NCBI GenBank assembly: GCA_013152535.1
Contig: JAADGE010000045.1
Coordinates: 1 to 48,030 of the forward strand
Source: Chlorobiota bacterium
GTDB lineage: Bacteria > Bacteroidota > Bacteroidia > Bacteroidales > JAADGE01
Direction of reading: 5' to 3'
DNA: 48,030 bases
Part shown: positions 1-48,030 of the stretch, piece by piece
Layout of the letters: each line of letters begins with the position of its first letter
How positions within the stretch are numbered: the stretch's first letter is position 1
The notes under the pieces: generated by a model
The model's input: the letters and a program-made list of their open reading frames with translations, nothing else
Told to the model about the DNA's origin: nothing
The model's database searches: none
Position numbers and translations under genes: made by a program

Positions 1-391
1 TAAAAAGCAAAAGTAATATTATTATTTAATTAATAATAAAAAGATATAAATATACAGATTAGATTTTTTTTATTAAAGTTTGTTATCTTTGCATAAACAA
101 AAAATTAAAGTTTAATAAACATCCTGTAATTTGAATAGTAACTTTTCTGCTGAGAAATGTATTTTAAACATTACGGATAAATTTTTAAAATCCTGAAACA
201 AGTTAAAAAAATACCTATATTCGGTATTATTATTATAAAGATAAAGAAAGTATTGCAAAAGATGAAATTCTAATATGTCTGATAATTGTAAAAAACATAA
301 TTTCATATTTGAATTTGTTAACCTTTTGCTAATCTTTTTGTATTTTGTATTTTTGTAAATTCGTTACGTACTGTAACACAAACAATTTAAT
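1..391. other. gene-free AT-rich leader region
   Basis: No convincing gene. A 64-codon reading frame on the minus strand (112-306) has low-complexity composition, no signal peptide and no recognisable domain, and I do not call it. The stretch holds the perfect promoter for the downstream operon near its right end (325-355). A second isolated -7-like word, TATCTTTG at 84-91, has no matching -33 box and no gene close behind it. Confidence 0.6.
325..355 (+). promoter_or_regulatory. Bacteroidota sigma-ABfr promoter of the siaC-hemerythrin operon
   Basis: TTTG at 325-328, exactly 19 bases, then TATTTTTG at 348-355. This matches the Bacteroidota consensus TTTG-N19-TAnnTTTG at every defined position. 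Transcription would start near 360-362, leaving a leader of about 30 bases before the ATG at 392. Confidence 0.75.
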
Positions 392-766
392 ATGTTCAAA
401 ATAGAAGCAACTAAAACAACTCCTTTGGTTAATATCTCCGTAAAAGATTGTATTTTTGAAATTAAAGGATTCTCATTTGCCAATGATTCAGATTCCTTTT
501 TTGAACCCGTTATGGAATATATAAACAATAGGTTCTCGGAACTCGAATGCGAATTAAACTGTAAATTCTATTTATCCGTTTTTAACAGCGTAACCTATAA
601 ATATATCTTAAATATGATGGCACGATTTATGGAATTCAACAAAAACGGAAAAAATATTAAAGTGGTATGGTATTTTGATTCTGATGATGAAGATAATAAA
701 GAAAATGCTGAAGATATCAGTGAATTATTTAACATTCCTTTTAAATTAGTAGAAATAACAGATTAA
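392..766 (+). CDS. siaC: SiaC-family regulatory phosphoprotein (DUF1987)
   Basis: A 124-residue single-domain protein with the SiaC/DUF1987 layout: an N-terminal TxxTPLV strand, an IxGxSFxNDSxxFFxPVMxYI segment, the hydrophobic strand before the phosphorylation loop, and an acidic C-terminus (D96-E105). In Pseudomonas aeruginosa, SiaC is phosphorylated by SiaB, dephosphorylated by the PP2C protein SiaA, and in one form activates a diguanylate cyclase. The loop that carries the phosphothreonine there reads N65-S66-V67-T68 here, so the acceptor is probably Ser66. It is first in an operon under a perfect promoter, 10 bp before the first hemerythrin, with a SpoIIE-type phosphatase as last gene. 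No diguanylate cyclase is nearby, so its partner is unknown. Family assignment is by pattern recognition. Confidence 0.8.
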   Translation: MFKIEATKTTPLVNISVKDCIFEIKGFSFANDSDSFFEPVMEYINNRFSELECELNCKFYLSVFNSVTYKYILNMMARFMEFNKNGKNIKVVWYFDSDDEDNKENAEDISELFNIPFKLVEITD

Positions 767-776
767 CATAAAAACT

Positions 777-1208
777 ATGGGGAAAAAATTAATTGTTTGG
801 GATAATCACTATTCCGTTGGTTTCGAATTATTCGATTCTCAACACAAACAACTTATCGAAATGATTAATGAACTTTATGCTTCATTTTTATCAGGCGAAG
901 CACATAAAAAAGCAGCTGAAATTGTTTCCGAAATGGTAAAATATACCGATTATCATTTTAAATCGGAAGAAAAATATTTTGATAGGTACCATTATCCGTT
1001 TACAGAAGAACACAAAGAAATTCACAAATCATTTGTAAATAAAGCTGTCGAATTAAAAGAGGGTTTGGAAAGCGGAAAAGTTACCGTTTCCTATGACATA
1101 ATGAACTTTCTGAGACAATGGCTGATAGAACATATTATGGGTGAAGACAAAAAATATACAACATTTTTCAAAGAAAATAAAATTGAAATTAACACAGACA
1201 ATAAATAA
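777..1208 (+). CDS. bacteriohemerythrin 1
   Basis: A single hemerythrin domain of 143 residues, close to the usual 130-140. All seven di-iron ligands can be placed: H23, H60, E64, H79, H83, H119 and D124. The N-terminal WDNHYSVG motif and the C-terminal WLIEHIMGEDKKY motif are typical. Such proteins bind O2 reversibly at a non-heme di-iron site and can act as O2 store, carrier or sensor; NO binding and peroxide chemistry are also reported. There is no signal peptide, so it is cytoplasmic. It follows siaC by 10 bp and ends 3 bp before the next hemerythrin, so cotranscription is likely. First of four tandem paralogues. Confidence 0.93.
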   Translation: MGKKLIVWDNHYSVGFELFDSQHKQLIEMINELYASFLSGEAHKKAAEIVSEMVKYTDYHFKSEEKYFDRYHYPFTEEHKEIHKSFVNKAVELKEGLESGKVTVSYDIMNFLRQWLIEHIMGEDKKYTTFFKENKIEINTDNK

Positions 1209-1211
1209 ATA

Positions 1212-1619
1212 ATGGAAGAAAAAAAAATACTTATCCGATGGAATTCAACCTATGAATTAGGATACAAGGAAATTGACGAACAACATATGAAATTAGTTGA
1301 TATTATCAACGATTTTTATAATGCTTTTGCAACAGCTCAAGCTCACGAAAAAATAGGCGATATTATCGGAGAACTTGTAAATTATACCGTATTTCACTTT
1401 ACTGCCGAAGAAGAAATCTTTTCAAATTCAAATTATCCTGATGTTGAGCAACATCGTAAAATACACAAAAGTTTTGTTGATGAATTAAAAAAGTATCATC
1501 AGGAAGTAAAAGACGGAAATATGACTACAACCTATGATTTAATGACCTTTTTAAGAGATTGGCTGGTTAAACACATAATGGGTACAGACAGAACATATCT
1601 GCTCTATGTACAACAATAA
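1212..1619 (+). CDS. bacteriohemerythrin 2
   Basis: A single hemerythrin domain of 135 residues with the complete ligand set H25, H62, E66, H81, H85, H121 and D126. The motif after the last His is GTDRTY rather than GEDKKY, and the C-terminus is short (YVQQ). The ATG lies 3 bp after the stop of hemerythrin 1, which indicates translation from one mRNA. Divergence from its neighbours shows that the array is not a recent duplication. It is cytoplasmic with no extra domain. Likely roles are O2 or NO sensing or storage. Confidence 0.93.
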   Translation: MEEKKILIRWNSTYELGYKEIDEQHMKLVDIINDFYNAFATAQAHEKIGDIIGELVNYTVFHFTAEEEIFSNSNYPDVEQHRKIHKSFVDELKKYHQEVKDGNMTTTYDLMTFLRDWLVKHIMGTDRTYLLYVQQ

Positions 1620-1744
1620 ATTTCTCATAATAAAAAAATACATTCTACATATTAGATTTTGAACTTCAGTTAAGATGAAGTTGACTGAATCATTTTGTGT
1701 TCAAAATAATTAATATTTTGGGGATTATAATAAAACTAAAAATC

Positions 1745-2143
1745 ATGACAGAAAACCTTATAAATTGGAATGATTCCTATTCAGTAGGAAACACCGAAAT
1801 GGATGAACAACATAAAAAATTGATTGCAATAATAAACAAATTATTTAAATCGTTTAAAGAAGGAAACGCACAAGAAATTTTGCAAGATATCCTGCAAGAA
1901 ATGATTGACTATGCAAATTTTCATTTAAATTCCGAAGAAAAACTGATGTTTAAATACAATTATCCTCAAAAAGAAGAACATGAAAAATTACATCAATCTT
2001 TCCGAGACAAAACAAGTGAATTAAAAAATCTTTTAAATTCAAATTCAAAAGACGCTCATTACAAAATGATTGAATATCTTAAAACTTGGTGGACCAACCA
2101 TATATTAGTTGAAGATATGAAATATTCTGATTTTTTGGGCTAG
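1745..2143 (+). CDS. bacteriohemerythrin 3
   Basis: A single hemerythrin domain of 132 residues from the ATG at 1745. An in-frame ATG at 1697 would add 16 residues (IINILGIIIK type) that have no counterpart in the other three copies, so I chose the internal start, which aligns MTENLINWNDSYSVG with its paralogues. Ligands H23, H60, E64, H79, H83, H119 and D124 are all present. The 125-bp gap after hemerythrin 2 is the first real break in the cluster and could hold a secondary promoter, though I see no clear consensus there. Confidence 0.9.
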   Translation: MTENLINWNDSYSVGNTEMDEQHKKLIAIINKLFKSFKEGNAQEILQDILQEMIDYANFHLNSEEKLMFKYNYPQKEEHEKLHQSFRDKTSELKNLLNSNSKDAHYKMIEYLKTWWTNHILVEDMKYSDFLG

Positions 2144-2202
2144 TATTGAATAATTATTTGTAATAAATATCTCTAAACAGTAACTAATATAACACTAAAA
2201 AG

Positions 2203-2622
2203 ATGAATGATGATTTTATTAAATGGAATGATAATATATATTCAGTCGGTAGTGATGTGATTGACAATGAACACAAAGAACTGATTCATATTATCAATAA
2301 ATTATTTAATGCTTTTTCTGAAGGAAAAGCAGAAGATATTGTTCCTGTTATTATAAAAGAATTATCAACTTATACGCAAAAACATTTTAAAACAGAAGAG
2401 AATTTATTCGAAACCCACAATTATCCGGATAAAGAAAATCATATTGCAAAACATCAAGATTTTATTAATCAAATAGAAATCTGGAAAAATAAAATGAATC
2501 AAGGAGAAAAAAATATTCATTATGAATTAATGGATTTTCTTAAAACTTGGATAACTGAACATCTTCAAAAAGAAGATAAATCCTACGATACATATTTCAA
2601 GGAAAAAAATATTCAAATTTAA
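2203..2622 (+). CDS. bacteriohemerythrin 4
   Basis: A single hemerythrin domain of 139 residues with ligands H24, H61, E65, H80, H84, H120 and D125 intact. It differs from the others in its EHLQKEDKSY C-terminal motif and in NEHKEL, where the others have Q before the first His. It ends 42 bp before the sensor phosphatase, so hemerythrin and phosphatase are probably one transcription unit. Four intact, diverged di-iron proteins beside a phosphatase suggest that ligand binding may be read out by the signalling protein; that link is inference. Confidence 0.93.
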   Translation: MNDDFIKWNDNIYSVGSDVIDNEHKELIHIINKLFNAFSEGKAEDIVPVIIKELSTYTQKHFKTEENLFETHNYPDKENHIAKHQDFINQIEIWKNKMNQGEKNIHYELMDFLKTWITEHLQKEDKSYDTYFKEKNIQI

Positions 2623-2664
2623 TCACATCTCCTCTTTTCCTGTTAAATTAAATTTCATTAAAAA

Positions 2665-5600
2665 ATGAATAAACCAACACTATTAATAATCATTTTTGGA
2701 TTATTGTTAAACTACTCTTACTCAGGATATTCTCAAAATAATAGAATAATTGACAGTTTAGAAACAACTTTTGAGCAAACAACTGACGATTCACTCAAAA
2801 ATGAAGCATTAACCGGTCTTTTTAACGAATACCTGAAAAATGATTGGGGAATGGCAATAAATACAGCAAAAAACGGAACTGCTGTTTTCAAAGAAACTAA
2901 TCCCGAAAAAACAGTTTTTTGGTATAATAAATTAGGTAATATCTATTCAGAACAGGGTTTTTATACCCTCTCTTTAAATGCCTTTTCGCAAGCTTTAAAA
3001 ATCAATAATCAACAAAATAAAAATTCTGCTTACATATATCTGAATATTGCCAAAATATACTATTATCAAGAAAAATACGACAAAAGTATTGAAACTTACA
3101 ATAATGCTTTAAACGAATTTAATAATTTAAAACAAACAAATAATAACAAAGCCGTACTCGGAATTGCTAAAACATATAACAAAATGGGTATTGTATATGA
3201 ACTTAAAGGAAATATAGAAAAATCTAAACAATTCTTTAAGAAGTCTCTGAATTTACGATTGCAAATCAACAATAAAAAAGATATCATAGATTCATATACT
3301 TCACTCGGATATTTCTCAAATGTAATTCAAGAATATGACAGTGCTTTTTATTATTTTTCAAAAGGATTAAAAATATGTAATATTTTTAACGATTTTCACT
3401 ATTTCAATGATGCTCATCTTTTCAGAAGTGAGACTTTTGCTAAAACAAAACAATTTAAAAAAGCTTATCAAGATATAGATTCTGCAAAACAATACGCTTT
3501 CACATTTGATAAATTTGATATTGCTCGTGTATATTATTATTATATGAAAGCAGATTTTGAAAAAAATGATTATAACAAACTAAAATCGGACGGAGAAATC
3601 GCTTTGCAATATGCCGACAGTTTTAATAATAATTCCGTAAAAGAAAAAACATTAAAACTTCTTACAGAAGCTGCAATAAAATATTCCGATTATGAAAATG
3701 CCTATAAATTTCAATTGCAGTTAAGTAATTATCTGAAACTTAACGAAACTGAAAAGCTGATTAAATTAGAGCAAAACATTGAATTAGAAACAGAAAAAAA
3801 ACAAAATACCGAGTTGACTGAAGTAAATAAAAATCTGCAAAAAAACATAACACTTTTTCAACTTTTAATTGCTTTAGGAGTGTTCATTCTTATTTTTATC
3901 TTTTTACTGCTTCTTATTAATAAGCGAAAAAATAAAAAAATAAAAGCTGCATTAATCAAAGCCGAAAAAGAAAAGAAAAATGCAGACGACGCAAAAAATA
4001 AACTTGAAGAATCTACGGAATTAACTCGTTCTCAGGCTGTTTTGGCTGAAATACTCAGAAACGTTACAGGAAAAGAACGCAGTCTTGAAAATTTTTTGCA
4101 AGATGCTCTGAATAAACTGTTAAACTTACCATGGTTAGATGTCATTTCAAAAGGATCAATTTTTCTGACGAATGAAGACGGAAATCTGAATATGGTTGCC
4201 GGAAAAGATTTGGGAGAAATTGCCGTAAGATGTGCTGTCATAAAACCCGGAGAATGTCTTTGCGGCAAGGCATTATCTGAAAAGAAAATGCAATTCTGTA
4301 ATCATATTGATCACAATCATGAAATCCGAATTAAAAATATGACAGAACACGGTCATTACAATCTTCCTATAATAATGCACGGCGAAGTATTAGGAGTTTT
4401 AAATCTTTATACGGAACATAATCATAAAAAAACAGATTCTGAAATTAAATTTCTGCAAACAGTTGCCGAAACATTAGCTTCTGTAATACACAGAAAAAAA
4501 TCGCAAGATGAAATTTTAAAAACAAAAGATAATTTAGAAAAGCAAAAAATAAAACTCGAAGAAAAAAATAAAGCCATTCGTTTATTTTCAGCTCAAATCG
4601 AACAAAAAAAGAACGAACAAGAAATTTTGAATCACACAATTATAACTCAAAAAAAAGCAGTTGAATTAAAACAAAAAGAAACAGAAACTTATGCCAAGGA
4701 ATTAGAACAAAAAGCGAAAGAACAGGAAGCACTTAATCAAAAATTATTTGCGCAAAAGCTAGAAGTTGAACAACGAAATACCGAAGTTGAGCTTTATTCT
4801 AAACAATTAGAAGAAAAAGCAAAAGAACAGGAAGCTCTTAATCAAAAATTATTTGCACAAAAACTTGAAGCAGAACAACGAAATACCGAAGTTGAACTTT
4901 ATTCAAAACAAGTAGAAGAAAAAGCAAAAGAACAGGAAGCTCTTAATCAAAAATTATTTGCACAAAAACTCGAAGTGGAACAAAGGAATTCCGAAGTTCA
5001 ACAATATCTCGAACAAATTGAAAAACAAAATAAAGAACAAGAAGCTCTTAATCAAAAATTATTCGCTCAAAGTTTGGAAGTTGATCAAAGACGTTTTGAA
5101 ATTGAGATGTATTCAAAAGAAATTGAACAACTGAAAGATAAAGCTGAAGAAGCTTTGGACCACCTCAATGCATCTATTAATTATTCTAAATTTATTCTGA
5201 ATTCTTTACTTCCGGATAATGATTTTATAAATAAAATAAAGAATCAAACAAAATCGGACTTTTTTATATACTTTAAACCTAAAGAAACTATCGGAGGTGA
5301 TTTTTATTATATGCGACAAATTAATGATACTTTAATAATCGGAGTTGCAGATTGTACCGGACACGGAATACCGGGTGCACTGATTACAATGCTCGGTATA
5401 AGCTTCTTAGACGATATTATAATACGTAATTTAGTTGATACGACAGGAGAAGGTTTAAACTTATTAAGAGAAAAAATAAAAGATATTTTTAAATCTAAAG
5501 GAGACAGTTTAGAAAATAAAAACGGATTGGATATTGCCTTATGTGCTGTTAATTTAAAAACAAATGTGATGCAGTATTCAGGAGCTTTTAATTCTTTATA

Positions 5601-5934
5601 TTTATTCAGAAAAGAAGAATTTACAGAATACAAAGCAACACGTAATCCTATTGGTTATTATCCTCTTGAAAAAGATTTTGAAACGACTGAAATTCAATTA
5701 CAAAAGGGTGATGTTTTGTATTTATTTTCTGACGGATATGCCGATCAAATAGGCGGTGAGAAAAATCGCAAATTCTCAAAACGTCAATTTAAACATTTTC
5801 TTTCTGAAATACATACGTTCCCTATATCAAAACAACATATTTTTGCTGAAAAAATTATGCAAAAATGGATGGGAAAAAATCAACAAGTGGATGATATTAC
5901 ACTTATGGGAATTAAATGGGAAAATGAGATTTAA
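2665..5934 (+). CDS. TPR-GAF-SpoIIE (PP2C) membrane sensor phosphatase
   Basis: A 1089-residue protein. In order: signal peptide (about 1-24), TPR-like helical repeats facing the periplasm (about 85-345), one membrane helix (about 397-418), a short basic coiled coil, a cytoplasmic GAF domain (about 452-612), a long coiled coil (about 612-845) containing four near-identical 35-residue repeats, and a SpoIIE/PP2C phosphatase domain (about 860-1087). Metal-binding acidic motifs are present: GGDFYY, ADCTGHG, SDGYAD and DDITLMG. The GAF carries a Cys/His-rich signature, C523, C531, C533, C545, H547, H550, H552, H562 and H564, suggesting a bound metal or redox role. SpoIIE-type enzymes dephosphorylate Ser/Thr of small regulatory proteins, so the SiaC protein of the same operon is the likely substrate, as SiaA acts on SiaC. 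It is tail to tail with rluD, 16 bp apart. Confidence 0.88.
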   Translation: MNKPTLLIIIFGLLLNYSYSGYSQNNRIIDSLETTFEQTTDDSLKNEALTGLFNEYLKNDWGMAINTAKNGTAVFKETNPEKTVFWYNKLGNIYSEQGFYTLSLNAFSQALKINNQQNKNSAYIYLNIAKIYYYQEKYDKSIETYNNALNEFNNLKQTNNNKAVLGIAKTYNKMGIVYELKGNIEKSKQFFKKSLNLRLQINNKKDIIDSYTSLGYFSNVIQEYDSAFYYFSKGLKICNIFNDFHYFNDAHLFRSETFAKTKQFKKAYQDIDSAKQYAFTFDKFDIARVYYYYMKADFEKNDYNKLKSDGEIALQYADSFNNNSVKEKTLKLLTEAAIKYSDYENAYKFQLQLSNYLKLNETEKLIKLEQNIELETEKKQNTELTEVNKNLQKNITLFQLLIALGVFILIFIFLLLLINKRKNKKIKAALIKAEKEKKNADDAKNKLEESTELTRSQAVLAEILRNVTGKERSLENFLQDALNKLLNLPWLDVISKGSIFLTNEDGNLNMVAGKDLGEIAVRCAVIKPGECLCGKALSEKKMQFCNHIDHNHEIRIKNMTEHGHYNLPIIMHGEVLGVLNLYTEHNHKKTDSEIKFLQTVAETLASVIHRKKSQDEILKTKDNLEKQKIKLEEKNKAIRLFSAQIEQKKNEQEILNHTIITQKKAVELKQKETETYAKELEQKAKEQEALNQKLFAQKLEVEQRNTEVELYSKQLEEKAKEQEALNQKLFAQKLEAEQRNTEVELYSKQVEEKAKEQEALNQKLFAQKLEVEQRNSEVQQYLEQIEKQNKEQEALNQKLFAQSLEVDQRRFEIEMYSKEIEQLKDKAEEALDHLNASINYSKFILNSLLPDNDFINKIKNQTKSDFFIYFKPKETIGGDFYYMRQINDTLIIGVADCTGHGIPGALITMLGISFLDDIIIRNLVDTTGEGLNLLREKIKDIFKSKGDSLENKNGLDIALCAVNLKTNVMQYSGAFNSLYLFRKEEFTEYKATRNPIGYYPLEKDFETTEIQLQKGDVLYLFSDGYADQIGGEKNRKFSKRQFKHFLSEIHTFPISKQHIFAEKIMQKWMGKNQQVDDITLMGIKWENEI
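4717..5136 (+). repeat. four tandem 105-bp coding repeats (35-residue coiled-coil units)
   Basis: Four consecutive in-frame units begin at 4717, 4822, 4927 and 5032. Each starts KEQEALNQKLFAQ and spans 35 residues, exactly five heptads. A degenerate fifth unit (KNEQEILN) precedes them. The first three units are nearly identical in protein, while the fourth diverges towards its end. They lie in the linker between the GAF sensor and the phosphatase. Adding or losing a unit would keep the heptad phase. Confidence 0.9.
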
Positions 5935-5950
5935 ATGATAATCAGAAGTT

Positions 5951-6973
5951 TTATACCTCTCTGTTTTCAATATATTGTTCCCATTTATTTAATAAAGAAA
6001 CAAAATTCTCAGGCATTTCAGCTTCAAATTTCATTCTTTCACCTGTTTCAGGATGATTAATCTCTAAAGTTTCGGCATGCAAAGCTTGTGCAGGCATCAA
6101 TTGAAAACAATTTTGTACAAATTGTTTGTATTTTGCATAACGTGTACCGCGTAAAATTTCGTTTCCGCCGTATTCTTTATCTCCGAAAATAGGATGTCCG
6201 AGATACTTTAAATGTACGCGAATTTGATGCGTTCTTCCGGTTTCCAGTACACAGTCAATCAAACTGACATAACCCAAATCTTTGTTTACCTTATAGTGTG
6301 TAACAGCATGTTTTCCTCTGTCACCTTCGGGATAAACACGCATAATTTTTCTGTCTTTCAGACTTCTGCCGATGTTTCCGGTAACTGTTCCCTCCTCTTC
6401 TTTCGGAACACCCCAAATTAATGCTTTATAGTTTTTTTTCGGAATTCGATTAAAAAATTGTTTTGATAAATTGCTTAATGCTTCTTCTGTTTTTGCAATA
6501 ACCATAACTCCGGAAGTGTTTTTATCCAACCGATGCACCAAACCGGCTCTGACATCATCTGTATTATAAAGCGGCAACTCTTTAAGATAATATAATAAGG
6601 CATTCACCAGCGTCCCGTTTTCATTTCCGTATGCGGGATGCACAACCATTCCGGATGCTTTGTTTATAATTAATATAAAATCATCTTCATAAATAATATT
6701 CAAAGGAATATTTTCAGCTGTCAATGTAATTTTTTCCGGTTTATAAAAAGTCTTAAGTACAACAACATCTCCGGGTTTAACTTTGTAATTTGATTTCACT
6801 TCTGTCTCATTTACAAATAGATACCCTTGCACTGCTGCTGTTTGCACTTTAGTTCTTGAAATATTCTCAATTCTGTCCGTTAAAAATTTATCAACCCTCA
6901 AAGGTGATTGTCCTTTATCAGCCGTGAATTTATATAATTCGTATTTCTCGTCGTTTTGTTTTTCTTTTTGCAT
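5951..6973 (-). CDS. rluD: RluA/RluD-family pseudouridine synthase
   Basis: 340 residues with an N-terminal S4 RNA-binding domain (about 24-80) and a pseudouridine synthase domain. The catalytic loop AGLVHRLDKNTSG places the nucleophile at D150, and GRTHQIRVHL and GHPIFGDKEYG are further family motifs. The RluD group isomerises uridines in helix 69 of 23S rRNA; the exact target cannot be told from sequence alone because RluC and RluA relatives share these motifs. The start is 4 bp after the stop of the upstream secreted protein gene, so the two are likely cotranscribed. Length is normal for the family. Confidence 0.9.
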   Translation of the reverse strand: MQKEKQNDEKYELYKFTADKGQSPLRVDKFLTDRIENISRTKVQTAAVQGYLFVNETEVKSNYKVKPGDVVVLKTFYKPEKITLTAENIPLNIIYEDDFILIINKASGMVVHPAYGNENGTLVNALLYYLKELPLYNTDDVRAGLVHRLDKNTSGVMVIAKTEEALSNLSKQFFNRIPKKNYKALIWGVPKEEEGTVTGNIGRSLKDRKIMRVYPEGDRGKHAVTHYKVNKDLGYVSLIDCVLETGRTHQIRVHLKYLGHPIFGDKEYGGNEILRGTRYAKYKQFVQNCFQLMPAQALHAETLEINHPETGERMKFEAEMPENFVSLLNKWEQYIENREV

Positions 6974-6977
6974 TTCT

Positions 6978-7778
6978 TTATTTACTTAAATCAATATCAG
7001 GAATGTATTTCCAAATTCCTTCTTCAAATTTCAAAGCATCAAAAGTTAAATCCGGTCCGTAATATTCATAATGTCCTTTTAATTCGGGTTTGGAAGGAGA
7101 TAAATGATCCCAAATAATAAGTTCTTTCTTTTTGTCATAACTTAAATTCATAGCAATTCCTTCGCGATATTCAAAAAATAACCTGTCCTTAATACTGTTT
7201 TCAGATTCAAATATTTCCTTTCCGAAAGTCGGCTCATTGTCTTCATTAAGATAAAACACATCAATAATTTTTCGATTCGTTAAATCATTATTACCGTCCC
7301 AACCCAATAAAACATAGATTTTTCTTCTCTTATATTTTTTATAGATTATTTTATAATAAAAAGCTCCGTACCAATTTTCCGGATTTAATATTTGCCTTTC
7401 CGGATTTACTATATTTTCTGATTTATCTGTCAATTTCTCAACTGAAAACCGACCGAAATCACGTTCATAATATCTTACAAAACCAAAATATTTAAAAGTA
7501 TTATCAGAATATAGAACCGGCCAGGTAACAATACTCATTTTTTTGTCTGAAGAAATCAAACAGGAAATATTCTTAATACCTTTAAGTTCAGAAAAATTAC
7601 CTTCAGAAAGAATATTTTCTGTTTCCGATAAAATAATATTGTTAACAGAATCTTTTGAATTATCATTCTTCGCAAATTCAAGTTTATCAAATAAAATTTT
7701 CATATTCTCATTTTCTTGAGACATTCCGATTTTAATAATTACCGTAAGAAAAATAAATAAAAGATATTTTTTTAACAT
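6978..7778 (-). CDS. secreted protein of unknown function
   Basis: 266 residues starting with a lipophilic signal peptide that ends near GMSQ (about residues 1-20), so it is exported. I do not recognise a domain. The body is mixed alpha/beta in appearance with many aromatic residues and short charged stretches (YYKIIYKKYKRRKIYVLLGWDGNN), which look like alternating beta strands. There is no lipobox and no T9SS C-terminal domain. It is the first gene of a probable two-gene unit with rluD (4-bp gap), a pairing without obvious functional sense. The upstream region is shared with the divergent gene at 7967. Confidence 0.7.
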   Translation of the reverse strand: MLKKYLLFIFLTVIIKIGMSQENENMKILFDKLEFAKNDNSKDSVNNIILSETENILSEGNFSELKGIKNISCLISSDKKMSIVTWPVLYSDNTFKYFGFVRYYERDFGRFSVEKLTDKSENIVNPERQILNPENWYGAFYYKIIYKKYKRRKIYVLLGWDGNNDLTNRKIIDVFYLNEDNEPTFGKEIFESENSIKDRLFFEYREGIAMNLSYDKKKELIIWDHLSPSKPELKGHYEYYGPDLTFDALKFEEGIWKYIPDIDLSK

Positions 7779-7908
7779 CAGCAGGTTATTTTTAACTGTT
7801 AAAAGTTTAACGAAAACAAATAATTTTTATTTTTGTAACTCTTTATTGTTTTTTTCGTTTCATAAACATACAAAGATAACAAAGTTTATTGCATTAAAAT
7901 CTCAAAGT

Positions 7909-7939
7909 TTTGTCAAGTATCAGGTTTTATGTAATTTTG
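7909..7939 (+). promoter_or_regulatory. Bacteroidota promoter of the gene at 7967
   Basis: TTTG at 7909-7912, exactly 19 bases, then TAATTTTG at 7932-7939, a perfect match to TTTG-N19-TAnnTTTG. The TTG start codon lies 27 bases downstream, which supports a real gene starting there despite the lack of ATG. Confidence 0.72.
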
Positions 7940-7966
7940 TAAATTCTAATTTATAAATCATTTCTT

Positions 7967-8722
7967 TTGAAGCAACTATTTTTTTTCGTAATTATTTTTA
8001 ATCTTTTTTTTCTGAATTCATTTTCACAAAACCCTGAAATTCTCGAAATAACCGGAAGAATTATCAGTAAAAAAACTGAAAAGCCTATTCGCAGTGCAAC
8101 AATTATTAATTTAAAAAAGAATAAGATAACCTCTTGTGATTCATTAGGTTATTTCTATATTACCATTCTTAAAGATGATGTATTAAGAATAAATGCTTTG
8201 GGATATGAAAAAGAATATATTTCATTTTCCGATAAAAAAATAAAACCTTCTGAAATAATTATTATCAAATTGAAAGAAAAAACTTATCCGCTGGAAAATG
8301 TTGATATTTTTGCCGAACGCTGGAAAGATTTTGTTTTTGAATTTTCTCATACTGATATTGAAAAAGATGAAACAAAAGAGCGGATTGAAAAATGGTTCTA
8401 CTCACTGGTTGATCCCAAAGAATTAGCCATATTAACTGCTTCCGCGGCAATCGGAATTCCTATCAACTTTAAAACAAAAGCCGACAGACAAAAAATAAAA
8501 GTTGCAGAATTAAAAAGAAAAGCCGCCGAAAACAAAATCATAGAAAATAAATACAATCCTGAATTAGTCTCAGAACTTACCGGATTAAATAAAATTGAAA
8601 CAATTAAATTTATGCGTTTCTGTAATTTTTCACGAATTTATCTGCTTAAAGCAAATGATTATGATATAATTACTTCGATTAATCAAAAATTTAAAAGATA
8701 TTTAAAGATAAAAATTCGTTAA
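7967..8722 (+). CDS. secreted carboxypeptidase-regulatory-like domain protein
   Basis: 251 residues from a TTG start. No ATG stands in front of the hydrophobic signal sequence, and the TTG is the first residue of a good signal peptide (KQLFFF...NSFSQ, about 1-21) just behind a perfect promoter. Residues about 26-100 form a CarboxypepD_reg-like beta sandwich (EITGRIISKKTEKPIRSATI, with a DSLGYFYI turn), a fold common at the N-terminus of Bacteroidota surface proteins. The basic C-terminal half (about 150-251) contains LTGLNKIETIKFMRFCNF, seen in stand-alone Bacteroidota proteins of this kind. No enzyme motif is visible. It is probably periplasmic or outer-membrane associated. Confidence 0.78.
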   Translation: MKQLFFFVIIFNLFFLNSFSQNPEILEITGRIISKKTEKPIRSATIINLKKNKITSCDSLGYFYITILKDDVLRINALGYEKEYISFSDKKIKPSEIIIIKLKEKTYPLENVDIFAERWKDFVFEFSHTDIEKDETKERIEKWFYSLVDPKELAILTASAAIGIPINFKTKADRQKIKVAELKRKAAENKIIENKYNPELVSELTGLNKIETIKFMRFCNFSRIYLLKANDYDIITSINQKFKRYLKIKIR

Positions 8723-8964
8723 TCACGAGTTTGTACAATAATTACTCTATTTTCGTTAATAAATAAGAAACAAACAGTTAAAGATTATATACACCCTGCA
8801 AAACTTCATTTTCATAAAATTTATCTACATTCCGATAAATTCGCAGTAACAATATTTTAAAATTACTTATTTCATTCAGTTTTTCGTCAAAAAAAATATT
8901 AAATTCAAAAAAGTTATCAGATTTTTTGTATTTTTATACACTAAAATTATAAACAATCTGAACT

Positions 8965-11328
8965 ATGAAACAACTGACTTTAATTTCCTTATTTTTCATC
9001 ATTTCCGTCTCGGCTTTTTCTCAAAAAACAGGATGCATTTACGGTGATTGTGCCGACGGATACGGAAAATATATTTGGCAAAACGGCGATGAATACATCG
9101 GGAATTGGAAAAACAATGAAAAAGAAGGTAAAGGCACATACATTTTTACAAGCGGCAGTAAATATACCGGCGAATTTAAAGACGGAAAAAGATACGGTAC
9201 AGGAACATATGTTTGGCCCGACGGTGAAAAACATATAGGTCAATGGATGAATAATAAACAAAACGGTGAAGGGTCGTATTACAGAAAAGACGGAAGTGTA
9301 CTCACAGGTGTATGGAAAGAAGGAAAATACAAAGGAAAAACCGGAGAAATAACCGGTTGCATCTTCGGAAACTGTGCTGACGGATATGGTACATATATTT
9401 GGTCAACAGGGGAAAAATATACAGGTAACTGGGAAAAGAACAAACGCAAAGGACAGGGAACAAACTATTTTGTAAGCGGAGAACGCTACGAAGGTGAATG
9501 GGCTGATGATTTAAGAAACGGCTACGGTACCAATTATTACAACGACGGTACAACAAAAGCCGGTTTATGGGAAAATGACAGATACATCGGAACAAGTTCT
9601 AATAATTACGGCTGTATTTCAGGTAATTGCAATAATGGTTACGGTATTTATACTTGGGATACAGGCGAACGGTATGAAGGCTATTGGAAAAACGGTATGA
9701 GAAACGGTAAAGGCACAAATTATTTTGCAAACGGTGCCGAATATACCGGAAATTGGAAAGACGATAAAAAAAACGGCTACGGTGCTTATAAATATAAACC
9801 TGAATCTCAATATAAAAGTTATAACGGCGACTGGGTAACAGATAAATTGACAGGTAACGGTATTTTTATCTACAGAAACGGTCAAAAATATATCGGAGAA
9901 TTGTTAAATAATTATTTTCACGGTGAAGGTACTATGTATTATACCGACGGAACATCCAAAACCGGTACTTGGGAATATGATAAATTTATTAAAAGTAATA
10001 AAATCAATACAGGTTGTATATCAGGAAATTGTGCAAACGGTTTCGGAACTTATGTTACAAAAAAAGGAGATAAATATGTAGGAACATTCCGAAGCAGTTA
10101 TTACAGCGGACGAGGAACCTTTACTTTTGCAGCCGGCGATGTATATGAAGGAGAATTTAAGAACGGCACTTATGAAGGTCAGGGAACATATTCATTTGTC
10201 TCAGGAACAAAGTATGTCGGAGAATTTAAAAACGGTACGTATAACGGTATCGGAACGGTATATTACACAAACGGAACTACGAAATCAGGCTTATGGAAAA
10301 ACGGCGAATTTATCGGAAATCAAAAAAGTAAATCTCTGCCTCAAATTACTTGGCTGTCTCCCCAATTTGTAAATACAACGGCAAGCTCCAACACTATTAA
10401 AGCAAAAGTTTGTATTAAATCAGAAAGTGAACTTGAAAATGTTCAGTTTTTGGTAAACGGAAAAGTTAAAGTAAATTATGCAACAAGAGGTTACACAGTT
10501 GTAAATGCTGATTGTGATTTTACCGTAGAACGTGATGTCCCCGTGGAAAACGGAACAAATAAAATTACGGTAAAAGTTACAAATGCCGGAGGCGAAGTTA
10601 TTTCCGATACCAGAATTGTTAACTTTCAAGTTGATAATTCAACTCAAAATCAAAAACGATTGGCTTTAGTTATCGGAAACGGTGCTTATTTATTATCTCC
10701 TCTTAAAAATCCGGTTAACGATGCACAGTTAATGGCTCAGGAATTGCAAAAACTCGGGTTTGAAGTAATGTCTTTTACTGATTTAAGCCAAAACGATATG
10801 AAATCTGAAATTCGAGCATTCGGAAATAAATTAAGTAAAGAAAAAGGTGTCGGATTATTTTATTATGCCGGTCACGGAATACAATTAAACGGTGAAAATT
10901 ATCTGGTACCGGTTACCGCAGTAATTAATAAAGAACAAGATGTGGAACTTGAATCGGTTAATTTAAAAAGGGTTTTAGGTGAAATGGATTATGCCCAAAA
11001 CGATTTAAATATTGTTATATTAGATGCCTGCCGAAATAATCCTTTTGCCCGAAGTTTTCGCTCCGGAGGCGGTAACGGACTGGCATCAACAACTGCTCCG
11101 AAAGGAACTTTTATAGCTTATGCAACTGCTCCAGGCTCAGTCGCATCAGACGGTTCGGGCAAAAATGGATTATATACTCAAGAACTTGTAAAAGCTTTAG
11201 AACAACCCGGCTATAAAATAGAAGATGTCTTTAAAGCTGTAAGGAATAATGTTTATAAATTATCTGACGAAATGCAGGTTCCTTGGGAAAACTCATCAAT
11301 TTTCGGTGATTTTTATTTCAAAAAATAA
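8965..11328 (+). CDS. secreted MORN-repeat caspase-like peptidase (C14)
   Basis: 787 residues. A signal peptide (1-19) is followed by four MORN supermodules, each opening with a G-C-I-x-G-[ND]-C motif (Cys pairs 24/29, 132/137, 217/222 and 351/356). Next come a beta-sandwich linker (about 460-555) and a caspase-like domain (about 565-787). The catalytic dyad is intact: H637 in YYAGHG and C689 in LDACRNNPF. MORN repeats form elongated beta hairpins that bind lipids or proteins. C14 enzymes of bacteria (orthocaspases) usually cut after basic residues, but the specificity here cannot be read. It lies 40 bp before a papain-like peptidase gene and is likely cotranscribed with it. A secreted caspase with its own scaffold is the likely picture. 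Confidence 0.9.
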   Translation: MKQLTLISLFFIISVSAFSQKTGCIYGDCADGYGKYIWQNGDEYIGNWKNNEKEGKGTYIFTSGSKYTGEFKDGKRYGTGTYVWPDGEKHIGQWMNNKQNGEGSYYRKDGSVLTGVWKEGKYKGKTGEITGCIFGNCADGYGTYIWSTGEKYTGNWEKNKRKGQGTNYFVSGERYEGEWADDLRNGYGTNYYNDGTTKAGLWENDRYIGTSSNNYGCISGNCNNGYGIYTWDTGERYEGYWKNGMRNGKGTNYFANGAEYTGNWKDDKKNGYGAYKYKPESQYKSYNGDWVTDKLTGNGIFIYRNGQKYIGELLNNYFHGEGTMYYTDGTSKTGTWEYDKFIKSNKINTGCISGNCANGFGTYVTKKGDKYVGTFRSSYYSGRGTFTFAAGDVYEGEFKNGTYEGQGTYSFVSGTKYVGEFKNGTYNGIGTVYYTNGTTKSGLWKNGEFIGNQKSKSLPQITWLSPQFVNTTASSNTIKAKVCIKSESELENVQFLVNGKVKVNYATRGYTVVNADCDFTVERDVPVENGTNKITVKVTNAGGEVISDTRIVNFQVDNSTQNQKRLALVIGNGAYLLSPLKNPVNDAQLMAQELQKLGFEVMSFTDLSQNDMKSEIRAFGNKLSKEKGVGLFYYAGHGIQLNGENYLVPVTAVINKEQDVELESVNLKRVLGEMDYAQNDLNIVILDACRNNPFARSFRSGGGNGLASTTAPKGTFIAYATAPGSVASDGSGKNGLYTQELVKALEQPGYKIEDVFKAVRNNVYKLSDEMQVPWENSSIFGDFYFKK
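9031..10317 (+). repeat. MORN repeat array in four Cys-capped supermodules
   Basis: Repeated units of the MORN type (GxGxYxWxxGxxYxGxWKxxxxxG) run through residues about 23-451 of the caspase-like protein. They are organised in four larger blocks that each begin with a cysteine pair and end with a TKAGLWENDRYIG-type cap. This is a coding repeat and not an intergenic one. Confidence 0.9.
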
Positions 11329-11368
11329 AATGATATTCAGTTTTAATAAAATTTTTTAAATACCCCTG

Positions 11369-12751
11369 ATGAAAAAAATATTTTTCTTAACTTTAACTGT
11401 AATTCTCGGTTTTAGTGATATTTACGGACAAGATTACAGCACAGGTTTAAATTTTAACGATAAAAAATACGAATCTGTTCTTAAAAAGGCTCCGCTTACC
11501 CGCAATTTATATACAAATCTGCCGTCAGCATATTCTTTAAAAAAATATACACCCGTACCTAAAAGTCAAGGTCAGCACGGTACTTGCGTAGGTTGGTCAA
11601 CAGCCTATGCAGGAATGACAATTTTAGAATCAATTTATAAAAAAAGAACTGATAAAACAACGATTAATGCAAACACATTCTCACCCGGTTTTGTTTATAA
11701 ACAAATAAAAAACAGCAAAGATGTTTATTGTCAGTTAGGTTCATCAATTTCGGACGCTCTTAATATTCTTAAAACAAAAGGAGTCTGCAAATACAACGAT
11801 ATAACGGAAATTAATTGTCCGGCATTTATTTCACCTTCTGTATTTTCAAAAGCCTCAAAATATAAGATAAAAGATTATGCTAAAATTTTCAGTATGTTTG
11901 ATTCAAAAGAATTTAAAATTGCTGCAGTTAAAAAAAGTATCAGTCAAAATAATCCTGTAATTATAGGCATGAATACACCAAAATCTTTTTATACGGCAAC
12001 AGGAGAATGGACTCCTGTCGAAAGCAGCAGTTTAACCTACAGCGGGCATGCTATGTGTGTTATCGGTTATGACAATAACAAATACGGAGGAGCATTTGAA
12101 ATAATGAACAGTTGGGGTTCTCAATGGGGAAACAAAGGTTATATTTGGATTTCTTATGAAAACTTTACTAAATTCGTAAAATATGCTTACGAAATGATTA
12201 CTTTTAAAACAGCCGAAAATAAAAATAATTCATTTGCCGGAAGTGTTAAAATTATACAAGCAGACGGAAGTGAGAGTAATGTTACTTTTACAGACGGTAT
12301 TTACAAACTTGATAAACCATATAAATCCGGAACTCTTTTCAGATTATATATCTCCAATAGCCAAGCTGCCTATGTTTATGCTTTCGGATATGATGCAACA
12401 AAAAAAACATTTACAATTTTTCCGTATAATAAAAATATTTCTCCTGCATTAAATTATGCACAAAATGATGTTGCAATTCCTGATGAAGATCATTACATTC
12501 AAACAGATAATACAACAGGCAAAGACTATTTATGTATATTGTATTCTAAAACTAAATTAAATATTGAGAATATTCAATCTGAAATCGAAAAAACATACGG
12601 ATCTTTTAGCGACAGAATTAATTATGTGCTAAAAGATCGTTTAATTTTACCCGATGAAGTTGAATTTAGTCAAAAAAAAATGCAGTTTAATGTAAAAAAC
12701 AGTAAAAAAAATATTATTGCTTTAATCGCAGAAACAATCCATATTGACTAA
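11369..12751 (+). CDS. secreted papain-like (C1) peptidase with DUF4384-like domain
   Basis: 460 residues with a signal peptide (about 1-20). The C1 catalytic residues are all visible: oxyanion Gln near 67-69 (SQGQHGTCVGWS), C73, H227 (YSGHAMCV) and N247 (NSWGSQWG). The second half (about 295-420; SGTLFRLYISNSQAAYVYAFGYD, ending in LCILYSKTKL) resembles DUF4384, a beta domain found beside caspases and peptidases in bacteria. There is no classical inhibitory propeptide; the catalytic Cys starts only about 50 residues after the signal peptide. It is 40 bp downstream of the MORN-caspase, so two unrelated cysteine peptidases are probably coexpressed. It could act as activator, executor or stoichiometric partner of the caspase. 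Confidence 0.87.
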   Translation: MKKIFFLTLTVILGFSDIYGQDYSTGLNFNDKKYESVLKKAPLTRNLYTNLPSAYSLKKYTPVPKSQGQHGTCVGWSTAYAGMTILESIYKKRTDKTTINANTFSPGFVYKQIKNSKDVYCQLGSSISDALNILKTKGVCKYNDITEINCPAFISPSVFSKASKYKIKDYAKIFSMFDSKEFKIAAVKKSISQNNPVIIGMNTPKSFYTATGEWTPVESSSLTYSGHAMCVIGYDNNKYGGAFEIMNSWGSQWGNKGYIWISYENFTKFVKYAYEMITFKTAENKNNSFAGSVKIIQADGSESNVTFTDGIYKLDKPYKSGTLFRLYISNSQAAYVYAFGYDATKKTFTIFPYNKNISPALNYAQNDVAIPDEDHYIQTDNTTGKDYLCILYSKTKLNIENIQSEIEKTYGSFSDRINYVLKDRLILPDEVEFSQKKMQFNVKNSKKNIIALIAETIHID

Positions 12752-12810
12752 TTTACAAATAGTTAAAACATATTTTAGTATAATTAAATCATATATCAAT
12801 ATTGTTGGAA

Positions 12811-12841
12811 TTTTTAAATTGAAATAAAATAATTAACTTTG
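12811..12841 (+). promoter_or_regulatory. probable promoter of the SiaB-SiaB-SiaC operon
   Basis: A good -7 element, TAACTTTG at 12834-12841, lies 19 bases behind TTTT at 12811-12814, one mismatch from TTTG. The GTG start codon follows 46 bases later. The position separates this unit from the peptidase pair upstream. Confidence 0.5.
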
Positions 12842-12887
12842 TTTCTGACAAACTAACCTTAAACAGAATATGGAGTAATCCGCACCT

Positions 12888-14411
12888 GTGAAAAATAATA
12901 ATCTGGCATACAAACTTTTTGAAAGTATCCGCGGAAGTACTATGGAATACACCTACCGAGGAAGCTTTACTACCAAAGTTACCGATACAATTTTAGCTTT
13001 AACAGAATCGAACCTTCAAAACGAAAATGTAGAAAAGAAAATCAGAAAAAGAGTTTTTTTTATTATCGTTGAAGGTCTTCAAAATGTAACACGTCATCAA
13101 AGTTCCGCAGACTCCGATGAATTGGCGGGATACCCCGGTTTATTTGTTGTTCAATACAAACCCGACGGTTATTATATCACGACAGGAAATCTTATTAAAA
13201 CAACGCACGAAAAAAATATTACAAAACTTATTAATAAAATCAATAATTTAAATAAAGAAGAGTTAAAAAAATATTCTTTAGAAAAACTTGGTGAAGGCGA
13301 ATTTTCCGATAAAGGAGGTGCCGGCTTGGGTTTAATTGAAATAGCAAGGAAATCAGGAAATAAACTTGTGTATGAATTCGATAAAATTAATGATGACTAT
13401 TCATTTTTTTATATGCACTCAAAAATTATTGATTTCTCCGATGATTCGAAATCAGACAGTGTTGATTCTTTAAAACAAATTATTAAAAGACATAAACTTC
13501 TTGAAAAAGAAAATATATTATTGAATTTTATCGGTGCTTTTACTCAGGATACACTTGTTAATCTTTTATCAATTACTGAAAATCAATTACAGGGTACGGT
13601 AATTTTAAAAATGAAAGTTTTTAATTTGATGGTTGAAATATTACAAAATATTGTTAATCACGCAGATATATATACTCTTAATAATGTAACCGGAAAGCAT
13701 GCAATTTTTTATATAAAAGAATCAAAAGAAAATCTTACTTTTACATCAGGGAATTATGTCGAAAATTATAAAATTAAGGAATTCAAAGAAAAACTTGAAA
13801 ATGTAAACAATTTATCTGAAACTGATCTTTCTGACGAATATAATGAAACACTGTTAAATTTTAACAACAAAAATGATGAAAATCCCGGGCTCGGCTTACT
13901 TGATATAAAAATGAAAGCCAAAAATGCTTTTATTTATGACTTTTACAAAATAGATGATAAATTCTCTTTTTTTACACTAAAAATTCAAATTAATAAGATG
14001 AAAGACGGATTAGAAAAATACATAATTCAATCTGAGGAAGATACTCCTGAAATAATTCTTGATCCCGAAGACGGAATACTTAAGTTTAAAGGAAAATCTA
14101 TTCCTGAAAATGCAGTAAGTTTTTACAAACCGATTATTGATTGGTTGCATTCCTATAAAGAAAATCCTGCAGATCATACCCAAATATCATTTAAATTCGA
14201 CTATTATAATACCGCAACCGACAGGCAATTAGTTAAAATTTTATTGATTCTTGAAGAAATTTCTAAAAATAATTCGGTTGATATTGACTGGTATTATAAC
14301 ACCGGAGATATTTCAATGTTAAACGACGGCAGGAAATTTAAAGAATTAATTGATTTAAATATTGAGATTATTGAACTTATAGACGAAGACGGGAATGATG
14401 ATGATTTTTAA
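12888..14411 (+). CDS. SiaB-SiaB-SiaC fusion: two kinase-like domains and their phosphoprotein domain
   Basis: 507 residues from a GTG start; the first ATG is at codon 19, inside the conserved start of the domain, so GTG is preferred. Residues about 5-180 are a SiaB/DUF6272 GHKL-like kinase domain (N box E62-N66-H70; G box GGAGLGLIEIARKSG). Residues about 200-368 are a second, diverged copy (E250, N254; ENPGLGLLDIKMKA). Residues about 382-505 are a SiaC/DUF1987 domain with candidate phosphosite T442 in N-T-A-T. In the known system, SiaB, SiaC and the phosphatase SiaA are separate proteins. Here kinase and substrate share one chain, with a short acidic tail. The domain reads are mine; cis phosphorylation is inference. 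It is followed 55 bp later by the repeat-channel gene and then ppk1. Confidence 0.82.
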   Translation: MKNNNLAYKLFESIRGSTMEYTYRGSFTTKVTDTILALTESNLQNENVEKKIRKRVFFIIVEGLQNVTRHQSSADSDELAGYPGLFVVQYKPDGYYITTGNLIKTTHEKNITKLINKINNLNKEELKKYSLEKLGEGEFSDKGGAGLGLIEIARKSGNKLVYEFDKINDDYSFFYMHSKIIDFSDDSKSDSVDSLKQIIKRHKLLEKENILLNFIGAFTQDTLVNLLSITENQLQGTVILKMKVFNLMVEILQNIVNHADIYTLNNVTGKHAIFYIKESKENLTFTSGNYVENYKIKEFKEKLENVNNLSETDLSDEYNETLLNFNNKNDENPGLGLLDIKMKAKNAFIYDFYKIDDKFSFFTLKIQINKMKDGLEKYIIQSEEDTPEIILDPEDGILKFKGKSIPENAVSFYKPIIDWLHSYKENPADHTQISFKFDYYNTATDRQLVKILLILEEISKNNSVDIDWYYNTGDISMLNDGRKFKELIDLNIEIIELIDEDGNDDDF

Positions 14412-14466
14412 TTAAAATTTTTAACTCCGTAATTTGAATAAGAATTATCAATAGAATTATATTAAA

Positions 14467-16458
14467 ATGCAGAAATACTTCACAGAATTTACTGTAGAAA
14501 TTATTGATAATCAGTTTATTAGGGACAATGTCAATTATCCGAAAACTGCTGTTATTAAATTTTTTAATAATAATAAGTTACTTTCCGAAGAAGAATTCGG
14601 TTATGCCGATTCAAATTATATCAATCAATATATAAAAGCAAATAATGAGCTGCAGCTTAATTATGCTTATATAGAAAATATTGATTTGGAATTTTTAAAA
14701 GCCAAAGTTTACTCGGAAAAAATTATTCTCGAAAATTTTTCTGCTAAAAATGCTTTTTTTCACAGCCCCGAAAAAGATATAAACTTTTCAGAAATACTGT
14801 TTGAAGGAAAATTAATTGATTTCAACAGCACTTATTTTATTTGCAAAACACTTAATTTCTCTTTTTCAGTTTTTTTTGCCGAACTCAACGATTTCAGTAA
14901 CTGTTCTTTTAAGTGTGATACCGTAAACTTTTCAAAAACATCTTTCTCGGACGGAGATGTAATTTTTAAAAACAGCGTGTTCTCCGAAGGTTTAAAAAAT
15001 TTTGAAAACATTGAGTTTCAAGAAGGTAAAGTCATTTTTGTAAATGTTGAATTTAATTCCGGTGATGTATTATTTACTGATACTAAATTCGGAAACGGTC
15101 CGGTTAGTTTTAAAGTCAGTGATTTCGGAAAAGGAAGAATAGATTTTTCTCGTGCACATTTCGGAAAAGACGAAACTAATTTTGAAAAAGTTAATTTCGG
15201 TGAAGGAGATATTTCTTTTCGGTCAGCTAACTTTCAAAACGGTAAAGTTAACTTTACAAGTGCTGAATTCGGAAACGGAAAAAAATCGTTTATTAATACC
15301 GATTTCGGAAACGGCAATGTATATTTTAAAAATGTAAATTTCGGAAACGGTGTTACATCTTTCAGATTATCAAATTTCGGTTCCGGCATAACGGATTTTC
15401 ACTTCTGCGAATTCGGAAACGGTAACGTTCAATTTGATCGTTGTATATTTATGAACGGCGGAGTTAATATGAAAGCCGTGAATTTCGGAACAGGCAAAGT
15501 CAGTTTTGACAAAACATATTTCGGAGATAATAACATAACTCTTGAAGGTACAATTTTAAAAGGTAATTTACTCATTAAAGATTCTGTTTTCGGAAAAGGA
15601 GAATTTAATTTCAGCGAAGCCGATTTTCAAAATTGTGATGTTGAAATTAATAATGTTGATTTCGGAATCGGAAAAATATCTTTCAAACAATCAAGCTTCA
15701 ATACGCTCTCTCTAAAAGGTTCTCAATTAGACAATTACTTTAACCTTCAAATCACTTCCTGCAAAATGTTGGATTTATCAGATACGGTTGTTAAAGATAT
15801 TTTAGATATTAATCCGCCCGATTTCGACCCGCAAATTGAAGCTGTTGATTTCTCCGGAATGCGGCTGCTCGGAAGAATATATATTGATTGGCGAAGAGCA
15901 AATCTGAAAGAACTGATTTATAAACAAAATTCTACGATAAAAAGCAAAGAAGAGCAATTCAGAATTTTAAAAGAAAATTACAATGTTACCGGACAATATT
16001 CCTATGAAGATGAAGCTTATGTTGAATTTAAACGTACCGAAGCAATTGCTCACTTAAAAGAAGATATCTCTAAACGCCCGAAATTAAAAATATTTGCATA
16101 CATAAATTTTGCTTTCAAATGGTTGGTATTCGATAAAATGGGCAAATTTGCCACCGATCCCCTGCGTGTATTGTCAACTATGCTCCTAACCTATTTATTT
16201 TTTACATTATTATACATTTTTCTGGCAAAAATAGGAAACGTACATATTGTCTCATCCCTTTTTGCACCAAACGATCCCAGGATACTCGGTCCTATCGGTA
16301 AAGCATTTTATCACAGTGCAATAACTTTTTTAACAATCGGTTACGGAGATTATTATCCCGACGGAATTTCTCGATGGATTTCTTCAATCGAAGGTTTTGT
16401 AGGTTTGTTTTTAATGTCTTACTTTACAGTCGCTTTTGTTCGAAAAATTTTAAGATAA
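14467..16458 (+). CDS. 12-residue-repeat beta-helix protein fused to a two-helix K+ channel-like pore
   Basis: 663 residues. Residues about 106-417 are some 26 gapless 12-residue repeats, consensus xFxxxxFGxGxV, resembling pentapeptide-repeat proteins but with period 12. The C-terminal part is an Ion_trans_2-type pore: membrane helix about 567-586, pore loop with selectivity filter T623-I-G-Y-G-D628, then a second membrane helix (about 638-657). The TIGYGD filter is typical of K+ channels. There is no signal peptide, so the repeat part is probably cytoplasmic with the pore in the inner membrane. It lies 55 bp after the Sia fusion gene and 7 bp before ppk1, so the three are probably one operon. 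The channel gate may be controlled by the repeat domain. Confidence 0.85.
   Translation: MQKYFTEFTVEIIDNQFIRDNVNYPKTAVIKFFNNNKLLSEEEFGYADSNYINQYIKANNELQLNYAYIENIDLEFLKAKVYSEKIILENFSAKNAFFHSPEKDINFSEILFEGKLIDFNSTYFICKTLNFSFSVFFAELNDFSNCSFKCDTVNFSKTSFSDGDVIFKNSVFSEGLKNFENIEFQEGKVIFVNVEFNSGDVLFTDTKFGNGPVSFKVSDFGKGRIDFSRAHFGKDETNFEKVNFGEGDISFRSANFQNGKVNFTSAEFGNGKKSFINTDFGNGNVYFKNVNFGNGVTSFRLSNFGSGITDFHFCEFGNGNVQFDRCIFMNGGVNMKAVNFGTGKVSFDKTYFGDNNITLEGTILKGNLLIKDSVFGKGEFNFSEADFQNCDVEINNVDFGIGKISFKQSSFNTLSLKGSQLDNYFNLQITSCKMLDLSDTVVKDILDINPPDFDPQIEAVDFSGMRLLGRIYIDWRRANLKELIYKQNSTIKSKEEQFRILKENYNVTGQYSYEDEAYVEFKRTEAIAHLKEDISKRPKLKIFAYINFAFKWLVFDKMGKFATDPLRVLSTMLLTYLFFTLLYIFLAKIGNVHIVSSLFAPNDPRILGPIGKAFYHSAITFLTIGYGDYYPDGISRWISSIEGFVGLFLMSYFTVAFVRKILR
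14782..15717 (+). repeat. about 26 in-frame 36-bp repeats encoding xFxxxxFGxGxV
   Basis: From residue 106 to 417 the protein keeps an exact 12-residue period with no insertion except one unit shortened to 11 residues near 370-380. Phe at positions 2 and 7 and Gly at 8 and 10 are most conserved, best in the middle (for example EFGNGKKSFINT then DFGNGNVYFKNV). Outer units are degenerate. Confidence 0.9.
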
Positions 16459-16465
16459 CCCAATA

Positions 16466-18529
16466 ATGGATACGGAAAACAAATATTTTGACAGAGAACT
16501 CAGCTGGTTGTCTTTTAACCGTTTAGTACTTGAACAAACCAAAGATAAATCATTACCGCTTTTTGAACGTATTAAATTTTGTGCCATTTACGATTCAAAT
16601 TTAGATGAATTTTACAGAATTCGTGTAGCTTATTATCAAAGTTTAATTGAGATTCCTAAAAAAAGTATAAAAAAATTAGAATATTCTCCCAAGTCTGTTC
16701 TTTCAAATATTAAAAAAGAAGTAACAAAGCAATTAGCAGAATTTGAAAATATTTTCTATAATCAAATCATTCCGGAATTAGATGAAGCAGGAATCGAACT
16801 TTGGCAAAATCAACAATTAACAAATGAACATACTGAATTATTAAAAGAATATTTTTCAAAAGAAGTATTACCCGAAATACAACCCGTATTGCTGTCAAGT
16901 TCAGGAGCCGTAATGCCTTTTTTAAAAGATAATGTCATTTATTTGGCTATTAAAATTCATAAAAAAAACCGTCCCCCCGAATACAAATCAAATTATGCAG
17001 TCATACAAGTTCCTTCCGGAGTATTAGGACGCTTTGTTATGCTGCCGAACTTAAACGGTAAATTTTTATATATGTTTCTGGAAGATGTAATCAGGATGCA
17101 TCTTTATATGATTTTTCCGGGCTATCGTATCGAAAAAACATACAGCATTAAATTGTCCAGAAATGCCGATTTAATGATAGAAGATGAATTTTCGGGTAAC
17201 TTACTGAATAAACTTAAAAAAAGCCTGAAACAACGTAAAACAGGTATGCCTGCACGATTTATGTATGACAGACAAATGACCGATGATGTAAAAAATGTAT
17301 TACAACTCGCCTTTAATCTGTCGGAAAAAGATTTCTTTCCTGTCGGAAAGTATCTGAATTTCAGTGATTTATTCTTTTTTAAAAATCCCTTAAGTCCGAA
17401 ATATGAATTAAAACCTTTTAAACAATTAAATCATCCGGTAATTGATAAATACACTTCAATATTTGAAGCTGCAGATGAACAAGATTTATTACTTCATTTT
17501 CCGTATCAAACCTACGACTATGTATTACGTTTTTTTCATGAATCTGCAATTGACCCTGAAATTGATGAAATAAAAACAACCCAATACAGAGTTGCCACAA
17601 ATTCAGCTGTTGTTAATGCACTGATTGCTGCTGCAGGAAACGGAAAAGATGTAACGGTTTTTGTGGAAGTTAAAGCTCGATTTGACGAAGAAAATAATAT
17701 TGCTGTTGCCGATAAAATGAAAAAAGCAGGAATAAATGTGATAGCAAGTATTCCCGGGTTAAAAGTTCATGCTAAAGCTGCATTAGCCATAAAAAATTCG
17801 TCAAAAAAAGGGAAAAAGAAATCTTATGCTTTTTTAAGTACCGGAAATTTTAACGAAAAAACAGCAACTCAGTATGCCGATGAAGGTTTTTTTACTTCCG
17901 ATAAAAACATAACTAAAGATCTTGAAAAATTATTTATGTATCTTGAAAACCCGATAGAGACATTTAATTTTAAGCATGTTTTAGTTCCGGGTTTTAATAT
18001 GTTACCGGTTCTTAAGGAAAAAATTAAACGAGAAATAAGTTATGCTAAATCAGGAAAAAAAGCACAATTAATTTTTAAACTAAACGGTATCGGAGATAAA
18101 GAAATTATAGACTTGTTTTACGAAGCCGGAACACAAGGCGTTCAAACAGATATGATTATTCGAGGAATTTGTAAGCTCAGACCAAATATGCCTTTCAGCA
18201 AAAATATTAATATTACCCGAATTGTCGATCGCTTTTTAGAACATTCGAGAATTTATGTATTTTATAATTTGGGTAATTGGGAAGTCTATTTATCTTCATC
18301 GGATTTTTTAACGAGAAATTTAAGGCGAAGAATTGAAGTTGCGTTTCCGATATACGATAAAAGCCTTATAAATGAGATTATTACTATTTTAGAATTTCAA
18401 CTGAGAGATAATACTAAAGCTAAATTATTAGATAAAAATATTAATAATATTGATAAAAAAACAGGCAAAAAAAAATACCGTTCTCAGCAAGATATCTATA
18501 AGTATTTAGAGAAAAAATACAAAATATAA
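16466..18529 (+). CDS. ppk1: polyphosphate kinase 1
   Basis: 687 residues, the normal length of PPK1. It starts with the family signature FDRELSWLSFNRLVLEQ, and both catalytic histidines are present: H435 in GLKVHAKAALAI (autophosphorylated) and H593 in LEHSRIYVF. PPK1 makes polyphosphate from ATP reversibly at the inner membrane. Polyphosphate is linked to stress survival, biofilm growth and ion storage. It starts 7 bp after the channel gene, indicating coexpression with the channel and the Sia fusion. That link is a clue that the switch reports on energy, K+ or polyphosphate state. Five bases separate its stop from the convergent small gene. Confidence 0.97.
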   Translation: MDTENKYFDRELSWLSFNRLVLEQTKDKSLPLFERIKFCAIYDSNLDEFYRIRVAYYQSLIEIPKKSIKKLEYSPKSVLSNIKKEVTKQLAEFENIFYNQIIPELDEAGIELWQNQQLTNEHTELLKEYFSKEVLPEIQPVLLSSSGAVMPFLKDNVIYLAIKIHKKNRPPEYKSNYAVIQVPSGVLGRFVMLPNLNGKFLYMFLEDVIRMHLYMIFPGYRIEKTYSIKLSRNADLMIEDEFSGNLLNKLKKSLKQRKTGMPARFMYDRQMTDDVKNVLQLAFNLSEKDFFPVGKYLNFSDLFFFKNPLSPKYELKPFKQLNHPVIDKYTSIFEAADEQDLLLHFPYQTYDYVLRFFHESAIDPEIDEIKTTQYRVATNSAVVNALIAAAGNGKDVTVFVEVKARFDEENNIAVADKMKKAGINVIASIPGLKVHAKAALAIKNSSKKGKKKSYAFLSTGNFNEKTATQYADEGFFTSDKNITKDLEKLFMYLENPIETFNFKHVLVPGFNMLPVLKEKIKREISYAKSGKKAQLIFKLNGIGDKEIIDLFYEAGTQGVQTDMIIRGICKLRPNMPFSKNINITRIVDRFLEHSRIYVFYNLGNWEVYLSSSDFLTRNLRRRIEVAFPIYDKSLINEIITILEFQLRDNTKAKLLDKNINNIDKKTGKKKYRSQQDIYKYLEKKYKI

Positions 18530-18534
18530 CAAAA

Positions 18535-18999
18535 TTACAATTTTACCTTTTTAATAAAACCCAAAATACCTATAGCAATCAAATCCCGATTTAAAGTTTT
18601 TTCGTTTTTAAATCTGACAGAAACCTTATAAACATCTGATTTTTTACAGAGATAATCAAAATATTTTGTATGCGAAGGTCGTGTAATCACAAAATAAGGT
18701 TTTTTTTCGGTAAGAGTATCATTATACAATTTCATAATAATTTTAATGCCTTTGGTATAACTGCATAAAGAAAAACGATAAACAGTCCCGCGCATAAGAT
18801 ACAGATCCCATTCTTCTCCGTTCGGTTCATCAAGAGTTTTACGCTTAGACAAATTAACAGTAAAATCATTTAAAAAAGTAATGGAATCGCCGAAAACTTC
18901 TGCACATTTAAAAACAGAATTTCTTTCAAGTGTCTGAGAATGTATTTCAGAAGAAACCAGAAAAAATAAAAATATATATACAAACAAAAATCGTTTCAC
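18535..18999 (-). CDS. small secreted protein of unknown function
   Basis: 154 residues with an N-terminal signal peptide (about 1-22, ending SEIHSQ). I recognise no domain. The mature part has two cysteines in SLCSYTKG- and LCKKSD-type contexts and alternating beta-like segments (DVYKVSVRFKN). There is no lipobox or sorting domain. It is tail to tail with ppk1 and does not look cotranscribed with anything in the window. The upstream side opens on the 800-bp gene-free region. Confidence 0.62.
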   Translation of the reverse strand: MKRFLFVYIFLFFLVSSEIHSQTLERNSVFKCAEVFGDSITFLNDFTVNLSKRKTLDEPNGEEWDLYLMRGTVYRFSLCSYTKGIKIIMKLYNDTLTEKKPYFVITRPSHTKYFDYLCKKSDVYKVSVRFKNEKTLNRDLIAIGILGFIKKVKL

Positions 19000-19800
19000 T
19001 CAAAAAATTTAATATTTTAACAAAGTAAAAGTAAAATAATTAAAAAACACTCCAATAACAAAATATTTTATATTATTTATTAAGATTCTACATAAAAGCA
19101 TTGTTTACATTTGTAACTATATTAAAACAGGTGTAAATATCTCTCTTTTAAAATTTGTTAACTCTTTATTTATAAGTCTGATTATCTGCATTTTATAATA
19201 TACATATAAAGTATCAATTTATAATTTTTCTGAAAATTCGGTCATTCCATAAAATAATATAGTATAATTAATTGATATCCAGTCATTAATATATTTTATA
19301 TAAAGCTATTTACAAAGTAAAAATTATATAACCTTCATCCGATACCATTTCGCGTCAGAAGTTGTATTAATATTATCGTTAAATATATATTATATATGAT
19401 ACAACGGAAAATTTTGCGTTGTACAGTCATTTACTTAATAATATAACCGTTAATACAGAGAAAAGACCGATTCTGTCTCTTTCATATATATTTCAATCAT
19501 AATTTAGTGCTGTTATTGTTTGAGCTCCCTGTTGTAATATATGGATTTTCAGTCTTAAACAATATTAATAAAAAATATAATATATTTTAGTAATATACAT
19601 GTGTAACACATGATATGACACTTGTAACTATTAAATATTACTTTTGTAATTTATAAGTTTTTTAATATCTTTACTCTTGTAATACATAGTATATTTAGTT
19701 ATATTGCATAATATCAGTGTATTATGTTTCTAAAGTTTAGAGATATTTATTTTATTGTTATTATCTTATTTCTTGGTATTACATCTGTAACCATACAATA
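19000..19800. other. 800-bp gene-free, very AT-rich region with TGTAAY repeats
   Basis: No reading frame or RNA gene can be supported. The word TGTAAC or TGTAAT occurs at 19112, 19602, 19623, 19645, 19679 and 19786, denser towards the XRE gene at 19801. A perfect 15-bp palindrome lies at 19598-19612. This may be the operator region of the regulator, or a decayed remnant of lost genes. Confidence 0.5.
19598..19612. promoter_or_regulatory. 15-bp palindrome CATGTGTAACACATG, candidate operator
   Basis: A perfect inverted repeat around one central base (7+1+7), 188 bp upstream of an XRE regulator and inside the cluster of TGTAAY words. It contains one of those words. It is a candidate binding site for the regulator itself; no functional evidence is visible. 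Confidence 0.45.
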
Positions 19801-20247
19801 ATGAAAGATCGCATAAAAAAAATAATAGACTATGAGAATATTTCATACAGTAAATTTGCTGATATTGTAGGAATTCAACGTTCCGGGGTATCGCATTTAA
19901 TAAACGGCAGAAATAATCCGAGTTTGGAAGTTATTCAAAAAATATCAGAAGCATTCAATTATCTTGATACCGATTGGCTCCTACTTGGTAAAGGAAGTAT
20001 GTTTAAAAAAGATAAACAAAACATTCAAGGTAATTTATTTGCGGATATTGATGATAATCAGAATGATAACAATGTGAATAATAAACAAGCCGAAGATAAA
20101 GCGATTTCTGAGAAGAATCTGAACAATTTATCAGTTGAAACTAAAATATTAAATTCTCCGACACTTAAAAAACAAGATAAACAAATTGTAAAAATCGTAA
20201 TCTTTTGGTCTGACAAAACATTTTCGGATTATATTCCTGAGAATTAG
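19801..20247 (+). CDS. XRE-family helix-turn-helix regulator
   Basis: 148 residues with an N-terminal HTH (about 5-65; SYSKFADIVGIQRSGVSHL, then INGRNNPSLEVIQKI) and the DTDWLLLGKGSMF sequence typical of Bacteroidota XRE regulators. The rest is an Asn/Asp-rich linker (about 80-105) and a lysine-rich C-terminus without a sensor domain. It stands alone between the gene-free region and tilS. Autoregulation through the upstream repeats is likely but inferred. There are no phage genes nearby, so I do not read it as a prophage repressor. Confidence 0.85.
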   Translation: MKDRIKKIIDYENISYSKFADIVGIQRSGVSHLINGRNNPSLEVIQKISEAFNYLDTDWLLLGKGSMFKKDKQNIQGNLFADIDDNQNDNNVNNKQAEDKAISEKNLNNLSVETKILNSPTLKKQDKQIVKIVIFWSDKTFSDYIPEN

Positions 20248-20279
20248 AAAAATTACACAAAAAAAATAAAATAAGAAAG

Positions 20280-20310
20280 TTTCAATTTTTAAAACAAGTT
20301 TTTAACTTTG
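20280..20310 (+). promoter_or_regulatory. probable promoter of tilS, leaderless transcript
   Basis: TAACTTTG at 20303-20310 is a good -7 element, with TTTC at 20280-20283 exactly 19 bases upstream (one mismatch to TTTG). The tilS ATG at 20316 is only 5 bases beyond the -7 element, so transcription would start at or next to the start codon. Confidence 0.5.
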
Positions 20311-20315
20311 TATAG

Positions 20316-21647
20316 ATGCTGTCTGAACAAGTTGAAAAATATATTGTACAAAATCTTCTTTTTGAAAAGAGTGATAAAATTCTTGTTGCATTCAGCGGCG
20401 GTGCTGATTCTGTTGCACTTCTTCATATTTTAAAAAACTTAAATTTTACTGTTGCTGCGGCTCATGTTAATTTTAAATTAAGAGGAAAAGATTCGGATGA
20501 AGATGAATTATTCACTGAAGATTTTTGTTACAAACTTAATATTCAGTTATTTAAAATATCTTTTAATACAAAAAAAATTGCTGAAAAGAATAAACTTTCA
20601 ATTGAAGAAGCTGCACGAACACTACGTTATAATTGGTTTGGAGAAATGCGAATGCAACACAATTATAAATATACTGCAACAGGACATCATTTAGACGACC
20701 GAATTGAAACATTCTTTATTAATCTGACAAAAGGTACGGGAATTAAAGGTTTAAGAAGTATATTAGCAAAGAATAATGATATTGTAAGACCGCTCTTATT
20801 TACTTCAAAAGACGAAATTAAAAATTATTGCTCTGAAAATAAGCTTAATTACAGAACAGATTATTCAAATTTCGATACAAAATTTATCCGAAATAAATTC
20901 AGACATAAAGTATTACCTGTTTTCTCCGAAATTAATCCCAAATTTAAGGAAAGTATGCTGAAAAATTTTCGAATTTATTCCGAATTTGAAGATATTTATA
21001 AGCAATATATTGAAAATGAGACAAGAAACATCACAGAATTCAATGAAAAGCTGCTTTATATCAATATTAAGAGACTTTTAAGTGCTGCTGCTCCGGTAAG
21101 CTTATTATATGAAATAATACATCATTACGGCTTTAAATCAGCCCAGAATGAACATATTTTTAATAATATCAACAACTTACAAAGCGGTAAAATTTTCTTT
21201 TCCGGAACACATCGACTGTTGAAAGACAGAAATTTTTTGATAGTTGATAAAATACATATTCCTAAAAAAGAAGATATTTTTTTAATTGAAAAAGGGATAT
21301 ATTCAATTAATGAACCGCTGAATATTTCATTAAAGTTTTTAAAAAAATTACCGGACACATTAAAAACAGATAAAAAAACTGCTTTGATAAATACCGATAA
21401 ATTAACTTACCCTTTAAAAATTCGTAAATTTAAAACCGGGGATTACTTCTTCCCTTTCGGTATGAACGGGAAAAAATTATTAAGTGATTTTTTCACGGAT
21501 GAAAAAATAAATTTGTTTGAACAAGAGAAAATTTGGGTATTAACAAGTTCGAAAAACGAAATTATTTGGATTATAGGTTACAGAACAGATAATCGTTTCA
21601 GAATCGAATCAAATACCGAGAATATCCTTGAGATTAAACGGCTCTGA
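20316..21647 (+). CDS. tilS: tRNA(Ile)-lysidine synthase
   Basis: 443 residues. The PP-loop SGGADS (about 27-32, in LVAFSGGADSVALLHIL) binds ATP, and GHHLDDRIETFFINLTKGTGIKGL is the second conserved block of TilS. C-terminal TilS domains follow (about 215-440), including RKFKTGDYFFPFGMNGKKLLSDFF. The enzyme adds lysine to C34 of the CAU anticodon tRNA so that it reads AUA, an essential task in an AT-rich genome. Its end overlaps the convergent aroK by 39 bp. It is probably transcribed from its own promoter. Confidence 0.96.
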   Translation: MLSEQVEKYIVQNLLFEKSDKILVAFSGGADSVALLHILKNLNFTVAAAHVNFKLRGKDSDEDELFTEDFCYKLNIQLFKISFNTKKIAEKNKLSIEEAARTLRYNWFGEMRMQHNYKYTATGHHLDDRIETFFINLTKGTGIKGLRSILAKNNDIVRPLLFTSKDEIKNYCSENKLNYRTDYSNFDTKFIRNKFRHKVLPVFSEINPKFKESMLKNFRIYSEFEDIYKQYIENETRNITEFNEKLLYINIKRLLSAAAPVSLLYEIIHHYGFKSAQNEHIFNNINNLQSGKIFFSGTHRLLKDRNFLIVDKIHIPKKEDIFLIEKGIYSINEPLNISLKFLKKLPDTLKTDKKTALINTDKLTYPLKIRKFKTGDYFFPFGMNGKKLLSDFFTDEKINLFEQEKIWVLTSSKNEIIWIIGYRTDNRFRIESNTENILEIKRL

Positions 21648-22127
21648 ATTCAGAATATCAGAAACACCGCAATCAGCATTAACAATATATTTTGATTTTA
21701 GATAATACGGTTCTCTTTCGGTTAAAACAGATTGCAAATAATTTTTCAACTCATCTCCTTTTTTATTCTCCAACAAAGGACGATCTGTCAAAGATTTCAA
21801 TCGTTGAAATAAATTTTCAATACGTACATTCAAATAAACAGTTATTCCGGCATCATTCATCAATGTCATATTGTCTCTGAAACATGCTGTTCCTCCGCCT
21901 GTTGCGACAATAATATTGTGCTTTTCAAGTAAGCTTTTCAAAATTCTTCGTTCATAAATTCTGAAAGTGTTTTCACCCTCTGATTTAAAAATTTCAGAAA
22001 TACGTTTATGATATTTTTCTTCAATTAAAGCATCCGTATCGTAAAAATCAATTCCGTTAAGCAAAGCAAATTCTTTTGCAATTGTTGATTTTCCGCTTCC
22101 GGGCATACCTGTTAAAAAAATTCTCAT
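21609..22127 (-). CDS. aroK: shikimate kinase
   Basis: 172 residues from the ATG at 22125-22127. A longer reading frame up to 22172 exists, but it would run through the hairpin terminator of the upstream gene, and the family begins at MRIFLTGMPGSGKS, so the shorter start is right. The P-loop is G7-M-P-G-S-G-K-S14. DTDALIEEK and GGGTACF match the shikimate-binding and core motifs, and the LID region RPLLENKK is present. It phosphorylates shikimate in aromatic amino acid synthesis. Its 3' end overlaps tilS by 39 bp on the other strand. Confidence 0.94.
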   Translation of the reverse strand: MRIFLTGMPGSGKSTIAKEFALLNGIDFYDTDALIEEKYHKRISEIFKSEGENTFRIYERRILKSLLEKHNIIVATGGGTACFRDNMTLMNDAGITVYLNVRIENLFQRLKSLTDRPLLENKKGDELKNYLQSVLTEREPYYLKSKYIVNADCGVSDILNSEPFNLKDILGI

Positions 22128-22138
22128 AAGTGTAAAAA

Positions 22139-22165
22139 GAAACCCGTAAAAATATACGGGTTTTA
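22139..22165 (-). terminator. hairpin terminator of the T9SS cargo gene
   Basis: Arms 22140-22148 and 22155-22163 form a 9-bp perfect stem (AAACCCGTA / TACGGGTTT). Read on the minus strand, it follows the stop at 22194 by about 30 bases and runs into TTTCTTTTT. It sits just before the chosen aroK start. Confidence 0.75.
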
Positions 22166-22193
22166 TTATCAACTGTTTATAAATATACTTAAC

Positions 22194-24125
22194 TTACTTT
22201 TGAATAAAAACTTTTTTTGTTTGTGAAATTCCGTCTACTCCGGTCAGTTTCACAAAATAGGTTCCGCTCGCACCCGGAATATTAATAATGTTATAGCTTC
22301 CGTTAACATTTTTATCAATCACGGTTCGTCCTAAAACATCAAATATTTTTACATTGGCATCAATTAATTTATTCGATTTTATCGCAATATAGACCTTGTT
22401 TTCATTAGACCAAACATCAGATGAAAGTACGATATTATCATCCTGAGGGTTATCAATATTTGTTGACGTTGCTCCGAATAAATAAAATCTGTCTCTTACT
22501 TCTCCGGCATCGGAAGTAAATGTATATTCTGATCCGTCATATAATAATGTTTCGGTATTTTCGTATGTATCAATTAGTTTCACATCAGTTCCTGCATCAA
22601 ATACAACATCTTCGGCAGAAATAGTGTAAGTTCCGGCATTTGTACAAACAAATCCCAAAGGAATTGTTGTTTTTATTCTCTCCGGCGGTAATGAATTTAT
22701 GGCAAGAGGAGTTTCCGGATTCGCTATCAGCGAATAAATCATAACGGGCGGATTATTCGGAAACATTTTATACGCATCATAATCAGTATCAAAACTTTCG
22801 GCACTGCCGTCAATAAATCGAACAACTGTTTCATCAGAAAAATCACCGTCCGTTGTTTTAAGCTTAACGAATTGCGTTTGACCGTAATTTACTGCGTCTT
22901 TTGAATATTTGTACATTTGTTGGGTATTGTGTACTCTCGCTCCTGCCCCGATACTTACAGTCGGAGAAGAGGAAGTTGCTTTTAATGAGAAAGACTGCAT
23001 AGCTGGAATATATCTTGTCCCTCCGCTAACAACATTACTTCCGTCGTCAACTTGAGAACCGCCGAAATTATAATACATATAATTCCCGGCATCGCCGTCC
23101 CAATAATAAATAGTTTTATTAATATTTGAGCTTAAAGTTAATGCTTGACAATCCAAAGCACAGGGATACGGATTTCCGATAAGGTTCCAACCGTCAAAAT
23201 AATCTCCGGCACCGCCTGTATCATCATTTGGGGTATAAGACACTGCGGGAGAATAGCTTGCAGAATTATCCAAATCAGACGTACTCCCTCCGAAGTTTAC
23301 GTCTAATTCAAGTTCGTTGTATGTTATATAGCCGACAGCAGGGTTTAAGCCGACAGAACTTCCGTAAACGGCAACTTGAGTCCAGGCATTATATAAACCG
23401 TAAGTGGTGCTTGACCAATTACCGTAAGTTGTATTCGGCGGATCAACAGCAGCATCATAAGCTTCATTATAAGATAATAAATTGCCGTTAAAGGGATGCA
23501 AATTATTGGTATTATCAAATATATCATCATCTGCATTTGTAACCGGAACGCTGATATATTGCCATCTGCCGTTTGTTTCAAAATGACGGTCAACATACAA
23601 AGCTCCGGATCCGGTAACATTGCTTGCCGCACTTGTATTTGTAATTAACGAACCCGAGGGTGCTTCGCCGTCTGCCGGTGAAGACAGCCTGAAAGTTCCC
23701 GAACTGACATCTAAAATACCGTTTACGGTAGCTGCACTTCCGGCATCAACGGATACGGTTCCCGAAGTTTTATTTACGGTTAATTTTTCAAAATCGATAT
23801 AGGCATCCGGCGTTGCATTTAAAATATGCTGATCGGCTGTACCGGTAAATAAAACGGTTCCGTCAGTTCCTACATTTGTAAAAACATGCTGTCCGACATC
23901 GGTTACATTGTTTTCAAAATTACCTTCTATTTGTAATATACCGTTAAGGTCTATTTTACCGTAATTCGAACCGGATTCGCCGTTAAAATATCCGCCGCCG
24001 TTATTTACAACAACGTAAGTTCCGGAACTGATAGTTATTACAGCACCGTCATTAGTGATTCCCTGAGAGAATATCAGGCTTGTAAAAACTGTAATTAAGA
24101 TTGAAATTAATAATATTTTTTTCAT
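22194..24125 (-). CDS. T9SS cargo protein with C-terminal type A sorting domain
   Basis: 643 residues with a signal peptide (about 1-20) and a C-terminal T9SS sorting domain (about 565-643; VKIFDVLGRTVIDKN ... GTYFVKLTG ... KKVFIQK). It would be exported through the T9SS and released or anchored at the surface. The middle is Gly/Ser/Asp-rich beta structure, with WNLIGNPYPCALDC and a GRWQYISVPV segment common in Bacteroidota surface proteins of unknown role. No catalytic motif is visible, so it is probably structural or adhesive. It is monocistronic, with a terminator behind it and a triple repeat in front. Confidence 0.88.
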   Translation of the reverse strand: MKKILLISILITVFTSLIFSQGITNDGAVITISSGTYVVVNNGGGYFNGESGSNYGKIDLNGILQIEGNFENNVTDVGQHVFTNVGTDGTVLFTGTADQHILNATPDAYIDFEKLTVNKTSGTVSVDAGSAATVNGILDVSSGTFRLSSPADGEAPSGSLITNTSAASNVTGSGALYVDRHFETNGRWQYISVPVTNADDDIFDNTNNLHPFNGNLLSYNEAYDAAVDPPNTTYGNWSSTTYGLYNAWTQVAVYGSSVGLNPAVGYITYNELELDVNFGGSTSDLDNSASYSPAVSYTPNDDTGGAGDYFDGWNLIGNPYPCALDCQALTLSSNINKTIYYWDGDAGNYMYYNFGGSQVDDGSNVVSGGTRYIPAMQSFSLKATSSSPTVSIGAGARVHNTQQMYKYSKDAVNYGQTQFVKLKTTDGDFSDETVVRFIDGSAESFDTDYDAYKMFPNNPPVMIYSLIANPETPLAINSLPPERIKTTIPLGFVCTNAGTYTISAEDVVFDAGTDVKLIDTYENTETLLYDGSEYTFTSDAGEVRDRFYLFGATSTNIDNPQDDNIVLSSDVWSNENKVYIAIKSNKLIDANVKIFDVLGRTVIDKNVNGSYNIINIPGASGTYFVKLTGVDGISQTKKVFIQK

Positions 24126-24175
24126 ACGAATGATTTTTCAAAATACATCAATAAAATTACGCTTTTATATTTTAA

Positions 24176-24195
24176 TAATCAAGCTTTTTTGATTA
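24176..24195 (-). terminator. possible hairpin behind parC
   Basis: TAATCAA (24176-24182) and TTGATTA (24189-24195) form a 7-bp stem with a 6-base loop, 45 bases after the parC stop on the minus strand. No strong U tract follows, so termination here is uncertain. Confidence 0.35.
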
Positions 24196-24240
24196 AACCT
24201 GCGTTTTTTTATTTAAACCACCGAATATTTCGATTAAAAC
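24185..24240. repeat. three imperfect 19-20 bp direct repeats between parC and the T9SS gene
   Basis: Units at 24185-24203, 24204-24223 and 24224-24240 share the pattern T-rich, ATTAAACC-like, then CG (TTTGATTAAACCTGCG, TTATTTAAACCACCG, TTTCGATTAAAACTAC). The last one is at the end of parC. They could be an operator array for the T9SS gene or merely a short slippage product. Confidence 0.4.
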
Positions 24241-26873
24241 TACAAATCAAAGAGTGTTCTGTTACCGTCTTTATCAATTTTTATTACCTCAAAATCAGGT
24301 TCAGATTGTTTTTTAATATTTTCTGAAGAATCGGGAGTATTTTCATTTTTATCTTCTTCTGTTTCGGGTAATTCAGGTTCAATTAAATTAATTTTCTTAA
24401 CGGTAAATGTACTGATACGTTTTCCTCTGGCTTTTATACTTTTTTCTGATATAAATTCCTCTGCATCAATCAATTCATTATTTCGTTCCTTGTGTTTTCC
24501 TCCGAATTCTATTTCAAATTGTGCTTTCGGCGAATCGGAAACTGCAGCTAATTGAGACTCGGTATTTTCACCTATAAATGATGTTAATCCGTTGGAACTC
24601 TCAAATTTAAAGCGTTTTAAATAATAAAACTTTTTATCGGCATCAAAAAATACGGCAGACCACACTTTATTCGATTTAAATTTTTCAATTTTTAAAATAT
24701 CAGTTTCAAAATGTGTTGATAAATCAAAAGATGTAATTTGAAATTTACCGTTTTTATAAATAACTAATATTTTATCATCGGCAATAAATTCTCCGAGCAG
24801 TTCTCCCCGACCCTCTGCATTCAACCGCAATACCTCATTATCAAACCAAATTTGTCTGCCGCCGAGAGTTGATACGCCTTCTTCCTTTAAGATTATTTTT
24901 TGAATGCCGTATTTGGTTGCAATATTTCCCATTGAATTTCGCCCTTTCACGGCAAGTTCTGAAAAATCAATTTCAATTGTCTTGTTTTTCAACCTTTTAC
25001 GAGGTCTGTGAGTAATTTTTACAGTCTCGGCTTCACCATTGGTATTGACTGTAAACCACATTATTTTAGAACCCGGTGTTCCCTTTGTTAAATTGTATTC
25101 TTTATCTTTAATAATGCCTTTTACAAAGAACCGTTTCATAAAATAATTGCCGCTTCCGCCGTCGTAATATATTACATTATAAATTGTGCGTTCATCATCT
25201 TTTTTCCATACGGCAATATGCTGAACGTCTTTTCCGATGTAAAATCTGTCTTCAACCTGCTTTACAAAATAAGTTCCGTCTTTTTTAAAAATAATAACTA
25301 AATCAATATCAGAACATTCATCAATAAATGTATCTTGTTTTAAAGATGTTCCGGCAAAACCGTCTTCATAATTTGCATATAGTTTTTTATTTCTTACGAC
25401 TACTTTTCTGGCCGTTATTTCTTCAAAACTGCGAATTTCTGTTCGACGTTCTCTTCCTTTTCCGTATTTCTTTTTAATATTTTTAAACCAATCGATTGTA
25501 TAATCAACAATATGTGCGAGCTTATGTTTTATTTCTTCAGTTTCGTCAAGTATTGATTTTAAATAATTATCGGCTTTAAAAGCATCGAATTTTGAAATTC
25601 GCTTAATCTTAATTTCTGTTAAACGAACAATATCATCCTCTGTAACAGGGCGTTTCAATTTTTTTACAAATGGTTTTAAACCTTTATCTATACTTTTAAT
25701 AACACATTCCCAAGTTTCACAATCTTCTATCGTAAGATAAATTCTGTTTTCAATAAATATTTTTTCCAAAGAAGCGGAATGCCAAGAATCATCAAGTTCA
25801 GAAAGCCTTATCTGAAGTTCTTCTTTAAGTAAATTAAGTGTATTATCAGTCGAAAATCGTAAAATTTCTTTAACATCGGTAAATTTTGGTTTATCTCCGA
25901 GAATAACAGTTGTATTAGGCGAAACAGAAACTTCGCAATCCGTAACGGCATACAAGGCATCAATCATTTTATCGGATGACACGTCCGAAGGTAAATGAAT
26001 TAAAATTTCAACTTTATCAGAAGTATTATCTTCGATTTTCTTAATCTTAATTTTTCCTTTATCATTGGCATATACAATTGATTCAATGAGAGTTACAGTT
26101 GTTTTTCCGAAAGGTAATTCCGTAATTACCAAAGTTTTGGAATCTTGTTTTGTAATTTTTGCTCTTATTTTTACTCTGCCTCCCCGCCTTCCGTCATTAT
26201 ACTCAGAAAAATCAGCTAATCCGCCGGCCAGAAAATCCGGTAAAATGGTAAAATCTTTTCCTTTCAGAATATTGATTGAAGCATCAATAAGTTCGTTAAA
26301 ATTATGAGGCATAATTTTGGATGCCAATCCTACGGCAATACCTTCAACACCCTGAGCCAAAAGTAAAGGGAACTTTACCGGCAGATGTACCGGTTCTTTA
26401 TTTCTTCCGTCGTAAGAAGGTCGCCATTTGGTTGTTTTAGGGTTAAAAACAATTTCTATAGCAAATTTTGACAAACGTGCTTCAATATAACGAGCCGCAG
26501 CAGCTCTGTCACCGGTAAGAACATTCCCCCAGTTTCCCTGCATATCAATTAACAAATCTTTTTGCCCCAGTTGCACCAAAGCATCACCGATTGAGGCATC
26601 ACCGTGCGGATGAAATTGCATTGTATGACCGATAATGTTTGCCACTTTATTATATCTGCCGTCATCCATACGTTTCATTGAATGCAAAATCCTGCGTTGC
26701 ACAGGTTTAAGACCGTCCGAAACATGCGGAACGGCTCTTTCCAAAATAACGTAAGAAGCATAATCCAGAAACCAATTTTTATACATTCCGGAAATATATT
26801 TTACCTTATATTCCTGTTTTTCAGTATTTTCAGGTTTTGACAACTCTTCTTTATTTAAATCTTTTTCCGACAT
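24240..26873 (-). CDS. parC: DNA topoisomerase IV subunit A
   Basis: 877 residues. The breakage-reunion domain opens with SYVILERAVPHVSDGLKPVQRRIL-type sequence, and the catalytic tyrosine is Y129 in AAAARYIEARLSKFA. GHTMQFHPHGDASIGDAL is also conserved. The C-terminal half carries divergent beta-pinwheel-like blades and an acidic tail (about 835-877). With parE, 60 bp upstream in the same direction, it forms topoisomerase IV, which separates daughter chromosomes. Bacteroidota encode this pair next to each other, distinct from gyrA/gyrB. The length and missing GyrA box support ParC over GyrA. Confidence 0.93.
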   Translation of the reverse strand: MSEKDLNKEELSKPENTEKQEYKVKYISGMYKNWFLDYASYVILERAVPHVSDGLKPVQRRILHSMKRMDDGRYNKVANIIGHTMQFHPHGDASIGDALVQLGQKDLLIDMQGNWGNVLTGDRAAAARYIEARLSKFAIEIVFNPKTTKWRPSYDGRNKEPVHLPVKFPLLLAQGVEGIAVGLASKIMPHNFNELIDASINILKGKDFTILPDFLAGGLADFSEYNDGRRGGRVKIRAKITKQDSKTLVITELPFGKTTVTLIESIVYANDKGKIKIKKIEDNTSDKVEILIHLPSDVSSDKMIDALYAVTDCEVSVSPNTTVILGDKPKFTDVKEILRFSTDNTLNLLKEELQIRLSELDDSWHSASLEKIFIENRIYLTIEDCETWECVIKSIDKGLKPFVKKLKRPVTEDDIVRLTEIKIKRISKFDAFKADNYLKSILDETEEIKHKLAHIVDYTIDWFKNIKKKYGKGRERRTEIRSFEEITARKVVVRNKKLYANYEDGFAGTSLKQDTFIDECSDIDLVIIFKKDGTYFVKQVEDRFYIGKDVQHIAVWKKDDERTIYNVIYYDGGSGNYFMKRFFVKGIIKDKEYNLTKGTPGSKIMWFTVNTNGEAETVKITHRPRKRLKNKTIEIDFSELAVKGRNSMGNIATKYGIQKIILKEEGVSTLGGRQIWFDNEVLRLNAEGRGELLGEFIADDKILVIYKNGKFQITSFDLSTHFETDILKIEKFKSNKVWSAVFFDADKKFYYLKRFKFESSNGLTSFIGENTESQLAAVSDSPKAQFEIEFGGKHKERNNELIDAEEFISEKSIKARGKRISTFTVKKINLIEPELPETEEDKNENTPDSSENIKKQSEPDFEVIKIDKDGNRTLFDL

Positions 26874-26933
26874 TTATTTCAACTTTATCTTATAATTTTA
26901 TAAACTTTAGAGTTTAAGAACGTCTGCTCCCGA

Positions 26934-28781
26934 CTACAAAACTTCATCTTCATCTCGTAAGTTTTCCAGAATAAACTCTTGTCTTTCCGGCGTATTTTTG
27001 CCCATATAAAAATCCAACATAGCTGTAATTGATTCTTCTTTATTTATCAGAACCGGATCAAGTCTCATACTTTTTCCGATAAAATGCTTAAATTCATTCG
27101 GTGAAATTTCTCCCAAACCTTTGAAACGCGTAATTTCATGGTTTTTTCCGAGTTTTTTCATTGCAGCTTCACGTTCTTTATCAGAGTAGCAATAAACAGT
27201 ATCTTTTTTATTTCGGACACGGAAAAGCGGAGTTTGCAGTATAAATAAATGCCTGTTTTTTATCACATCCGGAAAAAACTTTAAGAAAAAAGTAATCAGT
27301 AATAAACGTATGTGCATCCCGTCAACATCAGCATCAGTAGCAATAACGATTTTATTATATCGCAATCCTTCCATACCGTCTTCAATATTCAAAGCCGCTT
27401 GAATTAAGTTAAATTCTTCGTTTTCATACACAATTTTTTTTGATTTACCGTAGGTATTTAAGGGTTTTCCTTTTAAACTGAAAACAGCTTGTGTATTAAC
27501 GTCTCTCGATTTTGTTATGGAACCGCTTGCCGAGTCGCCTTCGGTAATAAATAAAGTTGATTCTTCGGCATTTTCCTTATTTTTATTAAAATGAACACGG
27601 CAATCTCTTAATTTTTTATTATGAACTTTAACATTTTTTGCCCGCTTACGAGCTAATTGTTTAATTCCGGAAATTTCTTTTCTTTCTTTTTCGGATTCCT
27701 GAATTTTTCGCCAGAGAAGATCAGCTGTTTCGGTGTTTTTGTGCAAAAATAATTCAAGTTCTTTTGTAACAAAATCCATTATAAACGAACGAATTGAAGG
27801 TCCGCCGGGTGCAATATTTTTAGAACCGAGTTTTGTTTTTGTTTGCGACTCAAAAACAGGCTCTTCCACTTTAATACTTACAGCTGCGGCAATACCTGTT
27901 CTGATATCTGAGAAATCAATATTTTTTTTATAAAACTCTCTGACAGTTTTTACGATTGCTTCTCTGAAAGCCAATAAATGCATACCGCCTTGCGAAGTAT
28001 GTTGCCCGTTTACAAAAGTAAAATATTCTTCGCCGTATTGGTTAGTATGAGTTAAAGCAATTTCAATATCTTCACCTTTCAAATGAATAATAGGATATCT
28101 TTGTTGCTCTTCTTTTATGTTATCATTCAGTAAATCCAGTAAACCGTTTTTTGAATAATAGGATTTATCGTTATATTTTACGGTTAATCCGGAATTCAGA
28201 TAAACATAATTTTTAAGCATGGCTTCAATAAAATCATCCAGATAATGATATGAATTAAAGAGCTGATTGTCAGGCTTAAATACTATTTCAGTTCCGTTTT
28301 TTTGGGTCGATTTCTGAATTTTTTTATCTTCAATAAGTTTGCCTTCGGAATATTCGATTTCTTTCATTTCACCTTCTCGAAACGATCGTATAATAAAAGT
28401 TTCGGACAAAGCATTAACAGCTTTAATTCCGACACCGTTTAAACCGACGGATTTTTTAAATACTTTAGAATCGTATTTGGCACCGGTATTCATTTTTGAA
28501 GAAACATCAAGGACTTTTGTTAAAGGGATTCCTCTGCCGTAATCTCTGACAGTTATTATTCCCAGTTCATTTTTTATTTCTATTTTCTTCCCGAATCCCA
28601 TCATATACTCGTCAACGGAATTATCTAATACTTCTTTTATCAACACATAAATTCCGTCGTCGGAAGAAGAACCGTCACCCAACTTTCCGATATACATACC
28701 GGGACGCTTTCGAATATGTTCTTTCCATTCAAGGGTTTTTATCGTATCTTCGGAATATACGGCTGTCTTATTACTATCCAT
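26934..28781 (-). CDS. parE: DNA topoisomerase IV subunit B
   Basis: 615 residues, the length expected for ParE and short of typical GyrB. The GHKL ATPase motif [15 protein letters not shown] places E50 and N54, and the TOPRIM motifs TEGDSASG and [16 protein letters not shown] bind metal. The [13 protein letters not shown] block is near the C-terminus. It hydrolyses ATP to drive strand passage with ParC. It is first in a two-gene operon, with parC starting 60 bp downstream. Confidence 0.95.
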
Positions 28782-29160
28782 ATTATCAGCAAAATTTATT
28801 TATCTTTAAAAGACTTTTTTATTCAACTTGCGAAATACATAATATTTCCGATTATTTCCAAAAGTTAATTTCAACAATTATTGAAAAATACGGAAATGTG
28901 AGAAAAACATTGAAGAAATACTGTTTAAAGAAATTATTGCAACAAGTTAATAATCAAATTAATTACTTTTTATAATTTGAATAAATAAAACCGGCTTAAA
29001 AAATAAAAATTTGTTAATAATTTATTATAAAAGATACGAATTTATAAATACTGCAGGTTTAATATTGCTGTTCGGAATTGTAATTTCAGACTTTACATAT
29101 ATCGTTAATCTTATATAATACCTTGCCGTGTGGCAATGCGGCAAGGTATTACAAGTAATA
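28782..29160. other. 379-bp intergenic region, gene-free
   Basis: No reading frame is supportable. The only structure I see is the strong hairpin at 29116-29151. The right part, next to parE, should contain the parE promoter on the minus strand, but I cannot point to a clean consensus. Confidence 0.5.
29116..29151 (-). terminator. strong hairpin behind the serine hydrolase gene
   Basis: A perfect 13-bp stem (arms 29116-29128 and 29139-29151, GC-rich at the centre, CCTTGCCG / CGGCAAGG) with a 10-base loop, 9 bases after the hydrolase stop. It lacks a strong U tract, so it may act as an mRNA 3'-end stabiliser as well as a terminator. It is the most GC-rich structure in this AT-rich stretch. 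Confidence 0.55.
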
Positions 29161-30714
29161 TTATTTATTAATTTTTTTAAATTCTAACTCCGTAAAATCA
29201 AAATCCGGATTCGGAATATTCACTTTTAATTCGTTTACTTTACCGTTTTTACCGATAATAAAATTCACGGTACCTTCCGGCAATGTCGGGGAATTACGCA
29301 GTTTTATTGTAAAAGTTTCATATTGCCAATGAGATAAATCACCTATTAAAATATCCGAAGGTAAAAAATCTAATACTAAATGCCCGTTTTCCAAACTTAC
29401 TTTAGCATTTCCGTATAATTTACCGCCGTATATACCTGTATAATCTTTCAAAGCTAATGCCGGTTTTGTATTTGGTGTTCTTTCCTTTTCAGCTTTTTCA
29501 CGATCTTGTTTGTCCAAATTATCCATGTATTTTTTTACCTTTAAAAAGAATGCACTCCAATCATTATCCGGATTACCGAAATAATCATCTAATACATAAT
29601 ACATTAAAGCTGTAGGCAGATAATTTACACTATTTGTCAGAATTACAATTCCTATTTTCTTCTCAGGCACAATCATCATTTGTGAAATCATTCCGTCGGC
29701 ACCGCCGCTGTGGTTTACAACTTTTACACCTTTATAATCAAAAAGCGACCAGCCCAAACCGTATGTACTGAAATGCTTACCCGGAAAATATTTTGCCCAT
29801 CCTCGATTCATATTATCAGGTGTCTGTGTTGAGTGCATTTCCCAAATTTGTTTTGCACTTAATATAGTATCGCCCTTAAACACACCGGCATTCATCTGTA
29901 ATATAAGCCATTTACTCATATCTTCAACATTGGAAATTACGGCAGCTGCCGGTGCAACATTATCCCATTGCATATAGGCAATCGGTAACGGATCTTTCCC
30001 TTCTGCAACATAATGCGGCATTGCAACATTTTTCTTATTTTTAAGCTCCTTAACAGAAAGCAAAGAAGAAGTCATTCCCAAAGGTATAAAAAAATGTTTG
30101 CGAATATAATTTTGCCATGAGTCTCCGGTAATTTCGGGAATAATCCTTCCTGCTGCCGAAACCATAATATTAGAATAACCGAAATGCGAACGAAAACCGT
30201 ATTCAGGTTTTAAATATCTTGCTCTTTTAATCACTTCATCCTGAGAATAATTCGTTTCATACCATAACAAATCACCGCTGAATGTTTTTAATCCGCTGCG
30301 ATGACACAGTAAATCTCTGACAGTCATTTCTCCTGTTACATAATCGTTATACATCCTGAACCAAGGTAAATAGTCGATAACTTTATCGTCCCAATGTAAT
30401 TTCCCTTCATCGACCAATTGAGATAAAGCAGCAGCAGTAAAGGATTTTGTATTTGATGCAACAGCAAATAATGTTTTAGAATCGACTTTTCCCGTTTTAC
30501 CGAATTCTCTGATACCGTAGCCTTTTGCAAAGGCAATACTGTCTCCTTGCACAACGGCAACCGCCATTCCGGGAATTTTCCATTCTTTTAGAGATTTTAC
30601 AAGATATTTGTCAAGTTCTTTAAAATTTATTCCTTGTTCCTTTTGAGCAAAGCCGGAAATTGAAAATAATACTGTAAATAATAATAGATTCAATATTAAT
30701 CTTGTGTTTTTCAT
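29161..30714 (-). CDS. secreted beta-lactamase-fold serine hydrolase
   Basis: 517 residues with a signal peptide (about 1-24). The class C/AmpC-like fold is shown by S87-N-T-K90 (SxxK), Y180-S-N182 (YxN) and HSGG in place of KTG. A C-terminal beta domain (about 415-517, DUF3471-like; ALKDYTGIYGGKLYGNAKVSL) follows. Such proteins are peptidases or esterases acting on D-amino acid peptides or other periplasmic substrates more often than true lactamases; the substrate cannot be told. It begins 5 bp after the carbonic anhydrase gene, so they are probably cotranscribed. Confidence 0.9.
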   Translation of the reverse strand: MKNTRLILNLLLFTVLFSISGFAQKEQGINFKELDKYLVKSLKEWKIPGMAVAVVQGDSIAFAKGYGIREFGKTGKVDSKTLFAVASNTKSFTAAALSQLVDEGKLHWDDKVIDYLPWFRMYNDYVTGEMTVRDLLCHRSGLKTFSGDLLWYETNYSQDEVIKRARYLKPEYGFRSHFGYSNIMVSAAGRIIPEITGDSWQNYIRKHFFIPLGMTSSLLSVKELKNKKNVAMPHYVAEGKDPLPIAYMQWDNVAPAAAVISNVEDMSKWLILQMNAGVFKGDTILSAKQIWEMHSTQTPDNMNRGWAKYFPGKHFSTYGLGWSLFDYKGVKVVNHSGGADGMISQMMIVPEKKIGIVILTNSVNYLPTALMYYVLDDYFGNPDNDWSAFFLKVKKYMDNLDKQDREKAEKERTPNTKPALALKDYTGIYGGKLYGNAKVSLENGHLVLDFLPSDILIGDLSHWQYETFTIKLRNSPTLPEGTVNFIIGKNGKVNELKVNIPNPDFDFTELEFKKINK

Positions 30715-30719
30715 TGGTT

Positions 30720-31379
30720 TTATTTTTCAGAATTATTAAATTGAAAATAATTTTCAGGTAACAAACCTTTTTTTATCAGTTCTTCGTCATTTATATTTTG
30801 TTGAATTAGTTTTCCCGTGTAAATATTAAAAATCCAAGCATGTATTTTCGGAAAATTCCCCGATTTAAATGCTCTTTGCAATACAGGAGTTTTTATAATA
30901 TTATGAGCCTGTTCAATTACGTTTATTTCCGATAATCTGTCGCACATTTTATTTTTATCTTTTATTGATGATAACTCTTTAATATGCTTATAATACAATT
31001 CATTAACCGGTGATACCCAATTTTCAATAAGTCCCTGATTTACACCGTCAACTGCAGCTGCTATTCCGCCGCAATTATAATGTCCGATAACCACAATATG
31101 TTTAATATGAAGATGCTCAACCGAATATTCCAAAACCGATAATAAATTAATATCATTTAAATTTACCTGATTAGCAATATTTCGGTGAATAAAAATTTCA
31201 CCCGGTTCTGCTTTTACAAGTGATGTTATCGGGACTCTGCTGTCAGAACAACCAATCATCAGAAACCTGGGAGATTGCGGTCGGGATAATTTTTCAAAAT
31301 AATCAGGATCGTCTTTTAATTTTTCCTGAATCCAAGAATGATTATTTTCCAAAAGTTTTTGAAAATTTAAATTCTTCAT
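30720..31379 (-). CDS. beta-class carbonic anhydrase
   Basis: 219 residues. Zinc ligands C44, H100 and C103 are visible in GCSDSRVP and GHYNCGG, with the D46-R48 dyad. The HRNIANQV block and GWIFNIYTGKL-type C-terminal strand (here AWIFNIYTGKLI) are characteristic of the beta class. It interconverts CO2 and bicarbonate in the cytoplasm, supplying carboxylases. It is divergent from clpB, with 222 bp between them, and lies 5 bp upstream of the serine hydrolase gene in one unit. Confidence 0.95.
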   Translation of the reverse strand: MKNLNFQKLLENNHSWIQEKLKDDPDYFEKLSRPQSPRFLMIGCSDSRVPITSLVKAEPGEIFIHRNIANQVNLNDINLLSVLEYSVEHLHIKHIVVIGHYNCGGIAAAVDGVNQGLIENWVSPVNELYYKHIKELSSIKDKNKMCDRLSEINVIEQAHNIIKTPVLQRAFKSGNFPKIHAWIFNIYTGKLIQQNINDEELIKKGLLPENYFQFNNSEK

Positions 31380-31493
31380 AAATGACTCTTCAAAATCAAT
31401 AAATATAAAATTGAAATTTTAAATTATAAAGATAATAATAATTTCTTTATTCCCGAAATACTGACTGTTTTTCATAAAACAAAAGAATAGCTG

Positions 31494-31506
31494 TGTCAAT
31501 TTGACA
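31494..31506. promoter_or_regulatory. 13-bp palindrome TGTCAATTTGACA upstream of clpB
   Basis: A perfect 6+1+6 inverted repeat, with an extra half-site TGTCAAA at 31524-31530. It lies between the divergent carbonic anhydrase and clpB, about 50 bases upstream of the clpB -7 element TAAATTTG (31555-31562). It is a candidate operator for stress control of clpB or of both directions. Confidence 0.45.
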
Positions 31507-31554
31507 TACAATATAATATTTTCTGTCAAATAAGGAATTATACTTCAAAGGTCT

Positions 31555-31562
31555 TAAATTTG
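31555..31562 (+). promoter_or_regulatory. -7 element of the clpB promoter
   Basis: TAAATTTG matches TAnnTTTG and lies 39 bases before the clpB ATG. No TTTG box is at the expected 19-base distance, so the promoter may need an activator or be controlled through the upstream palindrome. Confidence 0.4.
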
Positions 31563-31601
31563 AATACTCATTTGCAAAAAACAAATTAAATATAACACAC
31601 T

Positions 31602-34199
31602 ATGAACTTAAATAATTTTACAATAAAATCACAAGAAGCTATTCAAAGAGCATCTGAGATTGCCAAATCAAAAAATCATCAAAGCATTGAACCGGTTCAT
31701 ATCCTGAAAGGTATCATTGAAATTGCAGAAAATATCAGCAGTTTTATTTTCAGTAAACTCGGTGTAAATACCAATAATTTAACAGCAGTGATTGATACTT
31801 ATATAAATTCTTTTCCTAAAGTATCGGGTGATGCCGAGAGTTATCTGTCATCTGCAGGACATTCGGTATTGCAAAATGCTATAAAAATTTCTGAAAAAAG
31901 AAGCGATAAATATGTTTCTACGGAAAGTATTTTAGTTGCCGTTTTGGAATCAAAAGACCAAGCCGGACAAATTATGAAAGATTCCGGTATTACCAAAGCC
32001 GATTTACTTAAAGTTATTGATGAATTACGAAAAGGGTCGAAAGCCGACAGTCAAACGGCAGAAGATACGTATAATTCATTAAACAGATTTGCTGTTAATA
32101 TCAATGAACTTGCACGTAACGGTAAACTTGATCCTGTTATCGGCAGAGATGAAGAAATAAGACGAGTTTTGCAAATTTTATCACGAAGAACCAAAAATAA
32201 TCCAATATTAATAGGTGAACCGGGTGTAGGGAAAACGGCTATAGCAGAAGGAATTGCTCACAGGATAATTAACGGTGATGTTCCCGAAAATTTAAAATCA
32301 AAACAAATTTTTTCGCTTGATATGGGAGCATTGATTGCCGGTGCAAAATATAAAGGAGAATTTGAGGAACGCTTGAAATCCGTTGTAAAAGAAGTCATTG
32401 CATCCGACGGAGAAATAATTCTTTTTATTGATGAAATTCATACCCTTGTAGGTGCAGGAAAAGGTGAAGGAGCAATGGATGCCGCAAATATTTTAAAGCC
32501 TGCATTGGCAAGAGGCGAACTTCGTGCCGTAGGTGCAACAACTTTAAGCGAATATCAAAAATATTTTGAAAAAGACAAAGCTCTCGAAAGGCGTTTTCAA
32601 ATTGTTATGATTAACGAACCGGATACAACTGATGCAATTTCAATTTTAAGGGGTTTGAAAGAACGTTATGAAACACATCATAAAGTAAGAATTACCGATG
32701 ATGCCGTAATTTCTGCCGTAAAATTATCACAACGCTATATTACAGACAGATTTTTACCGGATAAAGCCATTGATTTAATTGATGAAGCTGCTTCTAAACT
32801 TCGTTTGGAAATGAATTCCGTTCCGGATGAAATTGATGAAATAAGAAGAAAAATTCAACAATTGGAAATCGAACGAGAAGCTATAAAACGAGAGGGAAAA
32901 GGAAGAAAATTTGAAGAATTAAATAAGCAAATTGCTGATTTACAAGAACAATTAGATTCCTTTACGGCAAAATGGAAAGCCGAAAAAGGATTAATTGATG
33001 CCATTCAAGCCAGTAAGAAAAATATTGAAGATATTAAATTTGAAGCGAAACAAGCCGAACGAGACGGAAATTATGAAAAAGTTGCCGAATTACGTTACGG
33101 AAAATTAAAAGAAGAAGAGGCAAAAATTGAACATTTAAAAGCTGAGTTGACTGAAATGCAGTCAGAAAGTTCTCTGCTTAAAGAAGAAGTTGATTCGGAA
33201 GATATTGCTGAAGTTGTCTCAATTTGGACACATATTCCGGTAAGTAAAATGATGAAAAGCGAACGGGAAAAATTATTATCTTTGGAAGACGAATTGCATA
33301 AACGTGTTGTGGGACAAGAAGAAGCAATAACGGCTGTTGCCAATGCCGTAAGAAGAAGCCGTGCCGGCATGCAGGACCCGAAAAAACCTATTGGTTCATT
33401 CATATTTTTGGGAACTACCGGTGTAGGCAAAACAGAACTTGCAAAAGCACTTGCCGAATACTTGTTTGATGATGAAACTATGATGACAAGAATTGATATG
33501 ACCGAATATCAGGAACGTCATTCTGTATCACGTTTAATCGGTGCACCTCCGGGATATGTAGGTTATGACGAAGGCGGACAGTTAACCGAAGCCGTAAGGA
33601 GAAAACCCTATTCGGTAATTTTGCTTGATGAAATTGAAAAAGCACATCCGGATGTTTTCAACATTTTGCTTCAAGTTTTAGACGACGGAATTTTAACTGA
33701 TAATAAAGGTCGAACGGTTAATTTTAAAAATACGATTATCATTATGACTTCAAATCTCGGTTCGCATCTTATTCAGGAAAATTTTGAGAATATTGATACT
33801 AAAAACACAGAAGAAGTCATTGAAAAAACCAAAACTGAAGTTTTTGAACTTCTGAAAAAAACAATTCGCCCGGAATTACTCAACAGAATTGACGAAATTA
33901 TAATGTTCAAACCTTTAACAAAAAATGAAATTAAAGAGATTGTAAGCTTACAATTTAATCATCTTAACAAATTGTTGACAGAAAACAATATAAAAGCAAA
34001 ATTAACTGCAGAAGCTGTTGATTATCTGGCTGATAAAGGTTACGAACCGCAATTCGGAGCAAGACCTATAAAACGAATTTTACAAAAAGAAGTTATTAAT
34101 GAATTAGCAAAAGAAATATTGGCTGATAAAATTCAGAGAAACTCAACTATTATAATAAGTGCCGACGGTAATAAATTAACTTTCAAAAACAAGCATTAA
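31602..34199 (+). CDS. clpB: ATP-dependent chaperone ClpB
   Basis: 865 residues, the family length. It has an N-terminal Clp-N domain (about 1-145), AAA1 with Walker A G205-EPGVGK-T212, a middle coiled-coil region (about 400-530), and AAA2 with Walker A G604-TTGVGK-T611 and [18 protein letters not shown]. Arginine fingers and the C-terminal [15 protein letters not shown] motif are present. There is no P-loop or IGF/IGL tripeptide for ClpP docking, which fits ClpB rather than ClpA/ClpC. It dissolves aggregated proteins together with DnaK. A strong bidirectional terminator follows immediately. Confidence 0.97.
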
Positions 34200-34200
34200 A

Positions 34201-34228
34201 AAAAGGAACCTTACGGTTCCTTTTTTTA
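34201..34228. terminator. bidirectional terminator between clpB and the lipoprotein gene
   Basis: A GGAACC / GGTTCC stem (34205-34210 and 34215-34220) with a TTAC loop, flanked by an A run on the left and a T run on the right. It therefore works for clpB on the plus strand and for the convergent gene on the minus strand. It starts 2 bases after the clpB stop. Confidence 0.9.
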
Positions 34229-34231
34229 ATT

Positions 34232-35278
34232 TTAATAGGTAAGACCTGAAGCAAATAAAGTTGAGTTATTTTCTCTTACCTTGTAGTAACCGCTCATTTG
34301 ACCATGATCTGTTGCATATCTTTTAAATCCCCAACCGTTAGAAGCTGTAACAGAATGCCTATAATAAAATCCACTAGTACCATTCCAACTCCTCACATAT
34401 GAACAATTTCTTTTTTTATAACATTTAAAATGTAACGTTGTTGATATGTAATAGGGGCTATGATTTTTCCATTTTCCATTTTGGTATTTATAGGAAATAA
34501 TTTTTGATTTAAACATTGTACCGTTTACAATTACCGACCAACCAAAACTTAATTCACGTAAATATTTTTTACTACCATTGTATGTATAGTAATAATATGA
34601 AGTTTTTTTGCCTGAAGTGTGACACCCTTTTACATCAACTTGTCCATTATAAATTTTTAAATTTTGATTATCTATTTCAGAATTAATGTGATTCTCTCGT
34701 ATGCTATTTAACAATTTAAAATCATTATTTGATATCTCGTAAGTAACACCATTTGGGAGAATATGATAAATTTTATCACTAATTATTAATTCACCATATT
34801 CATTTGCCAATATTCTAAATTTATTTTCTATAAAATGTGCAGTCGGATTTTTATCCCAATCAGGTTCTGTATTAGTATTTAACCATTTTTTTTCATTGTC
34901 TAAAATTTGGCAATATAGTGTATTATAGTTTTGTAATTTATCGAACATTCTATACGGCAGTTCCACATCAAAACTATTTTCGGTAGTAATTTTATCAAAA
35001 TCATCTTTAGGCTTTATTCCTTTCTTTATGACAAATGCATTTATCCTGTTGTCATATTCTGATTCCAACAAATTCGCTATTTCAATCATTTCGTTCCTAT
35101 TTTGATAAACTGGAATTCCGTTTTTTACAGGAATTGTTATATCAAGTGACTCTGGCAATGTATAAGCAATTTCTTTATCAATATTATTCTCTTTTAAGTT
35201 AATTTTCTCTTTATCACAACTAGCCACAAAAGAAAAAATAATCGTAATTAAGATTACATTTAGAATATTTTTTTTCAT
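34232..35278 (-). CDS. unrecognised lipoprotein with aromatic-rich C-terminal domain
   Basis: 348 residues from the ATG at 35276-35278; a longer frame to 35323 would put a charged tail in front of the signal peptide, so I reject it. The lipobox FVAS-C21 marks a lipoprotein. I know no family for it. Residues about 30-200 look helical and charged. The last 130 residues are rich in Tyr, Trp, Gly and Lys (YYYYTYNGSKKY, GFYYRHSVTASNGWGF) with several cysteines, like a beta-rich secreted domain. Composition and codon use seem different from the neighbours. It is divergent from a small XRE regulator, so it may be controlled by it. Confidence 0.65.
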   Translation of the reverse strand: MKKNILNVILITIIFSFVASCDKEKINLKENNIDKEIAYTLPESLDITIPVKNGIPVYQNRNEMIEIANLLESEYDNRINAFVIKKGIKPKDDFDKITTENSFDVELPYRMFDKLQNYNTLYCQILDNEKKWLNTNTEPDWDKNPTAHFIENKFRILANEYGELIISDKIYHILPNGVTYEISNNDFKLLNSIRENHINSEIDNQNLKIYNGQVDVKGCHTSGKKTSYYYYTYNGSKKYLRELSFGWSVIVNGTMFKSKIISYKYQNGKWKNHSPYYISTTLHFKCYKKRNCSYVRSWNGTSGFYYRHSVTASNGWGFKRYATDHGQMSGYYKVRENNSTLFASGLTY

Positions 35279-35324
35279 TTTTTTGGTTTTAAAATTAAAA
35301 TAAATAATTAATAATATGCACATA

Positions 35325-35379
35325 TTTTGAAGTTACAAAAATAACATAATAAAGTACTTAATTTATCGTTTTGAAGTAA
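35325..35379. promoter_or_regulatory. repeat-bearing intergenic operator candidate of the XRE/lipoprotein pair
   Basis: The near-identical 11-mers TTTTGAAGTTA (35325-35335) and TTTTGAAGTAA (35369-35379) lie in direct orientation 44 bp apart. GTTA-N6-TAAC (35332-35345) is an inverted repeat next to the first. All are between two divergently transcribed genes, the usual place for a shared operator. Confidence 0.4.
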
Positions 35380-35411
35380 TAAATAAGAAATAATTATTCT
35401 AAAATAGTTAC

Positions 35412-35756
35412 ATGAAAATTGGTGAAAATATCAGAAAAATAAGAATGCTCAAAGGTTATTCGCAAGAATATATAGCAAGTTTGCTCAAAATTTCACAAAG
35501 AAGTTTTAGTAAAATTGAAAGAAATGAAGTAAATATAACCTGGGATAGAATACAAGAAATTTCCAAAATTTTAGAAGTTGATATAAATGTATTGAAAAAT
35601 TTTTCCAATTTTGATATTTTCGATAATCTGAATCAAGAGGAAACAGATATAGATAAGTTAATAAAGAAACAGTTTTATAAACTTGAACTTGAGTTACAAA
35701 ATCTAAAGGCATTATTATTAAAAAATCAGTATTTGAAAACCATAAATGATTTATAA
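35412..35756 (+). CDS. small XRE-family regulator
   Basis: 114 residues with a canonical HTH near the N-terminus (IGENIRKIRMLKGYSQEYIA, then SLLKISQRSFSKIERNE) followed by a short coiled-coil-like C-terminus (LELELQNLKALLLKNQYL) that may dimerise. It is divergent from the lipoprotein, with 133 bp between them. That arrangement is typical of a regulator controlling itself and its neighbour. No sensing domain is visible. Confidence 0.86.
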   Translation: MKIGENIRKIRMLKGYSQEYIASLLKISQRSFSKIERNEVNITWDRIQEISKILEVDINVLKNFSNFDIFDNLNQEETDIDKLIKKQFYKLELELQNLKALLLKNQYLKTINDL

Positions 35757-35963
35757 ATATTAACTTAGGTTTAAAACTATAGTTTGATATATGAAAATTA
35801 TATGGAATTAAATTTAAATATCAATATTAATATAATTGAAATTTATTATAGAATCTTAAATTTTTGAGTTAAAAAGATGCTGACACAAAGTTCTGTATGA
35901 TTGAAACATAATTTAATTTTTATCCTATCAAAAATTTTTATAGAACTCAGGTTTAATAAAAAT

Positions 35964-37163
35964 TTATTTTTCTTTAACGCCTTTATTAAAATTAGCCATA
36001 TTAAACCCAAGTGTAAATCTTAAAGTATTTGCCAAAGGATTTTGTCTTCCGGCTGTAGGAACAATATAAGCAAAATCGAAATTTAATACATTTAATTTAA
36101 CACCTATACCCAAGGTAAAATATTTTCTGTTTCCTTTTGTAGCATGTTCGTTAAAATAACCGGCTCGAACAGCAAATTGTTTCATATACCAATATTCCAT
36201 ACCGGCAGAATACATTAATTCGTGCATTTCTTCTCTGAATCCTCCGGGTGCATCATAAAAAGATTGAAAAATACCGACAGGAACAGAAACATTGTCTCCA
36301 AGCCCATGTTGAACAAGTTCTCCGTCAGCAGTTGTATCGGGTCCGTACAAAGCGGGTGTCGGAACCAATAATTTATTAATATCTAACATAGCCGTAATGC
36401 TGTTATATTCATCAAGTTCCAATGTGTATGCAGCACCTATACGTAAATTTGCCGGCAGAAAATTAGCATAATAATTATCATCACTGTATGAAATCTTATT
36501 TCCCAAATTAGAAATATTTAAACCGAAGTTAAACTTGCCGTTTTTGTCTTCAAGTTTTACGTCTTTTGTATAGAACATAGAAATATCACCTGCAACGGCA
36601 TTACCCGGTTTAGTGGGAGTTCCTGAACCGCCTGCAGGAATTCCGCCGGTTAGATTTGAATGAATATAACGAAAAGCGATACCGCCTGACAAATATTTTG
36701 ATAACTTCAGTGCATAAGCAAAATCCAGAGAAAATTCATTTGGCTTAAAATCACGGATTTTTGTTCCTGCAATATCCGTAAATTCAATATTTCCAAGCGA
36801 AAAATACATTAATGAAGCAGCAACAACCTGATTTTTACCAAGTTTATACGAGCCTGATAAATTTTGAAAATTAATATCTTTTACCAAATTTCTTAACCAA
36901 GGAATGTAAGATAAATTTAAAGAAACATCTTGATCTATAAAAGCATATTTTGCAGGATTCCAGTGAACGGAATTCGCATCCGGTGAAGATGCAACTCCTG
37001 CATCACCCATAGCTCCCGAACGTGCATCCGGAGCAATAGTTAAAAAGGGAACTCCGGTAGTAATAGCATTTAATTGTTGTCCGAGAATAGTGGTGTTTTG
37101 AGAGAATAAATTCCCCGTAACGAATATTGAAAAAGCAGTAATAAAAAAAAGTTTCTTAACCAT
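35964..37163 (-). CDS. porV: PorV-like type IX secretion outer-membrane protein
   Basis: 399 residues with a signal peptide (about 1-21) and a FadL-like beta barrel. The N-terminal segment FLTIAPDARSGAMGDAGVASSPDANSVHWNP is characteristic of PorV/LptO. The C-terminal strand LANTLRFTLGFN is barrel-like. PorV binds T9SS cargo that leaves the translocon and hands it to the attachment complex. The same window encodes a T9SS cargo protein (22194-24125), so the pathway is probably active. It is monocistronic, with sucC downstream on the same strand behind its own terminator. Confidence 0.88.
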   Translation of the reverse strand: MVKKLFFITAFSIFVTGNLFSQNTTILGQQLNAITTGVPFLTIAPDARSGAMGDAGVASSPDANSVHWNPAKYAFIDQDVSLNLSYIPWLRNLVKDINFQNLSGSYKLGKNQVVAASLMYFSLGNIEFTDIAGTKIRDFKPNEFSLDFAYALKLSKYLSGGIAFRYIHSNLTGGIPAGGSGTPTKPGNAVAGDISMFYTKDVKLEDKNGKFNFGLNISNLGNKISYSDDNYYANFLPANLRIGAAYTLELDEYNSITAMLDINKLLVPTPALYGPDTTADGELVQHGLGDNVSVPVGIFQSFYDAPGGFREEMHELMYSAGMEYWYMKQFAVRAGYFNEHATKGNRKYFTLGIGVKLNVLNFDFAYIVPTAGRQNPLANTLRFTLGFNMANFNKGVKEK

Positions 37164-37250
37164 GAACTAAAAATTAATATGTATAATAAACTGCAAACGC
37201 AATTATTAATTTTTTATTTTATAAATTAAACTAATTATCACTTAACAGAA

Positions 37251-37286
37251 AAATAACAGATACAAATAGTATTGCATCTGTTATTT
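37251..37286 (-). terminator. hairpin terminator of sucC
   Basis: A perfect 11-bp stem (arms 37251-37261 and 37276-37286, AAATAACAGAT / ATCTGTTATTT) lies about 24 bases beyond the sucC stop on the minus strand. It ends in a T-rich tract on that strand (ATTTTTCTGTT), so it should terminate sucC before porV. Confidence 0.75.
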
Positions 37287-37309
37287 CAACAATAAATTAA
37301 AGATGTGAT

Positions 37310-38497
37310 TTATACCAATTTTTTCACCAAATCGGCAGCTTCCTGTAATGTAATTGCCGAATGTACTTTTAATCCGGAATTATCAATTAATTCTTTACCT
37401 TCTTCGGCGTTGGTTCCCTGCAGTCTTACAATTACCGGAATACTGATATTCCCGATTGATTTATAAGCATCTACGACACCTTGTGCTACCCTGTCGCAAC
37501 GAACAATACCGCCGAAAATATTTAATAAAATAGCTTTTACATTTTTTTCTTGCAAAATAATTCGGAAACCGGCTTCTACAGTTTCTGCATTTGCCGTTCC
37601 TCCTACATCAAGAAAATTAGCCGGAGAACCGCCGGACATTTTAATAATATCCATAGTTGCCATTGCTAAACCTGCACCGTTTACCATACAACCGACATTT
37701 CCGTCAAGTTTAATAAAATTCAAATTATATTTACCCGCTTCAACTTCAGACGGATCTTCTTCAGCTAAATCTCTCATATCAGCTAAATCTTTATGACGGA
37801 ATAAAGCGTTATCGTCAATATTAACTTTTGAGTCAACAGCAAGAATTTTACTGTCGGAAGTTTTTAAAACCGGGTTGATTTCAAATAAAGAAGCATCCGA
37901 AGCATCATAAGCTTTATATAATAAAGTTACAAATTTTGTCATTTCTTTAAATGCCTTTCCTTCCAAACCGAGGTTAAAAGCAATTTTTCTGGCTTGAAAA
38001 GGTAAAATGCCTGTTTTGGGGTCAATCTCCTCTTTATGAATAAGTTGTGGCGTTTTATCAGCAACAGTTTCAATATCCATACCGCCTTCTGTTGAATACA
38101 TAATAGTATGTCGTCCGCTTGCTCTGTTCATCAACACGCTCATATAAAATTCATCAGGTTCTGTGTCGCCGGGATAATAAACATCTTGTGCAATTAAGAC
38201 TTTATTTACTTTTTTCCCTTCGGGTCCGGTTTGATGTGTTACCAATTGCATACCGATAATATTGCCGGCAATTTTTTTAACTTCATCCAAAGATTTGACA
38301 AGTTTTACTCCGCCGCCTTTTCCTCTTCCGCCTGCATGAATTTGAGCTTTAACAACCCACCAGCCGGTTCCGGTTTGTTCTTTTAATTTTTTTGCAGCTT
38401 CAACGGCTTCTTCCGGAGTATTTGCAACAATTCCTTCCTGAATTCGTACACCGAAACTTTTCAGAAGTTCTTTGCCTTGATATTCGTGTAAATTCAT
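37310..38497 (-). CDS. sucC: succinate-CoA ligase, beta subunit
   Basis: 395 residues. The N-terminal MNLHEYQGKELLKSFGV and the HAGGRGKGGGVKL nucleotide-loop motif belong to SucC. FLDVGGTANAETVEAGFR and NIFGGIVRCDRVAQGVVDAY form the CoA ligase domain. With SucD (not in the window) it makes ATP or GTP from succinyl-CoA in the TCA cycle. It stands alone here, although in many bacteria it is next to sucD, which is usual for Bacteroidota. A hairpin terminator follows. Confidence 0.96.
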   Translation of the reverse strand: MNLHEYQGKELLKSFGVRIQEGIVANTPEEAVEAAKKLKEQTGTGWWVVKAQIHAGGRGKGGGVKLVKSLDEVKKIAGNIIGMQLVTHQTGPEGKKVNKVLIAQDVYYPGDTEPDEFYMSVLMNRASGRHTIMYSTEGGMDIETVADKTPQLIHKEEIDPKTGILPFQARKIAFNLGLEGKAFKEMTKFVTLLYKAYDASDASLFEINPVLKTSDSKILAVDSKVNIDDNALFRHKDLADMRDLAEEDPSEVEAGKYNLNFIKLDGNVGCMVNGAGLAMATMDIIKMSGGSPANFLDVGGTANAETVEAGFRIILQEKNVKAILLNIFGGIVRCDRVAQGVVDAYKSIGNISIPVIVRLQGTNAEEGKELIDNSGLKVHSAITLQEAADLVKKLV

Positions 38498-38653
38498 TAC
38501 TTTTGTTTTATATTTTTATAAAGATATGTTAATTTTTCGATGCCCCAAATGTAGTTTTTTTTATTCAAATCTAAAAACCCGGATAATATATTCTTTGACA
38601 TATTTTTTAAAAAACTTTAAATTATAAACTTCAAAAACTTTCAGCTGCGATAA

Positions 38654-39193
38654 ATGAGAAAATTAAAAAACAATGAACTCGGAAGAAAATCTGTGAATGA
38701 ATTTAAAAAAAGTCCTAAAATTCCTGTTACGGTAATTATGGATAATATAAGAAGTATGAATAATATCGGCTCAGTTTTCAGAACTTCCGACGCATTTATG
38801 ATTGAGAAAATAATGCTTTGCGGAATTACGGCTAAACCGCCGCATAACGATATTCGAAAAACAGCTCTCGGTGCCGACGAAAGTGTTGACTGGGAATATT
38901 TCAGTGAAACGAAAGATGCCGTAAATTTATTAAAATCAGAAGATTACACAATTATTTCCGTAGAACAAGCTGAAGGAAGTGTGTATTTGCAAAATTTAAA
39001 AGTTGAAAAAAATATCAAGTATGCTTTAATTTTCGGAAACGAAGTAAAAGGCGTGCAGCAGGAAATTGTTGATATAAGTGATTATTGCATAGAAATTCCG
39101 CAGGAAGGCACAAAACATTCTTTAAATATCTCGGTAAGTGCGGGAGTTGTGTTATGGGATTTTTATAAAAAATTATTGAAAATGACACTTTAA
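38654..39193 (+). CDS. SpoU-family (TrmH-type) RNA methyltransferase
   Basis: 179 residues, a single SPOUT domain without the N-terminal substrate-binding extension. The three family motifs are present: NNIGSVFRTSDAF, ALIFGNEVKGV and IEIPQEGTKHSLNISVSAGVVLWDF. It would make 2'-O-methyl nucleotides from S-adenosylmethionine in tRNA or rRNA. The short form resembles TrmL or TrmH relatives; the target base cannot be decided. It is divergent from sucC. Confidence 0.9.
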   Translation: MRKLKNNELGRKSVNEFKKSPKIPVTVIMDNIRSMNNIGSVFRTSDAFMIEKIMLCGITAKPPHNDIRKTALGADESVDWEYFSETKDAVNLLKSEDYTIISVEQAEGSVYLQNLKVEKNIKYALIFGNEVKGVQQEIVDISDYCIEIPQEGTKHSLNISVSAGVVLWDFYKKLLKMTL

Positions 39194-39335
39194 AACTGAC
39201 CCGGCGAGTTTCCTCTCAATTTTTTTTAACGGATAAAATTTATTCGTATGAATTATTTATTTGCATAACTGTTTATGATAGTGAAAAAATTCAAAATATC
39301 ACTTCATTTTCAGAATTTTGTTCACATTCAGGTGT

Positions 39336-40478
39336 TTATTTATATGGTTCGCCGAAATACATCAATTCCCAAATAGCTTTGTTACTTGTATAATCCTCTG
39401 TTTTGCAATCGTTTTTATAAACTTTTAAATTAGCTGTTCCCGACATTCTGAAATAGGCAGGATTTAATCCGCTTACCATTTCGGCAAGTTTTCTTTTAAC
39501 AGCATTAGAAATAAGTGCATCGAATATTTTTATTGCCATTAAATTTTTTTTTCTTACTAATGTATATTCATATTTAATATGCTCATTATCATCTTCATAG
39601 ATAAATTTTAAAATATCGCTTACGGGTCTTTCACCTACTTTATTCATTTTACCGTAGGTTCTGAAAAGTTTTACCTTTTCGCCGTCGTCGGCAACTGTTT
39701 TTCCGTTTTTTGAAAGGCAATAAACTATAATCGGCTCGCTGCCGTATTCCTTTACGGAAATTAATTCGGCAGCAATTACCGTGTAAGGTCCGACTTCCGC
39801 CCTCGACCAATACCAATGATTTATGACATCTGCCATATTTGCATTTCCGAAGTTGTGGTCGTGATAGCAAGAACCTTTTAAATTGTATGTTTTATCTTTG
39901 TATAAATATGAAATTTCGGCTTTACCTTTTGGAACGGGAACCAGCCAAGCAAATTCTTTTCCGCTTGTTCCGTATATAAAATGCCCGGTTTCAGGTCGCC
40001 AACTTTGTGTTGTTCGGTGCATTTTTATGTCGAGTGTGAGTTCTTTGTCTTTAAAATGAATTTTATAATCTTTAAGGTTTCCTCTGAAAAAATTTTTACC
40101 TATATTAACATCACAAGTTTTGTCGGAAGCCGAGAACTCGTCAACTTTTCCGTAATGTGCTTTTTTAATACTTGTTCCGTCGGGTCGGTCAATATTAATT
40201 GAAATAAACGGAATTAATCCTTTTCGAATTTCGGTAAAAGGTTTTGTGTAGAAGACAATTACAAGGGTGGTGCCGTCATTGAGATGTGCATCGAAATACC
40301 ACCATTCGTAAGTTCCTTTTACTCCGTCGGTTCTGATACCGTCTTCCCAAACTTCGGGGATATTGCCGGGTTTTAAACCGAATTTCGTATAATTATCTGA
40401 AACATAAGCTGTTTTATCTTGTCCGAAAATATTTACTGAAATAAAAATAATGAGTGTTATGAGAATTATTTGTTTCAT
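39336..40478 (-). CDS. secreted CrtC/AttH lipocalin-like protein
   Basis: 380 residues with a signal peptide (about 1-19). It belongs to the lipocalin-like family that contains hydroxyneurosporene synthase (CrtC) and AttH: GTYEWWYFDAHLNDGTTLVIVFYTKP at about 55-80, YEWWYFD being the hallmark, and a second half with YHDHNFGNANMADVINHWYWSRA. The usual role is binding or hydrating isoprenoid or lipid-like molecules; there is no carotenoid operon here, so the substrate is unknown. It is likely periplasmic and monocistronic. Confidence 0.87.
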   Translation of the reverse strand: MKQIILITLIIFISVNIFGQDKTAYVSDNYTKFGLKPGNIPEVWEDGIRTDGVKGTYEWWYFDAHLNDGTTLVIVFYTKPFTEIRKGLIPFISINIDRPDGTSIKKAHYGKVDEFSASDKTCDVNIGKNFFRGNLKDYKIHFKDKELTLDIKMHRTTQSWRPETGHFIYGTSGKEFAWLVPVPKGKAEISYLYKDKTYNLKGSCYHDHNFGNANMADVINHWYWSRAEVGPYTVIAAELISVKEYGSEPIIVYCLSKNGKTVADDGEKVKLFRTYGKMNKVGERPVSDILKFIYEDDNEHIKYEYTLVRKKNLMAIKIFDALISNAVKRKLAEMVSGLNPAYFRMSGTANLKVYKNDCKTEDYTSNKAIWELMYFGEPYK

Positions 40479-40665
40479 CTTCTTATTTTAGTTAAAAAGT
40501 AAAAGTTGAAAAATTGTAAAAGTTGAATGTAAATTTATGAAAAAATGAAAAAAATATCAAATTTATTGTTATATCTTGTTAAATGAGATGCAAACAAATG
40601 AAGAAGCAGTTTGCGACCGATTCGTATAAAACGAAATAATACAACGAGACAGCCACAGGCTATTT

Positions 40666-42105
40666 CTACCGAAATGATAATCGCATTTGTTTTTTTTCGT
40701 CTTCAATATCTTTCAGCATTTCTTCAACATTTCCTGCAGGATAATTTCCGGTAAAACACGCATCGCAAATTCCTATATTTTTGAAAAGTTTTTTCAAATT
40801 TTCGGGTTTTAAATAAAAAAGAGCATCGGCTCCGATATATTTTCGAGTTTCTTCAATATTTAAATTAGCGGCAATAAGTTCGGTTTTTGCCGACATATCG
40901 ATACCGTAAACGCAGGGATTTGCAACAGGCGGTGCAGCAGATACAAAATAAATTTCTTTTGCTCCGGCATTTTTCAATATTTTAACTATTCGTTTTGACG
41001 TGGTTCCTCTTACAACAGAATCGTCCACTACAACAATTTTTTTTCCTTCAATGGCTTTTTTAATCGGATTAAGTTTTTGTTTTACGATATTTTCGCGTTC
41101 ACTTTGCTTGGATGCTATAAAACTTCTTCCTATGTAATTACTTTTTACCAAACCTCTGTGGTAAGGGATTTCAAGAGTTTCGGCCAAACCCGAAGCCGCA
41201 AAATATCCTGAAGCCGGTACGTCAATAACTACATCGGGTTTTAAACCGGCTTCTTTTATTTGTTCAGCAATAAAATTTCCCATTCTTACGCGCCTTCCGG
41301 CAACATTTTTCTCATAAAAAACAGAATCTTCGCGAGCAAAATAAATGTATTCAAAAGAGCAGAAATGTTGTTTTTTTGCAAAACCTATTGTTGAATGCAC
41401 CTTATGATTGTTATCAATAAAGATAATTTCTCCCGGTTTTAAATATCTTACAATTTCATATCCGAGATGATTAAATGTAATACTTTCGGATGCAAGACCG
41501 TAAACAACACCGTTTTTAGTTACTTTTTTCCCGAGAACAAGCGGACGAATGCCGTTAGGATCCATAAAGGCAAGAAGTCCGTAATTTGCTATTACAGAGA
41601 TTACTGCATAAGCTCCTTTAATTTTTTGTTGTGTATGTTTTACCGCATCGAAAATATCTTCAACTTTAATATTTTTTAAGTCTTTGCTTTTTAATTCGGC
41701 GGCAAAAGTATAAAGTAAAATTTCCAAATCGTTTGATGAAGTCGGCAAAACATGATAATCCTGATAAAGTGCCTTGTTCATTTTTTTAAAATTGGTTACG
41801 TTGCCGTTATGCACCATCGAAATTCCGAAAGGATAATTAGTCGTAATCGGTTGAGCATTAAGAATATCACGTGTTCCGTGTGTAGTGTATCGAACATGTC
41901 CGATACCGATTTCACCGGGTAGGAGTTCGATATGTTTTTCATTAAACACTTCATTTACAAGTCCGAGACCTTTTTTGGTATGAAATGTCTTTTTAAAAGT
42001 AACGATACCGGCACTGTCCTGCCCTCTGTGTTGTAAAGTCAACAAACCCGACATAATATCGTAAACTATTTTTTCTTCGCCTGCAAATCCGACTATTCCG
42101 CACAT
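40666..42105 (-). CDS. purF: amidophosphoribosyltransferase
   Basis: 479 residues. Cys2 (MCGIVGFAG) is the glutaminase nucleophile, so no propeptide is removed except Met. VVVDDSVVRGTTSKRIV is the PRPP-binding loop. It takes ammonia from glutamine and attaches it to PRPP, the first step of purine synthesis. GHVRYTTHGTRDI and the HRGQDSAGI motif are also seen. It lies on the same strand as purN and purD, but the 267-bp gap to purN suggests separate transcription or loose coupling. Confidence 0.96.
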   Translation of the reverse strand: MCGIVGFAGEEKIVYDIMSGLLTLQHRGQDSAGIVTFKKTFHTKKGLGLVNEVFNEKHIELLPGEIGIGHVRYTTHGTRDILNAQPITTNYPFGISMVHNGNVTNFKKMNKALYQDYHVLPTSSNDLEILLYTFAAELKSKDLKNIKVEDIFDAVKHTQQKIKGAYAVISVIANYGLLAFMDPNGIRPLVLGKKVTKNGVVYGLASESITFNHLGYEIVRYLKPGEIIFIDNNHKVHSTIGFAKKQHFCSFEYIYFAREDSVFYEKNVAGRRVRMGNFIAEQIKEAGLKPDVVIDVPASGYFAASGLAETLEIPYHRGLVKSNYIGRSFIASKQSERENIVKQKLNPIKKAIEGKKIVVVDDSVVRGTTSKRIVKILKNAGAKEIYFVSAAPPVANPCVYGIDMSAKTELIAANLNIEETRKYIGADALFYLKPENLKKLFKNIGICDACFTGNYPAGNVEEMLKDIEDEKKQMRLSFR

Positions 42106-42136
42106 ATTTTTTTAGTTGAAAATTTTTAAAGTATTA

Positions 42137-42192
42137 AGTTAAAAGTTCATAAAGTTAAAAGTATAAAGTTCATAAAGTAATAAGTTTAATTG
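42137..42192. repeat. short AT-rich direct repeats between purF and purN
   Basis: The 14-mer AAAGTTCATAAAGT occurs at 42142-42155 and 42165-42178 (23-bp period), mixed with AGTTAAAAGT copies. This looks like slippage-generated spacer DNA, similar to AAAAGTTGAA copies seen near 40495-40530 upstream of the CrtC-like gene. No function is evident. Confidence 0.6.
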
Positions 42193-42372
42193 TTTAGTGT
42201 TTAACTGTTTTTTGAAAAATCTTTTGCATTGAGAATATCAAATAAATCTTCTTTATTATTAATTTATTTAGATTTGAAATATATGAGAAAGATATAACTT
42301 CTCTTTTTATTGAATTTTTTGACATAACCATATTTTTCTAAAAAATAAAACAAAAGAACTGTGAATTGTCTA

Positions 42373-42942
42373 CTATTGACTGAATACTGTTCCTAAAGTT
42401 TCCGAATAAAATTTATGCTCTGCAGCCAGTCCCTTTTTTTCGACTTCTTCCAAAGTTTTACACTCTTTTAAATCTACAATTTTTTGAGCAATTATTTTTC
42501 CCGTATCCACTCCTTCATTCACATAGTGAACTGTAATTTTTGTTTCCGACATTTTATTTTCAAACGCCCATTCATAGGCATGCAATCCCTGATGTAATTG
42601 AGTATCTGCAGGATGAATGTTTATAATTTTATCTTTATATGTTTTAACAAATCCGTCACTTAAGATGCGCATGTAACCCGCAAGAATAATATAATCAAAA
42701 GTATAGTTTGAAAGCAGGTCAATAACCTCATTGTCAAAGTTTTGTCTTTTTTTCCCTTTTGCAGAAATTATTTCTGTATTAATGTTGTTGTTTTTTGCAA
42801 TTTGCAATCCGGGTGCATTTTCTTTATCGGAAAATACTAAAACCGGCTCGGCAATACCTCTGAGAATACCGTTTTTACATTCATTAAGGATTGCTTCCAT
42901 ATTTGATCCTTTGCCGGATATAAAAATGATTATTTTTGTCAT
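42373..42942 (-). CDS. purN: phosphoribosylglycinamide formyltransferase
   Basis: 189 residues. ISGKGSNMEAIL at the N-terminus and the catalytic residues N108, H110 (NIHPA) and D146 (VNEGVDTG) are all present. It transfers a formyl group from 10-formyl-THF to GAR in purine synthesis. The segment HPADTQLHQGLHAYEWAFEN replaces the common HPSLLPKYGGKGM loop, a variant in the substrate-binding loop. It lies between purD (108 bp upstream) and purF. The catalytic set argues for activity despite the variant. Confidence 0.93.
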   Translation of the reverse strand: MTKIIIFISGKGSNMEAILNECKNGILRGIAEPVLVFSDKENAPGLQIAKNNNINTEIISAKGKKRQNFDNEVIDLLSNYTFDYIILAGYMRILSDGFVKTYKDKIINIHPADTQLHQGLHAYEWAFENKMSETKITVHYVNEGVDTGKIIAQKIVDLKECKTLEEVEKKGLAAEHKFYSETLGTVFSQ

Positions 42943-43050
42943 TGAGTTACATTGTTATAAGTTGCATTGCTTTATTGTTAAAAACAGGACACTGATTTTT
43001 ATGATTTCCTTAAATCAACATAACAATCATAATAATCTGCGTACTGTAAA

Positions 43051-44313
43051 CTATTTTAAATATCTATTAATTCTCTTACCAATATCTTCTCGGTAAAACA
43101 TCTTTTTAAAGTATATTTTATTTACTTCATTATAAGCATTATCCAATGCTTTATCTAAAGTTATACCTTTGCCTACGACATTCAAAACTCTGCCGCCGTT
43201 TGTTAATGTTACACCATTTTCTTTTTTTGTGCCTGCATGGAATATTAAAATATTTTCTGAAACAGTATCTAAACCGTTAATAACATATCCTTTATTGTAT
43301 GATTTCGGATAACCGCCTGATGTTAATACAACATCTGCAAAATAATCTTTTTCAAATTTAAAAGTAATATTTCCTAAGCTGCCTGATAAACAAGCTGATA
43401 CTATTTCATACAAATCATTTTTTAAAGCAGGTAATAAAACTTCCGTTTCAGGATCGCCGAAACGAACATTATATTCTAACAAATAAGGTTCAGAATCTTT
43501 CACCATAATTCCGAAATAAATAACACCTTTATAATTCATTTGTTCGGATTGTATGCCTTTTAATGTGGGATTGATGATTTTATAATTAATTTTTTGCATT
43601 AATTCATCACTGATACCGCTTATCGGACTGTATGCCCCCATTCCGCCGGTATTGGGACCTCTGTCTCCGTCGAGTAATTGTTTGTGATCTTGTGATGTTT
43701 GCAGAAGTTTAATACTTTTTCCGTCTGTAAAACCGATGATTGAAATTTCATTACCGTCAATTTTATCTTCAATTAAGAAATTGACATTTTTACCGTAAAC
43801 ATTTTCTAATTCAGAAAATGCTTTATTTGCTTCTTCAATTGTTGAACAAACGAAAACACCTTTTCCTGCAGCCAAACCGTCAAATTTAATAACTAAATTA
43901 CCGAGTTTTTTTGCGGCGGTATATTTTGCATCATTTATGTTGTCAAAAAATTCAAAATCTGCCGTTGCGATATTGTATTTTTGCATAAATTTTTTTGCAA
44001 ATATCTTTGATGCTTCCAATTGTGCCGATTGTTTATCGGGACCGAAAACTTTGACATCTTTGCCTTTGAAATAATCAACAATTCCTGCAGCTAAAGGTTG
44101 TTCGGGACCTACAAAAATCATTTCGACAGTGTTATACAAACAAAACCGTTCAACTTCTTCAAAATCATTAATGTTTACTTTACGGCTGTTAGGAATACCG
44201 CCGTTACCCGGAAGCGTAAAAACATTCTCCCGACCTAAAGTTTGAGCAAATTTCCAAGCTAATGCATGTTCTCTGCCGCCTGAACCGATTATTGCTATTT
44301 TTTTCTGTGTCAT
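43051..44313 (-). CDS. purD: phosphoribosylamine-glycine ligase
   Basis: 420 residues, an ATP-grasp enzyme. The N-terminal IIGSGGREHALAWKF, the FDGLAAGKGV ATP-binding segment, GGMGAYSP and NVRFGDPETEVLLP are all typical of PurD. It joins glycine to phosphoribosylamine, the step between PurF and PurN. It is the first of three purine genes read on the minus strand (purD, purN, purF). Its promoter must lie in the gene-free region to its right. Confidence 0.96.
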   Translation of the reverse strand: MTQKKIAIIGSGGREHALAWKFAQTLGRENVFTLPGNGGIPNSRKVNINDFEEVERFCLYNTVEMIFVGPEQPLAAGIVDYFKGKDVKVFGPDKQSAQLEASKIFAKKFMQKYNIATADFEFFDNINDAKYTAAKKLGNLVIKFDGLAAGKGVFVCSTIEEANKAFSELENVYGKNVNFLIEDKIDGNEISIIGFTDGKSIKLLQTSQDHKQLLDGDRGPNTGGMGAYSPISGISDELMQKINYKIINPTLKGIQSEQMNYKGVIYFGIMVKDSEPYLLEYNVRFGDPETEVLLPALKNDLYEIVSACLSGSLGNITFKFEKDYFADVVLTSGGYPKSYNKGYVINGLDTVSENILIFHAGTKKENGVTLTNGGRVLNVVGKGITLDKALDNAYNEVNKIYFKKMFYREDIGKRINRYLK

Positions 44314-44682
44314 TTTATATTTTATCTGTTTTTTTATTTATTTTGATAAGATATTTTTTTGTATTCATTTTTCTATAAAGGTATAAAAAAATAAAAAAGG
44401 TTTCTTAGTATTTAGGTATTCATATATTTTCTGATTAGTTTCATTGCAATGTCATTATTTTCCTTAATAAAAACAGTATATTTTTTTATATTTATACACC
44501 TTTAAAAACCGAATAATTACAATAAATTCATATCTCTGACACAGCTACAAATATACGGTTGTGTACTCGAATTAACAAAAGTAATTTGACAAAATTTATC
44601 AGTGTTGTAATTTCAAAATAATTTATCAAAAAGCTATTCAAAAATTAAGATATATTAATATATTTGAATAAATATTTCAATT
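44314..44682. other. 369-bp gene-free region between purD and the GMC oxidoreductase
   Basis: No gene seen. For the plus-strand gene, TTTG at 44585-44588 is followed after 19 bases by TAATTTCA at 44608-44615, a promoter candidate with two mismatches in the -7 element. A loose inverted repeat around 44541-44566 (ACACAGC / GTTGTGT) has one mismatch. The purD promoter should also be here. Confidence 0.4.
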
Positions 44683-46257
44683 ATGATTTTTAGAAATAAA
44701 GAATACGACTACATAATAATCGGTTCCGGTTTCGGAGGCTCCGTTTCAGCATTACGACTTTCGGAAAAAGGCTATAAAGTATTGGTAATTGAAAAGGGGA
44801 AATGGTTTAAAGACAAAGATTTTCCGAAAACAAATTGGAATTTAAGAAAATGGCTGTGGATGCCGACATTCGGACTGTTCGGTATTCAAAAAATAAGTTT
44901 TCTGAGGCATATCTCAGCAATGAGCGGTGTGGGTGTCGGCGGCGGTTCATTGGTGTATGCCAACACTTTACCGAAGCCGAAAACACCATTTTTTCAACAC
45001 GGTTCGTGGGCAAAGCTTGCTGATTGGGAACAAGAACTGGAACCTTTTTATCAAACTGCCCGGAAAATGCTCGGAGCAACCGTTAATCCTTTTTTGGGTG
45101 AAAGCGATAAAGCATTCCGGCAACTTGCAAAAGATATGGGAAAAGAAGATAAATTCAGACCCGTTAAAGTTGCAGTTTATTTCGGTGAAAACGATGTTAC
45201 GGTTGAAGACCCTTACTTCGGAGGCAAAGGACCTTCCAGAACAGGATGTATTCAATGCGGTTCGTGTATGACCGGTTGCAGGCATAATGCAAAAAACACT
45301 TTGGATAAAAACTATTTACTTCTGGCACAACAACTCGGTGCCGAAATTATTGCAGAAAATGAAGTAACGGATATCATTCCGCTTGACGGAAAAACCGGTG
45401 CAACAGGTTATGAAATTGTTTTCAGACAATCAACGAAATTGTTCAAGAAAACACAAAGTGTAAAAGCAAAAGGTGTTATTTTGTCAGGCGGCGTACTCGG
45501 GACTGTTCCGCTTTTACTGAAACAAAAAAAGAGAAACCTGCCGAATTTGAGCGACAGAGTCGGAAATAATATCCGAACAAATAACGAAGCATTAATACTT
45601 ACGGTAAGTTCCGACAAAACAAAAAATATGTCGGAAGGAATTGCCATAGGTTCGATTATTGAACTTGACGAAAACAGCAATGCCGAACCCGTAAGATACG
45701 GCAAAGGTTCGGGATTTTGGCGACTTTTGGTTATGCCTATGGTAAGTGAGAAAAATTTCTTTTTGCGAATTTTGAAATTATTTACAATTCCGTTTACTGC
45801 TCCGCTAAAATGGCTTAAAATATTTTTTGCACCGGATTTCGGAAAACAAACTTCCGTAATTTTGTTTATGCAGCATATTAACAGCACATTAAAACTCCGT
45901 AAAAAACTTTTCGGAACAGGAACAAAAGTTGAAGAAGGCAGAAAACCTACGGCTTTTATTCCAGAAGCCCATAAATTTGCTCATAAATATGCCGAAATAA
46001 TTAACGGAAAACCTACGGTTATGTTTACGGAAACCATTACCGGAATTCCTTCAACAGCTCACATTTTAGGCGGTACCGTAATGGGCAAAAATAAAAAAGA
46101 AGGAGTTATTGACAAAAATAATAAAGTTTTCGGATACGAAAATATGTATGTATGCGACGGTTCGGCAATGTCAGCAAATCCGGGTGTAAATCCGTCATTG
46201 AGTATTACAGCTATCAGTGAGCGGGCGATGAGTTTTATTCCCCAAAAAAGTAATTAA
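44683..46257 (+). CDS. GMC-family FAD oxidoreductase with CxxCxxCxxxC cluster
   Basis: 524 residues. The FAD dinucleotide fold is at the N-terminus (YDYIIIGSGFGGSVSALRLS), SGVGVGGGSLVYAN follows, and the GMC C-terminal domain ends with NMYVCDGSAMSANPGVNPSLSI. Four cysteines, C189, C192, C195 and C199 (GCIQCGSCMTGCRHNAKNTL), have the spacing of a ferredoxin-type iron-sulfur cluster. Relatives act on alcohols or sterols, such as cholesterol oxidase; the substrate is not clear. There is no signal peptide, and a hydrophobic segment near 60-75 and 365-385 may touch the membrane. It stands alone. Confidence 0.88.
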   Translation: MIFRNKEYDYIIIGSGFGGSVSALRLSEKGYKVLVIEKGKWFKDKDFPKTNWNLRKWLWMPTFGLFGIQKISFLRHISAMSGVGVGGGSLVYANTLPKPKTPFFQHGSWAKLADWEQELEPFYQTARKMLGATVNPFLGESDKAFRQLAKDMGKEDKFRPVKVAVYFGENDVTVEDPYFGGKGPSRTGCIQCGSCMTGCRHNAKNTLDKNYLLLAQQLGAEIIAENEVTDIIPLDGKTGATGYEIVFRQSTKLFKKTQSVKAKGVILSGGVLGTVPLLLKQKKRNLPNLSDRVGNNIRTNNEALILTVSSDKTKNMSEGIAIGSIIELDENSNAEPVRYGKGSGFWRLLVMPMVSEKNFFLRILKLFTIPFTAPLKWLKIFFAPDFGKQTSVILFMQHINSTLKLRKKLFGTGTKVEEGRKPTAFIPEAHKFAHKYAEIINGKPTVMFTETITGIPSTAHILGGTVMGKNKKEGVIDKNNKVFGYENMYVCDGSAMSANPGVNPSLSITAISERAMSFIPQKSN

Positions 46258-46273
46258 AAAATATTTTAATTTA

Positions 46274-46375
46274 TTAATCATCTTCTAATCTTTTCAATAC
46301 AAAACTTTTATATGTTCTGCTGATTGGTATTTGAATTTTACCGATTTCAAGATATTCGTTTGTAAACGAACTTAT
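46274..46375 (-). pseudogene. relic of a LytTR regulator C-terminus
   Basis: On the minus strand, a frame bounded by stops at 46379-46381 and 46274-46276 encodes about 34 residues ending EIGKIQIPISRTYKSFVLKR plus LEDD, then stop. IPISRTYKxxVLxxL is the end of the LytTR DNA-binding domain. No start and no upstream domain remain; the next bases to the right belong to a channel-type gene relic on the other strand. It is therefore a broken 3' end. Confidence 0.6.
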
Positions 46376-46632
46376 TAATCAAAATGGAAACAAAAAAACG
46401 ATTGATTTAATTTCTTCGTTAGGATGGTTTACTTTGATTTGGGGAATTTTAGGACAAACTATCGGACTTATCGGAGCTTTTGACTCTATTCAAGCTACCG
46501 GAGATGTATCACCGGGAATATATGGCAGGCGGATTAAAAATTTCGTTACTGACAACTTTATTCGGGTCTGTTACTTTTTTAGTCGCTCGTTTAGGAATTA
46601 TTATTTTGGTTTGGCTGAAAAAGGAAAAATAA
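46338..46632 (+). pseudogene. frameshifted, truncated MotA/TolQ/ExbB-type proton channel relic
   Basis: Frame 1 encodes FVNELINQNGNKKT, DLISSLGWFTLIWGILGQ and GAFDSIQATGDVSPGI; the next frame from 46522 continues MAGGLKISLLTTLFGSVTFL and VARLGIIILVWLKKEK before TAA (46630-46632). Removing one T at 46521 restores a continuous typical MotA/TolQ/ExbB sequence. The N-terminus is missing: a TGA stands at 46332-46334. A terminator still follows. An assembly error cannot explain the lost 5' end, so this looks like a decayed gene. Confidence 0.75.
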
Positions 46633-46659
46633 CACAAATAAAAAAACTCATCTTTTAAG

Positions 46660-46695
46660 CATATTCCTTTGATAATTGAGGAATATGTTTTTTTT
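46660..46695 (+). terminator. intrinsic terminator after the channel relic
   Basis: A perfect 9-bp stem CATATTCCT / AGGAATATG (46660-46668 and 46679-46687), a 10-base loop and then a run of eight T. It is a classic Rho-independent terminator on the plus strand, 27 bases after the relic's stop codon, and so fits the original gene. Confidence 0.85.
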
Positions 46696-46733
46696 AATAA
46701 TCTTCATTTATTTTTTGATAAAACCTGTGAATA

Positions 46734-47612
46734 TTATTTGATTTCCTCTTTTTTATGTTTCCATCGTTTATGCGACCAAAGCCAATTTTCGGGTTTAGCC
46801 TTTATAATTTCTTCCAATTTTTTCATATAACGTTCGGTTATTTCACCGTCTTTTGTTTCTTGAGGTTTATCTTCAAAAATTGAAAGTTCAACTTCATAAT
46901 ATCCTCTTTTTATTCTTTGAACATCTCCGAAAATTAACGGGATATTAAATTTTTTCGCATACATTTCCGCACCGTGTAAGCAGGAAGTTTCTTGATTTAA
47001 AAAATTAACCCATTTTGCTCTTTTGATATTTGAAGGACTTTGGTCAGAAATCATAAAAAATACTGTCGGTTTCTCATACTTTTCTTCAAATGCTTTCTTC
47101 GTTTTTTTTATTGATACTAAATTCATTCCCCAATTTGCACGAGATTTTTTGACAAAGGCATCAATATATTTGTTAGACAGAGGTTTATACAAACCAATAC
47201 TCTTATGTTTAAACTGAAATCCGAAACTGATAACGCCCCATTCCCAATTCGTATAATGTGCAGCCAATCCGATAATACTTTGGTCGTTTTGCAAAAATTT
47301 ATCTAATATTTCAATATTTATAACAGGGTATCTTTTTTTCAGTGTTTTTTTACTCATAGAAAGCCCTTTGATACTCTCAAGAGTAATATCGCTTAAATTT
47401 TTATAAAAATCTTTTGCAATTTTCAATATTTCTTCATCTGTTTTATCCGGAAACGAATTCCTTAAATTTGTAAAAACAACATTTTTTCGATATCCGAAAA
47501 CATAAAAAAAGAAAAAATAAAGAATATCGGAATAAAAATATAACAACCAAAAAGGTATTAAAGAAAAAGTAAAAACTAAAATCCTGAAAAAGTAATAACT
47601 TATTTTTTGCAT
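46734..47612 (-). CDS. LpxL/HtrB-family lysophospholipid acyltransferase
   Basis: 292 residues with an N-terminal hydrophobic anchor (about 5-40) and the acyltransferase motif H119-Y-T-N-W-E124 (HxxxxE; family consensus HxxxxD/E), plus the later FMISDQSPSN and GAEMYAKKFNIPLIFG blocks. Such enzymes add secondary acyl chains to lipid A at the inner face of the inner membrane, in Bacteroidota often one acyl chain. The acceptor chain cannot be told. It is monocistronic as far as visible. Confidence 0.9.
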   Translation of the reverse strand: MQKISYYFFRILVFTFSLIPFWLLYFYSDILYFFFFYVFGYRKNVVFTNLRNSFPDKTDEEILKIAKDFYKNLSDITLESIKGLSMSKKTLKKRYPVINIEILDKFLQNDQSIIGLAAHYTNWEWGVISFGFQFKHKSIGLYKPLSNKYIDAFVKKSRANWGMNLVSIKKTKKAFEEKYEKPTVFFMISDQSPSNIKRAKWVNFLNQETSCLHGAEMYAKKFNIPLIFGDVQRIKRGYYEVELSIFEDKPQETKDGEITERYMKKLEEIIKAKPENWLWSHKRWKHKKEEIK

Positions 47613-47678
47613 AAAAATTAAATAAAAAACAAAGTTATAATAATAAATAATAAATGAAATTTGTATCGGAAAATTAAG

Positions 47679-47686
47679 TAAATTTG
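47679..47686 (+). promoter_or_regulatory. -7 element before the terminal secreted-protein gene
   Basis: TAAATTTG matches TAnnTTTG, 21 bases before the ATG at 47708. TTTG at 47660-47663 is 15 instead of 19 bases upstream, so only the -7 box is convincing. Confidence 0.4.
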
Positions 47687-47707
47687 TAAAAACAAAATTA
47701 ACAGACT

Positions 47708-48030
47708 ATGAAATCTTTTTTTCTTTTTATATTTGGACTGATATTGAGTTACAACTCTTTTTCTCAACAACAAATTCCTAACGGAAATTTTGAAAATTGG
47801 ACAAACGGAGAAGCAGACAATTGGAACTCTTTACCAATATACACGGCAGAACAAACAAGCGATATTGAACAAGGAAATTATGCAATTAAATTAGTAAGCC
47901 AATCTGTTCTCGGACAATTAATACCCGGACTGATAACATTAGGAACAATTGATCCGGACAATCAAACTTTAACCGGCGGTATTCCGTACACCGACCGACC
48001 CGACGGTATCCGTTTCTTTTTTAAATATTT
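47708..48030 (+). CDS. secreted protein, PCMD-like, cut by the window edge
   Basis: The first 107 codons of an open frame that runs off the window. A signal peptide (about 1-20, ending SFSQ) precedes QIPNGNFENWTNGEADNWNS, and GGIPYTDRPDGIRFFFKY is near the end. The NGxFExW start and the PYTxRPDG motif are typical of the N-terminal region of PCMD-type (putative carbohydrate metabolism) proteins of Bacteroidota, which often end with a T9SS sorting domain. Its C-terminus is not in the window, so neither secretion route nor total length can be stated. Confidence 0.75.
   Translation, partial: MKSFFLFIFGLILSYNSFSQQQIPNGNFENWTNGEADNWNSLPIYTAEQTSDIEQGNYAIKLVSQSVLGQLIPGLITLGTIDPDNQTLTGGIPYTDRPDGIRFFFKY

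Follow-up and report, generated by a model that had tools for sequence, protein, structure and literature searches.

The best explanation for the genes described here, which we hold with as much reserve as confidence, is that operon 1 encodes a self-standing O2/redox-linked Sia module and that operon 2 is a separate unit. Both lie in the window, which is one whole contig of 48,030 nucleotides that starts 391 bases upstream of siaC. Pfam and NCBIfam matches place all of the genes named by an earlier sequence-only reading where that reading had them: a free SiaC, four hemerythrins, and a SpoIIE phosphatase in operon 1; a fused SiaB-SiaB-SiaC, a K+ channel-like protein, and ppk1 in operon 2; and cysteine peptidases (a MORN-caspase and a papain-like peptidase) between the two. 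That reading had also proposed one complete switch split over both operons, which finds no support in the flanks of operon 2 in relatives, in genomes with the fusion in which operon 1 was not seen, or in the SiaC subfamilies.

Operon 1 and its upstream side

The features of operon 1 are listed below.

325..355, + strand: Bacteroidota-type promoter-like site, TTTG-N19-TATTTTTG, ending 36 bases before siaC
392..766, + strand: SiaC (DUF1987) of the N-S-[VI]-T-Y-K subfamily (PF09345, 96 bits, cut-off 24.5)
777..1208, + strand: bacteriohemerythrin 1, single-domain (NF033749)
1212..1619, + strand: bacteriohemerythrin 2, single-domain (NF033749)
1745..2143, or from 1697 with a GTG start, + strand: bacteriohemerythrin 3, single-domain (NF033749)
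2203..2622, + strand: bacteriohemerythrin 4, single-domain (NF033749)
2665..5934, + strand: TPR-TM-GAF-coiled coil-SpoIIE (PP2C-like) phosphatase (PF07228, 66 bits; TM identified by eye)

The genes are spaced by 3-125 bases and are under purifying selection, with dN/dS values of 0.02-0.16 against genome G003. The four bacteriohemerythrins score 122-142 bits with NF033749 (cut-off 84), and none in the window carries a fused output domain. The promoter-like site follows what we take to be the Bacteroidota consensus. In 19.5 kb, the strict pattern was observed twice versus 0.27 times expected from first-order Markov sequence, with no occurrence between operon-1 genes. A looser pattern was at chance level (3 observed, 2.3 expected), and the two-box pattern was not found in the upstream stretches of seven of eight relatives. 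At the same upstream position, most relatives have a second SiaC and/or a divergent CZB/TPR-SpoIIE unit. A search of this genome for the CZB domain of that unit found none, so the unit has been lost or lay beyond the contig edge and did not enter the assembly.

The presumed phosphosite of the operon-1 SiaC is a Ser in place of Thr68 of Pseudomonas aeruginosa SiaC, and the N-S-[VI]-T-Y-K motif is kept in all 16 operon-1 SiaCs. This position, where phosphorylation is predicted, is Ser in the operon-1 SiaCs and Thr in the operon-2 SiaC. Both SiaC 392-766 and the SiaC of the fusion fall below the cut-off of the NCBIfam SiaC equivalog (61 and 63 bits, respectively, versus 150). In the phosphatase, the PP2C metal-binding Asp motifs ADCTGHG, FSDGYADQ, and QVDDIT are present as read from the sequence; the SDG column in the window row of our motif table is a chance TPR match, and the catalytic FSDGYADQ was taken from the sequence instead. 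The SiaA equivalog NF038263 matches residues 816-1084 only, at 171.9 bits versus a cut-off of 700.

Hemerythrin arrays and SpoIIE phosphatases

The seven diiron ligands (H23, H60, E64, H79, H83, H119, and D124) are invariant in all 15 hemerythrins aligned. Within the genus, a group of uncultured Bacteroidota, SiaC sits beside a hemerythrin array of three to five copies in nine of 14 genomes (G000-G005, G007, G010, and G011), with a decayed hemerythrin between SiaC and array in G004. Two more genomes, G008 and G012, have the 3' part of the operon only, on short contigs, and no operon 1 was found in the hemerythrin loci fetched from G006, G009, and G013. Operon 1 has no SiaB domain in the window, nor in its visible part in all eight relatives whose SiaC adjoins the array. 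A hemerythrin-DUF6976 fusion occurs in G004 and G005 (scored for G004) but in no other operon-1 array seen, and the DUF6976 protein of G007 has no useful solved relative; DUF6976 and CZB were each Pfam-scored in one or two genomes and elsewhere named by like first residues.

Hemerythrin-SpoIIE pairs recur in other families. They occur without SiaC in G014, G015, G018, and G036, weakly in G030, and in named Bacteroidales/Bacteroidetes loci (L119-L121). In G019, a SiaC of another type follows shortly after two hemerythrins. In two Ignavibacteria-type genomes (loci L161 and L245), a single row encodes hemerythrin, REC-SpoIIE, SiaB, and SiaC. The L161 hemerythrin has a hybrid histidine kinase before it and the REC-SpoIIE after it; L245 resembles L161, its long upstream protein being unscored. 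Most hemerythrins appear to do something else, since 42 of 56 runs of hemerythrin genes in relatives and 37 of 40 phylum-sample loci (fetched at 7-12.5 kb) have no SpoIIE, counts in which contigs often end near the counted genes. The relatives comprise 57 loci around hemerythrin matches from 40 genomes, with 16 hemerythrin places left out (nine below the family cut-off, seven in frames of ~900 aa); L080 and L091 have no hemerythrin run by our own model. The phylum sample covers 40 hemerythrin places of 90 match rows (five rows being the window genome's own), namely the 39 strongest and one array further down, and L243 has no hemerythrin by our own model. Loci L112-L191 partly repeat counted genomes (L112/G011, L113/G002, L114 and L115/G036, L124/G018, L126/G014, L130/G017, and L132/G008).

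In a SpoIIE tree built from matches reaching 90 bits and 180 residues in picked loci, the hemerythrin-linked SpoIIEs fall within one supported clade of 18 (99/92) with two exceptions, one from L161 and the other from the second of the SpoIIE genes in the G014 row. L072 (split domain), L192 of this genome, and the weak G030 match are absent from the tree. The clade includes three SpoIIEs without an intact adjoining hemerythrin, from contigs C55 (L199) and C79 (L030) of this genome and from L091, where only a broken hemerythrin sits beside the SpoIIE. Hemerythrins and phosphatase are together at the gene level rather than separate, and gene order suggests that they are associated. More tentatively, these arrays may be O2/redox sensing subunits of a Sia-type switch, read by a separate SpoIIE and assembled at least twice (in Bacteroidales and in Ignavibacteria-type genomes). 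At least in the bacterium studied here, SiaC, SiaB, and SpoIIE have expanded and no c-di-GMP cyclase was found.

Alternatively, the hemerythrins could be the output, with SiaC binding them to control O2 storage, delivery, or scavenging while the phosphatase senses through its own TPR and GAF. One suggestion in the literature is that DUF1987 proteins act on their neighbors (PMC8457831), and a multi-copy array suits a bulk function. The GAF motif C-L-C-G...H...G-H-Y, conserved in seven of eight operon-1 SpoIIEs checked and unmatched in both of the other hemerythrin-linked SpoIIEs checked, could mark a sensor of the phosphatase's own; with TPR and GAF inputs, the operon-1 SpoIIE may not need hemerythrin. 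However, the pairs without SiaC argue that the phosphatase is the more constant partner, and the order in L161, with L245 looking alike, suits hemerythrin as an input. We consider the output role unlikely.

Hemerythrins of a single domain often serve as carriers or scavengers, and the free-standing ones here may carry O2 or detoxify. They could then belong to a stress regulon, handling O2, NO, or peroxide and being co-transcribed with a signaling protein that they never contact directly, and the prevalence of loci without a phosphatase fits this. One study also sets the single-domain hemerythrins apart, as a group, from the fused sensors (PMC9388753). The long-lasting pairing with one SpoIIE clade in several genera and the separate assembly in Ignavibacteria-type genomes speak against a stress regulon, which we judge quite unlikely.

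Operon 2 and its relation to operon 1

The genes between the operons and those of operon 2 are as follows.

5951-7778, - strand: RluD (named by eye) and a 266-aa ORF, between the operons
7967-8722: CarboxypepD_reg protein, between the operons
8965..11328, + strand: MORN-repeat caspase-like (C14) protein, a frequent neighbor upstream of operon 2
11369..12751, + strand: papain-like (C1) peptidase, a frequent neighbor of the SiaB-SiaB-SiaC gene
12888..14411, + strand: SiaB-SiaB-SiaC fusion (PF19788 in two stretches; PF09345, 114 bits)
14467..16458, + strand: predicted β-helix and K+-channel-like protein (Ion_trans_2, 39 bits, cut-off 22.5)
16466..18529, + strand: polyphosphate kinase 1 (PPK1), with four PPK1 domains (PF13089, PF02503, PF17941, and PF13090)

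E-x-x-Q-N is kept in both SiaB domains of the fusion. The N-box Asn and glycine-rich box read EGLQN and GGAGLG in the first, EILQN and PGLG in the second. The PF09345 stretch spans residues 380-496, and the SiaC domain contains YYNTATDRQ. A single-sequence AlphaFold prediction of the fusion was unusable (mean pLDDT 34). The next protein is K+-channel-like, with a TxGYGD selectivity filter and a pore domain and with putative K+ selectivity; its filter reads TIGYGD, as it does in each of the 16 channel orthologues seen. The β-helix at about residues 88-430 is the only reliable part of its model, in which the channel part is mostly below pLDDT 50. In the window, operon 2 contains no phosphatase. 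It seems to be a second, separate Sia unit, in which the fusion is co-encoded with the K+-channel-like protein and PPK1.

This genome encodes 14 SiaC, 11 SiaB, and 24 SpoIIE domains (49 in all; 25 SpoIIE genes by our own model in place of 24 by Pfam), so a distance of 14 kb between two such loci means little. With six SiaC loci lacking SiaB and seven SiaB loci in 3.3 Mb, our own arithmetic gives a chance expectation of about 0.36 orphan SiaC-SiaB pairs within 14 kb, which makes the proximity of the operons weak evidence of a link. Among judgeable genomes, the operons are neighbors in this one, G001, and G003 and in no others; G001 and G003 have the same genes between the operons (with one further minus-strand ORF in G001). 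The near flank of operon 2 has other genes in G002, G004, and G005, and on these flanks the two operons do not travel together. Among the matches listed, all seven genomes of the family outside the genus (six genera) have the SiaB-SiaB-SiaC fusion, and the hemerythrin loci fetched from them contain no SiaC-hemerythrin-SpoIIE operon. The listed matches also place the fusion in ten genomes where operon 1 was not seen (G006, G009, G013, and G014-G020). The full fusion is present in at least seven of nine genomes with operon 1; among the matches listed, the G007 match stops at residue 351 and G011 (70% complete) has none. In G014, a SpoIIE lies directly before the fusion. A tree of 51 of 52 SiaC domains (L110, cut short, was omitted) groups the operon-1 SiaC with the SiaCs of C8 and C79, apart from the operon-2 SiaC. 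Of the co-occurrence that the sequence-only reading had proposed to check, the SiaC/hemerythrin/SpoIIE unit stands, being conserved in the genus with rows elsewhere, and the link to operon 2 is unsupported.

A single circuit, with eraser, target, and sensors in operon 1, writer and outputs in operon 2, and hemerythrins controlling the channel and PPK1, would account for two operons within 18 kb that are also neighbors in G001 and G003, for the missing phosphatase of one and missing kinase of the other, and for the frequent presence of the fusion alongside operon 1, but it is improbable given the differing flanks, the fusion where operon 1 was not seen, the SpoIIE of operon 2 in G014, the chance expectation, and the distinct SiaC subfamilies, and it was rejected as the leading reading on the genus and family flanks and the SiaC tree.

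Proposed mechanism, known systems, and kinase candidate

For operon 1 as a self-standing module, the membrane-anchored TPR-GAF-SpoIIE phosphatase would dephosphorylate the co-encoded SiaC at the Ser of its N-S-V-T motif. We infer that the activity of the phosphatase is set by the four cytoplasmic, free-standing diiron hemerythrins, as partners responsive to O2 or redox state, such that SiaC would be dephosphorylated and free for target binding in one redox state only. The target is probably not a diguanylate cyclase. As the sequence-only reading had noted for a SiaD-like enzyme, there is no GGDEF match in the window, and PF00990 has zero matches in the whole 98%-complete assembly, which makes c-di-GMP an unlikely output; it was set aside. 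The K+-channel-like protein and PPK1 are likely outputs of the operon-2 fusion.

SiaABCD of P. aeruginosa consists of the PP2C phosphatase SiaA, the kinase SiaB, the DUF1987 protein SiaC, and the diguanylate cyclase SiaD. The SiaC and SiaB domains here match the solved proteins 6KKO and 6K4F, the SpoIIE end matches the SiaA model, and the phospho-acceptor is kept as Ser or Thr. Here, by contrast, the genome has no GGDEF, operon 1 lacks a kinase and adds hemerythrins and a SpoIIE with TPR-GAF input, and operon 2 fuses SiaB-SiaB-SiaC and adds the channel and PPK1. RsbU/RsbV/RsbW-type partner switches comprise a SpoIIE phosphatase, a GHKL-like kinase, and a STAS-like phosphoprotein. The same phosphatase/kinase/phosphoprotein logic applies here, although the families are SiaC and SiaB and no sigma factor was seen in the operons. 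Of the solved proteins, 6K4F is SiaC according to PMC7647112.

Known hemerythrin-domain sensors include Vibrio cholerae Bhr-DGC, Ferrovum Bhr-HD-GYP, and D. vulgaris DcrH (PMC9388753). As in these, a diiron hemerythrin with all seven ligands kept is tied by its genes to a signaling enzyme. Those hemerythrins are fused to a c-di-GMP enzyme or MCP, whereas the ones here are free-standing and arrayed, and their partner is the SpoIIE phosphatase of a partner switch. A 2016 survey found O2-binding hemerythrins to be negligible in Bacteroidetes (PMC4919030). The open-access literature searched yielded nothing tying hemerythrin to SiaC, SpoIIE, or a partner switch, and nothing on Bacteroidetes SpoIIE partner switching, on DUF6272, DUF6976, or the SiaB or SiaC families, or on iron-only hydrogenase with PP2C phosphatase. 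If the mechanism holds, O2 or redox state would enter protein phosphorylation through a diiron protein unfused to its output, and the Sia phosphoswitch would have a role where no diguanylate cyclase is found, a point left open by the Pseudomonas work consulted. As a testable case, the operon-2 unit sets a kinase-substrate fusion next to a K+-channel-like protein and PPK1.

The operon-1 SiaC kinase would be encoded elsewhere; the leading candidate is the SiaB-SiaB protein on contig C8, whose gene adjoins that of a SiaC from the operon-1 subfamily. This assignment is based on subfamily kinship. Among the matches listed, C8-type SiaCs are 40-45% identical to SiaC 392-766, and a C8-type SiaC is adjacent in 12 of 15 C8-type SiaB-SiaB loci examined. 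Loss of this SiaC in G004 and G005 was ruled out, as it lies ~22 kb away on the same contig. The second SiaB domain of the C8 kinase looks degenerate. On contig C79 of this genome, the closest paralogue of the operon-1 SpoIIE sits behind a SiaC that is itself among the nearest to the operon-1 SiaC, so the phosphatase and SiaC seem to have been duplicated together.

A conserved module in the genus

Every part named in the sequence-only reading, which took two operons for one complete Sia-type switch with hemerythrin sensors, was found at the window by sequence and domain searches. The features discussed here are as follows.

392-5934: operon 1, with SiaC (392-766), four single-domain bacteriohemerythrins, and a TPR-TM-GAF-coiled coil-SpoIIE protein (2665-5934)
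8965 or 11369 to 18529: operon 2, with a MORN-caspase, a papain-like peptidase, a SiaB-SiaB-SiaC fusion, a beta-helix/K+-channel-like protein (TIGYGD), and PPK1
L035:2027-3490 (scored) and L036:7605-9062, loci fetched from relatives: hemerythrin-DUF6976 fusions

The genes of operon 1 are separated by gaps of 3-125 bases. The seven diiron ligands do not vary among the aligned hemerythrins (15/15), and dN/dS against the genus member G003 is 0.02-0.16 for the hemerythrins, 0.13 for SiaC, 0.12 for SpoIIE, and 0.03 for the SiaB-SiaB-SiaC fusion. A putative promoter-like site of the Bacteroidota type stops 36 bases short of siaC, and no such pattern lies between the operon-1 genes. The site is weak evidence, since a looser pattern occurs at chance level and the two-box pattern is missing from 7/8 relatives.

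One or two SiaC genes precede an array of 3 to 5 hemerythrin matches in 9/14 genus genomes (G000, the genome of the window, to G005, G007, G010, and G011). Wherever the contig continues, the array is followed by an ortholog of the SpoIIE gene at 2665-5934, with an N-terminal part that varies in length. The short contigs of G008 and G012 show only a hemerythrin, a DUF6976-like gene, and SpoIIE, and the hemerythrin loci fetched from G006, G009, and G013 hold no operon 1 (one G009 contig-end match was left out). DUF6976 stands as its own gene behind the array in G007 (scored), G008, and G012 (both by likeness), and G004 (scored) and G005 (by likeness) carry it as a hemerythrin fusion. In G004, a hemerythrin with two internal stop codons adjoins SiaC (L035 about 5005-5385), showing that members of these arrays decay. 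The hemerythrin-SiaC-SpoIIE module is real and conserved, and no earlier description of it was found in the open-access literature searched.

A divergent second unit often lies upstream of operon 1 in relatives. Three genomes have a free-standing CZB domain protein there (G003, scored; G007 and G010, by likeness). Six have a TPR-SpoIIE gene (G002, G003, G004, G005, G007, and G011; TPR scored in G003), which in four genomes is followed by a protein of ~580 aa. One such unit, L034:11879-16038, brings together a free-standing CZB zinc-binding domain, a TPR-SpoIIE gene, and a protein that has bacterial Ig-like matches; the G000 assembly has no CZB match. In G001 (L032:3949-7356), operon 1 is immediately preceded by a WD40-caspase gene, and a MORN-caspase gene lies downstream of it.

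Hemerythrin-SpoIIE pairing beyond the genus

Same-strand hemerythrin runs, taken from the relatives' fetched loci and the window, contain SpoIIE in 14/56 cases, spanning six genera and three families (the match in G030 is weak). SiaC is present in 9/56, counting G019, whose SiaC is of another type and sits one gene beyond, and leaving out G004 because of a gap. SpoIIE directly adjoins the hemerythrins in 12/56 runs, against about one expected by chance (24 SpoIIE in about 3,000 genes, with the gene number guessed and the runs non-independent); 42/56 runs are without it. In the phylum sample, hemerythrins were found at E<=1e-25 in 46/395 genomes; SpoIIE occurs in 3/40 loci fetched from these, directly beside the hemerythrin in two (L249 and, weakly, L235), and is joined by SiaB and SiaC in one (L245). 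SpoIIE also stands in the hemerythrin's own row in 10/80 named loci (L113, L114, L115, L119, L120, L121, L124, L126, L132, and L161), of which only L119, L120, L121, and L161 come from genomes not already counted. Taken together, these three sets of counts indicate that the pairing is real yet confined to a minority of hemerythrins.

In the SpoIIE tree, the hemerythrin-linked domains form one clade of 18 (99/92; bootstrap not fully settled), including three genes without an intact hemerythrin beside them (on contigs C55 and C79 of G000, and at L091). Outside it fall the second SpoIIE gene of the G014 row and the SpoIIE of L161, which branches apart from the Bacteroidales hemerythrin clade.

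L161, from an "uncultured Ignavibacteriales", encodes in order a hybrid histidine kinase, a hemerythrin, REC-SpoIIE, SiaB, and SiaC, followed by a large protein in which three AAA-like repeats were read by eye. The gene order is the same at L245 of G215, a member of the family-level group f37 that includes G058; here the kinase carries two receiver domains and a small receiver (by eye) sits between hemerythrin and SpoIIE. At L249 (G341), where SiaB and SiaC are absent, a 1793-aa protein and a hemerythrin are accompanied by a SpoIIE protein of similar length. Close copies of the G215-type hemerythrin occur in 13/57 relatives of G215 at E<=1e-40, and the five of these sampled besides G215 and G341 (L230, L233, L236, L238, and L240) have no SpoIIE in 12 kb. 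The arrangement is thus rare, yet it is the one that sets hemerythrin, eraser (SpoIIE phosphatase), writer (SiaB kinase), and target (SiaC) in a single row.

Hemerythrin matches were also seen in 897-925-aa frames of several family and order members. The one scored by Pfam, L065:6909-9620, is a HAMP-GAF-PAS protein ending in a C-terminal hemerythrin, and the ~900-aa frames fetched (L065, L074, and L076) have no SpoIIE in their row.

Operon 2 and the Sia inventory

The G000 assembly (3.3 Mb, 98% complete, 92 contigs) contains 14 SiaC, 11 SiaB, and 24 SpoIIE domains (25 SpoIIE by a model built for this analysis) and six hemerythrin matches, four of them in operon 1; the window is the entire contig C76, which begins 391 bases 5' of siaC. 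The lack of a SiaD-like diguanylate cyclase, remarked on from the sequence, was borne out by the absence of any GGDEF match in the whole of this assembly, the only one searched for GGDEF. SiaC is present in at least 30/40 genomes searched, at 10-19 copies per family genome among the matches listed, except for G011 (3 copies, 70% complete). The Sia-type set is strongly expanded in G000, where diguanylate cyclase went undetected, and SiaC counts are similar across the family.

Among the matches listed, the fusion is full in 12/14 genus genomes (the G008 match has one stop), reaches only residue 351 in G007, and is missing from G011; it is near-full in 6/7 family genomes of other genera and extends to residue 413 in G017. 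The channel gene comes next in 11/11 genus loci examined and 6/7 family loci, and PPK1 follows the channel in 10/11 and 3/6, respectively, two of the latter ending at contig ends. In G014 (L100:7824-11765), an Fe-hydrogenase-like/FeS/PAS/SpoIIE protein directly before the fusion gives operon 2 a phosphatase of its own.

The proposal of one switch over two operons is not supported. The fusion also occurs in genomes that showed no operon 1, and, among the genomes that could be judged, the operons are neighbours only in G000, G001, and G003. Other genes flank them in G002 and G005, so they are not neighbours there; operon 2 of G004 has different upstream genes, and in G010 and others the contigs end at this point. 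That the writer, eraser, and target all fit into 14 kb, as remarked in the sequence-only reading, means little given the many Sia copies per genome: ~0.36 orphan-SiaC/SiaB pairs this close are expected by chance (arithmetic, uniform placement).

SiaC subfamilies and the operon-1 phosphatase

The operon-1 SiaCs group with both SiaCs of contig C79 and the SiaC of contig C8, both from G000, in a clade of 19 (100/100), outside which the fusion's SiaC falls. The phospho-site motif splits along the same line, being N-S-[VI]-T-Y-K in 16/16 operon-1 SiaCs and Y-Y-N-T-A-T-D-R-Q in 11/11 genus fusions. The C8 locus, a SiaC with a convergent SiaB-SiaB gene and often a nearby TPR-SpoIIE, is retained throughout the genus and also in three family genomes outside it. 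SiaC is adjacent in 12/15 C8-type SiaB-SiaB loci, lies ~22 kb off in two (G004 and G005), and is of another type in G019. The SpoIIE of G000 nearest to that of operon 1 is the C79 gene, positioned behind a SiaC. Based on these relationships, SiaC and SpoIIE appear to be a co-duplicated pair, and we infer that the C8 kinase is the likelier writer for the operon-1 SiaC. The second SiaB domain of this kinase looks degenerate (K-L-I-R-N, no GLG). At L027:6850-12482, the SiaC and SiaB-SiaB genes of the C8 locus converge with overlapping ends.

In P. aeruginosa, according to PMC7647112 and PMC8457831, SiaC T68 is phosphorylated by SiaB and dephosphorylated by SiaA, and its phosphorylation blocks SiaC-SiaD binding. 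For operon 1, the most economical reading is that the free hemerythrins would supply input to the SpoIIE phosphatase. The same gene order may instead reflect hemerythrins that act as an output of SiaC, or that are only co-regulated with SiaC and SpoIIE.

The GAF domain of the operon-1 SpoIIE protein (2665-5934) carries a CLCG...H...GHY motif, kept in 7/8 operon-1 proteins checked, including that of the window. This is a possible metal or redox site.
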